From positions 2,053,501-2,117,500 of the forward strand of contig NZ_CP041091.1 in the NCBI RefSeq assembly GCF_006494815.1: 64,000 nucleotides of DNA. Reading direction: 5' to 3'. Shown here piece by piece: positions 1 to 64,000 of the stretch. The first letter of the stretch is position 1. Every line of letters begins with the position of its first letter. Under the pieces are notes generated by a model. The model worked only from the letters and a program-made list of their open reading frames with translations. It was not told where the DNA came from and made no database searches. The position numbers and the translations under genes were made by a program. This DNA is from Nocardioides sambongensis. Lineage in GTDB: Bacteria > Actinomycetota > Actinomycetes > Propionibacteriales > Nocardioidaceae.

Positions 1-748
1 CGAGGTCCGTCACGACGGCGACCCGATCCCCTCCCTCCCCCACATCGAGATGACCGTGGCGATGCTGCGCGAGCGCGGGGTGGTCGTCGAAGGCGACGGC
101 AGCACCAGGTGGACGGTCGCCCCCGGGCCGATCGCGGCCCGGGACGAGTCCGTCGAGCCCGACCTCTCCAACGCCGCTCCGTTCCTCGCGCTGGCCGCCG
201 TCTCCGGCGGCTCGGTGATCGTCGAGGACTGGCCCGAGCAGACCACCCAGGCCGGCGACGCGCTGCGCGATCTGCTGTCCCGGATGGGCTGCACGGTGGA
301 GCGGGTCCCCGCGGGCCTGCGGGTGATCGGTCCCGACGGCGGCCACCGCGACCTGCGCGGGCTCGAGGTGGACCTGCACGACGTGGGCGAGCTGACACCG
401 GCGATCGCCGCGCTCTGCGCGCTCGCCTCGACCCCGTCGCTGCTCACCGGGATCGGCCACATCCGCGCGCACGAGACCGACCGTCTCGCCGCCCTCGCAC
501 ACGAGCTGAACGCACTGGGCGCGGCGGTCGAGGAGCTCCCCGACGGCCTCCGGATCCGTCCCGCCACGCTGCACGGCGGGGTCTTCGGCACCTACGCCGA
601 CCACCGGATGGCCCATGCCGGCGTGATCGTCGGTGCCGCGGTGCCCGAGGTGCGGGTGGAGAACATCGCCACCACGTCGAAGACCTTCACCGACTTCGCC
701 GGCTTCTGGGGCGGGCTGTTCGGGGACCACACCGGGCGCCGGGACTGA
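1..748 (+). CDS. aroA: 3-phosphoshikimate 1-carboxyvinyltransferase (EPSP synthase), 3' part
   Basis: This is the C-terminal part of EPSP synthase, which joins shikimate-3-phosphate and phosphoenolpyruvate in the cytoplasmic shikimate pathway. The gene enters from the left edge; the first complete codon is at position 2 and the stop is at 746-748. Visible family signatures are HETDRLAALAHELNALGA (from about 469, the conserved [K/H]ETDR loop), YADHRMAHAG (from about 595, matching the DHRMAM active-site motif) and TSKTFTDFAGF near the end. About 248 residues are present of a usual 430-450. rsgA starts 13 bp downstream, so the two are probably cotranscribed. Family assignment is firm. Confidence 0.96.
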   Translation, partial: EVRHDGDPIPSLPHIEMTVAMLRERGVVVEGDGSTRWTVAPGPIAARDESVEPDLSNAAPFLALAAVSGGSVIVEDWPEQTTQAGDALRDLLSRMGCTVERVPAGLRVIGPDGGHRDLRGLEVDLHDVGELTPAIAALCALASTPSLLTGIGHIRAHETDRLAALAHELNALGAAVEELPDGLRIRPATLHGGVFGTYADHRMAHAGVIVGAAVPEVRVENIATTSKTFTDFAGFWGGLFGDHTGRRD

Positions 749-761
749 GACGGCAACCGGG

Positions 762-1763
762 ATGGGGCGCTACACCGAGCACGACGTCGAGCACTACGAG
801 CGACCCCGCCGGCGCACCCGCCCCCGGACCAAGGACCGACCGAGCCACGACGATGCGGTCGACGGCCTCGTGGTGACCGTGGACCGCGGCCGGTTCACCC
901 TGCTGGTCGGCGACACGGTGGTGACGGCCATGAAGGCCCGGCCGCTGGGCCGCAAGGGGGTCGTGGTCGGCGACCGGGTGCGGGTGGTCGGCGACGTCTC
1001 CGGCGCCGAGGGCGCCCTGGCCCGGATCGTGGAGGTGCGCGAGCGCACCGGGCTGCTGCGCCGGACCGCCGACGACGACGACCCGGTGGAGCGGGTGATC
1101 GTGGCCAACGCGACCCAGCTGGTGGTGGTGACCGCACTCGCCGACCCAGAGCCGCGACCACGCCTGATCGACCGCGCCCTGGTCGCTGCGTACGACGCCG
1201 GGCTGAAGCCGCTGCTCTGCCTGACCAAGGCCGACCTGACCCCGCCCGACGAGCTGCTCTCCACCTACCGGTCGCTCGGCGTGCCGTGGGTGGTCACGCA
1301 CCGTGACGACGACGGAGCGGTCGTCGGCGTCGAGGAGCTGCGGGACCGGCTGCGCGGGCAGGCCAGCGTGCTGATCGGCCACAGCGGGGTGGGCAAGTCG
1401 ACGCTGGTCAACGCGCTGGTGCCCGACGCGGCGCGGGAGACCGGCCACGTCAACGCGGTCACCGGCCGCGGCCGGCACACCTCGACCTCGGCGATGATGC
1501 TGGCGCTGCCGGGCGGCGACGGCTGGATCATCGACACGCCGGGGATCCGGTCCTTCGGTCTCGCGCACGTGCAGCCCGAGCACCTGATCGAGGCGTTCCC
1601 CGACCTGGACGAGATGACCGAGGAGTGCCCGCGCGGCTGCACCCACGCCGAGGACGAGCCCGAGTGCGGGCTGGACACCGCGCTCGCCGAGGGCGAGGCG
1701 GACCCGGACCGGGTGTCCTCGTTCCGTCGGCTGCTGGCCGCCCGCTCGGTGACCGACTACTGA
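762..1763 (+). CDS. rsgA: Ribosome small subunit-dependent GTPase RsgA
   Basis: Circularly permuted GTPase that acts in late 30S subunit maturation. The G motifs occur in the permuted order typical of the family: G4 TKAD near residue 154, then the P-loop GHSGVGKST at about 206, then G3 DTPG near 256. N-terminal to them is an OB-fold-like region. The C-terminal zinc-binding segment CPRGCTHAEDEPEC is present. Length is 333 residues, normal for actinobacteria. The ATG at 762 is chosen because upstream in-frame codons lie inside aroA and encode unrelated sequence. It follows aroA by 13 bp, a pairing common in actinobacteria. Confidence 0.95.
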   Translation: MGRYTEHDVEHYERPRRRTRPRTKDRPSHDDAVDGLVVTVDRGRFTLLVGDTVVTAMKARPLGRKGVVVGDRVRVVGDVSGAEGALARIVEVRERTGLLRRTADDDDPVERVIVANATQLVVVTALADPEPRPRLIDRALVAAYDAGLKPLLCLTKADLTPPDELLSTYRSLGVPWVVTHRDDDGAVVGVEELRDRLRGQASVLIGHSGVGKSTLVNALVPDAARETGHVNAVTGRGRHTSTSAMMLALPGGDGWIIDTPGIRSFGLAHVQPEHLIEAFPDLDEMTEECPRGCTHAEDEPECGLDTALAEGEADPDRVSSFRRLLAARSVTDY

Positions 1764-1816
1764 TCACGCCGGCCCCGGCCGCGCATCCGACCGACCACCC
1801 GGCCGGGCCGGGATCA
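1761..1816. terminator. Imperfect hairpin between convergent rsgA and DUF2231 gene
   Basis: CCGGCCC at 1769-1775 pairs with GGGCCGG at 1805-1811, and TGATC at 1761-1765 pairs with GATCA at 1812-1816 across a 3-nt bulge. The loop is long (29 nt) and there is no T-tract. The outer arms contain the stop codons of both convergent genes. It is a possible shared terminator, but the structure is weak. Confidence 0.3.
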
Positions 1817-2275
1817 GCCGGAGAAGCCCTCGCCCCACACGGCACGGGCGCCGGAGTCGCCGGTCATCACGACGAGCACCAGCACCGCCACCGCGTCGAC
1901 CAGCAGCAGCAGGCCGAGCAGCCACCGGGCCCAGGCGACCCGGGGGTGCAGCACGCCGTTGAGCAGCGCGCTCACGCCGAATCCGAGGGTGACCCAGAGC
2001 AGCAGGCCGCCGAGCTGCTCGTGGTCGTCGATCTTGGCGGTGACCGGCGAGTCGGCGGCGTTGAAGAAGTCGTTGGCCTCGCGGAAGCTGTCCCCGGAGA
2101 AGTAGGCGAGCAGCACGGACGCCACCGCGAGCAGCGCGCCGACCACCATCGGCCACCGCAGCCGGTCGCGCCAGCGCGGCACCAGGTAGGCCAGGGCGAG
2201 CAGCGCGGCGAGCGGGGCGAGCACCACGGCGCCGTGCACGGCGAGCGGATGCAGCGGGAGGCCGTTGATCTCCAT
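1814..2275 (-). CDS. DUF2231-family four-helix membrane protein
   Basis: A 153-residue integral membrane protein of the DUF2231 family, function unknown. It begins MEINGLPLHPLAVHGAVVLA, carrying the family's characteristic HP-L-H near the N terminus on the edge of the first membrane segment. Four hydrophobic segments are visible at about 13-31, 42-60, 88-108 and 117-137. The linker after helix 2 is acidic (SGDSFREANDFFNAAD). It is monocistronic and convergent with rsgA. The ATG at 2275 gives the full family length. Some relatives are proposed to be redox- or heme-associated, but nothing here shows that. Confidence 0.82.
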   Translation of the reverse strand: MEINGLPLHPLAVHGAVVLAPLAALLALAYLVPRWRDRLRWPMVVGALLAVASVLLAYFSGDSFREANDFFNAADSPVTAKIDDHEQLGGLLLWVTLGFGVSALLNGVLHPRVAWARWLLGLLLLVDAVAVLVLVVMTGDSGARAVWGEGFSG

Positions 2276-2345
2276 GGGTTGAAGATTGCATCACCCGGAT
2301 GAGAAGTCCATGAGAGGCCTCCACCCCCGGGGCGCGATCGGCCAC

Positions 2346-2351
2346 TAGGGT
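2346..2351 (+). promoter_or_regulatory. -10 box of hisN, leaderless (TAGGGT)
   Basis: TAGGGT fits the actinobacterial TANNNT -10 element and ends 7 nt before the GTG at 2359. That spacing places the transcription start on or next to the GTG and favours 2359 over the in-frame GTG at 2350, which overlaps the box. Confidence 0.65.
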
Positions 2352-2358
2352 GAGCCGT

Positions 2359-3261
2359 GTGGCTGATCCCGACTACACCGACGATCTACGGCTCGCGCAC
2401 CTGCTCGCCGACGACGCGGACTCGTTGACCCAGTCGAGGTTCCGGGCGCTGGACCTGCACGTGATGAGCAAGCCCGACCTCACCCCGGTCACCGACGCCG
2501 ACAAGAGCGTCGAGGAGTCGATCCGTCGTACCTTGTCGCGGGCGCGGAGCCGGGACGCGGTGACCGGCGAGGAGCAGGGCACCACCGGTCACTCCCAGCG
2601 CCGGTGGATCGTGGACCCGATCGACGGCACCAAGAACTTCGTCCGGGGCGTCCCCGTCTGGGCGACACTGATCGCCCTGGCCGTCGAGGAGGAGGTCGTG
2701 CTCGGCGTGGTCTCCGCGCCGCAGCTGCAGCGGCGCTGGTGGGCGGTCAAGGGCGGCGGGGCGCACACCGGGAAGTCGCTGATGAAGGCCACCCGCTGCC
2801 AGGTCTCCGACATCCGACGACTCGAGGACGCCTCGCTCTCCTACTCCTCGCTGTCGGGGTGGGAGGACCGCGGGCTCGGCGACGACTTCCTGGCCCTGAT
2901 GCGCAGCTGCTGGCGCACCCGCGCCTACGGCGACTTCTGGTCCTACATGCTGCTCGCCGAGGGCGCGGTCGACCTGGCCGCCGAGCCCGAGCTCGAGGTC
3001 TACGACATGGCGGCCCTGGACATCATCGTCCGCGAGGCGGGGGGACGGTTCACCTCGCTCGACGGCGCCGACGGCCCGTGGGGCGGCAACGCGATCGCCT
3101 CCAACGGGCACCTGCACGACGCGGCGCTCTCCTTCCTCGGCAGCGTGCTCGACGACCCGGACGCCCCCGCGGACCCCGACGACCCGCGGACGCTGCCCGG
3201 CTCGGTCTCCGACCTGCGCGCCCGTCGGCAGCGGATGCTCGACCGCGAGCCTCCCGACTGA
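2359..3261 (+). CDS. hisN: Histidinol-phosphatase, inositol-monophosphatase type
   Basis: Dephosphorylates L-histidinol phosphate in histidine biosynthesis; a Mg2+-dependent, Li+-sensitive FIG-superfamily phosphatase. Metal-binding motifs are clear: GEEQG (residues about 71-75), DPIDGTKNF at 86-94 and the C-terminal YDMAALD near 215-221. Length is 300 residues from the GTG at 2359, with an acidic proline-rich tail beyond the core. It is not in a his operon here. Actinobacterial HisN and inositol monophosphatases share the fold; the FVRGVPVWATLIAL segment and the genomic context fit HisN better. The start is set by the leaderless -10 box at 2346. Confidence 0.88.
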   Translation: MADPDYTDDLRLAHLLADDADSLTQSRFRALDLHVMSKPDLTPVTDADKSVEESIRRTLSRARSRDAVTGEEQGTTGHSQRRWIVDPIDGTKNFVRGVPVWATLIALAVEEEVVLGVVSAPQLQRRWWAVKGGGAHTGKSLMKATRCQVSDIRRLEDASLSYSSLSGWEDRGLGDDFLALMRSCWRTRAYGDFWSYMLLAEGAVDLAAEPELEVYDMAALDIIVREAGGRFTSLDGADGPWGGNAIASNGHLHDAALSFLGSVLDDPDAPADPDDPRTLPGSVSDLRARRQRMLDREPPD

Positions 3262-3262
3262 G

Positions 3263-3268
3263 TAACCT
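3263..3268 (+). promoter_or_regulatory. -10 box of CBS gene, leaderless (TAACCT)
   Basis: TAACCT begins one base after the hisN stop codon and ends exactly 7 nt before the ATG at 3276, the spacing expected for a leaderless transcript. No Shine-Dalgarno sequence is present. Confidence 0.55.
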
Positions 3269-3275
3269 GCATCAC

Positions 3276-3707
3276 ATGCACATCGCTGACGTCCTCAAGG
3301 CCAAGGCCATCCGCCACGTGGTGACCATCCGCCCCGAGGCCGGGGTGCGTGAGCTGATCGCCACCCTCGCCGAGCACAACATCGGCGCGCTCGTGGTCAG
3401 CGGCGACGGCACCGCGATGGACGGCATCGTGAGTGAGCGCGACGTCGTCCGCCACCTGCACCACGACGGCACCGTGATCAACAACCACGTGGGCGCGATC
3501 ATGACGCCGGTCGTGCAGACCTGCTCCCCCGCCGACGAGCTGGACGCCGTGATGCAGGTGATGACCGAGGGACGCTTCCGCCACATCCCGGTGGTCACCG
3601 ACGACGAGTTGGTCGGCATCGTCAGCATCGGCGACCTGGTCAAGCACAAGATCGACCAGCTGCAGTTCGAGCGTGACCAGCTCGACAGCTACGTGCACCG
3701 GACCTGA
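3276..3707 (+). CDS. Tandem CBS-domain protein
   Basis: A 143-residue stand-alone pair of CBS domains (about residues 8-62 and 74-128), a module that binds adenosyl ligands such as AMP, ATP or SAM and normally regulates a partner. The first domain carries GIVSERDVVRHL and the second GIVSIGDLVKHKI, the usual end-of-repeat signature. There is no catalytic domain. The family is often stress- or hypoxia-linked in actinobacteria (as with Hrp1 of Mycobacterium tuberculosis), but the partner here is unknown. The ATG at 3276 is supported by a leaderless promoter 7 nt upstream. Confidence 0.88.
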   Translation: MHIADVLKAKAIRHVVTIRPEAGVRELIATLAEHNIGALVVSGDGTAMDGIVSERDVVRHLHHDGTVINNHVGAIMTPVVQTCSPADELDAVMQVMTEGRFRHIPVVTDDELVGIVSIGDLVKHKIDQLQFERDQLDSYVHRT

Positions 3708-3739
3708 CGGGCCCGCCCGTGCCGACCGCCCACGGGTCG

Positions 3740-3745
3740 TAGGCT
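3740..3745 (+). promoter_or_regulatory. -10 box of FKBP gene, leaderless (TAGGCT)
   Basis: TAGGCT ends 7 nt before the ATG at 3753, and no ribosome binding site lies between. This matches the leaderless pattern seen elsewhere in the window. Confidence 0.65.
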
Positions 3746-3752
3746 GACCGGC

Positions 3753-4121
3753 ATGGAGAAGCCAGAGATCGACTTCGTCGACCCCACCCCGCCCACCGAT
3801 CTGGTCATCACCGACGTCACCATCGGCGACGGCGAGGAGGCCAAGGCGGGCCAGCGGGTCAGCGTCCACTACGTCGGCGTCGCGCACAGCACCGGTGAGG
3901 AGTTCGACGCCTCCTACAACCGCGGAGCGCCGCTGCAGTTCCAGCTCGGCGTCGGCCAGGTCATCTCCGGGTGGGACACCGGCGTGCAGGGGATGAAGGT
4001 CGGAGGTCGTCGCCAGCTGATCATCCCGCCCCACCTCGGCTACGGCGACCGCGGCGCCGGCGGTGTGATCAAGGGCGGCGAGACGTTGATCTTCGTCGTC
4101 GACCTGCTCGCCGTCGGCTGA
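3753..4121 (+). CDS. FKBP-type peptidyl-prolyl cis-trans isomerase
   Basis: Cytoplasmic FKBP domain of 122 residues catalysing prolyl isomerisation during protein folding. Diagnostic segments are VSVHYVGVAHSTGEEFDASY (near residues 30-49), the LGVGQVISGWDTGVQGMKVGG core with the invariant tryptophan at the pocket base, and IPPHLGYGDRGAGGVI near the C terminus. No signal peptide or lipobox is visible, so it acts inside the cell. The start at 3753 is set by the leaderless promoter. It converges with the S4 gene across 12 bp. Confidence 0.95.
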   Translation: MEKPEIDFVDPTPPTDLVITDVTIGDGEEAKAGQRVSVHYVGVAHSTGEEFDASYNRGAPLQFQLGVGQVISGWDTGVQGMKVGGRRQLIIPPHLGYGDRGAGGVIKGGETLIFVVDLLAVG

Positions 4122-4133
4122 GGCCGACAGCCC

Positions 4134-4379
4134 TCACCAGGGCAGGTCGTCCGGTACGTCGCCCTCGGCGACCCGGGCGGCCTGCCCGGCCAGCTCCACC
4201 ACGTCTCCCGCCCGCAGCTGCCGACCGCGCCGGGTCTCCACCTCGCCGTTCACCCGGACCAGCCCGTCGGCGATCAGCGGCTTGGCCTCGGCGCCGGACT
4301 CCACCAGGTTGGCGAGCTTGAGGAACTGCCCCAGCCGGATCGACTCGTCGCGGATGCCTACGTCGAAGGGGGCTGCCAT
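4134..4379 (-). CDS. Small S4-domain RNA-binding protein
   Basis: An 81-residue protein made almost wholly of one S4 RNA-binding fold, like Escherichia coli YbcJ. The core reads IRLGQFLKLANLVESGAEAK, followed by ADGLVRVNGEVETRRGRQL, the typical S4 loop VxVNGxxxxRRGxxL. It probably binds structured RNA (ribosomal or tRNA), target unknown. It is transcribed alone from a leaderless promoter (box at 4386-4391). Its tail ends DVPDDLPW. Confidence 0.88.
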   Translation of the reverse strand: MAAPFDVGIRDESIRLGQFLKLANLVESGAEAKPLIADGLVRVNGEVETRRGRQLRAGDVVELAGQAARVAEGDVPDDLPW

Positions 4380-4385
4380 CCGCCC

Positions 4386-4391
4386 AGCCTA
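4386..4391 (-). promoter_or_regulatory. -10 box of S4-domain gene, leaderless
   Basis: Read on the minus strand the box is TAGGCT, 6 nt upstream of the ATG (4377-4379). It has the same arrangement as the FKBP promoter on the other strand. Confidence 0.55.
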
Positions 4392-4412
4392 GGGCGTGGC
4401 CGCGGGGCGGCG

Positions 4413-5672
4413 TCAGCCCACGGCCAGCGCGACCGTGTGGATCAGCACGCCGACCAGGCCACCGACGATGGTGCCGTTGATCCGGATGAACTGCAGGTCC
4501 CGGCCCACGTGCAGCTCGATGCGTCGCGCCGCCTCCTTGCCGTCCCACTGCTCGATGGTGTGGGTGATCACCGCGGTCAGCTCGGCGCCGTAGCGGTCGA
4601 CGGCGAAGACGGCGAAGTCCGCGGCCGCCCGGTCCAGCCGCTCGCGCAGGGCGGCGTCGGCACGCAGCCGATCGGCACCGGCCCGGACCTCGACGAGCGC
4701 CCGGCGTCGTACCGCTCCGTCGGGGTCGGCCAGCGACCCGCGCAGGGCGCGCCGGAGCGCGTCCCAGAGGGAGATGGCGGTCGCGATCACCGCCGGGTGG
4801 TCCAGCACCCGCTCCTTGAGCCGCTCGGCCCGCTCCTGGGTCTCGGGGTCCTGCTGCAGGTCGCGCGCGAGGTTCGCCAGCAGCGAGTCCAGGGCCCGGC
4901 GCGCCCGGTGGTCCGGGTTGGTGCGGATCTCCCCGACCCAGCGGACCATCTCCAGGTGGAGCCGGGTGATCACCACCTCGTTCAGCCGCTCCGGCGCCCA
5001 CCACGGGGCGCGCTCCCCGAGCACCTCGTGCACGGTGTCGGGGTTGGCCACCAGCCAGGCCAGCATCTCGTCGAGCGCGAGGTCGACCACGCCGTGGTGG
5101 AGGTCGTCGGCGAGCGCCTCGCCCAGCAGACCGCCGAGCAGCGGCGCGATCGGCTCCTCGCGGAACCGCGGCACCAGCGCCTCGGTCACCAGCGCCTCGA
5201 TGTGCTCGTCGCGGACCTTGCCCAACCCGATCCCGATCAGCTCGGCCGCCTCCTCGACCACCCGCTCGGCGTTGGCCGGCTCCGCGAGCCAGTCGCCCAC
5301 ACGTCCGGCGATCCCGACGCCGAGCACCCGCTCCCGAATGATCTCCTCGCGCAAGAAGTTCTCCCCGACGAACTGCTCCAGGCTCTTGCCGAGCTCGTTC
5401 TTCCGCTTCGGCACCAGCGCCGTGTGCGGGATCGGGAGGCCCAGCGGGTGCTTGAAGAGGGCGGTGACCGCGAACCAGTCGGCGATCGCGCCCACCATCG
5501 AGGCCTCCGCCCCGGCGTTGACGAAGCCCCAGAACCCCTCGCCGTCGAGGGTCAGCACGTAGACCGCGGCGGCGAAGAGCAGGAGCCCTACCGCCACCGT
5601 GCGCATCCGGCGCAGCGCGCGCCTCCGTTCGGCGTCGGCCGTCACGTCGGTCTCCAGCAGGGGTCCGCTCAC
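4413..5672 (-). CDS. DUF445-family membrane protein
   Basis: A 419-residue protein of the DUF445 family (YheB/YtfL-like), function unknown. Two N-terminal hydrophobic stretches lie at about residues 25-42 and 50-68, the second leading into the family's conserved GAIADWFAVTALFKHPLGLP. A long helical charged middle domain (about 85-390) follows, and a final hydrophobic helix (GTIVGGLVGVLIHTVALAVG) ends the protein. It starts with GTG at 5672; a degenerate -10 (CAGGAT) lies 6 nt upstream. It is monocistronic and divergent from the metalloprotease gene. Confidence 0.85.
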   Translation of the reverse strand: MSGPLLETDVTADAERRRALRRMRTVAVGLLLFAAAVYVLTLDGEGFWGFVNAGAEASMVGAIADWFAVTALFKHPLGLPIPHTALVPKRKNELGKSLEQFVGENFLREEIIRERVLGVGIAGRVGDWLAEPANAERVVEEAAELIGIGLGKVRDEHIEALVTEALVPRFREEPIAPLLGGLLGEALADDLHHGVVDLALDEMLAWLVANPDTVHEVLGERAPWWAPERLNEVVITRLHLEMVRWVGEIRTNPDHRARRALDSLLANLARDLQQDPETQERAERLKERVLDHPAVIATAISLWDALRRALRGSLADPDGAVRRRALVEVRAGADRLRADAALRERLDRAAADFAVFAVDRYGAELTAVITHTIEQWDGKEAARRIELHVGRDLQFIRINGTIVGGLVGVLIHTVALAVG

Positions 5673-5838
5673 TCCGCCATCCTGCCCGACGTGTCGCGAC
5701 GCGGCGCCCCACGCGCGGGTGGTCGGCGGACCCGACCAGGACGAAAGGCCCGACCTGTCGGCGTTGCGGTCCCACCACCGGGCCCCGCGGGCTGCTGTAC
5801 TCGGTCACGGTCATCTTCCCCGGACCCTGGAGACTCGC

Positions 5839-7337
5839 ATGCCCTGCTGGCTGGCGCGCGTCCTCGCCTGCCTGTGCGCTGCGACGGTCGCTCTGACGCT
5901 CGGTCCCCCGGCGCACGGCGCGGACCGGACGCCCGGGGCCGACGGCTCCGCCGCTGCGGGCGGGTCGACGGCACGACCCACGTTGCGCCTCGACCGCGAC
6001 TACACGCTCGAGCTGCGCGACCTGTTCATGGACCAGCCGCACCTCGGCCTCTTCGACCGGGTCCGGGCGCGCACCCTCCTGGCCCGACCGACGGCCGGCG
6101 CCCAGGATCCCGCGGGCGACGGCTACCGGCGCTCCTCGATGCGGCGCTGCGGCCCCGAGGTGTGCGTGCACGCACCGCGCCACGGGGCCGACGCGCCGCC
6201 CAGCACCGGGTGGCTGCGCCGCACCCTGCGCGTGATGAACCGGGTCTGGCGCCACGAGGTCGACACCCTGGGCTTCCGGGCGCCGCCGAGCGACGGCCGG
6301 CGCGGCGGCGACGACAGGTTCGACGTCTATCTCGCCGACGTCGGCGACCGCGGTCTGTTCGGCTACTGCACCCCCGAGCGCCTGGTCCGCGGCGAGCGCC
6401 GCTCCGCCTCGGGCTACTGCGTCCTCGACAACGACTTCGCCCGCCGGCAGTACGACGCCCCGCCGCGCCGCTCGCTGCAGGTCACCGCGGCCCACGAGTT
6501 CTTCCACGCCATCCAGTTCGGCTACGACTTCCGCGAGGACCCGTGGCTCCTGGAGAGCACGGCCGTCTGGGTCGAGGAGACCTTCGCGGACGCCGCCAAC
6601 GACAGCCGGCGCTACCTGCGCTACGGCAGCGTGCGCCGGCCCGCCGTCTCCCTGGACACGTTCTCCAACTCCGGCTACGCGCAGTACGGGAACTGGCCGT
6701 TCTGGGAGTTCCTCGGCCAGCGCTACGGGCGCGACGTCGTCCGTCGCGTCTGGGCCAGGGCCGACGCCACCGCGGGTGCCCCCGGTCAGACCTCGATCGG
6801 CGCCCTCCGCTCGGTGCTGACCCGTGCCGCCGGACCGGGCTCGCTGCGCGACGTGCTCACCGCCTACGCGGTGGCCAACCTCGACCCCGGACGCAGCTAT
6901 CCCGAGGGACGGCACTGGCCGTCCGCGGCGATCGCCCGGCACGTGGTGCTGGAGCGGGCCGGAGCGGAGCAGCGACGACACCTCACCGTCGACCACCTCG
7001 CCGCTCGGCACCTGGCGGTGCGCCCGCGGACGGACGGGGTGCCGCGCGGCGCCCGCGCCCGGCGCCTGCGCCTGGACCTCACCCTCCCCCGCAGGGCCGC
7101 GGTCGCGATCACCGTGAACCGCGACGACGGGACCCGCAGCCGCCGCGTGGTCACCGACCGGACCGCGCGCCTGGTCGTGCCCTTCGATGCGCGCACGGTC
7201 TCCTCGGTGGTGATCACCGCAGTGAACGCCTCGGCCCGCTACGACTGCTTCCAGGTCACCACCTGGGCCTGCAACGGCAAGCCGCTGGACGACCGGGCCC
7301 GGTTCGCGGTCAGGATGCGAGCCCAGCGCGGGGCTAG
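5839..7337 (+). CDS. Secreted zinc metalloprotease-like protein (MXAN_6640-type), apparent 3' frameshift
   Basis: Exported protein of about 499 residues. A Sec signal peptide is clear (MPCWLARVLACLCAATVALT, then LGPPAHGA), followed by a low-complexity linker. The zinc motif HEFFHAIQFGYDF starts at residue 219 (HExxH), with EETFADAAND about 30 residues on as a candidate third-ligand region. The sequence resembles the MXAN_6640 family of putative gluzincin-like proteases. The open frame as given runs on to 7719, about 350 bp antisense into the MFS gene. If the G-run at 7330-7333 had one more G, the frame would end at the TAG at 7335-7337, leaving a normal 30-bp gap. I prefer that end. The ATG at 5839 follows a GGAG. 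Confidence 0.75.
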
Positions 7338-7367
7338 GGCGGGGCGCCGGTCCGTGCGGCGCGCCGG

Positions 7368-8819
7368 TCAGTGCGCAGCCGGCTGGGGCCGGGACACACG
7401 ACGCGGAACGAGCGCGGCCAGCGCGACTCCGGTGAAGGCCGCCACCGCACCCACCAGGAAGCAGATCCGGAACTGCGACTCGGCGGGCACCGGGAAGCCG
7501 CCGAGGTCGACCGTGGCAGCGGTGAGGATCGCGGCCATCACGGCGGCGGAGATGCTGGTGCCCACCGACCGCATCAGGCCGTTGATCCCGACCGCCGACC
7601 CGGACTCGGTGATCGGCACGGACTCCAGGATCAAGGTGGGCATGGCGGCGTACCCGATGCCCACCCCGGCGCTGGAGATGCAGGAGACGACCATCAGCTG
7701 CCAGGGCTCCGCGCTGTAGCCGACGGCCACCAGGTAACCGCCCCCGATCACCGCCCCGCCGATCATCAGGGTGATCCGGGCGCCGAGGGCGCGGATCAGC
7801 CGGCTGGCCACCGGGGCGAACGCCATCATGGTCAGTCCGGCGGGGGCCATCCACAGGCCGGCCTGGAGGAAGGTCTGACCCAGGCCGTAGCCGGTGGCGG
7901 TGGACAGCGAGAGCAGCTGGGGCACCACGATGGCCTGCGCCATCATCCCGAAGCCGAACGCGATCGCCGAGAGGTTGGTCAGCAGCACCGGTCGCCGCAC
8001 GGAGACCCGCAGGTCGCACAGCGGATCGTCGACCCGGAGCTCGAAGACCGCCCAGAGTGCGAGCAGCAGAACCCCGCCGCTGATGGTGGCCAGCGTGCCG
8101 ACCGAGGCCCAGCCCCAGTCGTTGCCCTTGGAGACGCCGACCAGGAACGCGACGAGTCCGACGGCGAGGCCGACCGCGCCGACCAGGTCGACCCGCCCAC
8201 CGTGCGCGTCCTCGACGTGCGGCACGACGACCAGCACCGCGATCACCATCGCCACGGCGAGGGCGGCGGTCGCCCAGAAGAGCACGTGCCAGTCGAAGTC
8301 CTGCACCACCCAGGCCGCACCGGGTAGCGCGATCGCGCCGCCCACGCCGAGGGTGGCGCTCATCGCGGCGATGGCGGTGGTGGTCAGGTGCGGTGGGGTG
8401 ACCTCCCGCAGCAGCGCGATCCCGACCGGGATGAAGCCCATCGCGCAGCCCTGCAGCACCCGGCCGGCGAGCATCGGGAGCAGGGCGTCGGAGAGGGCGC
8501 ACACCACCGAGCCCGCGGCGAGGACGACGAGGGTGCCGATCAGCACCCGCTGCTTGCCGAGCAGGTCGGCCAGCCGGCCGGCGATCGGCATCGCGACCGC
8601 TCCGCCGACCAGCGAGGCGGTGACCACCCAGGAGGCGTTGGGTGCGCTGGTGTGCAGCAGCAGCGGGAGCTCGCCCTGGATCGGGATCACCAGGGTCTGG
8701 GTGACCGCGGCGGTCAGGCCACCGAGGCAGAGCACCACCACGGTCAGCCACGCACGCGCGAACTCTTCCGGCGGCGGCTCGGCCGCCCGGGAGACATCGG
8801 GGCGGGGAGCGGTGGTCAC
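7368..8819 (-). CDS. MFS drug exporter (DHA2/EmrB-QacA type)
   Basis: A 483-residue major facilitator with about 14 predicted membrane helices, placing it in the drug:H+ antiporter-2 group. The loop 2-3 signature GRLADLLGKQRVLIGTLVV is present near residues 81-99, and motif C-like glycines and prolines occur in helix 5 (LGVGGAIALPGAAWVV). The N terminus (about 20 residues) is polar and cytoplasmic. It is divergent from a TetR gene with a perfect palindrome between them, so it is probably repressed by that TetR and induced by its own substrate. The substrate cannot be inferred. Confidence 0.88.
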   Translation of the reverse strand: MTTAPRPDVSRAAEPPPEEFARAWLTVVVLCLGGLTAAVTQTLVIPIQGELPLLLHTSAPNASWVVTASLVGGAVAMPIAGRLADLLGKQRVLIGTLVVLAAGSVVCALSDALLPMLAGRVLQGCAMGFIPVGIALLREVTPPHLTTTAIAAMSATLGVGGAIALPGAAWVVQDFDWHVLFWATAALAVAMVIAVLVVVPHVEDAHGGRVDLVGAVGLAVGLVAFLVGVSKGNDWGWASVGTLATISGGVLLLALWAVFELRVDDPLCDLRVSVRRPVLLTNLSAIAFGFGMMAQAIVVPQLLSLSTATGYGLGQTFLQAGLWMAPAGLTMMAFAPVASRLIRALGARITLMIGGAVIGGGYLVAVGYSAEPWQLMVVSCISSAGVGIGYAAMPTLILESVPITESGSAVGINGLMRSVGTSISAAVMAAILTAATVDLGGFPVPAESQFRICFLVGAVAAFTGVALAALVPRRVSRPQPAAH

Positions 8820-8827
8820 CCGCGGAA

Positions 8828-8860
8828 GTCAACGTCGTTGACGCCTCGGTGTCAACGACG
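8828..8860. promoter_or_regulatory. TetR operator between MFS and TetR genes
   Basis: A perfect 15-bp palindrome, GTCAACGTCGTTGAC (8828-8842), is followed by a half-site, GTCAACGACG (8851-8860), one helical turn downstream. The palindrome sits 8 bp upstream of the MFS start codon and the half-site runs into the TetR promoter. This is the usual layout for a TetR repressor that controls itself and its neighbour. Confidence 0.75.
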
Positions 8861-8882
8861 CGGTCCCGGTGTGCGGGTGCCG

Positions 8883-8888
8883 TACGGT
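8883..8888 (+). promoter_or_regulatory. -10 box of TetR gene, leaderless (TACGGT)
   Basis: TACGGT ends 7 nt before the GTG at 8896. This argues for that GTG rather than the in-frame GTG at 8869, which lies upstream of the box. Confidence 0.6.
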
Positions 8889-8895
8889 GGCGGCT

Positions 8896-9477
8896 GTGAG
8901 CCACCCCACCGTCCCGCTGGACGAGAGCCACCTGCGGCCGGCCGGCCGGGCCACCCGAACGGCGATCGAGGAGGCCGGGCGGCACCTGTTCGGCAGCCGG
9001 ACCTACGAAGAGGTCTCGGTGCGGATGATCGCCGCCGAGGCCGGGGTCGACCCGGCGATGGTGATCCGGCACTTCGGCAGCAAGGAGGCGCTCTACCTGC
9101 GCAGCATCGATCCCTCGCTCGGCGTCGGCGAGGTGATCGAGGGCCCGGTCGAGACGCTCGGGCGCCGCCTCGTCGCCTACTTCCTCGACCAGCGCAACTC
9201 GGCGATCGGGAAGCGGCACGCGAGCCTGGTCCAGGCCTCCTACCGCCGGCAGGTGCGTGCCGAGCTCAATCGGCACACACGGGTCCGGTTCGTCGACGCG
9301 ATCGCCCCCCGGCTCGAGGGCGACGACGCCGAGCTGCGGGTCGCCCTCGCCGTCGCGCAGCTCGGCGGATTCCTCACCATGCTCTTCGTCCAGCAGGACC
9401 CGCTCGTCACCGAGGCCGACCCGGACCTGGTGACCGTCCTCTACGGCGACGGCCTGCAGCGCCTGCTGACGCCGTAG
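8896..9477 (+). CDS. TetR-family regulator of the MFS exporter
   Basis: A 193-residue TetR repressor. The N-terminal helix-turn-helix covers about residues 17-62, with AIEEAGRHLFGSRTYEEVSV leading into IAAEAGVDPAMVIRHFGSKE. The C-terminal ligand domain resembles the TetR_C group with an SVRMIAAEAGV-type HTH. The start at 8896 is fixed by the leaderless promoter. It is divergent from the MFS exporter and shares the palindromic operator at 8828-8860. It most likely releases DNA when the transported compound binds. Confidence 0.88.
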   Translation: MSHPTVPLDESHLRPAGRATRTAIEEAGRHLFGSRTYEEVSVRMIAAEAGVDPAMVIRHFGSKEALYLRSIDPSLGVGEVIEGPVETLGRRLVAYFLDQRNSAIGKRHASLVQASYRRQVRAELNRHTRVRFVDAIAPRLEGDDAELRVALAVAQLGGFLTMLFVQQDPLVTEADPDLVTVLYGDGLQRLLTP

Positions 9478-9491
9478 AGGCGTGCCGCGGC

Positions 9492-9527
9492 GCGCTGATC
9501 ACGGCCCGCCGGGGCCGTGATCAGCGC
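9492..9527. terminator. Bidirectional hairpin terminator
   Basis: A perfect 16-bp stem (9492-9507 with 9512-9527, arm GCGCTGATCACGGCCC) closes a 4-nt loop. It sits between the convergent TetR gene (stop 9477) and flavin-oxidase gene (stop 9537). There is no U-tract, which is usual for actinobacterial terminators. Confidence 0.75.
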
Positions 9528-9536
9528 CCCCGAGCG

Positions 9537-10934
9537 TCACAGACGATGAGCGGCGACCATCACCCGATCCGGATCGATCCGGTCGCGCAGGCGCCGCAAC
9601 CGCTCCAGGTCCCCCGACCCGTGCAAGCGGTTCGCCTCGGTGACGCCGTCGGCGAAGGTGGGCACCAGCCCGTCCACCGCCCACGGTTCCAGGGCACGCA
9701 GTACGGCGAAGCCCGCCGCACGCCCGGCCAGCGCCGCCTCCGGGGTCGGTGCCACCGCGACCGTGTGCAGGGCATACTCCCCCGGCAGCCTGGAGACCAC
9801 CCCGCCACCGGTGGCCGGCCGTCCCAGCGCGCCACCGAGGTGCCGCAGCTCGGTGAAGAGCAGGCCGGTGCTCGTCCCCGGTCCGACCTGGGCCAGGAAC
9901 GCCGCGACCGCGGCGTCGTCCAGTGCACCGAGGCAGGCATGGTCGCCGACCGCCGGGGTGGGCCCGGGCGGGTCCATGTGGATCCCCAGCACCACCGGCG
10001 CCGGGACCCGTGCGAACGTGTCCATCTCGGGCTCGAGCTCGCGCAGCGGCGCCAGGACGGAGTCCGCCGTCGCGTCGTCGGCCAGCACCGCTCCGTCGAT
10101 CACGACCAGGTCCCGTCCGGCCAGGAACGGCGGCAGCTCGGGCAGCGGCGGAAAGCTCATCACCCGCAGCGACGTGGTCACCGACTCCGGCGCGGTGCGA
10201 CTCCACTCGACCCAGCGACGGACCACTTTCTCCGCAAGCTCCCGGTCCCACAGCAGCATCCCGGCGACGACGTCGGGCTGGGACAGCAGGCCCAGCTCGA
10301 CGGCGACCACGACACCGAAGCTGCCGCCGCCGCCGCGCAGCGCCCAGTACAGCTCGGTGTTGCGCTCCGCATCGGCCCGGACCAGGGTGCCGTCGGGCAG
10401 CACCACCTCGATGCCGCGCACCGTGTTGGCCGCGACACCGTGCTGGCGGCCGTAGAACGACAGACCGCCACCGAGCACGTAGCCGACCACCCCGACGTCC
10501 GGCGCGCTGCCGTGCAGGGCGGTGAGCCCGTGCGGCGCCATCGCCGCCACGGCCTCGCCCCACTGGGTGCCGCCCAGCACGCGGGCGGTCCGGCGTCCGG
10601 GGTCGACGCTGACCCCGGTGAGCTCGCCGAGGCGGACCAGGACCACCCGGTCCAGGTCCTGGGCGGCGAGCGCGGCGGCGCCGTGGCCGGTGCTCTGCGG
10701 AGCGACACGCAGACCACTCGTCGCGGCGGCGGTGACCACCGCGGCGACCTCCTCGACCGTGCGCGGCACGGCGACGGCGGCGGGACGCTGGTCGGCAGCC
10801 AGGTTCCAGGCGACCCGCGCGGCGTCGTACGTCGGATCCTCGGGCAGGTGCACCGGGCAGGCGGCGCGCAGGCGGGCGGCGACGGCGGCGGGCAGCGCCG
10901 CGGTCGCCGGGGGCAGGGGTGTCTCGGTACTCAT
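9537..10934 (-). CDS. BBE-type FAD-linked oxidase (PCMH fold)
   Basis: A 465-residue flavin oxidase related to berberine bridge enzyme and 6-hydroxynicotine oxidase. The FAD PCMH domain covers about residues 45-215, with STGHGA placing a histidine (H84) where the 8-alpha-histidyl FAD link usually is. The segment HGSAPDVGVVGYVLGGGLSF (141-160) lacks the second, cysteinyl link of bicovalent members. The C terminus carries the BBE motif (ANRLHGSGDLERLRRLRDRI then DPDRV). The start is ATG 10934; upstream in-frame residues fall in the divergent promoter region. Substrate unknown. It is divergent from the LuxR gene. Confidence 0.85.
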   Translation of the reverse strand: MSTETPLPPATAALPAAVAARLRAACPVHLPEDPTYDAARVAWNLAADQRPAAVAVPRTVEEVAAVVTAAATSGLRVAPQSTGHGAAALAAQDLDRVVLVRLGELTGVSVDPGRRTARVLGGTQWGEAVAAMAPHGLTALHGSAPDVGVVGYVLGGGLSFYGRQHGVAANTVRGIEVVLPDGTLVRADAERNTELYWALRGGGGSFGVVVAVELGLLSQPDVVAGMLLWDRELAEKVVRRWVEWSRTAPESVTTSLRVMSFPPLPELPPFLAGRDLVVIDGAVLADDATADSVLAPLRELEPEMDTFARVPAPVVLGIHMDPPGPTPAVGDHACLGALDDAAVAAFLAQVGPGTSTGLLFTELRHLGGALGRPATGGGVVSRLPGEYALHTVAVAPTPEAALAGRAAGFAVLRALEPWAVDGLVPTFADGVTEANRLHGSGDLERLRRLRDRIDPDRVMVAAHRL

Positions 10935-11002
10935 GGCGACAACGCTGCGCCGGTGCCGGCCCCGGCGGTATCCCGCGGCGCCGGGGAGTCGGCGCACCCA
11001 CG

Positions 11003-11024
11003 TCTGGGGTCCGAAGAACCCAGA
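11003..11024. promoter_or_regulatory. Inverted repeat in the oxidase/LuxR intergenic region
   Basis: TCTGGG (11003-11008) and CCCAGA (11019-11024) form an inverted repeat 42 bp upstream of the LuxR start and about 70 bp upstream of the oxidase start. An overlapping CCCA/TGGG pair follows. It is a candidate site for the LuxR protein, low confidence. Confidence 0.35.
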
Positions 11025-11065
11025 AAGTTGGGATGCCCACCGGGCCACCGTGGGCGGAGACTGCG

Positions 11066-12202
11066 ATGGTGGCCCGAGCACTGACCGAGCGGCGCGTCCG
11101 CCAGGACGTCGACGTGGTCGCGCGCGCCGGCCTGACCGTGGAGGACTTCATCGGCGAGGCGGTGGAGTCCGTGGGCCGGGCGGTGCCCTGGGTCGCCGCG
11201 TGCGTCGGCACCCACGACCCGGACACCCGGCTGCTCACCAGCGCCCGCAAGTACGGTCACCTGAAGTCGGTCAACAGCCACGACCACCAGTTCGGGCTGA
11301 TCGAGTACGGCACCGTCGAGCCGACCGCGTTCGGCGAGCTCGCCCGCGCCGAGTCCCCCGCGGCGGGCGTGCACCTGGTCACCGACGGGGACGTGGAGCG
11401 CTCGGGTCGGATGGCGGGCTTCATGCGCCCGCACTTCGACTTCGGCGACGAGGCGCGGGTGGTGTTCCGCGACGGCGAGCAGTCCTGGGGCGGGCTCGCG
11501 CTGTTCCGCGGCGTCGACGACCCGCCGTTCGACGCCACGGAGATCGAGTTCCTGGCCTCGCTCGCGCCACTGCTCGCCCGCGGCGTCCGGACCGGCATCC
11601 TCGGCCAGCTGGCCGAGGAGCCGCTGCCGGTGCCGGAGACCGACGAGGGACCGGCGGTGATCATCGTCGGACCGCACGACGAGATCACCTCGCTGAGCAG
11701 CGGGCTGGCGGACCGGATGGCCGGGTGGCTGACCGGTGAGCACGCCTGCGACCCGCTCTCGCCGGTCAGCGCGCTGGTCGGCGCCGCCCGGCGCTACGGC
11801 CGGGGCGAGGTCGACCAGGTCCCGCGGTGCCGGATCCGGACTCCCGGAGGGACCTGGCTGGTGTTGCACGCCGGACCGCTCAGCTCCGCCTCCGGCCACG
11901 CCGGCGAGGTGGTGATCACGATCGAGCGGGCCCGCCCTCCCGAGATCGCCAGCCTGGTGATGGGGGCGTTCGGGCTGACCCCCCGCGAGCGGGACGTCGC
12001 GCGCCTGGTGCTGCAGGGACGCGACACCAAGGAGATCGCCGCCACGTTGCACCTCTCCGCCTACACCATCCAGGACCACCTCAAGGTGGTCTTCGACAAA
12101 GCCGGCGTGCGCTCGCGGCGCGAGCTCGTGCAACGGGTCTTCGTGGAGCAGTACCAGCCGCGGATGGGTGGCACGGTCAGCCCGTCCGGCTGGTTCGTCT
12201 GA
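11066..12202 (+). CDS. LuxR-family regulator with N-terminal sensory (GAF-like) region
   Basis: A 378-residue transcription factor. The C-terminal LuxR helix-turn-helix lies at about residues 300-358, with LTPRERDVARLVLQGRDTKE and then IAATLHLSAYTIQDHLKVVF. The N-terminal 170 residues look GAF-like and lack a receiver-domain phospho-acceptor pattern, so ligand sensing is more likely than phosphorylation. The ATG at 11066 is chosen for the GGCGGAG just upstream; the ATG at 11033 is an alternative. It is divergent from the BBE oxidase and probably controls it. Confidence 0.84.
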   Translation: MVARALTERRVRQDVDVVARAGLTVEDFIGEAVESVGRAVPWVAACVGTHDPDTRLLTSARKYGHLKSVNSHDHQFGLIEYGTVEPTAFGELARAESPAAGVHLVTDGDVERSGRMAGFMRPHFDFGDEARVVFRDGEQSWGGLALFRGVDDPPFDATEIEFLASLAPLLARGVRTGILGQLAEEPLPVPETDEGPAVIIVGPHDEITSLSSGLADRMAGWLTGEHACDPLSPVSALVGAARRYGRGEVDQVPRCRIRTPGGTWLVLHAGPLSSASGHAGEVVITIERARPPEIASLVMGAFGLTPRERDVARLVLQGRDTKEIAATLHLSAYTIQDHLKVVFDKAGVRSRRELVQRVFVEQYQPRMGGTVSPSGWFV

Positions 12203-12313
12203 GCCGTCCGGTCCGGCCCGCGACGAGCACCGTTCCGGGTCGGACCGTGCATGGTGTCGGCGCCGCCGGTTACGTTGGCGAGGACGGGATCTCCCCCACC
12301 ACGAGGTGCACCC

Positions 12314-13630
12314 ATGTCGAACGACCTGCACGTGTCCGCCCACGCTCCCGCTGCGCCCGCCCCGCCCGGCGCCGACTGGGATCCGACCACCCTGCTCGAC
12401 CGCTACGACGCGGTCCGCGCGCACACCGAGGCGCTCGCCGCCCCGCTCTCGCCGGAGGACCAGACCGTCCAGTCGATGCCGGACGTCTCCCCCACCAAGT
12501 GGCACCGCGCCCACGTCACCTGGTTCTTCGAGACCTTCGTGCTCGCCGACAACGAGCCGGGCTTCGCCCCGTTCCAGGACAAGTACTGGTTCCTCTTCAA
12601 CAGCTACTACGAGGGCGTCGGACCGCGCTACTCCCGACCCGACCGCGGCGTGATCAGCCGGCCCGGAGCGCACGAGGTGGGCGACTACCGCCGCAACGTC
12701 GACGACCGGATGCGCGACCTGGTCACCGGTCTCGACGACGGCACGCTGACCAAGCTCGCGGACACCATCGAGCTCGGCTTCCACCACGAGCAGCAGCACC
12801 AGGAGCTGCTGCTGATGGACATCAAGCACGTGCTCTCGCGCAACCCGCTGCAACCGGTGTACGCCGGCCGTCCGAGCGCGACCAGCGTGCCGGACCGGTT
12901 GGGCTGGGTCTCCTTCGACGGCGGCCTGGTGGAGATCGGCAGCGAGGGGACGGCGTTCTGCTTCGACAACGAGCTCCCGCTGCACCAGGAGTGGCTGGCG
13001 CCGTACCGGTTGGCCGACCGGTTGGTGACCAACGGCGAGTGGATGGAGTTCATGGCCGACGGGGGCTACCGCCGCCACGAGCTCTGGCTCTCCGACGGCT
13101 GGGCGAAGGTGACCGGCGAGGGGTGGCGTGCGCCCTTCTACTGGACCGAGGTCGACGGGGTGTGGTTCGAGCACACGTTGCACGGCACCTTCCCGGTCGA
13201 CCCGGGACTCCCGGCGGCCCACGTCAGCCACTACGAGGCCGACGCCTACGCGACCTGGGCAGGGAAACGGCTGCCCACGGAGGCCGAGTGGGAGCACGCG
13301 GCGCGCACCGTCGACGGTCCGGACGGCACCGGCCGCGCCACCGGCTACCACCCGCAGGCAGCGGGCGCGGCGCACGGCGGCCTCCGCCAGATGTTCGGCG
13401 ACTGCTGGGAGTGGACCGGCTCCGCCTACCTGCCCTATCCCGGGTTCCAGCCGGCGTCCGGCGCGATCGGCGAGTACAACGGCAAGTTCATGTCCGGACA
13501 GATGGTGCTGCGGGGCGGGTGCGCGCTGACCCCACCCGGCCATGCCCGGGCGACCTACCGCAACTTCTTCCCGCCCGGCGCCCGGTGGGCGCTCTCCGGG
13601 GTGCGGCTCGCCGAGGGCGGTGCGGCATGA
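12314..13630 (+). CDS. egtB: Ergothioneine biosynthesis sulfoxide synthase EgtB
   Basis: A non-haem iron enzyme that uses O2 to couple hercynine with a thiol (gamma-glutamylcysteine or cysteine) in ergothioneine synthesis. The N-terminal DinB-like domain supplies the iron ligands: HRAHVTWFFE (H67) and the HxxxHxE motif HHEQQHQE (H158, H162). The C-terminal FGE-sulfatase/C-lectin domain includes RLPTEAEWEHAAR. Length is 438 residues, standard. It overlaps egtD by 4 bp (ATGA), so the two are translationally coupled. egtA, egtC and egtE are not adjacent. Confidence 0.94.
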   Translation: MSNDLHVSAHAPAAPAPPGADWDPTTLLDRYDAVRAHTEALAAPLSPEDQTVQSMPDVSPTKWHRAHVTWFFETFVLADNEPGFAPFQDKYWFLFNSYYEGVGPRYSRPDRGVISRPGAHEVGDYRRNVDDRMRDLVTGLDDGTLTKLADTIELGFHHEQQHQELLLMDIKHVLSRNPLQPVYAGRPSATSVPDRLGWVSFDGGLVEIGSEGTAFCFDNELPLHQEWLAPYRLADRLVTNGEWMEFMADGGYRRHELWLSDGWAKVTGEGWRAPFYWTEVDGVWFEHTLHGTFPVDPGLPAAHVSHYEADAYATWAGKRLPTEAEWEHAARTVDGPDGTGRATGYHPQAAGAAHGGLRQMFGDCWEWTGSAYLPYPGFQPASGAIGEYNGKFMSGQMVLRGGCALTPPGHARATYRNFFPPGARWALSGVRLAEGGAA

Positions 13631-14610
13631 ACGCGCGGATCCGCACTCCGCACCTCGCGGTCCTCCTGGAGCCGGACTGGGCGGCCGAGGCGCTGGTCAC
13701 CGACGTCCGCCGCGGGCTCGGAACGGTCCCCCGTTCGCTGCCCCCGAAGTGGCTCTACGACGAGCGCGGCTCGCAGCTGTTCGACCGGATCACCCGCCTG
13801 CCGGAGTACTACCCGACCGAGGCCGAGCGCTCGATCCTCGCCGAGCGCGCCGACGCCGTCGCCGCGCTGAGCGGAGCCCGCACCCTGGTCGAGCTCGGCA
13901 GTGGCACCAGCGACAAGACCCGGCTGCTGCTCGACGCCCTGACCGGCGCCGGGCAGCTCGACCGGTTCGTGCCGGTCGACGTCTCCGCGGAGATCCTGAC
14001 CGAGGCCGCCGAGCAGATCGCCCAGCGCTACCCGGGCGTCGGCGTGGACGCCGTGGTCGGCGACTTCACCCTGCACCTGAGCCACCTGACCCGCTATCCG
14101 AACAAGCTGGTCGCCTTCCTCGGCGGCACCCTGGGCAACCTCTACCTGGAGGAGCGCGCCGCCTTCCTCGGCGCGTTGTCGGACGCGCTGTCCCCCGGCG
14201 ACCACCTGTTGCTCGGCACCGACCTGGTGAAGGAGGCGGACCGGCTGATCTCCGCCTACGACGACAGCGCCGGGGTGACCGAGGAGTTCGTGAAGAACGC
14301 GCTGCTGGTGCTCAACGCCCAGCTCGGCGGCGACTTCGACCCCGACGCCTTCGGCTACGTGCCGTTCTGGGACTCGCGGATGCGGCGGATGGATCTGCGC
14401 CTGCGCGCCGAGGTGCCGCAGCGGGTGCGCCTGCCCGGTGCCGACCTCGAGCTCGACCTGGCGGCGGGAGAGGAGATCCGGATCGAGATCTCGACCAAGT
14501 TCACCCCGGACCAGATCGCTGCCGAGCTGGGCAGCGTCGACCTGGGGGTGGTCGAGCAGTGGACCGACCCGGCCGGAGACTTCGCGCTCACCCTGGCCCG
14601 CCGGCACTGA
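13627..14610 (+). CDS. egtD: L-histidine N-alpha-methyltransferase EgtD
   Basis: SAM-dependent enzyme that trimethylates histidine to hercynine, the first committed step to ergothioneine. The SAM site ELGSGTSDKTR lies at residues 89-99. The family segment KWLYDERGSQLFDRITRLPE is present near residues 41-60, and YYPTEAE follows. Length is 327 residues, normal. The ATG lies inside the egtB stop (ATGA overlap). Together with egtB it gives hercynine synthesis and sulfoxide formation in one transcript; the final C-S lyase must be elsewhere. Confidence 0.95.
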   Translation: MNARIRTPHLAVLLEPDWAAEALVTDVRRGLGTVPRSLPPKWLYDERGSQLFDRITRLPEYYPTEAERSILAERADAVAALSGARTLVELGSGTSDKTRLLLDALTGAGQLDRFVPVDVSAEILTEAAEQIAQRYPGVGVDAVVGDFTLHLSHLTRYPNKLVAFLGGTLGNLYLEERAAFLGALSDALSPGDHLLLGTDLVKEADRLISAYDDSAGVTEEFVKNALLVLNAQLGGDFDPDAFGYVPFWDSRMRRMDLRLRAEVPQRVRLPGADLELDLAAGEEIRIEISTKFTPDQIAAELGSVDLGVVEQWTDPAGDFALTLARRH

Positions 14611-14638
14611 CCCCTGCCCTGATGTCGTCGTGCCCGGG

Positions 14639-15171
14639 TCACGCCATGCCGTAGGCCCACGGTGACCAGGTCGAGGCTCCCTCGGGCGGATCCGCACCGC
14701 GACCCAGGCACCCTCGGCGATGTCGCCGTGGCGGTCCGCGGTGCCGATGTTCATCCGGCCGTGGTGCCCGACCGTGAAGGAGTCGGTGTCGATCCGGCGG
14801 CCCGGAGTGCCGGCCGGGTCCATGTCGCGGTAGATCCGCACCTCGGCCTGGAGGCCACGGCCGTCGGAGAGCCGGTCCTCCAGGACCAGCTCCTCCCCGT
14901 AGGAGTGGAACCGGGCGTAGTGGGTGACCTGGTCGAAGTCGTCGTCCCAGCGCATGATCAGCGCGCCGGAGCCATCGTCGGCGACCGACCCGACATAGCT
15001 GGTGACCGAGTACGGCGACGGCTCGGCCCCGTCGACCGAGCCGTCGCGGTCGCCACCGGGTTGCGCTGAGGCGACCCCCGGGAGGAGCAGAGCGGCCATC
15101 CCGGCCGCCGCCGCGCCCGCGCCCGCCGATCGACGGGCCCGCGGGCCCCGGCTCGTGGTGGTCTCGCTCAT
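14639..15171 (-). CDS. Hypothetical secreted protein, apparent frameshift near its C terminus
   Basis: An exported protein of about 177 residues that I do not recognise. The N terminus is a Tat-like or Sec signal: ARRSAGAGAAAAGMAALLLP then GVASAQPGG; RRS without the full twin-arginine consensus makes Tat uncertain. The mature part is polar with Tyr, His and Asp (for example VTHYARFHSYGEEL). The frame breaks at the G-run 14684-14686: adding one base restores a frame ending in SPWAYGMA with a stop at 14639. Without repair the frame would run antisense through egtD to 13555, which is implausible. It is divergent from the CGNR regulator. Confidence 0.6.
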
Positions 15172-15289
15172 CGTTCGGTGCCTCTCTGTGGGTGCGTGCC
15201 GCGCTGTGGATGCGGGACGAGGGGCGCCAGGGCCTGCTCGCCACGCTTGTCGGGGCCCTACGCCACCACGGCATTTCTAATGTGTCAAG

Positions 15290-15339
15290 GACTAATCAAC
15301 CCATTAGTCACATACTGACTGGGCGGTCTGTAGCATTAG
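15290..15339. promoter_or_regulatory. Operator region with three ATTAGT elements
   Basis: GACTAAT (15290-15296) and ATTAGTC (15303-15309) form a 7-bp inverted repeat with a 6-nt spacer. A third ATTAGT (15334-15339) overlaps the promoter of the CGNR gene just after its -10 box. This AT-richer patch stands out from its GC-rich surroundings and lies between two divergent genes. Autoregulation by the CGNR protein is plausible. Confidence 0.6.
15331..15336 (+). promoter_or_regulatory. -10 box of CGNR gene, leaderless (TAGCAT)
   Basis: TAGCAT ends 7 nt before the GTG at 15344. It overlaps the third ATTAGT element, so a bound regulator would block polymerase directly. Confidence 0.5.
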
Positions 15340-15343
15340 TGAG

Positions 15344-15946
15344 GTGAAGCCACCCTCCCCGCTCTGGCCGGTCCTGCTGACCGAGCCGCCGGCGCTGGAC
15401 CTGGTCAACACCCGGATGTTCTTCGACGACACCTGGGTCGACCTGCTCGACCACCCGGACGAACGCGCCACGTGGCTGGCCGCGCACGCCGAGCGACTGG
15501 ACATCGAGGTCACCGAGGCGTCCTTCACCGATGCCGCCGCCGACCGGCTGAGGGCGGTGCGCGACCACGCCGTCGCCATCGTCGAACCCGCTCGGCACGG
15601 CAAACGACCGCCGCGGACCGCGCTCTCCGGACTGAACCGGGCGCTGCGCGCCGCGCCCGCCGCCCCGCAGGCACGCTGGGACGGTGACGCCCTCGTCGCG
15701 GACAGCCACCGGACCGGGCCGTTCGCCACCCTGCTGGCGGCCTCGTTCGCCCAGGCGACGATCGACCTGGTCACCACCCCGGACATCCGGAAGGTGCGCC
15801 TCTGCGACGCACCCGCCTGCGTGATGCTCTTCCTCCCCCGCAACCCCAACCGGCGGTGGTGCATGCCGAGCATCTGCGGCAACCGGACACGGGTCGCCCG
15901 CTACTACCTGCGTCACAAGGCCGACGCACCCGACACCACCCGATAG
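15344..15946 (+). CDS. CGNR zinc-finger regulator (ABATE domain)
   Basis: A 200-residue member of the ABATE/CGNR family, thought to be stress-linked transcription regulators. The N-terminal ABATE domain (about residues 12-140) includes ALDLVNT, the family's signature. The C-terminal CGNR zinc finger has cysteines at 154, 159, 173 and 178, ending in CGNRTRVARYYLRHK. All four metal ligands are intact. The GTG start is set by the leaderless promoter. The ATTAGT-containing intergenic region is its likely target. Confidence 0.88.
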   Translation: MKPPSPLWPVLLTEPPALDLVNTRMFFDDTWVDLLDHPDERATWLAAHAERLDIEVTEASFTDAAADRLRAVRDHAVAIVEPARHGKRPPRTALSGLNRALRAAPAAPQARWDGDALVADSHRTGPFATLLAASFAQATIDLVTTPDIRKVRLCDAPACVMLFLPRNPNRRWCMPSICGNRTRVARYYLRHKADAPDTTR

Positions 15947-15977
15947 ACCGCTCCCCGGCGACGCGGCCGGGCGGACC

Positions 15978-16891
15978 TCACGGCGTGGTGGCGGCTCGCA
16001 GGGCCGAACGCTCCCGGCCGAGGAAGTCCCGCACCAGGGGCGCGTCCGGCCGCACACCGTCGGCACCGTGGTACATCCCGGGCACCACGTCGAGGGTCAC
16101 CGGCACACCGGCCGCACGCAGCCGCTCGGCGTAGGCCACACACTCGCCGTGGAAGAGGTCGGCGTCGCCCACGCCGATCCAGGCCGCCGGCAGACCGGCG
16201 AGGTCGTCCATCCGACCCGGCGCCGCATAGCGCGGCGGGGGCGGGGGAACGGGTCCGTGTCGCCGCGACGCCCCAGGTAGCACTCCCAGGCGTAGCGGTT
16301 GGAGCGGGCCGACCAGACGTAGTGCCGTCCCCGCCGCGCCGGCCGCGTCCGGTCGTCCAGCATCGGGTAGCGCAGCGCCTGGAAGCAGATCCGGTGCTCG
16401 CCGCGGTCCCGGACCAACTGGCACAGCGCGGCCGCCAGGCCGGCCCCGGCGCTGGCACCGGCCACCGCGATCCGGTCCGGGTCGACGCCGAGGCCGGCGC
16501 TGCGTCGTACCAGGTCGTCGAGGGCGGCGTAGGCGTCCTCCAGGCCCGCCGGGAACGGGTGCTCCGGGGCGAGCCGGTAGTCGACCGCCACCACGACCGC
16601 GTCGAGTCGACCCGCCAGGTCCTGCACGAAGCCGCGATCCGCCTCGGCGCTGCCGGCGACGTGGCCACCCCCGTGAAACCAGAGCACCGCGCCCGACGGG
16701 GTGGCACGACCCGGTGGCACCACCTCGACGTGCTCGCCGGTGCCACCGACCGCGGTGCGGCGGCGCAGCAGCTGCAGTGTGCGCGGGCCGGAGAGGTCGA
16801 ACGGCGTCAGCAGCCACGGCGACCGCAGCTGGGTGGGGGTGCGCCGATAGGCGGCCAGGATCTGCGGTGCCACCCGAGGCATCCGCGTCAC
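15978..16891 (-). CDS. Alpha/beta hydrolase of the HSL (GDSAG) esterase family, apparent frameshift
   Basis: A carboxylesterase of about 304 residues. The oxyanion-hole motif HGGGH and nucleophile elbow GASAG lie in the upstream frame; the acid (GVGDADLFHGE) and histidine (PGMYHGAD) lie in the downstream frame. All catalytic residues are therefore present but split by a break at the G-run 16243-16247. Adding one G gives a continuous protein reading through PPPPPRYAAPG. The GTG start at 16889-16891 overlaps the TetR stop (GTGA), so the two genes are coupled. It is a possible ester or lactone hydrolase controlled by that TetR. Confidence 0.78.
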
Positions 16892-17511
16892 CCGAGTCGT
16901 CCTGAGGCGCCGGCGACCAGCGCGAGGTCGCGCGGCCACCAGGTCGGGAGCAGCGCGACGTAGCGGCGGAGGAACTCCTCGACCGAGAGCCGCTCGCCCT
17001 GCACCCAGTCGGCCAGCAGGCCGACGGTGCCGTCGGCGATGAACCGTTCGGCCGCGCGAGCCACCTCGACCGGGTCCTGGCCGGGCACGTCCACCTGCGC
17101 CCGGACCCCGGCGACCTCACGGAGGATCCTGCTGGACTCACGGAAGTGCTCGGAGAGCATCTCGTGGAGGCCGTAGGCGGGCTCGTCGGCACTCAGACCC
17201 GCGCGGTAGACCGCGGCGTGGCGCGCCACGTGCTCGACCACGCCCCGGGTCACCCTGGTCACCGACCTGGCGACCTCGTCGGGGCCGTCCCCGACGGCCG
17301 GCAGACCACTGCGCAGCTCATCGAGCTCCTCGGCCAACGCGGCCCGCACCAGCTCACCGGGGGCGGCGGCGTGCTCGTGCGCCGTCGTCCGGTGCACTCC
17401 GGCGGTGGCGGCGATCGCGGTCATGGTGAGCCCGCCGGGCGGCCTGCTGCCGGCGAGCTCCAGCGCGGCCCGGTGCAGCCGGTCCCGGCTGCGACGTCGA
17501 CGTGCGTCCAT
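16888..17511 (-). CDS. TetR-family regulator, first gene of esterase operon
   Basis: A 207-residue TetR protein. The HTH covers about residues 9-55, with GGLTMTAIAATAGVHRTTAH as helices 2-3. The usual YxHF after the HTH is altered here to HEHAAAPG, so recognition-helix packing may differ from typical members. The C-terminal domain (about 70-200) is helical. It overlaps the downstream esterase by 4 bp and is divergent from an SDR gene across an operator-rich 119-bp gap. The start is ATG 17511. Confidence 0.82.
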   Translation of the reverse strand: MDARRRRSRDRLHRAALELAGSRPPGGLTMTAIAATAGVHRTTAHEHAAAPGELVRAALAEELDELRSGLPAVGDGPDEVARSVTRVTRGVVEHVARHAAVYRAGLSADEPAYGLHEMLSEHFRESSRILREVAGVRAQVDVPGQDPVEVARAAERFIADGTVGLLADWVQGERLSVEEFLRRYVALLPTWWPRDLALVAGASGRLG

Positions 17512-17535
17512 CCCACCACCCTCTCCGCCGGAATG

Positions 17536-17581
17536 TTATCCGACATCTGATGGTTAGATAGATAACCGACATTTGTCGGAT
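17536..17581. promoter_or_regulatory. Double operator between TetR-esterase operon and SDR
   Basis: TTATCCGACAT (17536-17546) is repeated in inverted form within CCGACATTTGTCGG (17566-17579), which is itself a palindrome with 6-bp arms. TTATC (17536-17540) also pairs with GATAA (17561-17565). Two adjacent sites 25-30 bp apart suggest cooperative TetR binding that covers both divergent promoters. Confidence 0.68.
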
Positions 17582-17630
17582 AGAACCATCCGGTTCCGCA
17601 CCGCAGCGGAGCCGAGAACGGAGGAGAACC

Positions 17631-18386
17631 ATGGCCACCTACGACGTCGCGGACCGGTCCGCGATCATCACCGGCGCCGGCTCGGGGATCGGCGAGTCGA
17701 TCGCCCGCCTGCTCGCCGCCAACGGTGCCGCCGTCCTGATCGCCGACATCGACCCCGCGGCCGCCCAGCGCGTCTCCGCCGAGATCGTCGACGACGGCGG
17801 CCGCGCCGCCCCCTTCGTCGGTGACGTCGGCGACCCGGCCGTGGCCGAGGCGATGGTCGCGGCCGCCGAAGAGCTCGCGCCCCTGCGGATCGCGGTCAAC
17901 AACGCCGGGATCGGCGGCGCGGACGCCCCGGTCGCCGAGTATCCGCTGGAGAGCTGGTCGAAGGTCATCGAGATCAACCTCAACGGCGTCTTCTACGGCA
18001 TGCGCGCCCAGATCCCCGCGATCGAGGGGAACGGGGGCGGCGCGGTCGTCAACGTGGCCTCGGTGCTCGGCTCGGTGGGCATCGCCGGCTCCTCGGCCTA
18101 CGTCACCGCCAAGCACGGCCTCCTCGGCCTGACCAAGAACGCCGCGCTGGAGCACAGCGCGGCGGGCGTGCGGGTGACCGCTGTCGGTCCCGGGTTCATC
18201 AGCACCCCGCTGCTCGAGGCGAACCTCGACGCCGACACCCAGCAGGCACTGGCCGACAAGCACGCCACCGGACGCCTCGGCACCAGCGAGGAGGTGGCCG
18301 CGCTGGTGGCCTTCCTCGCCTCCGACGCCGCGACCTTCATCACCGGCAGCTACCACCTGGTCGACGGCGGGTACGCCGCGTCCTGA
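17631..18386 (+). CDS. Short-chain dehydrogenase/reductase (classical SDR)
   Basis: A 251-residue NAD(P)-dependent oxidoreductase. The cofactor motif TGAGSGIG is at residues 14-21, followed by ADIDPAAA, where the aspartate favours NAD+ over NADP+. The NNAG structural motif lies near 87-90 and the catalytic YVTAK has Tyr157 and Lys161. It is preceded by GGAGGAGAACC, a strong ribosome binding site. It is divergent from the TetR-esterase operon and shares its operators, so alcohol/ketone oxidation and ester hydrolysis are probably coregulated. Substrate unknown. Confidence 0.9.
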   Translation: MATYDVADRSAIITGAGSGIGESIARLLAANGAAVLIADIDPAAAQRVSAEIVDDGGRAAPFVGDVGDPAVAEAMVAAAEELAPLRIAVNNAGIGGADAPVAEYPLESWSKVIEINLNGVFYGMRAQIPAIEGNGGGAVVNVASVLGSVGIAGSSAYVTAKHGLLGLTKNAALEHSAAGVRVTAVGPGFISTPLLEANLDADTQQALADKHATGRLGTSEEVAALVAFLASDAATFITGSYHLVDGGYAAS

Positions 18387-18407
18387 TCCGGTCGGTCCCC
18401 GACCGCG

Positions 18408-18446
18408 ACGAAGGGCAGACCCCGCCGGGCGGGGTCTGCCCTTCGT
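18408..18446. terminator. Bidirectional hairpin terminator
   Basis: A perfect 19-bp inverted repeat (18408-18426 with 18428-18446) lies between the convergent SDR and helicase genes. The arm includes AAGGGCAGACCCCGCC. It is one of the strongest hairpins in the window. Confidence 0.85.
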
Positions 18447-18465
18447 GCTGCGCCGGACGGGACCG

Positions 18466-20601
18466 TCAGCCGCGCTGACCCAGCGCGTCGGTGAGCAGCG
18501 CCACCAGGGCCTCGGTCTGGACGTCGATCGAGGTCTCCACCGTCTCGCCGGCACCGTCCAGGGCACGCGCGGCCAGACCGGCCTTGCGGTCGATCAGCTC
18601 GGCGATCCGAGTGTCCAGCGTCTGGGTCGCGATCACCCGCCACGCGGTCACCGGCTCGGTCTGACCGATCCGGTGCACCCGGTCGATCGCCTGGGTCTGC
18701 TCGGCGTCGGTCCAGGAGAGCTCGGCGAGCACCAGGTTGGAGGCCACCTGGAGGTTCAGGCCGACCCCCGCGGCCGTCAGCGAGCAGACCACCACGGAGA
18801 CGTCGGGGTCGTTCACGAAGGAGTCGATCTCCTTCTGACGCACCGTGGAGCTCTGGTCGCCGCGCACCGACGCGTAGCGGATGCCGCGCTGCGCGAACGT
18901 CTCGGCAGCCGCGTCCATCACGTCGATGTGCTTGGCGAAGAAGACCACCTTGCCGACGTTGCGCGCCAGCTGCGCGGTGTAGTCCGCCGCGAGCCCCGCC
19001 TTGGCCTGGCCGATCCGGCGGAGCATCTCGAAGACGTTCTCGCCGGTCTTGGCGGCGTTGTCCTCGCGCTCCCAGGTGGCGACCTGACGGACCAGGTCGT
19101 GGTCGATCCCCTCGACCACCGAGCCCTGGCGCCGGGTGGCCAGCGCCACGTCGTACCGCTCCACCATCCGGCGGGCCAGCTCGGCCTCGGCCTTGCGGAT
19201 CGAGCGACCGGCCTCACCCTCGAGCTCGACCGGGAGGTCGGCGACACGGCGGGCCGGGATGTCTGCGGCCACGTCGATCTTGCGACGTCGCACGATGCCC
19301 TGGTCGACCACGATCCGGCGCGCCGCGGGATAGAAGCCGGCGTCGGCCGGGGTCAGTCCGGTCTCCTCCAGCGCCGCCATCAGGGGCCCGAGCGGGACCT
19401 TCTCGTCGATCCAGCCGAGGAACTGCCAGATCGCGCGGAAGTCCTCGATGTCGTTGATCAGCGGGGTGCCGGTGAGCGCCATCATCAGCGGGTTGACGGT
19501 GCGGGTCCGAATCCGGTCCGCGATCTCCAGCACGTGCTGGGAGCGCTGCGAGGTCTTGTTCTTGATGTAGTGCGCCTCGTCCACGATCATTCCGCGGAAG
19601 CCGTGCCGGCCGAGCCACCCGATGTGGCGGTCCAGGATCTCGTAGTTCACCACGAAGACATCGGCGAACCCGTCGACGTCCTCGCCGTCACCGTGGACCA
19701 CGGTCACGTTGCGCCGGGGCGTCCAGAGCGCGACCTCGCGCGCCCAGTTGGTCTTCACCACGTTCGGCACGGCGACCAGCAGCGGAAACGCGTCAGCGGC
19801 CTCGGCGGCCAGCAACGCCTGCGCGGTCTTGCCCAGGCCGGGCTCGTCGGCCAGCAGGAAGGTGCGGTGGCCGGCGCTCGCCGACGCCACCAGCTGCGCC
19901 TGGTGGTGCATCAGCTCGCGGCCGGACGCGGTGTAGAGCGACGTCGGCTCGGGCAGCTCCATCACCGCGGCCGACCCCTCCGGGGCCCGCTCGAAGGACC
20001 GGAACAGCGGCTCGAGCAGCTCCCAGCCGGCCAGGCGCTGAGGCCGGACGGGCGCGCGGGCACCGTCGAAGTCCGGCACCAGGAACGGGCTGGCCAGCTG
20101 CCGCGCGGCCACGGACGTCGGGACCACACGGCGGGCGGACGAGGCGATGGTGGCCTCGTCCGGCACCGGCTCGGGTTCCTCCTCGGCGACCTCGATCCCG
20201 GCCTTCGCCAACAGCTCGCGACGCAGGTGCTTGGCGTCGTCGGAGATCTCGGCGTCCTCGCCGAGCAGCGTGAACAGGGTGGAGTCCCGCGCAGCGGTCT
20301 GGGCGAGGATCGTGGCGATGCCGTCGAGCCGCTTGAGCTCCTCGCCGCGACGGGAGTCCGAGAGCGACGGGTCGGACTTGACCCTGGTGCGCTCCTCGCG
20401 CACCAGGAGGGCGACGACCTGGAACTTGGTCCGCACCGAGAGCACCGTGGACCGGCGCTGGACGGCCGACTCGACCTCGCGCACGACCCGCGCGAGGACC
20501 GGGATGATCCCCTCTTCGTTGCGGTGCTTCTGCCCCGACTTGTTGGCGTTGCCGCCTCGGCTGCGCCGCTGCTGCGACGAGCGCTGGCCTCCTCGAGCCA
20601 C
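18466..20601 (-). CDS. SNF2-family DEAD/H helicase
   Basis: A 711-residue ATP-dependent DNA translocase of the SNF2 class. Helicase motifs in order are Walker A DEPGLGKT (Lys about 258), DEAH (341-344), LTGTP motif III, and the C-terminal AIDRVHRIGQ motif VI. The N-terminal 200 residues are basic then helical, unlike the usual Swi2 N terminus. The GTG start (20599-20601) follows an AGGAAGGA ribosome binding site; upstream in-frame sequence is not protein-like. It is monocistronic. The SMARCAL1-like arrangement suggests a role in DNA repair or remodelling, but no partner is nearby. Confidence 0.88.
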   Translation of the reverse strand: MARGGQRSSQQRRSRGGNANKSGQKHRNEEGIIPVLARVVREVESAVQRRSTVLSVRTKFQVVALLVREERTRVKSDPSLSDSRRGEELKRLDGIATILAQTAARDSTLFTLLGEDAEISDDAKHLRRELLAKAGIEVAEEEPEPVPDEATIASSARRVVPTSVAARQLASPFLVPDFDGARAPVRPQRLAGWELLEPLFRSFERAPEGSAAVMELPEPTSLYTASGRELMHHQAQLVASASAGHRTFLLADEPGLGKTAQALLAAEAADAFPLLVAVPNVVKTNWAREVALWTPRRNVTVVHGDGEDVDGFADVFVVNYEILDRHIGWLGRHGFRGMIVDEAHYIKNKTSQRSQHVLEIADRIRTRTVNPLMMALTGTPLINDIEDFRAIWQFLGWIDEKVPLGPLMAALEETGLTPADAGFYPAARRIVVDQGIVRRRKIDVAADIPARRVADLPVELEGEAGRSIRKAEAELARRMVERYDVALATRRQGSVVEGIDHDLVRQVATWEREDNAAKTGENVFEMLRRIGQAKAGLAADYTAQLARNVGKVVFFAKHIDVMDAAAETFAQRGIRYASVRGDQSSTVRQKEIDSFVNDPDVSVVVCSLTAAGVGLNLQVASNLVLAELSWTDAEQTQAIDRVHRIGQTEPVTAWRVIATQTLDTRIAELIDRKAGLAARALDGAGETVETSIDVQTEALVALLTDALGQRG

Positions 20602-20837
20602 AGGTGTCCTTCCTGAGGCGGCCCGACCCGATGACGTCGTACGACGTCGCGGCGGGTCCGCCAGACGTGCTGGATCATTCGACCCTTGCGATTGCCGCTG
20701 CGTGCTGCAGCGCCTGCTGGTCCGGCGAGGGCTGGTCCTCAGCGAGCGGCGTGCCGCGATCTTAGCAGTGTCGTGCGCAGATCGCGTGTTCTGCGGACAG
20801 CGCGCCGCGGCGAGAACCTGCGGCCGGCACGAGTGGG
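20602..20837. other. Intergenic region with palindrome upstream of helicase
   Basis: This 236-bp gap separates the helicase start from the flavin reductase stop. It contains the perfect palindrome GACGTCGTACGACGTC (20633-20648), 32-47 bp before the helicase GTG, which could be an operator. No gene is evident in the remainder. Confidence 0.4.
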
Positions 20838-21434
20838 TCAGTCGGCGCGAGTGGGCCGGGTGAGCCGGGTCGTCGCCGGCGGCAGTCCCCACTCGTCGCG
20901 GCCGAGCCGGGACATCGGTCGCAACAGGTCGAAGCGCGGGTGATCTCCGTCGAGCACCTCGCTGTCCACCCCGATCGCCACGACGTCGCCGAGCACCAGC
21001 GTCGACTCCCCCAGCGGCACCGTGGAGTGCAGCCGGCACTCGATGGACGCCGGCGAGGCGGCCACCCGCGGCGGTGCCACCCGCTCGGAGAGCACGGTCT
21101 CGATGCCGAGCACGTCCGCCTCCCCCACCTCCGGCGGATACGGCGCGGAGCTGGCATTGATCAGCTCGGTCTGCGCCTCGGAGGCGAAGTTGACCACGAA
21201 CTCCCCGGTCGCCGTCACGTTGCGCAACGTGTCCTTGTGGCCGACCGAGGTGAACTGCACGATCGGCGGACGCGCCGAGGCGACCGTGAAGAACGAGTGC
21301 GGCGCCAGGTTGAGCACGCCGTCGGCGGACAGCGAGGTGACCCAGGCGATCGGACGGGGCACGACCAGGGCGGTCAACAGCCGGTAGGCGTTCACCCCTG
21401 CATCGGCGGGGTCGAAGACGGTGCGGACGCTCAC
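20838..21434 (-). CDS. Flavin reductase-like protein (FMN-binding split barrel)
   Basis: A 198-residue member of the flavin reductase family (PF01613). It includes VPRPIAWVTSLSADGVLNLA and APHSFFTVASARPPIVQFT, the FMN-binding strand-loop typical of the group, and HKDTLRNVTATGEFVVN. It probably supplies reduced flavin or acts as an NAD(P)H:FMN oxidoreductase; the partner is unknown. The GTG start at 21434 is supported by a leaderless promoter 6 nt upstream. It is not in an operon with the nearby oxygenases. Confidence 0.85.
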   Translation of the reverse strand: MSVRTVFDPADAGVNAYRLLTALVVPRPIAWVTSLSADGVLNLAPHSFFTVASARPPIVQFTSVGHKDTLRNVTATGEFVVNFASEAQTELINASSAPYPPEVGEADVLGIETVLSERVAPPRVAASPASIECRLHSTVPLGESTLVLGDVVAIGVDSEVLDGDHPRFDLLRPMSRLGRDEWGLPPATTRLTRPTRAD

Positions 21435-21440
21435 CGGGCC

Positions 21441-21446
21441 AGCATA
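21441..21446 (-). promoter_or_regulatory. -10 box of flavin reductase gene, leaderless
   Basis: The box reads TATGCT on the minus strand, 6 nt before the GTG at 21432-21434. Confidence 0.55.
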
Positions 21447-21461
21447 GGAGGCGCCCGCGGC

Positions 21462-22754
21462 TCAGGTTCGTCGGTGGTATCTGCGGTCGCCGTTGGCCAG
21501 TCGGGTGGTGGTGGAGGCGGGGTCGTGTTCGCGGTGGTGGTGGAAGTTGCAGAGGAGTAGGCCGTCGGCGAGGTCGGTGCGGCCGCCTTTCGACCAGGGG
21601 TCCAGATGGTGGGCTTCGCACCAGCGTGCGGGGATGGTGCAGCCTTCGGCGCGGCACGTCTTGTCGCGCAGGCCGAGGGCGGTGCGTTGCGCGGCGGTGA
21701 ACAACCGCCGCGCCCGCCCGAGGTCGAGGACTTCGGACTTGCCGCCGAGGACGGCGGGCAGGATCTTGGCGGTGCACGCCAACCTGCGGGCGTGGTCTGC
21801 GCTGATCCGCAGCTCCCCACCGTTGTCGTGACCGGGGTCGAGCAGGCCAGCGGTGCCGAGGTGGTGGGTGAGTTGGTCGTGGTCGATCGTCACGATCACC
21901 GTGGTCGCATCCCCACCATGCACCGGCAGCTTCGCGGGGTCGAGGTGCTCCAACAACGCCCCGAACGCCAGACCCCGGGCCCGGTGCTGCGGCAACCGCT
22001 CCGCATCCGGATTCCCTCCCGCGCCCGCGTGGTGCTGGCGCGGCGACGTGAACGCATCCAGATACGTCGCCAACCGGGCAGCAATCGGGTCGGGCACCAG
22101 GGCGGTGATCCGAGTCAGACCCTCACCCATCGGCCGCATCCGCAGGCTGGTCTTCGCGTGCGCGGCGGCCTCCAACGCCGCGAGGCGCTTCGCGTCCTCC
22201 TCCTCGGCGATCTCCGGTGCGACGACGTCGAGGACCCGCTCGGCCAGCATCCGCAGATGCCTTGGCCCGTACCCACCCTCGGGTGCGTCCTCACGCTCCC
22301 CGGTCCCCAACCCGACCAGATGCACCTCGGCCCGGGTCCGAGCCTCATCGTCGATCCGCGCCGGCAGGGCGTCCAGCCCGGTGGTGATCACCCTGGCCTG
22401 CTCCAGACTCAACGCTCCGCGGGCCATCGCCACCCCCACCCGCGGCCAAGACTCGTCGATCGAGGTGGCGACCTTCGACTCCGCACGCAACCGGCCGGGG
22501 TCGGCGCCGGTCCGCAACGCCACCCACCCCGCGACATCTCTCGCCCCATGCGCGTCCGCGATGTCGGCCGAGCCAGCCAGGACCCGCATCCGCAGCTCCA
22601 CCACCTGCGCCTCCAACGCGACCAGCCCGGTCAACAGCGCTTCACGTTCGGGCATGGTGAGGAACCCGGGCTGACGCTCCGCGACCTCACCCAGCGCGTC
22701 CCGGCACACCGCGACCGCCTCGCCCAGCGGGGTGCGGGTGCCGGTCAGCGACAT
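21462..22754 (-). CDS. DUF222-HNH endonuclease (REP13E12-like family)
   Basis: A 430-residue protein with an N-terminal DUF222 helical domain (about 20-330) and a C-terminal HNH nuclease domain. The HNH part reads CRAEGCTIPARWCEAHHLDP then LLLCNFHHHREHD, with zinc-type cysteines and the HH metal/catalytic pair. This architecture is the one found in the 13E12 repeat family of Mycobacterium tuberculosis and occurs in many copies per genome in actinobacteria. Biological role unsettled; a mobile or repeat-derived origin is often proposed. The ATG at 22754 gives full family length. Confidence 0.88.
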   Translation of the reverse strand: MSLTGTRTPLGEAVAVCRDALGEVAERQPGFLTMPEREALLTGLVALEAQVVELRMRVLAGSADIADAHGARDVAGWVALRTGADPGRLRAESKVATSIDESWPRVGVAMARGALSLEQARVITTGLDALPARIDDEARTRAEVHLVGLGTGEREDAPEGGYGPRHLRMLAERVLDVVAPEIAEEEDAKRLAALEAAAHAKTSLRMRPMGEGLTRITALVPDPIAARLATYLDAFTSPRQHHAGAGGNPDAERLPQHRARGLAFGALLEHLDPAKLPVHGGDATTVIVTIDHDQLTHHLGTAGLLDPGHDNGGELRISADHARRLACTAKILPAVLGGKSEVLDLGRARRLFTAAQRTALGLRDKTCRAEGCTIPARWCEAHHLDPWSKGGRTDLADGLLLCNFHHHREHDPASTTTRLANGDRRYHRRT

Positions 22755-23022
22755 CGGGAGAACCTTCCGAGACAGGTGCAGCAGATGCCCCGATTCTACG
22801 TGATCTCGAACACCAGTTCGACCCCTGCCGAGAGGTTTGTGGAACCGTTCTTGCAGGTCAGAGCCTGTTTTCCACAGATCGTCCGCAGCTCCTGGCCCGT
22901 TCTGGGACTTGTGTGCCGCGTGGGCACTGACCGAGCGAACAGCCCGGGTGGAACCAGCCGGGACGAGCCAGCAGCGGTGGCCGGTCGCTTCGATACGACC
23001 GGTGGTGAGCCTCGGCCTGGAC
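22755..23022. other. Intergenic region upstream of DUF222-HNH gene with TGTGGAA inverted repeat
   Basis: This 268-bp gap holds TGTGGAA (22838-22844) and TTCCACA (22870-22876), an inverted repeat of 7-bp arms with a 25-nt spacer. TTTTCCACA also resembles a DnaA box with one mismatch. I see no gene here; the remainder, downstream toward 23022, looks like an eroded noncoding stretch. Confidence 0.4.
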
Positions 23023-23553
23023 TCAGTCCCGTTCCAGCACGAAGAAGTAGGGCTCCGGATGCGTCCGCAGGTCCATCACGCCGAGCAGCGTGTCGTCGTC
23101 GACCCGTCGGAAGGTGTCGATGATGGGCAGGTGGTCGTAGACCATCGCCGCGGTCACCACCCCTCGGTGGTGCACCTCGCGGAGTCGCGCACGGTGCCGG
23201 CGGGTGCGCAGCACCGGCCGGAGCAGGTCGATCGCAGGACGCGCCCTGGCCACCGCCGACGTCGGCACCCGGCCCGCGAGACCCATCGGCGCCCACCGCG
23301 GGTCGACCGGCACGATCCCGCCCGCCGTCGCGAAGAGGAGCGGGTGGACGTGGTCCACGTCGTCGAACTGCTTGCCGTACCACCCGGTGGCCTCGAGCAG
23401 GCCGTCCATCGGGTGCCCGGTGGCCAGCTCGCGGCCGCGCCAACGGCCGCCCAGCTCGACAGCACGCAGTCCGGGCAGCCGGTCGAAGAGCGTCCACGCC
23501 TGCTCGCGGGTGCAGGCGTCGCCGAGGCCGGCGAGGTGCTCGGTGGGGGTCAT
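23023..23553 (-). CDS. GXWXG/DUF4334 protein
   Basis: A 176-residue protein with an N-terminal GXWXG domain (GGRWRGRELATGHPMDGLL at about residues 36-54) and a C-terminal DUF4334 domain (GVVTAAMVYDHLPIIDTFRR then LLGVMDLR). The family has no established biochemical role but is recurrent near lipid and steroid metabolism genes. Its ATG follows a GGAGGAG ribosome binding site. It is the last gene of the BVMO-GMC operon, 16 bp after the GMC stop, which suggests a role in the same pathway, perhaps binding a hydrophobic intermediate. Confidence 0.8.
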   Translation of the reverse strand: MTPTEHLAGLGDACTREQAWTLFDRLPGLRAVELGGRWRGRELATGHPMDGLLEATGWYGKQFDDVDHVHPLLFATAGGIVPVDPRWAPMGLAGRVPTSAVARARPAIDLLRPVLRTRRHRARLREVHHRGVVTAAMVYDHLPIIDTFRRVDDDTLLGVMDLRTHPEPYFFVLERD

Positions 23554-23569
23554 CGGTCTCCTCCGGAGG

Positions 23570-25255
23570 TCAGACGGGTGTGATCGGCAGACGCAGGGCG
23601 CCGGGCGCCGAGGCGGGGACGACCGGGTGGCGCGGCGCGACCGGGTCGATCCGGCGGTAGGGGTCGCCCAACGGCGGGCGCGGGTCCCGCTCCCCCTTGT
23701 TGGGCCACAGTGCCATCGCCCGCTCGGCCTGGGCGGTGATGGTCAGCGACGGGTTGACGCCCAGGTTCGCGGTGACCGCGCTGCCGTCGGCGACGTGCAG
23801 ACCGGGATGGCCGAAGACGCGCTGATAAGGGTCGATCACGCCGTGCTCGGCGGACTCACCGATGGTGCAGCCGCCGATGTAGTGCGCGGTCGCCGGGATG
23901 TTGAAGACGTCGGTGACCACCCCGCCGGCCACGCCGTCGACCTTCTCCTCCCAGCGTCGGGCGATGTCGTGGGCGACCGGGATCCAGTCCGGGTTGGGCG
24001 CCCCGTCACCGTGCCGGGTCAACAGCCGGCCGCGGCGCCGGAACGAGGTCAGCGAGTTGTCCAGGGACTGCATCACCAGCAGGATCACCGAACGCTCCGA
24101 GGCCCGGTAGGCGTTCTGGGAGCGCAGGAATCGCAGCGGGTGCGCGAGGATCGCCAGGAGGAAGCGCAGGAACCGGAAGGCGCCGCCGTCGACGATCGGC
24201 ACGCTCTGCAGGAACATCGCGTTGTGGCCCTTGCCGTAGCCGACCACCTCGACGTGGGTCTGCGGCTCGGGATGGATCGAGGAGCTGATCGCCACGCCCT
24301 GCGAGAAGTCGTCGCGCTCGCGGGCGGTCACCCCGATCACCGCCTCGGAGTTGCTCCGGGTCAGGTGTCCGAGCCGCGCCGACAGGCCGGGCAGCGAGCC
24401 GTCCTCGCGCAGCGCGTGCAGCAGTCGCTGCGTGCCCAGCGCGGCCGCCGCGAAGACGACCTGCCGTGCGGTGAAGGTGCGGCGCCGGCGGCGTACCAGG
24501 GCGTCCGGACGCTCGGTGTGCACCCGGTAGCCGCCGCGGCCGTCCGGCTGCACCGAGGTCACCGAGGTCAGCTCGTGCACCTCGGCGCCGTTGCTCTCGG
24601 CGAGATGGAGGTAGTTGGTGGTCATCGTGTTCTTCGCGTTGTGCTTGCAGCCGGTCATGCACTCGGCACAGTGGATGCACCCGCGGCGCCTCGGGCCGGC
24701 GCCGCCGAAGTAGGGGTCGTCCACCTCCTCGCCCTCCGCGCCCTCGTTGAAGAAGACGCCGACGTCGGTGCGGTGGAAGGTGTCCGCGACCCCGAGGTCC
24801 TCGGCGATCTCGAGCAGTACGTCGTCCTTGGGCCCCGTCCGCGGGTTGGTGGTGACGCCGAGCATCCGCCGCGCCTGGTCGTAGTACGGGGCGAGCTCGC
24901 TGCGCCAGTCGGTGATGTGCCCCCAGGCCGGGTCGGTGTAGAACTCCGGGAGCGGCTCGTAGAGCGTGTTGCCGTAGACCAGCGAGCCGCCGCCGACCCC
25001 GACGCCGCTGAACACCACGCACTTGCCGAGCACGCTGATCCGCTGCGGCCCGGTCATCCCCAGCCGGGGAGCCCAGACCGACTTGCGGAGGTTCCAGTTG
25101 GTGCGCGGCAGGTTGGTCGCGTCCCACCGCCGGCCGGCCTCCAGCACGCCGACGGTGTAGCCCTTCTCGGTCAGCCGCAGGGCGGTGACGCTGCCACCGA
25201 AGCCGGACCCGATCACCAGGACGTCGTAGTCGTAGTCGTGCTCGGAAGTGCTCAT
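23570..25255 (-). CDS. GMC oxidoreductase, cholesterol-oxidase (ChoD)-like
   Basis: A 561-residue FAD-dependent alcohol oxidase/dehydrogenase. The dinucleotide motif GSGFGG is near residues 16-21. GVGVGGGSLVYGN is the GMC signature 1 region. A cysteine-rich segment, CIHCAECMTGCKHNAKNT, matches ChoD-like and long-chain alcohol oxidases. The C-terminal half ends with ADGSAVTANLGVNPSLTITA, the GMC C-terminal FAD/active-site region. No signal peptide is seen. The ATG overlaps the BVMO stop (ATGA). It probably oxidises a hydrophobic secondary alcohol to the ketone; cholesterol itself is not proven. Confidence 0.87.
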   Translation of the reverse strand: MSTSEHDYDYDVLVIGSGFGGSVTALRLTEKGYTVGVLEAGRRWDATNLPRTNWNLRKSVWAPRLGMTGPQRISVLGKCVVFSGVGVGGGSLVYGNTLYEPLPEFYTDPAWGHITDWRSELAPYYDQARRMLGVTTNPRTGPKDDVLLEIAEDLGVADTFHRTDVGVFFNEGAEGEEVDDPYFGGAGPRRRGCIHCAECMTGCKHNAKNTMTTNYLHLAESNGAEVHELTSVTSVQPDGRGGYRVHTERPDALVRRRRRTFTARQVVFAAAALGTQRLLHALREDGSLPGLSARLGHLTRSNSEAVIGVTARERDDFSQGVAISSSIHPEPQTHVEVVGYGKGHNAMFLQSVPIVDGGAFRFLRFLLAILAHPLRFLRSQNAYRASERSVILLVMQSLDNSLTSFRRRGRLLTRHGDGAPNPDWIPVAHDIARRWEEKVDGVAGGVVTDVFNIPATAHYIGGCTIGESAEHGVIDPYQRVFGHPGLHVADGSAVTANLGVNPSLTITAQAERAMALWPNKGERDPRPPLGDPYRRIDPVAPRHPVVPASAPGALRLPITPV

Positions 25256-26721
25256 CGGGAGACCGCCTCGTAGTCGCGTGCGTCGAACCTGGCCTGCTGG
25301 CGGTACTGCGCCCCCAGCAGCGGCCAGTTGGTGGTGATCCGCCCGGTGCCACCGACCCGGTACCAGGAGTCGCAACGGGTCCACACGCTGTCGGCCAGCT
25401 GGCGCTGGATCCGTGCGTCGTGCCTCCGCGCGACGTCGCTGCGCACGTCGAGCGGCGCGCCGCGTCGTACCGTCTCGTCGACGAGGTCGGCCAGGTAGCG
25501 CGCCTGGACCTCCAGGAAGTACACGATCGACCCGCCGCCGGTGTTGGTGTTGGGGCCGTACATGATGTGCAGCCCGGGGAACCCGGGCACCGTCATCCCG
25601 AAGTACGCGTGCGCGCCGTCCGCCCACTCCTGGTGCAGGTCGCGGCCGTCGCGGCCGGTGATCCGCAGCGGGACCAGGAACTCGGTCGCCTTGAACCCGG
25701 TCCCCCAGATGAGTACGTCGACCTCGTGCTGGCGCTCCTGGCCGTCCTCCCCGGTGACGACGACGCCGGTCGGCGTGATCCGGGTGATCGGGTCGGTGAC
25801 CACGTCCACGTGCGGCCGCGCGAGGGCGGGGACGTAGTCGTTGGAGAAGAGCACCCGCTTGCAGCCCATCGGGTAGTCCGGCCAGATCCGGTCCAGCAGG
25901 CCCGGCGCCGAGCGAGCCCCCCACCGCATGTGCAGGCGCGAGCAGAGGGTGAGTACCAGCGCGACGAGCCGGGAGTACACCCAGGCGACGGAGAGCAGCT
26001 CGACCATCCCGTACCAGGCGCCGCGCTCGGCCCGTTGGGTCAGCGGCAGCCGCTCGAAGACCCGGTGGTGAAGCCGGGAGAACGCCCGGTCCGGTCGGAG
26101 CAGGAGGTAGGGCGCCGAGCGCTGGAAGACCGCCATGTGCCCGACCCGGTCCACGATCGCCGGCACGAACTGGACCGCGCTGGCGCCGGTGCCGACCACG
26201 GCGACCCGGCGCCCCGACAGGTCCACGTCGTGGCGCCACTGCGCGGAGTGGAACGAGGGCCCGGCGAACTCCTCACGACCGGGGAGGGCCGGGAAGGCGG
26301 GCCGGGAGAGCTGACCGACCGCGGAGACCAGCACATCGGCCTCGATCTCCTCGCCGTCGGCGAGCACGATCCGCCAGATCCGGTCGTCCTCGTCGTAGCG
26401 GGCCGCCACCACCTCGGCACCGAACCGGATCCGGCGGCGCACGTCGTACTCCTCGGCGACGGTGCGCAGGTAGTCCAGGATCGCCGGCTGCCGGGAGAAC
26501 CGGTGCGGCCAGCGCGGGTTGGGCCGGAAGGAGTAGGAGTAGAACGGCGACGGGACGTCGCAGGCGGCGCCGGGGTAGGTGTTCTCCCGCCACACCCCGC
26601 CGACCTCGTCGGCCCGCTCCAGCAGGACCAGATCGTCGTGGCCGCGTCGCAGCAGCTCGACCGCGGCCGCGAGTCCACCGAACCCGGCTCCGATCACGAC
26701 CACCCGCGGGCTCCCGGTCAC
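25252..26721 (-). CDS. Baeyer-Villiger-type flavin monooxygenase
   Basis: A 489-residue class B flavin monooxygenase that inserts oxygen next to a carbonyl using NADPH and O2. The FAD motif GAGFGG is near residues 10-15 and the NADPH motif GTGASA near 176. Between them is the BVMO fingerprint FAGPSFHSAQW (FxGxxxHxxxW, about 152-162), although the following residue is Arg rather than the usual Pro/Asp. The GTG at 26719-26721 follows GCGGAGG at good spacing. It is the first gene of an operon with the GMC enzyme and the DUF4334 protein, under a TetR operator at 26750. Confidence 0.88.
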   Translation of the reverse strand: MTGSPRVVVIGAGFGGLAAAVELLRRGHDDLVLLERADEVGGVWRENTYPGAACDVPSPFYSYSFRPNPRWPHRFSRQPAILDYLRTVAEEYDVRRRIRFGAEVVAARYDEDDRIWRIVLADGEEIEADVLVSAVGQLSRPAFPALPGREEFAGPSFHSAQWRHDVDLSGRRVAVVGTGASAVQFVPAIVDRVGHMAVFQRSAPYLLLRPDRAFSRLHHRVFERLPLTQRAERGAWYGMVELLSVAWVYSRLVALVLTLCSRLHMRWGARSAPGLLDRIWPDYPMGCKRVLFSNDYVPALARPHVDVVTDPITRITPTGVVVTGEDGQERQHEVDVLIWGTGFKATEFLVPLRITGRDGRDLHQEWADGAHAYFGMTVPGFPGLHIMYGPNTNTGGGSIVYFLEVQARYLADLVDETVRRGAPLDVRSDVARRHDARIQRQLADSVWTRCDSWYRVGGTGRITTNWPLLGAQYRQQARFDARDYEAVSR

Positions 26722-26749
26722 GTGCACCTCCGCACAAGCAATTGTCTGA

Positions 26750-26775
26750 ACAAACCGTCGATACGTACGGTTTGT
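26750..26775. promoter_or_regulatory. TetR operator of the BVMO operon
   Basis: ACAAACCGT (26750-26758) and ACGGTTTGT (26767-26775) form a perfect 9-bp inverted repeat with an 8-nt spacer. It lies 29 bp upstream of the BVMO start and 88 bp upstream of the TetR start. A related TACGGTT recurs at the TetR promoter (26851). It is probably bound by the divergent TetR protein. Confidence 0.75.
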
Positions 26776-26850
26776 AGCGTGACGCAGGTCTCGCTCTCCC
26801 GTCAAGGCCGCGACCGAGACACCTGGATTGACCAACATCCCGGCACTTCG

Positions 26851-26856
26851 TACGGT
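26851..26856 (+). promoter_or_regulatory. -10 box of TetR gene, leaderless (TACGGT)
   Basis: TACGGT ends 6 nt before the GTG at 26863. It coincides with a half-site-like CGTACGGTT matching the operator arm, so repressor could occupy the promoter itself. Confidence 0.55.
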
Positions 26857-26862
26857 TGGCGA

Positions 26863-27594
26863 GTGAGCGAGGCAGCCGACCACCCCGCGCCGCGCCGCCG
26901 GAGGACCCAGGCCGAGCGCAGCACCGCCACCCGCGCCCGGATCCTCACCGCCACCGCCGACTGCCTGCTCGAGCGCGGTCACCAGGCGACCACGATCTCC
27001 GAGGTGCAGCAGCGGACCGGCCTGGCGCGCGGCACCATCCAGCACCACTTCCCCACCCGCGCGGACCTGCTCGTCGCCGCCCTCTCCCACCTCGTCGACG
27101 TGCGGATCGCGCAGTTCCGCGCGGAGTCCGCGCGGATCTCCCCGGGGGCGGACCGGATGCACGCGGTGGTCGACCTGATCCTGCGGGACCTGACCAGTCC
27201 GATCTTCTTCGCCGCCCTGGAGCTGTGGGTGGCCGCCCGCACCGACGCGGACCTGCGCCGCGCGCTGCTGCCCGAGGAGGCCCGCCTCTTCGCGGCGCTG
27301 CACAGCCTCTACCGGGAGACCCTCGGCGAGCCCTACGCCTCCGACGAGCGGGTGGAGACGCTGGTCGAGTTCACCGTCGACCTGGTCACCGGCCTGACCA
27401 TGACCACGATGCTGACCGGCGACGACGGCCGGCGCCAGGCGGTGGCTCGCCGCTGGAAGCGAGCACTCACCATCCTGATCGGCTCCGCACCGGCCTCCGA
27501 CCTGCTCACCGGCCGGCCGCTCGACCAGCCCGCGTCCACCGACCCGGGGCCGGCCGTGCAGCCCGGGACCCGATCGGGCAGGGTGGACCCGTGA
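26863..27594 (+). CDS. TetR-family regulator of the BVMO-GMC operon
   Basis: A 243-residue TetR protein. After a basic N-terminal tail, the HTH covers about residues 25-70, reading ATTISEVQQRTGLARGTIQH and HHFPTRADLL. The C-terminal domain is long (about 170 residues). It is divergent from the BVMO operon across a perfect palindrome. Its 3' end overlaps the first DUF202 gene by 4 bp (GTGA), so the regulator and two small membrane proteins are cotranscribed. Confidence 0.86.
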   Translation: MSEAADHPAPRRRRTQAERSTATRARILTATADCLLERGHQATTISEVQQRTGLARGTIQHHFPTRADLLVAALSHLVDVRIAQFRAESARISPGADRMHAVVDLILRDLTSPIFFAALELWVAARTDADLRRALLPEEARLFAALHSLYRETLGEPYASDERVETLVEFTVDLVTGLTMTTMLTGDDGRRQAVARRWKRALTILIGSAPASDLLTGRPLDQPASTDPGPAVQPGTRSGRVDP

Positions 27595-27950
27595 GCGATC
27601 GATCCCGGTGGCCAGGTTGGGTCTACTCGACGGGCGAGGAGCCCGACTACCGCTTCAGCTTCGCCAACGAGCGCACGTTCCTGGCCTGGATCCGCACCGC
27701 GCTCGCCCTGCTCGCCGCCGCCGTCGCCGTCGACGTGGTGAACCTCGACATCAGTCGCGGGATGCAGGTCGTCCTGGTCACCCTGCTGGCCGTCCTGGGC
27801 ATGGTCGCGGCCATCGCGTCGTGGGTGCGGTGGGCCCTCTCCGAACGCTCGATCCGGGAGCGGCGACCGCTGCCGTCCTTCGGCTTCGCCGTGCTGGTCG
27901 CGATCGGTCTCGTGGTCGCCGGCATCGTCTTCCTCCTCGCCAGCCTCTGA
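27591..27950 (+). CDS. DUF202 (YidH-family) membrane protein
   Basis: A 119-residue membrane protein with the DUF202 signature FANERTFLAWIRTALALLAA (residues about 23-42), the first of three membrane helices, the others at about 56-73 and 95-115. It starts at a GTG that overlaps the TetR stop. Function unknown; YidH-family members are small inner-membrane proteins. It is followed 17 bp later by a second DUF202 gene. Confidence 0.84.
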   Translation: MSDRSRWPGWVYSTGEEPDYRFSFANERTFLAWIRTALALLAAAVAVDVVNLDISRGMQVVLVTLLAVLGMVAAIASWVRWALSERSIRERRPLPSFGFAVLVAIGLVVAGIVFLLASL

Positions 27951-27967
27951 TCCGGTCCGACCCGCGC

Positions 27968-28288
27968 ATGGTCACCGACACCGGACTCTCCAACGAGCGC
28001 ACCGCGCTCGCCTGGCAGCGCACCGCGCTCTCCCTGATGGTGGCCGCAGCGGTGATGGGCCGGCTCACCTTCGGGCGGCTGGGCCTGGTGGCGGTCGGCC
28101 CGCTCGGGATCGCCACCGTGCTCTCCGCATGGGTCTTCCTGGAGAGCCGGGGCCGCTACGAGGACGCCACCAGGCGCCGCCTGCGACCGCGTCCGCGCGG
28201 CGGGCGGGCGCCGCTCGCCCTCGCCGTCGCCGTCGTGCTGATCGGCGCCACCGAGATCGCGGCCTTCCTCACCGCGACCGAGACCTGA
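27968..28288 (+). CDS. Second DUF202 membrane protein (YidG-like)
   Basis: A 106-residue paralogue with the same signature in shorter form (LSNERTALAWQRTALSLMVA, about residues 6-25) and two further hydrophobic helices at about 33-53 and 82-101. The loop between helices 2 and 3 is strongly basic (RRRLRPRPRGGR). Paired DUF202 genes resemble the yidH-yidG arrangement of enterobacteria. It is cotranscribed with the TetR gene, but no functional link is visible. Confidence 0.82.
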   Translation: MVTDTGLSNERTALAWQRTALSLMVAAAVMGRLTFGRLGLVAVGPLGIATVLSAWVFLESRGRYEDATRRRLRPRPRGGRAPLALAVAVVLIGATEIAAFLTATET

Positions 28289-28318
28289 GCCGCGGCCGGT
28301 CCGGTCCGCCGGGCGGGG

Positions 28319-29707
28319 TCAGGAGTCGAATCCGAGCCCGAAGCGGTCCAGCACGCGCAGCCAGAGGTTGCGACGCCCGGTGCGGTCCTCCCGCGCCAGC
28401 GACCAACGGGTGACCTGGATGCCGATCCAGGCGAGCGGCTCGGGCGGGAACGGCACCACCCGCTGCCGCACCATCGCGGTCCCGGTCCGCTCCGTGCGCT
28501 TACCGGCGAGCAGGTCCAGCAGCACGTCACCGGCGAAGCGCGAGGCGCCCACCCCCAGCCCGGTGAAGCCGGTCGCATACGCCGTGCGGCCGCGGTGCGC
28601 GGTGCCGTAGAAGGCACAGAAGCGCGTGGAGGTGTCGATCACGCCAGCCCAGCGGTGGGTGAACCGGACGCCCTCGAGCTGCGGGAAGGTGGCGGCGAAG
28701 TGCTCGGCGAGGCGTCGGTAGGTCGCCGGACGGTCCTCGTGGTCGGGATCGATCGAGCGGCCGAAGTGGTAGATCGCGTCGTAGCCGCCCCAGAGGATCC
28801 GCCGGTCCGGGGTGATCCGGTAGTAGTGGAACTGGTTGCCCGCGTCGGCGACGCCGAGCGCCGGATCCCAGCCGATCGCGGCCAACTGCTCCTCGGAGAG
28901 CGGCTCGGTGGCCAGGACGTAGTCGTAGACCGGCACCACCGACCATCGGGTACGACGCAGCGGCCCCGGGAAGACGTTGGTCGCCAGCGCCACCCGGCGA
29001 GCCCGGATCCGCACGCCGTCGCCGGTCTCTGCGAGCACCCCACGCCGCTCCCTGCGCAGCCGCTCGAGCCGGGTCCGCTCGGCGATCCGCACCCCCTGCT
29101 CCTCGGCGGCACGGGCGAGCCCCCAGGCCAGCCGCGCCGGGTCGACCACGGCGGTCTCGTCGGGTTCGAAGCGTCCGCCGAGGTAGGTCGGCGAGTCGAC
29201 CATCTCCCGGACCGCGGCGGCGTCGAGGAATCCCTCGGTCTCCGGCTCCAGCCATCCGACCTGGTGCTCGCTGGTGGCGACGGTCAGCGCGCCGCCGCGG
29301 GCGAAGCCGCAGTCGATGTCGTAGCGCGCGACGGTCGCCTCGATGGCGTCCAGGTTCTCCACTCCGAGCCGGTGCAGCTCGTCGTAGTCCGCGGGCCAGC
29401 GCGAGCGACCGTTGTCCTCGCCGTGGGTGAGCGATGCCTCGCAGAATCCTCCGTTGCGACCGGTCGCGTGCTCGGCGATGCGATCGGCCTCGATCACCAG
29501 GACGGTGGTGCCCGGCGCGCGCTCCACCGCGCGCAGCGCCGTCCACAGCCCGGTGAACCCGGCGCCGACCACCAGCAGGTCGACCTCGGCGTCCTCGGTC
29601 AGCGTCGGCCGCGGCGCCGGCCGGTCGGCGGTGTCGAGCCACAGCGAGCCCAGCACCGAGCCCTCCCACGCGCCGTGCGGCCATCCGCGCGAGCCCCTGC
29701 GTGCCAT
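28319..29707 (-). CDS. FAD-dependent amino-acid/amine oxidoreductase (DAO family)
   Basis: A 462-residue oxidoreductase of the DAO fold, like gamma-glutamylputrescine oxidase and glycine-oxidase relatives. The FAD motif VVGAGFTGLWTALRAVE is at about residues 46-62, followed by ATGRNGGFCEASL, typical of PuuB-like enzymes. The substrate domain includes WGGYDAIYHFG and the C terminus TGFTGLGVGASRFAGD. No signal peptide is apparent. It lies 34 bp downstream of the LysR gene on the same strand, so it is probably LysR-controlled. An amine or amino-acid substrate is likely, identity unknown. Confidence 0.85.
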   Translation of the reverse strand: MARRGSRGWPHGAWEGSVLGSLWLDTADRPAPRPTLTEDAEVDLLVVGAGFTGLWTALRAVERAPGTTVLVIEADRIAEHATGRNGGFCEASLTHGEDNGRSRWPADYDELHRLGVENLDAIEATVARYDIDCGFARGGALTVATSEHQVGWLEPETEGFLDAAAVREMVDSPTYLGGRFEPDETAVVDPARLAWGLARAAEEQGVRIAERTRLERLRRERRGVLAETGDGVRIRARRVALATNVFPGPLRRTRWSVVPVYDYVLATEPLSEEQLAAIGWDPALGVADAGNQFHYYRITPDRRILWGGYDAIYHFGRSIDPDHEDRPATYRRLAEHFAATFPQLEGVRFTHRWAGVIDTSTRFCAFYGTAHRGRTAYATGFTGLGVGASRFAGDVLLDLLAGKRTERTGTAMVRQRVVPFPPEPLAWIGIQVTRWSLAREDRTGRRNLWLRVLDRFGLGFDS

Positions 29708-29741
29708 CCCTGTCTCCTGCTCCCGCGCGAGGACCGGACGG

Positions 29742-30674
29742 TCAGCTGCGCGTGCTGCTGGCCGCCGCCCAGGCGACCAGGTCCCGCGCCGGTCCCTCCG
29801 GCGGGTGGGCGCCAGCCTTCCACACCGCGTGCAGGCGCCGGGTCAGGTCGAGGCCGGTCACCTCGATCCGCACCAAGCGACCCATCGCCAGGTCCTCACC
29901 GACCGCTCGGGCGCCGAGCGCGGCCGGGCCGGCCCCGGCCGAGACCGCGGCGCGCACCGACGCCGTGCTGGACAGCTCCAGCGCGGGGGCGACCTGCGGG
30001 CGTCCGGCCAGCGCGCGCTCCAGCACGCTGCGGGTGCCGGAGCCGGCCTCGCGGACCACCAGTGGCGTCGCGGCCAGCGTCTCGATGGTGACCCGGCGCC
30101 GCGGACGTCGTACCCACGGGTGGTCGGCGCCCACCACCACGACGAGCTCGTCGGTGCCGACCAGTCGACGGCTGAGGCCACCCGGGGCGTCGGGGCCCTC
30201 GACGAAGCCCAGCACCGCCTCGCCGGCCGCCACCATCGCGGCCACCTTGTCGCTGTTGGTGGCGGTCATGGTGACCTCGGTCGGCTGGCGTCCCGAGCGG
30301 ATCTGCTGGGCCCGCCACCCCACCAGCCACCCCGGCAGCAGGTGCTCGGCGATGGTCAGGCTGGCCGCCACGGCCAGGTGTCCGCGGCGGTCCGAGCGCA
30401 ACGCGGTGATCCCGGCGTCGAGCTCGTGGGCGGCCTCGAGCACCCGGCCCGCCCACTGCACCACCAGCTCGCCGGTCGGCGTGAGCACCGAGCCGCGCGC
30501 GCTCCGGTGCAGCAGCGGCTCGCCCACCAGCGACTCCATGGTCCGCAGCCGGGAGGAGGCCGCCTGCTGGCTGATGCCGAGCTCGGCGGCGGCGGCGCCG
30601 AGGCTGCCCAGGCGGGCCACCGTCACCAGCAGCTCCAGCGCCCGGAGCTCGGGAACGTGGGAGCCCAGTGCCAT
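29742..30674 (-). CDS. LysR-family regulator
   Basis: A 310-residue LysR transcription factor. The winged HTH covers about residues 8-66, with ARLGSLGAAAAELGISQQAA and SSRLRTMESLVGEPLLHRSA. The substrate-binding domain follows from about 92. It is upstream of and cotranscribed with the DAO oxidoreductase and divergent from fprA. Interlocking inverted repeats at 30695-30718 just upstream of its start are the likely autoregulatory box. Confidence 0.88.
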   Translation of the reverse strand: MALGSHVPELRALELLVTVARLGSLGAAAAELGISQQAASSRLRTMESLVGEPLLHRSARGSVLTPTGELVVQWAGRVLEAAHELDAGITALRSDRRGHLAVAASLTIAEHLLPGWLVGWRAQQIRSGRQPTEVTMTATNSDKVAAMVAAGEAVLGFVEGPDAPGGLSRRLVGTDELVVVVGADHPWVRRPRRRVTIETLAATPLVVREAGSGTRSVLERALAGRPQVAPALELSSTASVRAAVSAGAGPAALGARAVGEDLAMGRLVRIEVTGLDLTRRLHAVWKAGAHPPEGPARDLVAWAAASSTRS

Positions 30675-30694
30675 GCCAGCATTGTGGCCCCCAC

Positions 30695-30718
30695 CTTGTC
30701 ACAAGACAAGTTTGTGAC
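30695..30718. promoter_or_regulatory. Interlocked inverted repeats between LysR and fprA
   Basis: CTTGTC/GACAAG (30695-30700 and 30705-30710) overlaps GTCACAA/TTGTGAC (30698-30704 and 30712-30718). Both are perfect and together cover 24 bp starting 21 bp upstream of the LysR ATG. This matches the placement and dyad character of LysR-box sites. Confidence 0.65.
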
Positions 30719-30773
30719 CTGCCAAGGCTGTCCTCGTTCCGCGCACCCCGGTCGCCTCCGGAGACTGGTGCAC

Positions 30774-32111
30774 ATGACACTTCGCGTTGCGATCGTGGGT
30801 GGCGGCCCGGCCGGCATCTACGCGGCCGACATCCTCACCAAGTCCGAGACTCCGGTCTCGATCGACCTGATCGAGCGGCTCCCCGCGCCGTTCGGCCTGG
30901 TCCGCTACGGCGTCGCCCCGGACCACCCCCGGATCAAGGAGATCATCAAGGCGCTGCAGCGGGTGATCGCCAAGCCCGAAGTCCGGTTCCTCGGCAACGT
31001 CGAGTTCGGCGTGGACGTCAAGCTCGAGGACCTGCGCGAGTTCTACGACGCGGTGATCGTCGCCACCGGCGCGATGGCCGACCGCGACCTCGGCATCCCC
31101 GGCGAGGAGCTCTCCTACGGCGCCGCCGACTTCGTCTCCTGGTACGACGCCCACCCGGACGTGCCGACCACCTGGCCCCTCGACGCGCCCAGTGTCGCGG
31201 TGATCGGCGTCGGCAACGTCGCCCTGGACATCGCCCGAGTGCTCGCCAAGACCGGCGAGGAGATGCTCACCACCGACATCCCGCCGCACGTGCACGCCGG
31301 CCTGGTCGCCAAGACCACCACCGACGTCCACGTCTTCGCCCGCCGCGGCCCGGCCTACGCGAAGTTCTCCCCGCTGGAGCTGCGCGAGCTCAACCACTCC
31401 CCCAACGTCGAGGTGATCGTGCACCCCGAGGGCTTCGACGTGGACGAGCACGGGATGGCACACATCGCCCAGCACAAGTCCCAGAAGATGGTGCTGAACA
31501 CGCTGGCCAACTGGGTGGGCCGGGACCCGGAGGGCAAGGCGCACCGGATCCACCTGCACTTCGCCGAGGCGCCGACCGAGATCCTCGGCGGCCCCGACGG
31601 CGTCACCACGCTGCGCACCGAGCGGACCCACTCCCCGAACGCCGACGGCACCGTCGAGGGCACCGGCGAGATCACCGACTGGGACGTGCAGGCCGTCTAC
31701 CGTGCGGTCGGCTACCGCAGCAGCGCCCTTCCCGGCCTCCCGTTCGACGAGCGCGCCGCGGTGATCCCCAACGACGGCGGCCGGGTGCTCGACCTGGACG
31801 GACGGCCGATCGCCGGCACCTACGTGACCGGCTGGATCAAGCGCGGCCCGGTCGGCCTGATCGGACACACCAAGAGCGACGCGGCCGAGACCGTCGGCCA
31901 CCTGCTCGCCGAGACCTCGCCGACCGCGACCTCGCGGGAGACCGCCGACGTCGACGCCTACTTCGCCGAGCGCGGGGTGCTGGTCGCCACGCACGACTCC
32001 TGGGAGCTGCTGGACCGTCACGAGATCGCGCTCGGCGAGGCGGAGGGCCGGACCCGGGTCAAGGTCGGCGACCGCGCCGAGATGCTGCGGGTCGGCACCC
32101 CGGCCGAGTGA
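30774..32111 (+). CDS. fprA: FprA-type ferredoxin/adrenodoxin NADP+ reductase
   Basis: A 445-residue flavoprotein that moves electrons between NADPH and ferredoxins, like mycobacterial FprA and mitochondrial adrenodoxin reductase. The FAD motif GGGPAG is at residues 9-14, followed by RYGVAPDHP, a family hallmark. The NADP motif GVGNVALDIARVL begins at 145. The C-terminal segment YVTGWIKRGPVGLIGHTKSD is strongly conserved in the group. It is a plausible electron source for the P450 elsewhere in the window, though no ferredoxin gene is seen. It is divergent from the LysR gene. Confidence 0.92.
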   Translation: MTLRVAIVGGGPAGIYAADILTKSETPVSIDLIERLPAPFGLVRYGVAPDHPRIKEIIKALQRVIAKPEVRFLGNVEFGVDVKLEDLREFYDAVIVATGAMADRDLGIPGEELSYGAADFVSWYDAHPDVPTTWPLDAPSVAVIGVGNVALDIARVLAKTGEEMLTTDIPPHVHAGLVAKTTTDVHVFARRGPAYAKFSPLELRELNHSPNVEVIVHPEGFDVDEHGMAHIAQHKSQKMVLNTLANWVGRDPEGKAHRIHLHFAEAPTEILGGPDGVTTLRTERTHSPNADGTVEGTGEITDWDVQAVYRAVGYRSSALPGLPFDERAAVIPNDGGRVLDLDGRPIAGTYVTGWIKRGPVGLIGHTKSDAAETVGHLLAETSPTATSRETADVDAYFAERGVLVATHDSWELLDRHEIALGEAEGRTRVKVGDRAEMLRVGTPAE

Positions 32112-32126
32112 GGTGACCCGGCCACG

Positions 32127-32132
32127 TAGGTT
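32127..32132 (+). promoter_or_regulatory. -10 box of hydroxyacid dehydrogenase gene, leaderless (TAGGTT)
   Basis: TAGGTT ends 6 nt before the GTG at 32139. Confidence 0.6.
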
Positions 32133-32138
32133 GGCCGG

Positions 32139-33202
32139 GTGAGCGCAGCACCCTCCTCCGCCGACCAGCCGTCCGCCCCGCCCACCGTCCAGCCCGACAC
32201 CCAGGCCAACACCCAGCCCGACACCCAGCCGCCGACCCGGCCCACCGACGGCGCCGAGCACGGCACCGTGCTCCTGGTGCCGCCGCTCAGTCCGGCGCTG
32301 GCGGCCGCGGTCGAGGCGTCGTACCGGACCGTGCGCTGGCCGGAGCAGGGACGTGACGAGCTGCTCGCCGAGCACGCCGCGGAGATCACCGCGATCGTGT
32401 GCACCAACGGCGGCCGGATCCCAGCCGAGCTGATCGAGTCGTTGCCCCGGCTCGGCATCGTCGCCAACCACGGCGTCGGCTACGACAACGTCGACCTGGC
32501 GACGGCACTCCCCCGAGGCGTCCAGGTCACCCACACACCGGACGTGCTGGACGACGCGGTCGCCGAGACCGCGCTCGCCCTGCTGCTGGCCGTGCGCCGC
32601 CAGGTCGTCGCCGCGGACCGCTTCGTGCGCGCCGGCCGCTGGCCCGACGGTCCCTTCCCGCTGACCGACCAGATCGCCGGCAGCACCGTCGGCATCCTCG
32701 GCATGGGTCGGATCGGGCGCGCCGTGGCCACCCGCCTGGAGGCGTTCGGGGCGGCCGTGCGCTACCACAACCGCCGCGAGATCCCGGGCACCCGCTACCC
32801 CTACGCCGCCTCGGTGACCGAGCTCGCGGCGGCGGTGGACTCGCTGATCGTGGTGGTGCCCGGCGGCCCGTCCACCGCAGGCCTGGTCGACGCCGAGGTG
32901 CTCGAGGCGCTCGGCCCCGAGGGCGTGCTGATCAACATCGCGCGGGGTCGGTGGTCGACGAGGACGCCCTGGTCTCCGCGCTCGAGAGCGGCCGGATCCG
33001 AGGGGCCGGACTCGACGTCTACCGCAACGAGCCGCACGTGCCGGCGGCCCTCACCGGCCGCGACGACGTGGTACTGCTCCCCCACGTCGCGTCGGGCACC
33101 CGCGTCACCCGGGCCGCGATGGAACGACTCACCCTGGACAACCTGGACGCCTGGATGCAGGGACGGCCGCTGCTCACCCCGATCCCGGAGCTGCGGGACT
33201 GA
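32139..33202 (+). CDS. D-2-hydroxyacid dehydrogenase, apparent frameshift
   Basis: NAD(P)-dependent D-isomer dehydrogenase of about 354 residues. A Pro/Thr/Gln-rich leader of about 40 residues precedes the fold. The cofactor motif GMGRIG starts at residue 188. Catalytic Arg lies in INIARG; Glu (GLDVYRNEP) and His (LLPHVASGT) lie downstream. The frame breaks just after INIARG, at the G-run 32944-32947. One added G restores ARGSVVDEDALVSALE and a stop at 33202. All catalytic residues are present after repair. It is probably a glyoxylate/hydroxypyruvate-reductase-like enzyme. Confidence 0.82.
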
Positions 33203-33211
33203 CGTCCGACC

Positions 33212-33733
33212 TCACCCGATGTGCTCGGTGTCCACCTCGCGGCGCTGCCCGAGGTAGGCGGAGAGGGGCGCCGGGAGCTCCGCGGGGCGGTCGCCCCAGT
33301 CGTAGACGACCGCGGTCCGCGCGACCAGGTCGTGCAGGGCCCGGTGGTCGCGACGCAGCAGGATCAGCACCAGGCCGATGCCGAACACCGTGCTGACCGG
33401 CAGCATCAGCACCCACAGCACCGCCTGCCGACCATGCAGGAAGTCGCCCTCGCGGTCGACCACCTTCAGGCCGACCAGCGCCTGACCGACGGTGCGTCCG
33501 GCGATCGCGATGGCGACCATCAGGTAGAGGGCGCCCCAGCCCAGGAGCAGCAGGGTCGCCGGGAGCCCGGTGACGTCGTCGAGGTCGGCGTGGATGAGCA
33601 CCTGGGAGAGAAAGGCGACCAGGGCGACGCCGAGGGTGTAGGAGCCGACCACGAACCCGATGTCGGCGGCGGCGCCGAGTCCCCTGCTGACCGGTCCGGC
33701 GTAGCGGCCGGTCACGGTCGAGCGCGCGGTCAC
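33212..33733 (-). CDS. RDD-family membrane protein
   Basis: A 173-residue RDD protein with three hydrophobic segments at about 23-43, 57-77 and 113-133. Family features are RGLGAAADIGFVVGSYTLGV at the start of the domain, GRTVGQALVGLKVVDREG, and RRDHRALHDLVARTAVVYDW near the C terminus. The GTG start overlaps the stop of the upstream nonapeptide-repeat gene (GTGA), so the two are translationally coupled. Function unknown; some RDD proteins are ion exchangers. Confidence 0.85.
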   Translation of the reverse strand: MTARSTVTGRYAGPVSRGLGAAADIGFVVGSYTLGVALVAFLSQVLIHADLDDVTGLPATLLLLGWGALYLMVAIAIAGRTVGQALVGLKVVDREGDFLHGRQAVLWVLMLPVSTVFGIGLVLILLRRDHRALHDLVARTAVVYDWGDRPAELPAPLSAYLGQRREVDTEHIG

Positions 33734-34206
33734 GGGGCCGACCCCGCGGGTCGGACCAGCCGCGCCGGACCCGGATCCTCCAGCGGCTCGCGGCGCAGCA
33801 GCCGGTTCACCAGTCCGGCGACCACGGCATCGAGTCCGACGACCTGGCGGCGTGCCACGTCCAGGCTGCGCCCGGCGAGGGTGCCGGTGGTCTCGGCGAC
33901 GATGTCGGGGATGCCGGCGCGGCGCACCACCGACTCCAGGTCGACGTCGGCGAGCAGCGCCTCGATGTCGGCGCGGGCGAGCAGCCGGTCGACGTCGATC
34001 CGGTCCAGCAGGCGGTTCGGGTCGATCCGGTCCAGCAGCCGGTTGGCGTCCACCCGGTCGAGCAGGTGGTTCACGTCGACGTGGTCGAGCAGGGCGTCGA
34101 CGTCCACGTGGTCCAGGATCACCTCCGGCGGCACCGCGTCCACCACGCGACCGGTCACCGCGCCGACGGCGCGGCCGAGGAAGCCCGGCGGGTTCTCGTT
34201 GCTCAC
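33730..34206 (-). CDS. Nonapeptide-repeat protein upstream of RDD gene
   Basis: A 158-residue soluble protein of unknown function. Its core is about eight consecutive nine-residue units (residues 30-101) of the form L-L-D-[RH]-[VI]-D-x-[ND]-x; for example LLDHVDVNH, LLDRVDANR, LLDRIDPNR and LLDRIDVDR. The strict spacing of Leu-Leu and Val/Ile-Asp suggests a regular solenoid or amphipathic helix array. The N terminus (FLGRAVGAVTGRVVDAVPPE) is short; a basic C-terminal region follows the repeats. It starts with GTG at 34206 and is coupled to the RDD gene. Confidence 0.75.
   Translation of the reverse strand: MSNENPPGFLGRAVGAVTGRVVDAVPPEVILDHVDVDALLDHVDVNHLLDRVDANRLLDRIDPNRLLDRIDVDRLLARADIEALLADVDLESVVRRAGIPDIVAETTGTLAGRSLDVARRQVVGLDAVVAGLVNRLLRREPLEDPGPARLVRPAGSAP
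33904..34119 (-). repeat. Coding 27-bp tandem repeats (eight units)
   Basis: These are the DNA units encoding the nonapeptide array. The middle copies are closest to each other and the outer ones have drifted, the usual pattern of expansion by internal duplication followed by divergence. Confidence 0.7.
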
Positions 34207-34261
34207 GCACCGAGGTTCCCACGGACCGCCGCGTCGCGGGGTGAGCCTCGCCGCCTACCCC

Positions 34262-34267
34262 TAGGGT
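34262..34267 (+). promoter_or_regulatory. -10 box of cardiolipin synthase gene, leaderless (TAGGGT)
   Basis: TAGGGT ends 7 nt before the ATG at 34275. This supports that ATG over the in-frame GTG at 34266, which lies within the box. Confidence 0.65.
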
Positions 34268-34274
34268 GTCCGCC

Positions 34275-35747
34275 ATGGATCACGTGAACCTCGTTGCCGC
34301 GATCGGTTCGGCGTTCGTCCTCTTCGAGCTCGTGCTGCGGATCGTCGCACTGGGAGTGATCCCGGGCAACCGCAAGCCGTCGACGGGGATGGCCTGGCTG
34401 CTGCTGATCCTGGTGGAGCCGATCCTCGGCTTCATCGTCTTCCTGCTCTTCGGCCGGATCCGCCTCGAGAGCCGCAGGGTCAAGCGTCAGCGCGAGGCGA
34501 TCGACACCATCCGGGCCCGCGCGGAGGCGCTCCCGCTGACCTTCGACGACAGCACGCTGCCGCCCTCGCACCGCACCGTGTCCGCCCTCAACCGTCGGCT
34601 CGGCGCGCTGCCCCTGACCGGCGGCAACGAGGTCCAGCTCTGGCCCGACTACGCCGGCGTGATCCGCGAGATGGCGGCCGAGGTCGATCGGGCGCAGGCC
34701 CACGTCCACGTCGAGTTCTACATCACCGCGTGGGACGAGGTGACCGACCCGCTGTTCTCGGCGCTGGTCCGGGCCACCGGCCGCGGCGTCGACGTACGGC
34801 TGCTCTTCGACCACCTCGGGTCGCGCGGCATCCCCGGCTACCAGGACATGCTGGCGAAGCTGGAGGAGACCGAGATCCAGTGGCGGCCGATGCTGCCGAT
34901 CCGCCCGCTCAAGGGCACCTTCCGGCGGCCCGACCTGCGCAACCACCGCAAGATCCTGGTGGTCGACGGCAGCGTGGGCTTCACCGGGTCGCTGAACATG
35001 ACCGAGCCCGGCTACAACAAGCCCAAGAACCACGCCCTCGGTCGCGAGTGGGTGGAGCTGATGGTCCGCCTCGAGGGTCCCGTGGTGGGCGCGCTGAACG
35101 CGGTCTTCGCCTCCGACTGGTACGTCGAGACCGGCGAGGTGGTCGACCTGGTGCCGGTCCTGGGCGAGCCCGATGCCCGCGACGACGAGATCTTCGACGT
35201 GCCGTGCCAGGTGGTGCCGAGCGGGCCGGGCATCGTCGCCGAGAACAACCTGCGGATGTTCACCTCGCTGATCTATGCCGCCACCGAGCGGATCTCGCTC
35301 ACCTCGCCCTACTTCGTGCCCGACGAGTCCCTGCTCTACGCGGTCACCACCGCGGCCCAGCGCGGGGTGCAGGTCGAGCTCTTCGTCAGCGAGGTCTCCG
35401 ACCAGTTCATGGTCGGGCACGCCCAGGCCTCCTACTACCGAGCGCTGCTCGAGGCGGGGGTCCGGATCTACCTCTACCCGGCGCCGTTCGTGCTGCACGC
35501 CAAGCACTTCACCGTGGACGACGACATGGCCGTGGTGGGCTCCAGCAACATGGACATGCGCTCCTTCGCCCTCAACTACGAGGTCACCCTGATGATGCCG
35601 GACCGCAACGTCGTCGCCCAGATGCGGGCCGTGGAGGACAACTACCGGGCGCTGTCGAAGGAGCTCACCCTCGACGAGTGGGACGGCCGCCCCGCCCGCA
35701 CCCGGTACGTCGACAACGTGATGCGGCTGACCGCTGCCCTGCAGTGA
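34275..35747 (+). CDS. cls: Cardiolipin synthase (phospholipase D family)
   Basis: A 490-residue membrane enzyme that condenses phosphatidylglycerol (bacterial type) to cardiolipin. Two N-terminal membrane segments (about 5-25 and 37-55, the PLDc_N region) precede two HKD motifs: NHRKILVVDG with His224, and HAKHFTVDD with His408. Each is followed by the usual GSSN/GSLNM element. Length is normal for Cls. It is monocistronic and divergent from the repeat/RDD pair. The start is fixed by the leaderless promoter. Confidence 0.92.
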   Translation: MDHVNLVAAIGSAFVLFELVLRIVALGVIPGNRKPSTGMAWLLLILVEPILGFIVFLLFGRIRLESRRVKRQREAIDTIRARAEALPLTFDDSTLPPSHRTVSALNRRLGALPLTGGNEVQLWPDYAGVIREMAAEVDRAQAHVHVEFYITAWDEVTDPLFSALVRATGRGVDVRLLFDHLGSRGIPGYQDMLAKLEETEIQWRPMLPIRPLKGTFRRPDLRNHRKILVVDGSVGFTGSLNMTEPGYNKPKNHALGREWVELMVRLEGPVVGALNAVFASDWYVETGEVVDLVPVLGEPDARDDEIFDVPCQVVPSGPGIVAENNLRMFTSLIYAATERISLTSPYFVPDESLLYAVTTAAQRGVQVELFVSEVSDQFMVGHAQASYYRALLEAGVRIYLYPAPFVLHAKHFTVDDDMAVVGSSNMDMRSFALNYEVTLMMPDRNVVAQMRAVEDNYRALSKELTLDEWDGRPARTRYVDNVMRLTAALQ

Positions 35748-35792
35748 GGCCGGCCCCCGGCGCCCTCGCGGCCCGGGAGCCGCACGACGCAG

Positions 35793-36088
35793 TCAGGAGC
35801 CGTAGACCAGGTCGGCGTAGTCGGGGTGCCGCTCGATCCAGGACTTGATGAACGGGCACAGCGGCATCACGGCCCGGTCCCCCGCCGACCGGACGTCGTC
35901 CAGCGCGGCGCGGGCCAGAGCGCCACCGACGCCCTTGCCCTCGTACGCCGGATCGACCTCGGTGTGGGTGAAGACGATCAGGTCCTTGGCCAGCTGGTAC
36001 TCGGCGAACCCGGCCAGCTCCCCGCCCAGGTGAGCCTCGTAGCGGGAGCGCTCGGGGGCGTGGGTGACCTCGGGGTGGCGTCGCTCAT
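35793..36088 (-). CDS. Small GNAT-type acetyltransferase (YjdJ/COG2388-like), apparent frameshift
   Basis: A short acetyltransferase-fold protein of about 98 residues. The given frame is broken near the N terminus at the G-run 36072-36075. Adding one base joins the ATG at 36086-36088 to MSDATPEVTHAPERSRYEAH and a conserved body: FTHTEVDPAYEGKGVGGALA (acetyl-CoA pyrophosphate-binding loop) and MPLCPFIKSWIERHPDY. Those last residues are typical of the YjdJ group. The ATG overlaps the AI-2E stop (ATGA), making it the last gene of a four-gene operon. Confidence 0.75.
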
Positions 36089-37188
36089 CCGGCCGCCCCC
36101 TCGGCTTCAGGCTCCTCCGGTGGCTGGTTGCGCGGGTCGAGCGGCGCTCCGATCAGCCCGGAGACCCAGCGCGCGTTGGGATCCACGTCCACGAAGAGCG
36201 TCTTGACCAGCAGCGTCAGCGGGACCGCCAGCACCGCGCCCAGCGGGCCGAGGATCCAGGCCCAGACCACCAGCGAGAGGAAGGTGATGCTGGCCGAGAT
36301 ACCGACCGCGTCACCGACCAGCTTGGGCTGGATGATCGATTGGATCACCACGTTGATCACGCAGTAGGCGGCGATCACCCCGAGCATCAGGCCGGGGCCG
36401 CCCTCGAGCAGGGCCAGCACGGCCGGCGGGATCAACCCGAGGATGAAGCCGATGTTGGGGATGTAGTTGGTGATGAACGCGAGCAGGCCCCACAGCAGCG
36501 CGGCCGGGACGCCCATCGCCCAGAGCACCGTCGTGTCGATCACCGCCACGACCAGGCCGAACGCGGTCGAGACCACCAGGTAGCGGCGAGTGCCCTTGGC
36601 GAAGGACTCCATCGCGTCGGTGAACGCGGTCCGGTCGGGCCGCACCCGCTCCAGGTGCCGCACGAACGGGTCGGCGTCGAGGCAGATGAACAGCACCAGT
36701 GCGATCACGAAGCCGATGTTGGTGGCCAGGGAGAGGATCGCGCCCAGGATGGAGCCGATCACGCTGCCCACCTTGGAGAGGTCGAAGTCGCTGAGCATGG
36801 TGGCGACCTGGGTGTCGCCGACCCCGAACTTGTTCAGCAGGTCCTGCACGTCGGCCAGCACGCGGCCGAGCTCGGCCTGGTACTCGGGCACCAGGGCGGC
36901 GAAGCGGGCCAGGGCGATGACCAGCGAGCCGCAGAGCGCGAGCAGTCCCACGTAGACGACGACCAGCGCCAGGATGGTGCCGGCCCAGCGTGGCAGGCCG
37001 CGACGGGTGGCCCAGGTGCGCAGCGGGTCAGCGGCAACGGCCAGCATGAGGGCCAGGAAGACCGGCCCGATGATCCCGGAGACGGCCTTGACGCCGGCGA
37101 CGGTCACCACCGCGGCGGCCATGCCGACCAGGATGATCACGCCGCGTGGCAGGGCTGTGGTCACCGGGGTGGGGGTGGGTTGGCTCAT
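36085..37188 (-). CDS. AI-2E family transporter (PerM/TqsA-like)
   Basis: A 367-residue permease of the PF01594 family. About eight membrane segments are visible, including a strongly conserved FITNYIPNIGFILGLIPPAV and the C-terminal block IQPKLVGDAVGISASITFLS. The family includes AI-2 exporters and Na+/H+ antiporters, so the name does not fix the substrate. The ATG overlaps the channel stop (ATGA). It is the third gene of the phosphodiesterase-channel-permease-GNAT operon. Confidence 0.88.
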   Translation of the reverse strand: MSQPTPTPVTTALPRGVIILVGMAAAVVTVAGVKAVSGIIGPVFLALMLAVAADPLRTWATRRGLPRWAGTILALVVVYVGLLALCGSLVIALARFAALVPEYQAELGRVLADVQDLLNKFGVGDTQVATMLSDFDLSKVGSVIGSILGAILSLATNIGFVIALVLFICLDADPFVRHLERVRPDRTAFTDAMESFAKGTRRYLVVSTAFGLVVAVIDTTVLWAMGVPAALLWGLLAFITNYIPNIGFILGLIPPAVLALLEGGPGLMLGVIAAYCVINVVIQSIIQPKLVGDAVGISASITFLSLVVWAWILGPLGAVLAVPLTLLVKTLFVDVDPNARWVSGLIGAPLDPRNQPPEEPEAEGAAG

Positions 37189-37814
37189 GCCTGCTCCTTC
37201 GGGGGCTCAGCGGGAGACGGGGTGGGGCTGTCGGTGGGCGTGGTGCTCGGGCGCGCGCTCGCGGCCTGCGCGGCGGTCTCCGAGCGCGCGGTGTGCGCCT
37301 CGTTCATCCGGCTGCGGATGACGCTCGCCAGCAGCGATCCGCCGGCGGCGACGAAGACCAGGTCGAAGGCCATCTGCAGGGACACCATCGCCCGGGCGGT
37401 CTGACCGACGGCATGGACGTCGCCCAGTCCGACCGTGGTCAGCACCTGCAGGGTGAAGTAGAGCGAGTCGGTGCGGGTCTCCAGGTCGGCCATCTGGCCG
37501 GGGCGGACCGTCTCCAGCGCGAAGTAGCCGTAGGCGAAGACGGCGACCACCAGCAGTGCCAGGGTGACCAGCAGCGGGAGTCGGACCTCGCTGTCGGTGA
37601 ACCAGTGCCGGCGCAGCTGACCGACGATCGCGCCGGTGAGCAACCCGACGCCGACCAGGGTCACGGCCGCGGGTCCGATCAGGTTGGTCCCGGTGAACTC
37701 GACCGGGGCCGCGTAGTAGGCGACCAGCACCCCGACCAGGCTGATCAGGACCCGGATCCAGGGCATCCGCGAGGGCTGGGGATCGATCTCGGACGTCGCC
37801 TGCGACTCGCTCAA
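37185..37814 (-). CDS. Two-TM potassium channel family protein
   Basis: A 209-residue ion channel subunit of the Ion_trans_2 type. Several hydrophobic segments precede the pore; the selectivity filter reads TTVGLGD at residues 126-132 instead of the standard TVGYGD, with Leu in place of Tyr. A final helix follows (about 143-163). The C-terminal tail is Ser/Thr/Pro-rich with no RCK domain. The start is a TTG (37812-37814) overlapping the upstream stop (TTGA), which couples it to the phosphodiesterase gene. K+ selectivity is likely but not certain. Confidence 0.82.
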   Translation of the reverse strand: MSESQATSEIDPQPSRMPWIRVLISLVGVLVAYYAAPVEFTGTNLIGPAAVTLVGVGLLTGAIVGQLRRHWFTDSEVRLPLLVTLALLVVAVFAYGYFALETVRPGQMADLETRTDSLYFTLQVLTTVGLGDVHAVGQTARAMVSLQMAFDLVFVAAGGSLLASVIRSRMNEAHTARSETAAQAASARPSTTPTDSPTPSPAEPPKEQA

Positions 37815-39907
37815 CCCGCTTCCTCCTGTCTCCGCGCACCGCCGCGCAGCGTGGTGCGGTGGCCCAACTGTTCCAGCATCGCGACCAGGATGTGGTGCAG
37901 GGCCGCTGCTCCGTCGATCGGCGCGTCGCCGATCGACGCCGACAGCGCCCTCGGCGCCACCAGCACGCCGCGGTCCTGCCAGCCGCCCAGACCGCCGTGC
38001 GATCCGGCCAGGTCCTCGAACGCGATGACCTCCCGGGTGCTCGGATCGTAGCCACCGATCAGGTAGAGGTCGGGGGCGGCCGGCCCGGCGAGCGCCTCGC
38101 GCAGCACCCGCCGCGCATGGGCCGGGTACGACGCCAACGGATCCACCCCCGTCACCTCCCCGGTGTCCAGGGAGATCCGCCCTTCCGCACCGATGCCCCA
38201 GGGCGTGCCGTCCGGCCCGAGGCCGGCGACCAGCCCGATCCCCGGGTGCTCGGCGAGCCCGGGCACCAGCTCGGGCCAGCGCTCGCCGAGTTCGGCCAGG
38301 TCGAGACGGTCCGGGCCGCCCGCGTAGAGCAGCCCGAGGCTGCCGGAGCCGAGCACCACCGGCTCACCGAGGTGCTCGGGCCGGTCCGGCGCCTCGGCCG
38401 CGGCGGGATCGAGGATGCCGGTGCGCCGGTTGATCCGGCGCGCGACCCGGCCCGCGGCCAACCCGGTGAACGAGTCCGTCCCGGCCGCCTCGTCGGCGAG
38501 TCCGGCCACCCGGCCCAAGCCCTCGACCGCCTCGCCCTCCCAGCTCGCCCGCTCGTGCATCAGGCTGCGGCACACGGCGCCCGCGTCCTCGCCGTACAGG
38601 TGGCGGAAGGGGGTGCCGAGCGACTGGCCGTGGTCGGAGAGGAGCACGATCTCGTAGTCGCGGGGCGCCGCCGCGGCGATCTGCTCGAGCATCGCCACCA
38701 CCTCGTCGAGCTCGGTGAGCACGGCGAGCGCCTCCAACCGCATCGGGCCGGCGTGGTGGGCGACCTCGTCGTAGTCGACGAAGTCGACGTAGACCGAGCG
38801 CCGGCCCGATCGGAGCTCGGCGGCGACGGCGGCCAGGTTGACGTCGCGGAGCAGGCCGTTGGTGGCGGCCCGCAGCCCGGTGAACATCCACGGGCGCTCG
38901 ACCCGCGGGCGGACATCGCGTGCCACTTGGCGTCGGGACTGGAAGCGCTCCCGGCTGATCTCGACCGCCACCCGCCCGATGCTGCGCGCCAGGCCGTCCG
39001 GGTGGACCACGAAGCGGGCCAGTGCGCGGCGGGTGGCGAAGCGGCCGCGGCCGATCTGGACCCGGCTGAAGACCATCGCGCAGTGGTCGGCGTCGCCGGA
39101 GAAGAGGTTCGAGATCGAGGCGCCGTCGTCGGCGAGCAGCCCACGGCCGTCGGAGACCCTCTCCTCGATGATCCGGGCGTCCCCGGCTCGGTTCGCCACC
39201 AGCACCCGGCCGAGCTCGCGGTCGTACCAGCGGAAGGCCGGCACCCCCTCGGAGGTGCCGTGCAGGATGCCCAGCTGGCTGGCCGGGGTGGTGCAGGGCA
39301 GCTGCACGGTCCACTCGCGGACCAGGTGGGTCTCCCCGACCAGTCGCCGCACGGTGGGCATCAGCCCGGCCTCCAGCGCCCACTGCAGGGTCGGCGCCGG
39401 CACGCCGTCGAGCTGGACGAAGAGGATCCCGGTCAACCCGTCGGGCACGGTGGGCGGTGCCCCCGGCCGACGGCCCTTGCGGCCGATCAGCGTGGACACC
39501 ATCGACTCGGCGGTGCCGGCGGTGAACAACCACCCGAAGAGCGTCCCGACCAGCGCCGAGGTCCACGCCGCGGCGACGGAGGTGGCGAACGACGCGACGG
39601 TGATCCCCGGCACCAGCCACAGCGCGGCCTGCATCACCACGCCCTGGCCGATCAGTGCGATGACCAGGACGCCGACCCAGCCGACCGCGGCGCCGACCCA
39701 GATCAGTGCGGGACGCAGCAGCGCGCCGACCACACCGGCCGCGACGGCTGCCGCCGCCCATGCCCAGAGGCTGGTCGCGCTCAGTCCCGGAAGCAGCGCG
39801 GCGGCCACGCCGAGCGCGGTCGCGCTGGAGCCCCAGGTGAGGAGCATCCGCACCAGGTCGCCCCAGCGCCAGCGGCCACGCCGCGCCGGTGCTCCGTTGC
39901 TGTTCAC
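37811..39907 (-). CDS. Holin-like membrane domain fused to alkaline-phosphatase-superfamily enzyme
   Basis: A 698-residue membrane enzyme. Residues about 18-140 form four hydrophobic helices similar to phage-holin-family IV / YvlD proteins. The rest is an alkaline-phosphatase-fold hydrolase of the phosphodiesterase/nucleotide pyrophosphatase type: FVQLDGVPAPTLQWALE, then TTPASQ with the candidate nucleophile Thr, then LLSDHGQS with metal-binding Asp/His. The active domain may face the cell surface. The GTG at 39905-39907 follows GAGAAGG. It is first in a four-gene operon with 4-bp overlaps throughout. Confidence 0.82.
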   Translation of the reverse strand: MNSNGAPARRGRWRWGDLVRMLLTWGSSATALGVAAALLPGLSATSLWAWAAAAVAAGVVGALLRPALIWVGAAVGWVGVLVIALIGQGVVMQAALWLVPGITVASFATSVAAAWTSALVGTLFGWLFTAGTAESMVSTLIGRKGRRPGAPPTVPDGLTGILFVQLDGVPAPTLQWALEAGLMPTVRRLVGETHLVREWTVQLPCTTPASQLGILHGTSEGVPAFRWYDRELGRVLVANRAGDARIIEERVSDGRGLLADDGASISNLFSGDADHCAMVFSRVQIGRGRFATRRALARFVVHPDGLARSIGRVAVEISRERFQSRRQVARDVRPRVERPWMFTGLRAATNGLLRDVNLAAVAAELRSGRRSVYVDFVDYDEVAHHAGPMRLEALAVLTELDEVVAMLEQIAAAAPRDYEIVLLSDHGQSLGTPFRHLYGEDAGAVCRSLMHERASWEGEAVEGLGRVAGLADEAAGTDSFTGLAAGRVARRINRRTGILDPAAAEAPDRPEHLGEPVVLGSGSLGLLYAGGPDRLDLAELGERWPELVPGLAEHPGIGLVAGLGPDGTPWGIGAEGRISLDTGEVTGVDPLASYPAHARRVLREALAGPAAPDLYLIGGYDPSTREVIAFEDLAGSHGGLGGWQDRGVLVAPRALSASIGDAPIDGAAALHHILVAMLEQLGHRTTLRGGARRQEEAG

Positions 39908-39971
39908 GCTGACACCTTCTCGCACTCCGGGCGCGCTGGGGCGCAACCGCGCGGACGGCGCCTGCCGGCCG

Positions 39972-41036
39972 TCACCCCGCGGGGCTCCCCGCACCGGTCA
40001 CCTCGCCGGCCCCGGACCCGCCCTCATCCTCCGCGGTGGCGGTCTCCGACCCGCCCACGACCAGGGTGAGCTCCACGTCCAGGCCGTCCAGCCCGGCCTC
40101 GTCGAGGCGTCCGCGCAGCTCCTGGACGCCCAGCTCGCTCGACTGCGGGCGCAGCCCGAGGGTGACCACGTGCAGCGTGCCGCCGCGCAGGTAGACGTCG
40201 GTGACCTCCCAGCCGCGCTCCTCCGCCCATGCGGAGGCGACCGGCTCGGCGCGGGCGATCGCCGCCTGCTCCCGGGCCACGCTGAGGCTGCCGCCCGCCA
40301 GCGGCGCGGCGACCAGCAGCAGGGAGGCGGCCACGGTGACCAGGCTGCGCCCCCGCAGCCGGTCGACCCGGATGCCGACCAGTGGCGCGGACGCCCGCAC
40401 CCGGGCGGCCAGCAGCACGGCCGTCCCGGTCGCGATGATCGCCGCGACGTTGGTGCCGAAGAGCAGCAGGGCACCCATCGACTGGTCGTAGGCACCGGAC
40501 TCCGCGGTCAGCCCGACCACGGCCAGCGGCGGCACCAGGGAGATCGCGATCGCGACCCCCGGCAGGGTGTCGGAGACGTCGGAGCGGACCACCGCGAAGG
40601 CACCCACCAGGCCGGTGGCGATCGCGGCGACCAGGTCGATCAGCTTCGGACTGACCCGCGCGGCCACCTCCGAGTTCGTGTCCGCGACGACGTCGAGCTG
40701 GATGGTGAGCCCGACCAGGTAGCCGATCGCGACGACCGCCGCCGACGCACCCACCGTCAGGGCGATGCTGCGGGCCACCGCGTGGCGGTCGGCGAGGACG
40801 ATCGCCAACGCCGTGCCCAGGATCGGGGTCATCAGCGGCGCGACGATCATCGCGCCGATCACGGTCGCGGTGGACTGGGCCACCACGCCGGCGGCGGCGA
40901 TCACCGCCGAGAGGGTCAGCAGCACCCAGAACGCGGTGTGGTTGCGCCACCGGTCGCCCCGGGCGAGGAAGAGCCGGTCGGAGATCCGCTCGACGTCGCT
41001 GCCGTTGACCCGAATCGCAGCGGACCACCTGTTCAT
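39972..41036 (-). CDS. DUF389 (TIGR00341) membrane protein
   Basis: A 354-residue integral membrane protein of unknown function. Paired helices near the N terminus contain GAMIVAPLMTPILGTALAIV, the family hallmark. Further helices include LPGVAIAISLVPPLAVVGLT and NVAAIIATGTAVLLAA, also characteristic. The C-terminal 100 residues are soluble and acidic at the end (EDEGGSGAGE). It starts at ATG 41034-41036; earlier in-frame codons lie upstream of the intergenic promoter region. It is divergent from the SulP transporter. Confidence 0.87.
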   Translation of the reverse strand: MNRWSAAIRVNGSDVERISDRLFLARGDRWRNHTAFWVLLTLSAVIAAAGVVAQSTATVIGAMIVAPLMTPILGTALAIVLADRHAVARSIALTVGASAAVVAIGYLVGLTIQLDVVADTNSEVAARVSPKLIDLVAAIATGLVGAFAVVRSDVSDTLPGVAIAISLVPPLAVVGLTAESGAYDQSMGALLLFGTNVAAIIATGTAVLLAARVRASAPLVGIRVDRLRGRSLVTVAASLLLVAAPLAGGSLSVAREQAAIARAEPVASAWAEERGWEVTDVYLRGGTLHVVTLGLRPQSSELGVQELRGRLDEAGLDGLDVELTLVVGGSETATAEDEGGSGAGEVTGAGSPAG

Positions 41037-41217
41037 GGCTGCATTCTGCTGTCCCCGCACCCGGACCGACGAGCGACGCGCGCAGCCGCTCGCACGACTG
41101 CTCGCGCTGCCTGCCGCACGACCCGCGCGGTGCGCCGTGTCCGGTCGCGCTACGGTGCTCGCGTCGGGTGCGGCCGCGACCGCACGACCGGGGCTCGGAG
41201 AGGCAGGAGGCGGCGAC

Positions 41218-42903
41218 GTGCGACTGCCCTCCCTGCCCAGGATTCCCGGCCTGCGCCGCGTCCCCCGGCCGACCCGCAGCGACGCCAACGCCGGCCTCGT
41301 CCTCGGCGTGGAGAGCGTGCCCGACGGCCTGGCGAGCGGCCTGCTGGCCGGGGTGAACCCGATCTCCGGGCTCTACGGCTACCTGTTCGGGATGCTCGGA
41401 GCGGCCGCCTTCACCAGCACCAGCCTGATGGCGGTCCAGGCGACCGGCGCGATGGCGCTGGTGGTGGCCGACACCGACCTGTCCTCCGGCGGCGACCCGG
41501 ACCGCGCCCTGTTCACCCTCGCCATGCTGACCGGCGTGGTGATGGTCGTCGCCGGCCTCCTCCGCGGCGGCACGCTGCTGCGCTTCGTGCCGACGGCCGT
41601 GATGACCGGCTTCGTCACCGCCGTCGGCATCAACATCGTCCTGGGACAGCTCGCCAACTTCACCGGGTACGACGCCGAGGGCGCCAACCGCGTGCTGCGC
41701 GCCCTCGACCTGGTGCTCCATCCGTGGCGGATCGACCCGGCCGCCTTCGCGGTCGGCTGCGTCACCGTCGGCGGGATCGTGCTGCTCAACCGGACCCGGC
41801 TGAAGTCGATGGGGATGGTCGTCGCCATCGTGGTGGGGTCGGCGCTGGTGGTCCCCCTGGAGGCCACCGGCTGGGAGGTGCCGCTGGTCAGTGGACTGGC
41901 CGAGATCCCCTCCAGCCTGCCGACGCCGGTCCTGCCCGAGCTCGGCGAGCTGCTGCACCTGCTGGTGCCGGCGCTGTCATTGGCCTTCGTCGGGCTGGTC
42001 CAGGGCGCCGCGGTCTCCACCGGCGTGCCGAACCCCGACGGCTCGCGCTCCGACCCCTCCCGCGACTTCATCGGCCAGGGCGTCGGCAACATCGTCGCCG
42101 GCGTCTTCCGCGGGATGCCGGTCGGCGGCTCGATGTCGGCCACCGCCCTGGTCCAGTCCGCCGGCGCCCGGACCCGTTGGTCACTGGTCTTCTCCGCGGC
42201 GGTGATGGCCGCGGTGATCCTGCTGCTCGGGGACGTCGTCGGCCGGGTGGCGATGCCCGCGCTGGCCGCCCTGCTGATCGTGGTTGGCCTCGGCTCGATC
42301 AAACCGACCAGGGTGGTCGACGTCTACCGCAGCGGCCCGTTGCAGACGGCGGTGATGGGGGTGACCCTGGTGCTCACCCTGGTCGTCCCGCTGCAGTACT
42401 CGGTGCTGATCGGGGTCGGCCTGGCGATCGTGCTGTTCGTTGCCGAGCAGTCCAACCGGCTGACGTTGCGGGCGCTGGTGCCGGACGGGCGCCGGGTGCG
42501 CGAGGTCGACCCGCCCGGCGTCGTACCGGGTCGGGAGGTGCTGGTGCTGCAGCCGACCGGACAGCTCTTCTTCGCCTCCGCTCCCGGCTTCGAGGCGATG
42601 CTCCCGATCGTGACGTCGGCCAGCGAGGGGGCGGTGGTGGTGCTCCGGTTGCGCGGGATCGACCACGTGGGGCTCTCCGTGATCGACGTGCTGCGCCGCT
42701 ACGCGGACGCGCTGACCGCGGAGCGGGCCACCCTCAAGGTGGTGATCGGGTCGGAGACCGTGGACCACCAGCTCACCGCCGCCGGCCTGCTGGAGCGACT
42801 CGGCCCCGAGCACGTCTATCGCGGCAGCGAGTGGCTCGGCGATGCCACCCGCCGCGCCCACGCCGACGGCCTGGCCCAGATCGCGGCCGCCGCCGACGAC
42901 TGA
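41218..42903 (+). CDS. SulP-family anion transporter with STAS domain
   Basis: A 561-residue permease with about 11-12 membrane segments and a C-terminal STAS domain (about 435-545; LRGIDHVGLSVIDVLRRYAD). The conserved SulP entry segment is SVPDGLASGLLAGVNPISGL. The middle holds VFRGMPVGGSMSATALVQSA, a typical SulP loop. It transports sulfate, bicarbonate or another anion; the exact substrate is not decidable. The GTG at 41218 follows AGGAGG at good spacing. It is divergent from DUF389 and ends at a bidirectional terminator. Confidence 0.88.
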   Translation: MRLPSLPRIPGLRRVPRPTRSDANAGLVLGVESVPDGLASGLLAGVNPISGLYGYLFGMLGAAAFTSTSLMAVQATGAMALVVADTDLSSGGDPDRALFTLAMLTGVVMVVAGLLRGGTLLRFVPTAVMTGFVTAVGINIVLGQLANFTGYDAEGANRVLRALDLVLHPWRIDPAAFAVGCVTVGGIVLLNRTRLKSMGMVVAIVVGSALVVPLEATGWEVPLVSGLAEIPSSLPTPVLPELGELLHLLVPALSLAFVGLVQGAAVSTGVPNPDGSRSDPSRDFIGQGVGNIVAGVFRGMPVGGSMSATALVQSAGARTRWSLVFSAAVMAAVILLLGDVVGRVAMPALAALLIVVGLGSIKPTRVVDVYRSGPLQTAVMGVTLVLTLVVPLQYSVLIGVGLAIVLFVAEQSNRLTLRALVPDGRRVREVDPPGVVPGREVLVLQPTGQLFFASAPGFEAMLPIVTSASEGAVVVLRLRGIDHVGLSVIDVLRRYADALTAERATLKVVIGSETVDHQLTAAGLLERLGPEHVYRGSEWLGDATRRAHADGLAQIAAAADD

Positions 42904-42956
42904 TCGGCCGCCGGCTGCGGCGGTGGGAACGATCCGGGGACCTGCCCTGGAAAGGG

Positions 42957-42991
42957 CACGACCCCGCCCGACGTGGTCGGACGGGGTCGTG
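42957..42991. terminator. Bidirectional hairpin terminator
   Basis: CACGACCCCG (42957-42966) pairs with CGGGGTCGTG (42982-42991), extended inward by CCGA/TCGG past one mismatch. It lies between the convergent SulP and SHOCT genes. Confidence 0.75.
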
Positions 42992-43009
42992 AACCCGATG
43001 GGGGAAAAG

Positions 43010-43393
43010 TCAGGAGAGCGCCTTGGCCTTGAGGGCGTCGAACTCGGCCTGGTCGATCGCACCGGCGTCGAGCAGGCTCTTCGCCCGGGCGATCTCGTCG
43101 GCGGGCGAGCCGGCACCGGCGGAGACGGTGCGGATGTAGCTCTCGGCGTCCGCCTGGGCGGCCTGGGCCGAGGCGATGGTCCGCTCGGTCATGCCCTTGC
43201 CGCGCGCGATCAGGTAGATCAGCGCGGTCAGCAGCGGCAGCACGATCAGGAAGAAGACCCAGACGGCCTTCTTCCAGCCGCTCGTGGCGTGGTCCCGGAA
43301 GAGGTCACCCACGATCTGGAACAGGACGACCAAGTAGGCCATCAGGAGGAAGAAGGAGATGGTGAACCAGAAGAAGTCCCAGAAGCTATCCAT
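43010..43393 (-). CDS. PLDc_N-SHOCT membrane protein (paralogue 1)
   Basis: A 127-residue small membrane protein. Two hydrophobic helices (about 8-28 and 43-62) form a PLDc_N-type anchor starting MDSFWDFFWF. The C terminus is a SHOCT domain, SLLDAGAIDQAEFDALKAKA (about 106-125). The paralogue at 54045 is near-identical in layout and shares long identical stretches. SHOCT domains mediate oligomerisation; function unknown. The start at 43393 is supported by the leaderless -10 at 43401-43406. Confidence 0.85.
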   Translation of the reverse strand: MDSFWDFFWFTISFFLLMAYLVVLFQIVGDLFRDHATSGWKKAVWVFFLIVLPLLTALIYLIARGKGMTERTIASAQAAQADAESYIRTVSAGAGSPADEIARAKSLLDAGAIDQAEFDALKAKALS

Positions 43394-43400
43394 GGCGCAC

Positions 43401-43406
43401 AACCTA
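43401..43406 (-). promoter_or_regulatory. -10 box of SHOCT gene, leaderless
   Basis: The box reads TAGGTT on the minus strand, 7 nt before the ATG at 43391-43393. It supports that ATG over the one 9 nt upstream. Confidence 0.6.
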
Positions 43407-43510
43407 GTGGCCCCGGCGCCGCGTTGGACAGTGGGTCCGGCTCGGTGTCCCGTGGCGTCCGGCGAACCGGCGACCCGCGGAGAGTGAGCCAGCCCCGGGG
43501 ACGCCGTCGA

Positions 43511-44118
43511 TCAGCCCGCGAGCAGCGCGAGCACGGCGCTGCGGACGACGGCCGTCGCCCGGCGCTGGTCCAGCTGCTGCCGCATCACCAGCTGGCGACG
43601 GAACGACCAGTCGAGGAGCGCCTCGAGCAGGTCGAGCGCACCCTCCGGGTCCTCGTGGGAGGCGAGCTCGGGCGCAAAGGCGGTCGCTGCCTGGAGTCGG
43701 AATCCCGATCTCCGCTCCTGCACCAGCGCCGCGACCTCCGCGGACCGCGCCACGTGGACCAGCTCCGCCGACCGGATCCCGGCCTGCACGTCGAAGAGCG
43801 CCTCACGCTGGCGCAGCACCTCGGTGAGGCGGACCTCCAGCGGGCCGTCGGGTGCCACCGGCTCGAGCAGCGCGTCGATCCGGCGGGCCTGCTCGGCGGC
43901 CGCCTCCTGGCGCAGCTCGTCCAGGTCGGCGAAGTGCACGAAGACACTGCGCTCGGAGACCCCGGCGCGGGCCGCGATGTTCTTGGCGGTCGGCGTCAGG
44001 TCCCCTCGGTCAGCGCGGTCAGCACCGCTTCGATGATCACCCGTCGCGTGTGCTCGGGGTCGCGCACGCGGCGCTTGCGAACCGGCCCGACGGCCTCTGC
44101 ACCAGACACGGTGGACAT
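43511..44118 (-). CDS. TetR-family regulator, apparent frameshift
   Basis: A TetR protein of about 202 residues. The first 40 codons from ATG 44116-44118 (RRVIIEAVLTALTEG) and the rest (LTPTAKNIAARAGVSERSVF then VHFADLDELR) lie in different frames, split at the C-run 44002-44005. One added base gives an intact HTH. The C-terminal domain ends at 43511. It is divergent from the nitroreductase and enoyl-CoA hydratase genes and may control them. Confidence 0.78.
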
Positions 44119-44350
44119 CCCATCACGGGGTCGCCGGATTCCCGCGCCGGCTCACCCCATCGGGCGGAGGACGCCGCGGTGCACGGCCGGGACTCACCTC
44201 GCTCGCTGCTCCTGCAGGGGCAACTGAGGGCTCCCGTCCACAGGATCCACCCATCGCGTGCGCCCGACGACTGGCTAGGGTGCGAACGGCCGGGACGTCG
44301 GCCGCCCACCCGCCCGCCGACCCCGCGGCGGCGGCCCGGAAGGAGACAGC
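44119..44350. promoter_or_regulatory. Divergent control region of TetR and nitroreductase genes
   Basis: A 232-bp noncoding gap. TAGGGT at 44276-44281 is a good -10 on the plus strand; it would give the nitroreductase mRNA a leader of roughly 60 nt, ending in a GGAAGGAG ribosome binding site just before the GTG at 44351. I see no clear palindrome that could be the TetR operator. Confidence 0.45.
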
Positions 44351-45022
44351 GTGGACTTCGGCACCCTGATGGAGCAGCGGTGGAGCTGCCGGGCGTTCCG
44401 GCCCGAGCCGCTCGAGGACGAGCTGGTCACCGAGATCCTCACCGTCGCGCAGCGCACCCCGTCGTGGTGCAACACCCAGCCCTGGCAGGTGCACCTGCTC
44501 GGCGGCGACGCGCTCGAGTGGTTCCGCAAGGAGCTGCGGGCCCGGGTCGAGGCCGAGCCGTTCGGCGTCAGCAGCGACGTCCCGCTCCCGGGCGGCTACC
44601 TCGGGGTCTACGACGACCGCCGCCGCGCGGCCGGCTATGCGCTCTACGAGAGCCTCGGCATCGAGCGCGGCGACAAGGCTGCTCGCGCCGAGCAGATGCT
44701 GCGCAACTACGACTTCTTCGACGCTCCGCACGCGGTGATCGTCACCTCCGACCGGATCCAGGGCACCTACGGCGCCCTGGACTGCGGCGCCTACGTGACC
44801 AACCTGATGAACGCCGCGCTGGACCGCGGGGTCGGCACCATCGCGCAGGGCGCCATCGGCATCCACTCCGGAGCGGTACGACGCCTGCTCGGCCTGCCCG
44901 AGGACCGGATCGTGCTGTGCGCGGTCGCTTTCGGCCGGCCCGCGGAGGACCACCCGGTCAACACCTTCCGCACCGATCGCGCCGCACTGGACGACGTGGT
45001 GCACGTCGTGGAGCGCCCGTGA
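44351..45022 (+). CDS. Nitroreductase-family FMN oxidoreductase
   Basis: A 223-residue NAD(P)H-dependent flavoenzyme. The N-terminal FMN-binding segment RWSCRAFRPEPLEDE and PSWCNTQPWQ are typical of the BluB/NfnB-like nitroreductase group; GTIAQGAIGIHSGAVRRLLG follows the second FMN site. It acts on nitroaromatics, quinones or enoate-like electrophiles in the cytoplasm. The GTG start is preceded by GGAAGGAG. It overlaps the enoyl-CoA hydratase gene by 4 bp, so the two are translationally coupled. Confidence 0.87.
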   Translation: MDFGTLMEQRWSCRAFRPEPLEDELVTEILTVAQRTPSWCNTQPWQVHLLGGDALEWFRKELRARVEAEPFGVSSDVPLPGGYLGVYDDRRRAAGYALYESLGIERGDKAARAEQMLRNYDFFDAPHAVIVTSDRIQGTYGALDCGAYVTNLMNAALDRGVGTIAQGAIGIHSGAVRRLLGLPEDRIVLCAVAFGRPAEDHPVNTFRTDRAALDDVVHVVERP

Positions 45023-45791
45023 CCGGCCCGGGCGCGACGCCGCCGGGGCCGCTGGAGGTCCACCGCGAGGGCCCCGTGCTGGTGATGACACTGAACCGGC
45101 CGGCCAAGCGGAACGCGCTGAACCAGGAGCTCAGCGACGCCCTCTCGGCGGCGCTGGACCGGCTCGACGACGATCCGTCGCTGCACGTCGGTGTGATCGC
45201 CGGCAACGGGCCGGTGTTCTGTGCCGGCACCGATCTCACCTCGATGTCGGGGCCGCGCACCGACCGGGGCGGTGAGTACGGGCTGATCCGGCGCACCCGG
45301 GCGACCCCGTTGATCGCCGCGGTCGACGGCCCGGCACTCGGCGGCGGCTTCGAGCTGGTGCTCGCCTGCGACCTGGTGGTCGCGAGCGAGGCCGCCCGGT
45401 TCGGGCTCCCCGAGGTGGCGCGGGGCCTGGTGCCGACCTGCGCCGGGCTCTTCCGGGCTCCGGACCGGCTGCCGGCCAACCTGGCCACCGAGCTCGCCCT
45501 CACCGGCGACCCGATCGGGGCAGCCCGCGCCCACCAGGTGGGTCTGGTCAACGTGCTCACCGAGCCGGGGGCCGCGCGCGAGGGCGCACTGGCCCTGGCG
45601 GCCCGGATCGACCGGAACTCGCCGGACACGGTCAGCGCCTCGCTGCGCGCGGTGCACGACGCCCGGGGTCCCGCGGAGGCGGTGGGCTGGACCGCGACCG
45701 AGCTCGCGATCGGTCGGATGCAGGCCTCCCGGACGCGCGCGAGGGCGTCACCGCGTTCTTCGAGCGACGGCCGCCACGCTGGTCGCGCTGA
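45019..45791 (+). CDS. Enoyl-CoA hydratase/isomerase family protein, apparent 3' frameshift
   Basis: A crotonase-fold protein of about 257 residues. The oxyanion-hole segments CAGTDLTSM and GPALGGGFELVLACD are present. RFGLPEVARGLVPTCAGLFR covers the usual catalytic loop. The frame breaks near the end at the C-run 45728-45730: adding one C yields DAREGVTAFFERRPPRW and a stop at 45789-45791, a standard crotonase tail. Unrepaired, the frame runs antisense into the antiporter gene. It is coupled to the nitroreductase (GTGA overlap). Confidence 0.82.
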
Positions 45792-45806
45792 GCGTCCCGG
45801 CCGGGC

Positions 45807-47396
45807 TCAGGTCGTCGTACCGGAGCCGGGCCGCGCCGCGGTGACCGCGCGGTCGGCGAGCTCGGCGCCCGCCCCGTCGTAGAGCTGGAAGCCCGTGTCC
45901 GCGCCCCGCTCCCCGGCTTGGCGCAGGTCCTCGTCGAACTGGGCGACGACCGCGACCGTGCCGGGGTAGCCACTCTCCCGCAGCCGCTCCAACACGTGCA
46001 GGTTGCTGCCGTGGAAGGGCATGGCGAGCAGCACCAGCTCGGTGCCGCGGAACGAGTCGGCCGACCACAGCTCGGGATCGGTGGCGTCGCCCTCGACCAC
46101 CTGGTAGCCCTCGGCGCAGAGGCGCTCGCAGCGCTCCCGGTCCGTCTCGATGCCCAGCACCCGCAGCCCGTAGGTGTCCTGCAGCCGTTCGTAGGCGGCC
46201 CGGCCCACCCGCCCCATGCCGAGCACCACGGCCTGCTTGTCCCCTGCGTCGAGCGGACGGTCCTCGGGATGGATCCGGTCCACGGGCCGGTCCGGCAGTA
46301 CCCGGCGCATCAGCCGGACCAGCCGCTCGCCGCCGCTGACGGGCAGTGCGGAGAAGACGAAGCTGACCGCCACCGCGGTGCCCAGGATCGCGGTCCACTC
46401 CTCGCCGAGCAGGCCGGACGGGGCCGCGACCACGACGATCAGGCCGAACTCGGAGAAGTTGGTGAGCACCGTCGAGGTCAGCACCGCCGTGCGACGACGG
46501 AAGCGGCACAGCCAGAAGAGCAGCGCGTAGCCGAGTGCCTGGGCCGGGAGCAGCAGGAGCAGGGCTGCGGCGATGCCGAGCTCGCCCGGGTCGGGAAGCC
46601 CGCCGAGGCCGATCGAGACGAAGAATCCGACCAGCAACAGGTCCTTGAGCGTGAACAGGCTCTTGGCGAGCTCACCCGACCGCGGGGCCGACGCCAGGAG
46701 CATCCCGACCACCAGCGCGCCGAGGTCGCCCTTGACGCCCAACGCGTCGAAGAGCCAGTAGCCGGGGACCAGGGCCAGCGCGACCCCGTAGAGCGGGAGC
46801 AGCTCGTCGTGTCCGAGCCGGGCCAGCGCCCAGCGCAGCAGCGGCGCCGCCGGGACGAGCGCGAGCAGCAGGAACGCCCACGGGCTGGGCGCGCGACCCT
46901 CGGTGACCGCGAGGAAGGCGACGGCGGCCAGATCCTGGATCACCAGCACGCCGATCGCGGTACGCCCGCTCAGCGACCGGGTGCCGTTGCGCTCCTCGAG
47001 CAGCTTGACCACCAGCACCGTGCTGGAGAAGGAGAGCGCGAAGCCGACGAACGCCCACCCCTGCGGCCCGGCGTCGGTGACGAGGCCGACGCCGATCACG
47101 GCCATCGCGCCGAGCAGGGCGACACCCAGCACCGCGCTGCCCGCCATGTGCACCGACGCGGCCAGCCAGACCTCGCGCCGGGCCAGCGATCGCAGGTCCA
47201 CCTTCAGGCCCACGCCGAAGAGCAGGATGGTGACACCGAGATCGGCGACGGTCTGCACGGTGCCGGTGGCCTCCACGCCGAGGGGCGCGAGGGCGAACCC
47301 CGCGACCAGGAAGCCCACCAGCGGAGGCAGCCGGACCATCGCCGCGAGCGCTCCGCCGATCAGGGAGGCCAGCAGGATCGCCTCGGTGTCCCCCAT
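45807..47396 (-). CDS. CPA2 cation:proton antiporter with TrkA-N domain (KefB/YbaL-like)
   Basis: A 529-residue antiporter. Twelve or so membrane helices (about 5-375) include the CPA2 blocks GFALSFSSTVLVVKLLEERN and VLVIQDLAAVAFLAV. A cytoplasmic TrkA-N/RCK domain follows (from about 400) with the dinucleotide motif VVLGMGRVGRAAYERL. The domain may sense NAD(H). It exchanges K+ or Na+ for H+. The ATG follows GGGGGAG. It is monocistronic and convergent with the enoyl-CoA hydratase gene across 15 bp. Confidence 0.9.
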   Translation of the reverse strand: MGDTEAILLASLIGGALAAMVRLPPLVGFLVAGFALAPLGVEATGTVQTVADLGVTILLFGVGLKVDLRSLARREVWLAASVHMAGSAVLGVALLGAMAVIGVGLVTDAGPQGWAFVGFALSFSSTVLVVKLLEERNGTRSLSGRTAIGVLVIQDLAAVAFLAVTEGRAPSPWAFLLLALVPAAPLLRWALARLGHDELLPLYGVALALVPGYWLFDALGVKGDLGALVVGMLLASAPRSGELAKSLFTLKDLLLVGFFVSIGLGGLPDPGELGIAAALLLLLPAQALGYALLFWLCRFRRRTAVLTSTVLTNFSEFGLIVVVAAPSGLLGEEWTAILGTAVAVSFVFSALPVSGGERLVRLMRRVLPDRPVDRIHPEDRPLDAGDKQAVVLGMGRVGRAAYERLQDTYGLRVLGIETDRERCERLCAEGYQVVEGDATDPELWSADSFRGTELVLLAMPFHGSNLHVLERLRESGYPGTVAVVAQFDEDLRQAGERGADTGFQLYDGAGAELADRAVTAARPGSGTTT

Positions 47397-47488
47397 GGTC
47401 TCCCCCTTCGTGCTCGGCGCCGGGATGATTCTCCCAGCACCCCCGCGCTGGCTCCGAACGGCCCGGTGGCCGGACCGGCCGACGCGGC

Positions 47489-49704
47489 TCAGGGCGTCGG
47501 CAGGTCCAGGCGCAGGAACCGGGGACGGTAGAGCAGGGGGTTGCGCAGCACCTTGCCGAAGTCGGTGCTGTTGCGGCTGTAGGAGACGATCACCGACCCC
47601 GGCTCCGGGAACAGGTCGGGATGCGCGAGGGGCATGTAGCGCAGCTGGCCCGTCTGGCCGTCGGTGGGCAGCTGGGCCGAGGGCGGCTGCGCGACGTACG
47701 GACCGGTGGGCTCGGGCGCGGTCCAGAAGACCAGGTCGGTGCCGAGCACCTCGTTGCGCTTGCTGAACGCATACCAGGTCGCCCCGCGACGGAAGACGCT
47801 CAGCGTCTGGGAGACGCCGTCGGCCGCGCCGATCAGCTCGACGGCCTCCTCCGAGCCCCGCACCCATGCGGTGCCGTCCCAGTACCGCCAGCGGCCGGGG
47901 CGGGTCGCGTCGTCGGTCCGCATCCGCGCGACCCGCATCGAGAAGCCGGAGACGGGCTCCGCGTCCGCGGCGCGGGCGGTGCCGTAGGCGTAGAGCCAGC
48001 CTCCGTCCCGCACGCTCGCCGCGCCCCACATGGGCCGCGTGGTGTCGGGGTCGTCCTCGCCCAGGTCGGTCACCGAGAGCAGCTGCGGCGTCTTCCCCAC
48101 CGGTACGACGAACCGCGCCACCGCCGGCCCCAGGATGGTGAACCCGAAGACGTCCTCGGACTCCCCCGAGCGCGTGCGCTGGGCGAAGACGGTGACCAGG
48201 TCGTAGCCGGGCCGGGTGGTGACGGTCAGCGACATCGGCCAGTAGCCCACGTCGCCACGATCCGGGATCAGCGCGCCACCGTCCTCGGGGAGCACCACCT
48301 GCAGGCAGTCCTCGGCGACGACGAGCATCGAGTTGCGCACCAGCGTCTGGCCACCGCCGGGCGTCGCCCGGATGGTGTCCCCGAAGAGCCACACCCGCCG
48401 CCCGTCCTGGAGCAGCGCGTCGGCGCCGACGTCCCCGCCCTGGAACTCGGGCGACCCGCGCAGCCTGGTGACCCGGTTGAGGTCCTCGGCCCCGGAGATC
48501 TCCCCGGTCGCGGTGCACTCCGTGCTCGCCGCCAGGCTGGGCAGGGCCTGCGGGGTCCGGTCGGGGGTCGGCATCAGCAGCAGCACGCCGCCGGCGAGGA
48601 CCACCGCCAGCACGGCCCCCGTGCCGATCCCCCGGCGCCACCGTGCCGGCACGGTCGGGGCGGTCGCAGTCGGGGCGGTCGGGGCGGGGGCCGGCGCCTG
48701 GCCCGCGCGGCGCTCCCGCACCAGCGCGACGCGCGCCAGGGCCAGCACGACGAGGGCGAGGAGCACGCCGGCGAGGAGGGCGACCAGCGGCACCACCGCG
48801 CTGGGATCGCCCGCGGCCACGCCGGCGACCGCGTCGATCGTCGCACCGACGGTGGTCCACGGGACCACCGCGGCCGGCAGGCCGCCGAGCAGGCTGGAGC
48901 CACCGGCGAGCAGCAGCGGCAGCGGCAGCACCAGCAGCACCAGCGCCGCCACGGCGAGCCCGTGCAGGCGCAGCAGCGCCTCGAGGGCGACCGTGGTCAC
49001 CGCCGCGCTGAAGCAGGACACCCCGAGCACCACGGACGCGGCGACCGGAGCGGCGACGTCCCCGGAAGGTCGCAGGGCGGGTGCGCTGAGGGCCGCGACC
49101 GTGACCAGTGCACCGAGCCCGGCCGCGGCGGCGATGCGGACCAGGCCCCGGCCGAGGCTGCGCGGCACCGGCCCCAGATCAGGGAGATCGCCACGGCCAG
49201 CAGGTAGCCCGCCAGAACCGAGAGGCCCGCCGCCCAGAGCAGGGCCCGATCCGGCGGGGTCCGTCCGGGCACCTCCTGCACCGTCGGGGTCCGGCCATAG
49301 CGCTGCTCGACCGCGGTCACGTCCGCGACCAGCGCGTCCCGCACTCGCGGGTGCAGGTCGTCCCGGATCAGGAGCTCGTCCTCGGTGGTCCGCAGGTCCA
49401 GGACCAGCGCGCCGATCACCCGCCCCTCGGCCACCTCGGTCCGCGCCTCGTCGCTGTCGGTGATCCCCGTCCCGATGTCCAGGTGGCCCTCGACGAGCTC
49501 GGCGCCGGCGACCAGCGGGCCGGTCACGACGTCCGGTCCCACCAACAGCACCGGCGCGTCGTGCGGCGTGCCTCCCCAACCCTGGACCACCGCCGGAGCG
49601 AACAGCGCGAGCGACGCGGCGGCGGTGGCGAGCCACGCCAGCGTCCTGCGCCGCACGGAGCCCACGGCGCGGCCGCTCGCCGGTCGAGCCGCGGTGCGGG
49701 TCAT
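47489..49704 (-). CDS. Membrane (ABC-2/YhgE-like) domain fused to beta-propeller-like domain, apparent frameshift
   Basis: A protein of about 738 residues. An N-terminal membrane region (one helix, a periplasmic segment of about 130 residues, then five or six helices to about 390) resembles YhgE/ABC-2 permease proteins lacking an ATPase. The C-terminal half (about 430-738) looks like a DUF4185/DUF5005-type five-bladed propeller, with VWLFGDTIRATPGG and GWLYAYGTAR repeats. The frame breaks inside the membrane part at the C-run 49172-49175; one added base joins LISLIWG to PVPRSLGRG. I do not recognise a function; surface glycan binding or hydrolysis is possible. Confidence 0.68.
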
Positions 49705-49712
49705 GGCAGCAG

Positions 49713-49718
49713 ACCCTA
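49713..49718 (-). promoter_or_regulatory. -10 box of membrane-propeller gene
   Basis: The box reads TAGGGT on the minus strand, 8 nt before the ATG at 49702-49704. The spacing is one base longer than in the other leaderless promoters here. Confidence 0.45.
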
Positions 49719-49798
49719 GCGACACCGACGCCCCGGATAGCGCGCTGCGCCCTGCGGCCGCGCTCCACGCTGTCTGGTTCCGGGCGATGCCAGGTGAC

Positions 49799-49804
49799 TA
49801 GCGT
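49799..49804 (+). promoter_or_regulatory. -10 box of DUF2332 gene, leaderless (TAGCGT)
   Basis: TAGCGT ends 7 nt before the ATG at 49812. It rules out the upstream in-frame ATG at 49794, which would lie before the promoter. Confidence 0.6.
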
Positions 49805-49811
49805 GGGCCGC

Positions 49812-50837
49812 ATGGAGCCCTACGCCTCGGTCGCCGACTCCTACGCCGAGTTCGCCGCCTACAGCGGCGACTCCCCGACCTTCACCTCCTGGGCACGGGC
49901 GGTCACCGAGGACCCCGAGCTCCTGGCCTGGATCGCCACCCTCCCCGGCCTCAAGCAGCAGCCCAACCTCGTCTTCGCTGCCGCTCGCTGGCACGGTGTC
50001 GCGGCGCCCGGCCCCTACCAGGGCCTGCGCGCCGCCCTGCTCGGCGACGACGGCTCGATCCGCCGGACCATCCTGACCCGAGCCACCCAGACCAACGAGG
50101 TGGGTCGCCTGGCGACGTTGCTGCCGGCGATGACCGCGGCGACCGGCCCCTTCGACCGCGCACACCCGATCGCCCTCGTCGAGGTGGGCGCGTCGGCGGG
50201 CCTCTGCCTCTACCCGGACCACTGGGGCTACGCGTGGCAGCGCGCGGACTCCGACGACGTGCTCCTCGGACCGGAACCGCGGCTGCCGTGCCGGGTCACC
50301 GGTCCTGCGCCGCTGCCGCACCAGCCGCCGAGCATCTCGCTGCGCGCGGGCATCGACCTGAATCCGCTCGACGTCACCGACGCCGACGCGATGGACTGGC
50401 TGACCACCCTGGTCTGGCCGGAGCAGGACGAGCGGCGCGAACGGCTGCGGCACGCCGTCGGCCTCGCCGCGGCCGACCCGCCGCACCTGGTGGTCGGTGA
50501 CCTGCTGACCGAGCTGCCGGCGCTGGTGGAGCGGGCGGCGTCGTACGGCACCGTCGTGGTGTTCCACAGCGCCGTGATCGCCTACCTCCCACCCGACGAC
50601 CGGCTGCGCTTCGACACGATGATGCGGGACCTGGTCGCTGCCGGCCGGTGCCACTGGATCAGCAACGAGGGGAAGCGGGTGCTGCCCTCGGTCACCGCGA
50701 CCGGTCCGGCGACCCCCGACCAGGGGCAGGCCTTCGTGCTGGGCGTGGACGGCCGGATGGTCGCCCGCACCCACGGCCACGGGCGCACCTTGGACTGGAC
50801 CGCGCGCCCGGGGCCGCCCTCGGCCGACGCGAGATAG
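49812..50837 (+). CDS. DUF2332-family protein
   Basis: A 341-residue soluble protein of the DUF2332 family, common in actinobacteria, function unknown. Family segments include PNLVFAAARWHG (near residues 52-63), LVEVGASAGLCLYPDHW (about 123-139), which resembles a Rossmann glycine loop, and FHSAVIAYLPPDDR (about 252-265). No signal peptide or membrane helix. The start is fixed by the leaderless promoter. A TetR gene follows 10 bp later with its own promoter. Confidence 0.86.
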   Translation: MEPYASVADSYAEFAAYSGDSPTFTSWARAVTEDPELLAWIATLPGLKQQPNLVFAAARWHGVAAPGPYQGLRAALLGDDGSIRRTILTRATQTNEVGRLATLLPAMTAATGPFDRAHPIALVEVGASAGLCLYPDHWGYAWQRADSDDVLLGPEPRLPCRVTGPAPLPHQPPSISLRAGIDLNPLDVTDADAMDWLTTLVWPEQDERRERLRHAVGLAAADPPHLVVGDLLTELPALVERAASYGTVVVFHSAVIAYLPPDDRLRFDTMMRDLVAAGRCHWISNEGKRVLPSVTATGPATPDQGQAFVLGVDGRMVARTHGHGRTLDWTARPGPPSADAR

Positions 50838-50840
50838 TGT
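50835..50840 (+). promoter_or_regulatory. -10 box of TetR gene, leaderless (TAGTGT)
   Basis: TAGTGT ends 7 nt before the GTG at 50848 and overlaps the DUF2332 stop codon. Confidence 0.55.
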
Positions 50841-50847
50841 CGACGCC

Positions 50848-51408
50848 GTGGAGGAGCTTCGCGCCGACGGACGCCGCAACCGGTCCGCCATCCTCGACGC
50901 GGCCGCCGGCACCCTGGCCGAGACCGGCGACCTCGCCTTCACCGCGATCGCCCAGCGCGCCGGGCTCACCCGCGCCACCGTCTACCGGCACTTCCCCGAC
51001 CGTCGCGCCCTGCTCGCGGCGCTCGCCCAGAAGCTCGCTGACGACCTGCTGACCCCGCTGTTGGCCGAGATCGCCGACCTCCCGCTGACCGCCGCCTGGG
51101 AGCACCTCGCCCGGACCGCTGTCAGCGCCGGCGCGGAGCACGCCCCACTGGTCAACGCACTCGACAGCTCGGTCGAGGAGACGGCGCGGCTGGCGATCAC
51201 CGACGAGCCGATCAGCTCCTTCCTCCGTCACCGGCGCGAGATCGGCGACCTCACCTCCCCGCTGCCGGACCGGTGGCTGGCGCGGTGCGTGCGGTCGCTC
51301 TGCCTCACCGCTGTCTCCGACCCCTCCTCGGCCGACGAACGGGTGGCGCTGCTGACCCGGACCTTGACCGCCCTGACCCAGCCGGAGCAGGCTCCGGCGC
51401 AGCCCTGA
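50848..51408 (+). CDS. TetR-family regulator upstream of P450
   Basis: A 186-residue TetR protein. The HTH at about residues 9-55 includes FTAIAQRAGLTRATVYRHFP, with an intact YRHFPDR. The C-terminal domain is short, ending in a Pro/Gln/Ala-rich tail. The P450 gene starts 27 bp downstream, so they are probably one transcript and the regulator may sense a P450 substrate. Confidence 0.86.
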   Translation: MEELRADGRRNRSAILDAAAGTLAETGDLAFTAIAQRAGLTRATVYRHFPDRRALLAALAQKLADDLLTPLLAEIADLPLTAAWEHLARTAVSAGAEHAPLVNALDSSVEETARLAITDEPISSFLRHRREIGDLTSPLPDRWLARCVRSLCLTAVSDPSSADERVALLTRTLTALTQPEQAPAQP

Positions 51409-51435
51409 ACCCCGAAGCCGACCACCTGGAGTGTG

Positions 51436-52797
51436 ATGAGCACCGCGACCCGTCTGGCCCACGCTGCCCGCGACCGCGTCGAGCATCCGGCGCAGGCCCT
51501 CACCCGATGGTCGCTGGGGCAGGCGCTGCCCAGCACCGCGATCGCGGCCCGTGCCCGCCGCGGAGACCTGCAGGGCCAGGTCATCCGGGCCACCCACGAC
51601 TCCCAGGAGCTCCCGCTCGAGCTCTTCGCCCGGATCCGCGAGGCGGGGCCCTTCTACCGCGGCCACTTCGCCCTGGTCACCGCCCACCACGCGGTGGTCC
51701 GCGAGGTGCTGTCCAGCCCGGACGTCCAGGCCGGGATCGGACTGCAGGACGACCGCCCGATCGCGCGTCTGCTCGGCTGGGCCGGGCGGTCCGCACCGAT
51801 GGGGCCGCTCAGCGAGCCGTCGCTGCTGGTCACCGAGCCGCCCGACCACACCCGGATGCGCAAGCTGGTCACCCGGGTCTTCACGGTGCGCGCGGTCGAG
51901 GGCCTGCGCGCCCGCACCGAGCAGGTCGCCGAGGAGCTCCTGGACGACCTCGTCCGCGAGGCGCCCCGTACGCGCCGGGGCGGGCCGGTCGACCTGGTCG
52001 ACGCCTACGCCGCCGCCCTCCCGGTCACGGTGATCTGCGAGATCCTGGGCGTCCCCCTCGAGGAGCGCGACGTGGTGCGCCGCTTCGGCACCCTGGCCGC
52101 GCCCAGCCTGGACCTCGGGCTGCCCCTGGTCAGGTTCCGCCAGGTGGAGCGGACCCTGCGCGAGTTCGACGCCTGGCTGCGCGACCACATCGAGCAGGTA
52201 CGACGATCGCCCGGCCAGGACCTGCTCAGCCAGCTCGTCGCGGTGCGCGACGACGACGGCGCCCGGCTCTCGGACGCCGAGCTGATCTCGACCGCCGGCC
52301 TGGTCCTCGCCGCCGGCTTCGAGACGACGGTGAACCTGATCGGCAACGCCACCGCGCTGCTCGCGGAGCATCCCGAGCAGCGTGCGGCCCTCGTGGCCGG
52401 GGAGGTCCCGTGGCTGCGCGCGGTGGACGAGGCGCTGCGCTTCGATCCGCCGGTGCTGCTGACCGGGCGGACCGCCGTCCGCGACACCGAGATCGCGGGC
52501 GTCCCGATCCGGAAGGGGCGCGTGGTCACCGCGCTGCTGGCCGCCGCCAACCGCGACCCCCTGGTCTTCACCGACCCGGACACCTTCGACGTCCGCCGCG
52601 AGAACGCCGGCGACCACCTGGCGTTCTCCGGCGGCCGTCACTACTGCCTGGGTGCCGCGCTGGCCAGGATGGAGGGCGAGGTCGCGCTCCGGACGCTGCA
52701 CGAGCGGTTCGGGAGCCTCACCCTCGCGCCGGGGGCGCGGCGGCGGGACACCCGGATCCTGCGCGGGTGGGCCCGACTGCCGGTCGAGCTCGGTTGA
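51436..52797 (+). CDS. Cytochrome P450
   Basis: A 453-residue soluble class I bacterial P450. The I-helix oxygen-activation motif AGFETT is present, as is the ExxR of helix K (EALRFDPP). The haem ligand loop is FSGGRHYCLG with Cys404. Upstream is the segment EPPDHTRMRKLVTRVFT (helix C, typical of bacterial P450s). The ATG at 51436 follows GGAG; a GTG three bases earlier is possible. No ferredoxin is adjacent; FprA at 30774 is a candidate reductase partner. Substrate not predictable. Confidence 0.92.
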   Translation: MSTATRLAHAARDRVEHPAQALTRWSLGQALPSTAIAARARRGDLQGQVIRATHDSQELPLELFARIREAGPFYRGHFALVTAHHAVVREVLSSPDVQAGIGLQDDRPIARLLGWAGRSAPMGPLSEPSLLVTEPPDHTRMRKLVTRVFTVRAVEGLRARTEQVAEELLDDLVREAPRTRRGGPVDLVDAYAAALPVTVICEILGVPLEERDVVRRFGTLAAPSLDLGLPLVRFRQVERTLREFDAWLRDHIEQVRRSPGQDLLSQLVAVRDDDGARLSDAELISTAGLVLAAGFETTVNLIGNATALLAEHPEQRAALVAGEVPWLRAVDEALRFDPPVLLTGRTAVRDTEIAGVPIRKGRVVTALLAAANRDPLVFTDPDTFDVRRENAGDHLAFSGGRHYCLGAALARMEGEVALRTLHERFGSLTLAPGARRRDTRILRGWARLPVELG

Positions 52798-52853
52798 GCC
52801 TGTCCGGGCCGGCCGGCCGAGCCGAGCCGGCCGAGCAGCGCAGCGCAGACCTC

Positions 52854-53624
52854 TCAGCCCGGGAGGGACCAGCTCTCGCCGGGTCGGAGGTCGATCGGGG
52901 TGCAGTCCGGTGCCAGCTCGGTCAGCGCCTCCTCGAACTCCTGTCGCGGTCGGTCCATCCAGCCGCGGGGCCGCTGCTGCTGTCCCGGTAGGTGCAGGGT
53001 GCCCCAGTGCACCGGCAGTGCCCATCGCGCCCGGGCCAGCCCGCACGCCCGGGCCGCCTGCGGTCCGTCCAGGTGCCCCGCGGAGAGCCGCGGACCCCAC
53101 CCCGAGATCGGCACCAGGATCACGTCCAGCCGCCGCCCGAGCAGCTCGGGCACCGTGGCCATCTCGTCGTAGAGGCTGGTGTCGCCGACCGCCCAGACGG
53201 TGACGTCGGGGGTGCGGATCAGGTGCCCGTGCGCGTCGTTGGGCCGGTGCGGCATCGGCCGGTGCCGGTGGTCGGCCCGCACCTGGCGCAGCTCCACCCG
53301 CTCGCCGCACGGCAGCGGCAGCCAGGAGGAGTCGGGCAGCCCGGCGGCGGGCACGCCCCTGCGTCGCAGCCAGCGCGCGTTCCGCGGCGAGCTGTAGACC
53401 GCCGCCTCGGGCACCATCCGCAGCGAGGAGAGCTCGCAGTGGTCGTGGTGCAGGTGGGAGAGGAGCACCGCGTCCGGGGACTGCCAGCTCTCCGGACGCG
53501 GCGCCGGGTGGCGTCGTACCAGGGGCCCTGCGCGGCGCCGCAGCAGCGGGTCGGTGAGCAGACGCGCCCCCGGCAGGTCGATGGTGACGGTGGAGTGGCC
53601 CAGCCAGCTGAGGGTGACCGTCAT
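52854..53624 (-). CDS. MBL-fold metallo-hydrolase (UlaG/NAPE-PLD-like)
   Basis: A 256-residue metallo-beta-lactamase-fold hydrolase. The metal motif HLHHDHCE has H57, H59, D61 and H62. Other ligand regions include WAVGDTSLYDEM and LPVHWGTLHLP, the latter a feature of the UlaG/NAPE-PLD-like group. No signal peptide, so it is cytoplasmic. Substrate unknown; N-acyl phosphatidylethanolamine or a lactone is possible by family. It is monocistronic. Confidence 0.86.
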   Translation of the reverse strand: MTVTLSWLGHSTVTIDLPGARLLTDPLLRRRAGPLVRRHPAPRPESWQSPDAVLLSHLHHDHCELSSLRMVPEAAVYSSPRNARWLRRRGVPAAGLPDSSWLPLPCGERVELRQVRADHRHRPMPHRPNDAHGHLIRTPDVTVWAVGDTSLYDEMATVPELLGRRLDVILVPISGWGPRLSAGHLDGPQAARACGLARARWALPVHWGTLHLPGQQQRPRGWMDRPRQEFEEALTELAPDCTPIDLRPGESWSLPG

Positions 53625-53649
53625 GTCGTTGCCGGGCCGACCCCGGGGG

Positions 53650-54048
53650 TCAGCTCGGGTCCACCTCGTCCCCGTGCACGATCAGGGCCCAGATCACCAC
53701 GACCTCGAGGCCGATCACGGCCAGGCTGGCGTACGGCGTCGCCTCCACCAGCACCACCTGGGTGACCATGTTGACCGCGAGCAGCGCGACCGCGACCACC
53801 CGTCCCCAGGTCTGGCCGAGCAGGACGGCCAGTCCGGTGAGGAAGAGCAGGACGCCGAGGAGCAGGTGGACCCAGCCCCAGGCGGTGACGTCGAGGATCA
53901 CCACCAGGTCCTCGGTGCCGAGAGTGATCTCGTCGGAGGTGACGGCGGTGAGGCCGGTGACCACGTTGAAGAGGCCGACGATGCAGAGCATCACCGCCGC
54001 GAACGCGATCGGCCCCACCCAGAGGGTGCGCTGACGCGCAGCGCTCAC
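53650..54048 (-). CDS. DUF7144-family membrane protein
   Basis: A 132-residue four-helix membrane protein. The conserved ILDVTAWGWVHLLLGVLLFL and LLGQTWGRVVAVALLAVN are the signature of this actinobacterial family. Function unknown; relatives tend to be stress-induced. The GTG start overlaps the stop of the upstream SHOCT gene (GTGA), so the pair is coupled. Confidence 0.82.
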   Translation of the reverse strand: MSAARQRTLWVGPIAFAAVMLCIVGLFNVVTGLTAVTSDEITLGTEDLVVILDVTAWGWVHLLLGVLLFLTGLAVLLGQTWGRVVAVALLAVNMVTQVVLVEATPYASLAVIGLEVVVIWALIVHGDEVDPS

Positions 54049-54428
54049 TGCAGTGCCTTCGCCTTCAGCCGCTCGAACTCGGCCTGGTCGATGGAGCCCG
54101 CGTCGAGCAGCGCCTTGGCCCGGGCGATCTCGTCCGCCGGGGACCCGGCACCGGTCGACACGGAGCGGATGTAGGCGTCGGTGTCGACCCGGGCGGCGGT
54201 CGCTGCGGCGACGTTGCGCTCCGTCATCCCCTTGCCCCGCGCGATCAGGTAGATCAGCGCGGTCAGCATCGGCACCAGGATCAGGAAGAAGACCCACGCG
54301 GCCTTCGCCCATCCGCTGGTGCTGCGGTCGCGGAACAGGTCGGAGATGACCTGGATCAGCACGAGCAGGTAGGCCATCAGCAGGAAGAAGGAGATGATGA
54401 ACCAGAAGAAGTCCCAGAAACTGTCCAT
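54045..54428 (-). CDS. PLDc_N-SHOCT membrane protein (paralogue 2)
   Basis: A 127-residue paralogue of the protein at 43010. It shares MDSFWDFFWF, LTALIYLIARGKGMTER and the SHOCT segment ALLDAGSIDQAEFERLKAKA. The pair clearly arose by duplication. This copy is coupled to a DUF7144 gene, while the first stands alone. It starts at ATG 54428. Confidence 0.85.
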   Translation of the reverse strand: MDSFWDFFWFIISFFLLMAYLLVLIQVISDLFRDRSTSGWAKAAWVFFLILVPMLTALIYLIARGKGMTERNVAAATAARVDTDAYIRSVSTGAGSPADEIARAKALLDAGSIDQAEFERLKAKALQ

Positions 54429-54436
54429 GGCCGGTC

Positions 54437-54442
54437 AGCGTA
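54437..54442 (-). promoter_or_regulatory. -10 box of second SHOCT gene
   Basis: The box reads TACGCT on the minus strand, 8 nt before the ATG at 54426-54428. It resembles, with slight drift, the promoter of its paralogue. Confidence 0.45.
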
Positions 54443-54578
54443 GACCCTCCCGGCGCTCGCGGAGCGAGGACCGATCGGCGAGGCGGGATCTGGACGTCGA
54501 AGTGGACCGCCGGCCACCCACGGTGCCACGATCGTCCCCGACCTTCCAGGCAGTTCCAGCGCAACCGAGAGGCAGTCG

Positions 54579-55010
54579 ATGCAGATCTCAACGCAGGAGT
54601 GGGGGCCGGTCGACCTGGCCGTCGTCCTCTTCGACAACCCCGAGTTCAACGGCGACATCGCCCCGGCGCTCATCGACCTCCACGCATCGGGGACCGTGCA
54701 GCTCCTCGACCTCGCGCTGGTCCGCCGCGACGGCGACGAGGTCACCGTGATCGAGATCGAGGACTCGCCGATCGCGGACTCCTTCGAGGGGCTGACCGGC
54801 GACGCCGTCGACCTGCTCAACGACGTCGACCTCGCCGAGGTGGGTGCCGGACTCGAGCCCGGCTCGGCCGCGCTGGTCCTGGTCTGGCAGAACAGCTGGG
54901 CGGCCCGTCTGAGCACGGCGCTGCGCGAGTCCGGCGGACAGGTGATCGTCCAGGAGCGCATCCCGGCGGAGACCGTCGCGGCCGCGGTGGCCGCGCTCGA
55001 GGACGACTGA
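54579..55010 (+). CDS. DUF6325-family protein
   Basis: A 143-residue soluble acidic protein of the DUF6325 family (close to DUF1269). The start MQISTQEWGPVDLAVVLFDN and the segment IAPALIDLHASGTVQLLDLA are the family core. AALVLVWQNSWAARLSTALR follows. Function unknown. It is followed 38 bp later by a SHOCT gene, a pairing often seen in actinobacteria. Confidence 0.84.
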   Translation: MQISTQEWGPVDLAVVLFDNPEFNGDIAPALIDLHASGTVQLLDLALVRRDGDEVTVIEIEDSPIADSFEGLTGDAVDLLNDVDLAEVGAGLEPGSAALVLVWQNSWAARLSTALRESGGQVIVQERIPAETVAAAVAALEDD

Positions 55011-55048
55011 GAACCCGGGCAACCGGCATCGCGAAGGAAAGAGGATCC

Positions 55049-55384
55049 ATGATGCGTAGGCGAATCGGCCGACCCGGCCTGATCGGGACGATGGCGCGGA
55101 CCGCCGTGATCAGTGGCACCGCCACCGCGGTGTCCGGTGGCGTGCAGCGCCGGCAGTACCAGCGGGCGGCCAACCGTCAGGCGGAGCAGCAGGTCCAGTA
55201 CGCGGCACCGCCGCAGGCCGCCCCGACCCCGCAGCCGGCGGCCCCCCAGCCGACCGCCGCGGCAGCGGCCGGCGGCGCCGAGGACCGGATCGCACAGATC
55301 CGCGAGCTCGGCGAGCTCAAGGCGCAGGGGCTGCTCACCGACGAGGAGTTCGCCGCGGAGAAGGCGCGCATCCTCGGCGCCTGA
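55049..55384 (+). CDS. SHOCT-domain protein (third in window)
   Basis: A 111-residue protein. The N-terminal segment TMARTAVISGTATAVSGGVQ may be a membrane or amphipathic helix; the middle is rich in Ala, Pro and Gln; the SHOCT domain is at the C terminus (IRELGELKAQGLLTDEEFAA). It is not a close paralogue of the other two SHOCT proteins. The ATG at 55049 follows AAAGAGG; ATG 55052 is an alternative. Confidence 0.8.
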   Translation: MMRRRIGRPGLIGTMARTAVISGTATAVSGGVQRRQYQRAANRQAEQQVQYAAPPQAAPTPQPAAPQPTAAAAAGGAEDRIAQIRELGELKAQGLLTDEEFAAEKARILGA

Positions 55385-55393
55385 CGGCCCGCG

Positions 55394-55439
55394 GTACGAC
55401 GAGGCCCACCAGACGAACGTCCGGTGGGCCTCGTCGTAC
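55394..55439. terminator. Bidirectional hairpin terminator
   Basis: GTACGACGAGGCCCACC (55394-55410) pairs perfectly with 55423-55439 around a 12-nt loop. It separates the convergent SHOCT and catalase genes. Confidence 0.85.
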
Positions 55440-55457
55440 GCGAAGGGGTTTCGGCGG

Positions 55458-56987
55458 TCAGGCCTTGTCCTGCATGGAGGAGCGCGCAGGGTTGCCCTGC
55501 TCCCCCGCCTTGGGGTCCTTCTCGTCCGCCTTCGCCCGGACGCCGTCCTCGACCCGCTTGCCGAGGTCGGTGTCGACGTTGCGCCAGTACTCGAAGGCGC
55601 GCACCAGCACCTTCTCGCTCACCCCGTTGAGCAGGTGCCCGACGATGTTGTCGACCAGTCGGTCACGGGCCGCGTCGTCCAGCACCTCCCGCACCAGGGT
55701 CCCCGCCTGCCCCCAGTCGTCGTCGGCCTCACGCAGGGTGTACGCCGTCCGCACCATCTCGCCGTCGGCCGCCCAACGGCCCCCGTCGTCGGTCCGCGCC
55801 GGGTCGGCCGCGGGACCGCCGTAGGAGTTGGGCGCGTAGACCGGTCCGGTCGCGTTGCGCACCCGCATCGCGCCGTCCTTCGAATAGCTGTGCACCGGTG
55901 ACTTCGGCTCGTTGACCGGGATCTGGCGATAGTTGCCGCCCAACCGGGCGCGGTGCGCGTCGGAGTAGCTGAACCCACGGGCGAGCAGCATCTTGTCCGG
56001 GGACAGCCCGGTGCCGGGGACCAGGTTGTTGGGCTCGAACGCCGCTTGCTCGATCTCGGTGTGATAGTCGGTCACGTTCCGGTTCAGGGTCATCCGGCCG
56101 ACCTCGTGCAGCGGGTAGTCGTCGTGGGGCCAGACCTTGGTGAGGTCGAACGGGTTGTACCGGTAGGTCTTGGCGTCCTCGAAGGGCATGATCTGCACCT
56201 TCAGGGTCCACGACGGGAACTCTCCGGCCTCGATGTGCTCGAAGAGGTCGCGCTGGTGGTAGTCGGTGTCGGCCGAGGCCATCTGGTCGGCCTCGTCCTG
56301 GGTGAAGCACTCGACGCCCTGGTCGGTCTTGAAGTGGTACTTGACCCAGAACACCTCGCCGGCCGCGTTGATCCAGGAGTAGGTGTGGCTGGAGTACCCG
56401 TTCATGTGGCGCCAGCTGCGCGGGATGCCACGGTCCCCCATCAACCAGGTGACCTGGTGCGCCGACTCCGGCACCAGCGTCCAGAAGTCCCACTGCATGT
56501 CGTGGTCGCGCAGGTTGTTGTCCAGGCGCCGCTTCTGGGAGCGGATGAAGTGCTGGAACTTCATCGGGTCCCGCATGAAGAAGACCGGGGTGTTGTTGCC
56601 GACGAGGTCCAGGTTGCCCTCCTCGGTGTAGAACTTCAGCGCGAAGCCGCGCGGGTCGCGCCAGGTGTCCGGGCTACCGCGCTCACCCGCCACGGTGGAG
56701 AAGCGGGCCAGCATCTCGGTCCTCCGGCCGGGCTGGAACACGTCGGCCCGGGTATAGGCGGAGACGTCGCCGGTCACCTCGAACTCACCGAACGCACCAC
56801 CACCCTTGGCGTGCGGCTGCCGCTCGGGGATCCGCTCGCGGTTGAACTGCGCCATCTGCTCGATCAGGTAGTGGTCCTGGAGCAGCAGCGGGCCGTCGGG
56901 TCCCACCGACAGCGAGTACTCGTCACTGGCAACGGGATTGCCGGCGTCGTTCGTGGTCGCGGGGCGTGCCCCGGCGTCGTCGTTCAT
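55458..56987 (-). CDS. Haem catalase (clade 3, small subunit)
   Basis: A 509-residue catalase that breaks down H2O2. The distal His is in [20 protein letters not shown] (H59), Asn in the [11 protein letters not shown] region, and the proximal haem Tyr in [12 protein letters not shown] (Y341). Length and the short C terminus fit a small-subunit clade 3 enzyme. The ATG at 56987 follows GGAAGGA. The C-terminal 30 residues are charged. No oxyR/furA gene is adjacent; the neighbouring LysR (57140) is divergent from putA rather than linked to catalase. Confidence 0.94.
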
Positions 56988-57139
56988 CACGGTCCTTCCT
57001 CGCCCGCGCGGTGCTCGCGCGGGCACGCAGATACGAGGAGTCGGTACCCACCGGTCCGTGGGCTATGACCCCAACCTGCTGCCGGCGCGGTCGTAATTCA
57101 AGGGCGCCCCTGCTGCGGGCTCCCTCGACCGGTACGCCG

Positions 57140-58039
57140 TCAGCGTGGCGCGCGCGCCGCGTGGGCCAGTGCCTCGCGGCAGGCGGCGACGCCGGGGCTC
57201 GCCCCGGAGGAGAGTCGTGCCGAGGTGAAGATCGACCGCTGCGGAGCGTCCGGCAGGGCGCACAGCCGTGCCGGGGCGGGCAGGCCCTTCCACAGGATGT
57301 CGGGCAGCAGGGCGACCGCGTGCCCGGACTGCACCAGGCGCAGGTGGGCCTGCAGGTCGGCGGTCTCGAACCGGACGTCGGGCTCGAAGCCGGCCCGGCG
57401 ACAGGTCTGCTCGGCGAAGTGACGGGAGGCCGCCCCGACCGGCTCCATCACCCACGGGACGTCCGCCGCGTCCTCGATGGTCCGGATGTGGGCGTGGTCG
57501 GCACCCTGCGCGGCGACCGCGAGCCACAGGCTGTCGGTGGTGAGCGGCACCCGATCCAGGCCGGGGTGGCGCGGCGACGCGTGGTGCGGATACTCCTCGG
57601 CGACCACGAGGTCGAAGTCGCGGGCCCAGGTCTCGGCCAGCGCCGTCTCCGGCTCGCGCTGCACGACGGTGACCCGCAGCTGTGGGTGCTCGTCGCGGAG
57701 CCAGGTGAGGGCGGCCGGCAGCAGGGCCAGCGCGGCGGACTGGAAGACGGCCACGCGCAACGAGCCGGACGGCGTGGCCAGCGAGGCGGCGACCTCCTCC
57801 TCGGCACGTTCCAGCCCGGCCAGGACGTGCTCAGCGTGCCGCACCAGGATCTCGGCCTGCGGGGTCAGCCTCACACCGCGACCGGCCTTGATCAGCAGCG
57901 GGACACCGGCCTCGCGTTCGAGCTGGGTGAGCTGCTGGGAGACCGACGATGGACTCTGGTGCAGCGCCTCGGCCACCCTGGCCAGGGTGCCCCGTACGGC
58001 CAGCTCGCGGAGCAGCCGCAGTCGTCGTACGTCCAGCAA
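57140..58039 (-). CDS. LysR-family regulator, probably of putA
   Basis: A 299-residue LysR protein with HTH at about residues 3-60 (LRLLRELAVRGTLARVAEAL and HQSPSSVSQQLTQLEREAGV). The effector domain follows from about 85. The start is a TTG (58037-58039) preceded by GGGGAGGGGA, giving the family-typical MLDVRRLRLL; an ATG at 58066 in the same frame is an alternative. It is divergent from putA, so it probably activates proline catabolism. The gene is downstream of, and on the same strand as, a 152-bp gap before catalase. Confidence 0.87.
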   Translation of the reverse strand: MLDVRRLRLLRELAVRGTLARVAEALHQSPSSVSQQLTQLEREAGVPLLIKAGRGVRLTPQAEILVRHAEHVLAGLERAEEEVAASLATPSGSLRVAVFQSAALALLPAALTWLRDEHPQLRVTVVQREPETALAETWARDFDLVVAEEYPHHASPRHPGLDRVPLTTDSLWLAVAAQGADHAHIRTIEDAADVPWVMEPVGAASRHFAEQTCRRAGFEPDVRFETADLQAHLRLVQSGHAVALLPDILWKGLPAPARLCALPDAPQRSIFTSARLSSGASPGVAACREALAHAARAPR

Positions 58040-58076
58040 GACGGCTCCCCTCCCCATCCGATCCATCAGGAGATGC

Positions 58077-58100
58077 GATGAATCAGCATCAGCAATCATC
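58077..58100. promoter_or_regulatory. Dyad in the LysR/putA intergenic region
   Basis: GATGA (58077-58081) and TCATC (58096-58100) flank a low-GC core. The region (58040-58167) is noticeably AT-richer than its neighbours. It is a candidate LysR box. Confidence 0.4.
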
Positions 58101-58167
58101 ACTTTACCTGACGACAACCGGCGGATCAGACTGACGGGATCACCCCCTCCCGGAAGTGGATCCGCCC

Positions 58168-61100
58168 GTGACGACGTCCTCCCTCCCGACCGACCTGCAC
58201 GACCCGGCGCTCACCGACGAGGTCGAAGCCCTGGTCCGGCAGTGGCTCGCCACCGCGGCCGAGGTGCCGGCCGACAGCTCGGCCGAACAGCTCGCCGGCG
58301 TGCTCAAGGACCCGGCCGGCCTACCGTTCGCCGTCGGCTTCGTCGACGGCGTGATCCGGCCCGAGGATCCACGCGTGGCGGCGCAGGCCTTCGCCGAGCT
58401 CGCCGAGGACCTCCCCCGCTTCCTGGCCTGGCACCTCCGGACGGCGGTCAAGGTCGGCGCACTGGCGGCGAGGATCGCGCCCGGGCTGGTCATCCCGGTG
58501 GTCCGCCGGGTGCTGCGCCGGATGGTGGGGCACCTGGTGGTCGACGCATCCGACCGGCGGTTGGGACGCTCGATCGCCCGCATCCGGCGTACCGGCGTGC
58601 GGTTGAACGTCAACCTCCTCGGCGAGGCCGTCCTCGGCGAGGGCGAGGCCACCCGGCGGCTCGAGGGCACCCACCGCCTGCTCGCCCGCGACGACGTCGA
58701 CTACGTGTCCATCAAGGTCTCCTCGACCGTGGCACCGCACTCGCCCTGGGCGTTCGAGGCCACGGTGGCCCACGTCGTCGAGCAGCTGCGGCCGCTCTAC
58801 CTGCGCGCGGCACGGTCCCCCTCCCGGAAGTTCATCAACCTCGACATGGAGGAGTACCGCGACCTCGACCTGACCGTGGCCGTCTTCACCCGCCTGCTCG
58901 ACGAGCCGGAGCTGCAGGACCTCGAGGCCGGCATCGTGCTCCAGGCCTATCTGCCCGACACCCTCGCCACCATGCAGCACCTGCAGGAGTGGGCCGCGGA
59001 CCGTCGCGCCCGGGGTGGCGCCGGCATCAAGGTCCGCCTGGTCAAGGGCGCGAACCTGCCGATGGAGTCGGTCGAGGCCGCCGTGCGCGACTGGCCGCTG
59101 GCCACCTGGGGCAGCAAGCAGGACACCGACACCCACTACAAGCGGATCCTCGACTACGCGCTGCACCCGGACCGGGTGGCCAACGTCCGGCTCGGGGTCG
59201 CGGGCCACAACCTCTTCGACGTCGCCTTCGCCTGGCTCCTGGCCGGCCGCCGCGGCGTCCGGGACGGCGTCGACTTCGAGATGCTGCTCGGGATGGCCCA
59301 GGGCCAGGCCGAGGCGGTACGACGCACCGTCGGCGACCTGCTCCTCTACACGCCGGTCGTCCGGGCCACGGAGTTCGACACCGCGATCGCCTACCTGGTG
59401 CGCCGGCTCGAGGAGGGCGCCAGCCAGGAGAACTTCATGTCGGCGGTCTTCGACCTGGGCAGCGACGAGAGCCTCTTCGCCCGGGAGCGCGAGCGTTTCC
59501 TGGCCTCCTTGCACGCCGTCGACCCCGCCGTGCCGCATCCGAACCGCACCCAGGACCGTCGTACCGATGCGGTGCCGGTGCCCGGCAACGGATTCGTGAA
59601 CACCCCCGACACCGACCCCGCACTGCCGGGCAACCGCGACTGGGCCGCCGACATCCTGCGGCGTGCCGCGGACAGCGCGCTCGGCGCGGACCTGGTCGAG
59701 GAGCACACGGTGAGCTCGCCGGAGGCGCTGGAGCAGGTCGTGGTGAGCGCTGTCGCCGCCCAGCCCGGATGGGCCGAGCGTGGCGGCACGGGCCGCGCCG
59801 CAGTGCTCCGGCGTGCCGCCGCCGAGCTCGAACGGCGCCGCGGCGACCTGGTCGAGGTGATGGCGGCGGAGTGCGGGAAGACCCTCGACCAGGCCGACCC
59901 GGAGGTCTCCGAGGCGATCGACTTCGCGCGGTACTACGCCCGCTCGGCCGAGCGGCTGGAGCAGACCGACGGCGCCCGTCCGGTCCCGGTCGGCCTGACC
60001 GTGGTGACCCCGCCCTGGAACTTCCCGGTGGCGATCCCGGCCGGGTCGATGCTGGCGGCGCTCGCAGCGGGCTCGTCGGTCGTGGTCAAGCCCGCGCCAC
60101 AGGCCCAGCGCTGCGGGTCGGTGGTGGTCGAGGCGCTGTGGGCGGCCGGTGTGCCGCGCGAGGTGCTGCACCTGGCGCACGTCGAGGAGTCCGATCTCGG
60201 ACGGGGACTGGTCTCCGACCCCCGGGTCGACCGGTTGATCCTCACCGGGGCGTTCGAGACGGCCGAGCTCTTCCGCAGCTTCCGACCCGACCTCCCCCTG
60301 CTCGCCGAGACCAGCGGCAAGAACGCCATCGTGGTCACTCCCAGCGCGGACCTCGACCTCGCGGCCAAGGACGTCGTCGCCTCCGCGTTCGGCCACGCGG
60401 GCCAGAAGTGCTCGGCCGCGTCACTGGCGATCCTGGTCGGGCCGGTGGCGACCTCCCGTCGGTTCCGCGACCAGCTGGCGGACGCCGTCCGGTCGCTCCG
60501 GGTCGGCTACCCCACGGACCCGACCAGCCAGGTCGGCCCGGTCATCGAGCCGGCCCGGGGCAAGCTGCTGGAGGCGCTGACCACCTTGGACGAGGGCGAG
60601 TCCTGGCTGGTGGAGCCGACCCCCTCGACGACACCGGGCGGCTCTGGTCCCCCGGGGTCAAGCTGGGCGTCGCCCCCGACTCCCGGACCCACCTGACCGA
60701 GTTCTTCGGGCCGGTCCTCGGGATCATGACGGCCGAGACGCTCGACGAGGCGATCGCCCTGCAGAACGCGCCGGCCTACGGCCTCACCGCGGGCATCCAC
60801 TCCCTCGACGCCGACGAGATCGCCGCCTGGGTGGACCGCGTGCAGGCGGGCAACCTCTACGTCAACCGCGGGATCACCGGCGCGATCGTGCAGCGGCAGC
60901 CGTTCGGCGGCTGGAAGCGGTCCGCCGTCGGCGCCGGCACCAAGGCCGGCGGGCCCAGCTACCTGCACGGTCTGGTCGACTGGGAGCCGATCGAAGCCCG
61001 GGAGGGCGACGAGTTGCTCCCGCCCAGCGTCCGTTCCTCGAGTCCGCCACGGCGACCGATCTCCCGGCCGACGATGTGGCCCGGCTCGAACGGGCGCTGC

Positions 61101-61627
61101 GCAGCGACGCCCACGTCTGGCGGACCGACCTCGGCCGTACCACCGACCCGACCGGCATCGCCGTCGAGCGCAACGTGCTGCGCCACCTCCCCGTCCCCGT
61201 CGCCGTCCGGTACGACGGAGAGCGCCCCGTGGCCGATCTCCTCCGGGTGGTGGCCGCAGGGGTGGTCGCCGGATCGTCTGTCGCGGTCAGCACACCGACG
61301 GACCTGCCGATCGCGGTCCAGACCGCGTTCAGCGCCGCCCGGGTCGCGGTCACCGTCGAGACCGAGCACGAGTGGACCACCCGGGCCTCCGGCTTGCCCG
61401 CCGGGCGGGTGCGGCTGGTCGGCGGCGACCGCGCAGCCCTGGCACGAGCCACCGGTGGCCGCCCAGACCTGGCGATCTACGCGCAGCCCGTCACCGAGGC
61501 GGGTCGCGTGGAACTGCTGCCCTTCGTCCACGAGCAGGCGGTGAGCATGACCGCCCACCGATTCGGCACGTTGGACGGTCTCACCGACAACATCCTCCCC
61601 GTCGGCCAGGGGCGAGGTCGCGCCTAA
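58168..61627 (+). CDS. putA: Bifunctional proline dehydrogenase / glutamate-semialdehyde dehydrogenase, two apparent frameshifts
   Basis: Converts proline to glutamate in two coupled steps. The PRODH domain (about residues 60-420) includes YVSIKVSSTVAPHSPW, RLVKGANLPMESV and HTHYK-like TDTHYKRILDYAL. The ALDH domain (about 520-980) has TPPWNFPVAIPAGS, catalytic Glu714 (ETSGKN) and Cys748 (GQKCSAASL). The frame shifts at the C-run 60620-60624 and again at 61023-61025; one added C at each rebuilds PLDDTGRLWSPGVKLGV and PPQRPFLESATATD, giving about 1153 residues. No DNA-binding N-terminal domain. The GTG at 58168 follows GGAAGTGGA; GTG 58156 is also possible. Confidence 0.9.
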
Positions 61628-61637
61628 CAGCGCACAG

Positions 61638-61673
61638 CACCCCGAGCGGACACCGCTGCGGCCGCTCGGGGTG
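61638..61673. terminator. Hairpin downstream of putA
   Basis: CACCCCGAGCGG (61638-61649) pairs with CCGCTCGGGGTG (61662-61673). It lies 10 bp after the putA stop and ends just before the rRNA terminator on the other strand. Confidence 0.7.
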
Positions 61674-61686
61674 TGGGAAAAAGACT

Positions 61687-61718
61687 GATGGGCCATCACC
61701 TGGTGGTGATGGCCCATC
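61687..61718 (-). terminator. Intrinsic terminator of the rRNA operon
   Basis: GATGGGCCATCACC (61687-61700) pairs with 61705-61718 around a 4-nt loop. On the minus strand the stem is followed by AGTCTTTTT, a true U-tract, so this is a textbook intrinsic terminator after 5S rRNA. Confidence 0.88.
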
Positions 61719-61727
61719 GTCAATGTT

Positions 61728-61846
61728 TGTCCGGCGGCGTCCTACTCTCCCACAGCCTCTCGGTTGCAGTACCATCGGCGCTGGCAGGCTTAACTTCCGG
61801 GTTCGGTATGGGACCGGGTGTTTCCCTGCCGCTATGGCCGCCGTAA
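61728..61846 (-). rRNA. rrf: 5S ribosomal RNA
   Basis: Read on the minus strand it begins about ACGGCGGCCATAGCGGCAGG, with CCCGGTCCCATACCGAACCC as the loop/helix core and ends GAGAGTAGGACGCCGCC. Length is about 117 nt. The boundaries are approximate to a few bases. It is transcribed after 23S in the same operon. Confidence 0.93.
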
Positions 61847-61962
61847 CTCTATTACCCCATCACTCCCCCGCTTGTGTCCCTTTGTGCCCTTTGTGTCCGC
61901 CGGGTGTGGGGTTGGGGGTGGGGTGGTCTGTTGATTCTCCACCATCTGATCATCTGATCAAC

Positions 61963-62002
61963 CGGTGATCTGGTGATCTGGTGATCTGGTGATCTGGTGA
62001 TC
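61963..62002. repeat. Tandem GGTGATCT octamer repeats in the 23S-5S spacer
   Basis: Five nearly perfect copies of (T/C)GGTGATC stand head to tail (61963-61970, then four TGGTGATC copies to 62002). Upstream, ATCTGATCATCTGATCA is a degenerate version. The spacer from 61847 to 62102 is less GC-rich than the genome and has no gene. Confidence 0.85.
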
Positions 62003-62056
62003 GTGTGGTCGTGTGGACGCGAGTGTTGTTGTCTTGCGCGGTGTCCCATTTCATGT

Positions 62057-62084
62057 CCCAAACAAACAGTTTTTGTTTGTTGGG
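62057..62084 (-). other. Hairpin next to the 23S 3' end
   Basis: CCCAAACAAACA pairs with TGTTTGTTGGG with a single bulge. It lies 20 bp outside the mature 23S 3' end, where an RNase III processing stem or post-23S structure would be expected. Confidence 0.45.
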
Positions 62085-62102
62085 TGTGTTGGGGATTTGT
62101 TG

Positions 62103-64000
<1,898 letters not shown>

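Follow-up and report, generated by a model that had tools for sequence, protein, structure and literature searches.

The window, i.e., the entire 64-kb stretch of DNA that was analysed, lies in a Nocardioides genome of 4,434,294 bases in one contig, with a completeness of 99.98% and a contamination of 0.37%. Its G+C content is about 72%. Ten short G/C runs in nine of its genes had been predicted to lack one base each, and all ten runs are present at their predicted coordinates. The sites are as follows, including a possible eleventh that is absent from the original prediction:

7330..7333, plus strand: metalloprotease-like gene, GGGG at its 3' end; one base apparently missing and the stop codon thereby removed, judged by homologue ends
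14684..14686, minus strand: GGG in a secreted-protein gene; apparent one-base deletion, seen against one relative (G153, 48% identity)
16237..16275, minus strand: esterase / hormone-sensitive-lipase-like gene; one-base deletion amid G/C runs, seen against the G020 ortholog
32944..32947, plus strand: GGGG in a D-2-hydroxyacid dehydrogenase gene; one-base deletion, seen against six of six relatives with an ortholog
33754..33761, minus strand: RDD-family membrane protein gene; possible eleventh site, seen against G048
36072..36075, minus strand: small GNAT gene, GGGG a few codons into the reading frame; one base apparently deleted, judged by the frame of the start codon
44002..44005, minus strand: CCCC in a TetR-like gene; one-base deletion, seen against one relative (G146, 52% identity)
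45728..45730, plus strand: enoyl-CoA hydratase gene, CCC close to its 3' end; one-base deletion, seen against the G020 ortholog with the looser filter only
49172..49175, minus strand: CCCC in a large membrane protein gene; one-base deletion, seen against the G020 ortholog (accepted site 49172)
60620..60624, plus strand: CCCCC, first deletion in putA; nine of nine aligned loci, placed at 60620-60623
61023..61025, plus strand: CCC, second deletion in putA; nine of nine aligned loci, loosely positioned at 60991-61036

Proteins of relatives were compared with the DNA by frameshift-tolerant alignment. This comparison, which the original prediction had proposed as a check, placed a one-base loss at eight of the ten sites; for the GNAT start and the metalloprotease stop the loss was judged from the positions at which homologues start or end. 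At several of the ten sites the frame also changes, on the same strand, in a coding-frame model of the window.

The dehydrogenase is divided within its Pfam domain 2-Hacid_dh_C, with model positions 1-130 in one frame and 129-178 in the next. In putA the Pfam domain Aldedh is split over two frames (25-322 and 333-452). Two of the nine putA loci, L012 and L053, give identical alignments and are probably one genome, and behind the second site the residues match poorly (6-14 of 25). An extra putA event near 58074-58185, found in five of the nine loci with poor matching, was taken to lie upstream of the gene. The single relatives available for the secreted protein and the TetR-like protein place the deletions at 14687 and 44012, respectively. 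In the esterase gene a deletion had been predicted at 16243-16247. The G020 ortholog supports the deletion, and its exact place is ambiguous between about 16237 and 16275: the accepted site is 16269, and the HMM changes frame at 16212-16246. In the enoyl-CoA hydratase 21 of 30 and 17 of 20 residues are identical to G020 on the two sides of the break, and the PF00378 match ends at position 208 of 251. The strict filter missed this site because few residues remain after the break. Elsewhere on the contig two genes of the enoyl-CoA hydratase family (G000:C1:1003032-1003767 and 2135782-2136521) have PF00378 split into two adjoining out-of-frame pieces, as expected if breaks occur genome-wide.

In the GNAT gene no shift was flagged by the aligner in nine of nine loci, one of which (L246) was uninformative, the picked ORF lying in another frame. 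The relatives start about 5-10 residues ahead of the shared part, and the sole nearby ATG (about 36087) is offset by one base from the frame of the conserved residues. We infer the break because the ATG which matches the start of the relatives is thus out of frame. For the metalloprotease the aligner found no shift within the aligned part. Its homologues end at 7314-7329, with 1-9 residues left, in the five informative loci of nine; in L235-L237 the ORFs chosen by shared words lay in other frames and were uninformative. The reading frame of the window continues to 7719, past these homologue ends, and by this measure the gene seems to have lost just its stop codon. The RDD-family site is a weak candidate for an additional break. 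It was accepted with G048, the aligned G020 gave no event, and the longest run at this place is two. In the ORF list the HMM frame changes at 13623, 25260, 27946 and 45018 have the look of ordinary gene overlaps.

The breaks are not peculiar to the window. In a first coding-frame scan the 64-kb window contributed 6 junctions, its 160-kb flanks 16 and 400 kb from other parts of the genome 41, with 60 of the 63 being deletions. Extended to 844 kb, i.e., 19% of the genome, the strict scan yielded 82 frameshift-like junctions or about 10 per 100 kb, of which 78 are deletions and four look like insertions; a random stretch (L156) which overlapped the continuous block was excluded. Junction counts are Poisson-like: 19 separate 20-kb stretches have a mean of 2.16 and a variance of 2.03. 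Among the 78 deletions 57 are tightly placed, and for 36 of these a G/C run of at least four lies no more than 8 bases away (8.8 expected). CCCC, CCCCG, GCCCC and similar k-mers are enriched at the junctions, with no sign of a separate motif in this enrichment. In the window the strict scan caught 5 of the 11 sites and made one false call; it misses about half. The false call, junction 37809, can be read as two genes that overlap stop to start and was rejected as a break; the scan therefore carries some background. From about 10 junctions per 100 kb and the sensitivity of the scan, a rough extrapolation suggests some 400 to 850 such errors in the whole genome. The original prediction had described a problem of nine genes within the window. 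Its conclusion holds, but the losses occur throughout the sampled regions and not in these nine genes only.

The breaks were also counted by homology. Alignments passed in 290 of 424 cases in a first run and numbered 296 in the filtered run; a first pairing of frames by tblastn was abandoned as too noisy for counting. The final filter demanded that both flanks agree with the coding model and was applied alike in both directions. The covered coding sequence, 252,977 bp, holds 22 sites supported both by homology and by coding frame, and all 22 are deletions (p ~5e-7 at equal odds of gain and loss). The reverse control, i.e., proteins of the window's genome aligned to G020, gave 1 insertion in 249,831 bp. 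This one-directional contrast depends on the coding-frame filter, which eliminated every insertion: the aligner itself had produced 173 raw events here and 142 in the reverse direction, and under a looser filter 114 clusters remained, 72 of them deletions and 42 insertions. The share of the window in the latter was 21 (13 insertions, 8 deletions). By their coordinates many of these looser events look like shadow ORFs or like ORFs that extend upstream of the true start, and they were set aside. The strict filter in turn loses real sites near gene ends, such as 45728, and genes for which the stretches fetched from relatives contained no counterpart; for putA a separate test was made. Two accepted sites, -205362 and -203614, may be spurious, since their support comes from ORFs of a single relative that overlap each other.

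The losses follow the length of the runs. A G/C run of at least three lies in 17 of the 22 placement intervals against 7.0 expected, and a run of at least four in 12 against 1.7, the expectations being those of random coding stretches of the same width; for runs of at least four none of 3,000 random draws reached the observed value. The longest run which touches the interval is five in nine sites, four in nine, three in two and two in two. The implied loss rises with the true run length from 2 of 1,513 runs of four (~0.1%) to 9 of 353 runs of five (~2.5%) and 9 of 30 runs of six (~30%), shares which are as rough as the site placements. Two arguments of the original prediction count for little in a sequence of about 72% G+C. 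That no correction needs a change in an A/T run would be expected in any case: the covered coding sequence has 5 A/T runs of at least four versus 1,876 G/C runs. Likewise, the location in G/C runs carries little weight where the run is only three, since a G/C run of at least three is found within 8 bases of 53% of random positions.

Can these be real lesions? Gene decay would mean that numerous one-base deletions, produced by slippage, had become fixed in the strain, as in a repair-deficient lineage or under relaxed selection. Slippage, too, rises with run length, and all accepted lesions are one-base losses as slippage would have it. Against this stands the identity of the broken genes. NCBIfam names were sought for the relatives' proteins at 19 of the 22 sites, and these matches include IF-2, murF, dapB, pyruvate kinase and the small subunit of glutamate synthase. 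In the window's genome IF-2 is distributed over two frames (model positions 8-219 and 218-584), as are murF (1-240 and 238-417) and dapB (up to 229, then 228-270). No other match to IF-2, murF or dapB reached the family cut-off in this genome. Cells that lack IF-2 or MurF cannot live. With all three genes split in their sole copies a cell would hardly be viable, and decay should spare such copies. Of 11 distinct relatives (12 handles, of which G056 and G161 are one genome) 10 have an intact IF-2 gene; only in G023 is it split. Further, broken genes are conserved as much as others (0.75 versus 0.74 identity), and all 22 lesions go in the same direction. The 22 sites are found in 22 ORFs of relatives, two of which overlap; putA has two sites. 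In 296 alignments 0 in-frame stops were encountered, a weak test as both the aligner and the coding model avoid stops. Taken together, we regard decay as highly improbable.

Broken essential genes could be reconciled with a living cell if programmed or slippery decoding, or transcriptional slippage, read through the shifts and the genes were functional as given. The enrichment of CCCCG and GCCCC at the sites would suit such recoding. Yet the same genes are single-frame in relatives, i.e., the shift is not conserved. In addition, the 9 accepted sites at runs of four and the 9 at runs of five compare with 1,511 and 344 assembled G/C runs of these lengths in the covered coding sequence; the G/C run itself is no recoding signal because assembled runs far outnumber accepted sites. 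Recoding thus appears even less credible than decay. Its consequence, correct bases in a Nocardioides which rescues hundreds of shifted genes including IF-2 by a one-base gain at short G/C runs, strains belief to the same degree.

Relatives served as controls for the frame scan, with the codon table trained on each group plus the window's genome. Most comparison sets yield 0 to 2.5 junctions per 100 kb. The nearest relative, G020, has 2 in 180 kb; in 80 kb each G001 has 1, G012 0, G013 2 and G039 2, and four named loci have 1 in 90 kb. Twenty-nine short loci gave 7 in 128.9 kb (5.4 per 100 kb), 2 of which are from G023. Calls at this low level in most relatives, and junction 37809 in the window itself, are what ordinary overlapping neighbours would produce if some frame changes were effects of gene boundaries. 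At eight of the ten sites, on the other hand, single proteins of relatives span the site with a shift. For these eight gene boundaries are excluded; they account for the background rate alone, and as an explanation of the breaks their probability is negligible. Spectra of run lengths differ little from those of the relatives, and the shift to be expected is small.

G023, a single-contig assembly of the same genus, departs from the other controls. It has 16 junctions in 80 kb, i.e., 20 per 100 kb, comprising 10 deletions and 6 insertions, and both its IF-2 and its putA are split. Probably G023 is another unpolished assembly with a different error profile.

Judged from the sequence comparisons, the breaks are almost certainly due to homopolymer undercalling in an unpolished assembly, a result about data quality and not about biology. 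Reads that undercount G/C homopolymers would have left an assembly which was not fully polished; now and then a G/C run would be one base short and the frame of the gene shifted. The chromosome would then carry the missing bases, and the sequencing platform would be of the long-read or flow type. This reading is favoured because the same losses at G/C runs recur wherever the chromosome was sampled and because indispensable genes are split. In the sampled part the excess of losses over gains, their placement in runs, the dependence on run length, the even spread, the blindness to gene function and the near absence of breaks from most relatives agree with undercalling, as the original prediction had proposed it. 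Undercalling accounts for nearly everything observed, the exceptions being a few sites whose runs are short and a small number of apparent insertions.

There are precedents. Uncorrected errors of nanopore assemblies are chiefly frame-shifting homopolymer indels according to the Homopolish report (PMC8011154). There, as here, homopolymer indels shift frames and inflate pseudogene counts, and sequences of relatives reveal them; in contrast, the platform was known there whereas here the breaks are judged from sequence alone. In the long-read assembly Pss508 deletion errors were commonest after runs of four to five, and annotated pseudogenes dropped from 23.3% before to 5.6% after correction, as stated in the Kastor report (PMC12007338). 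The peak of gene-fragmenting deletions after runs of four to five is shared with the present genome. The base is different: A/T runs were most affected in Pss508, whereas the base composition of the present genome makes almost every long run a G/C run.

The breaks have no biological significance. For curation they mean that a genome scored as 99.98% complete may hold several hundred false breaks, essential genes included, and that pseudogene counts, gene-loss calls and metabolic models built on the window's genome or on G023 would mislead. An assembly can be tested cheaply, and without reads, by the number of frame breaks in its sole-copy essential genes. At its end (61729-64000, minus strand) the window contains the 5S and part of the 23S rRNA gene, which explains the lower G+C content and the absent coding signal in this part.
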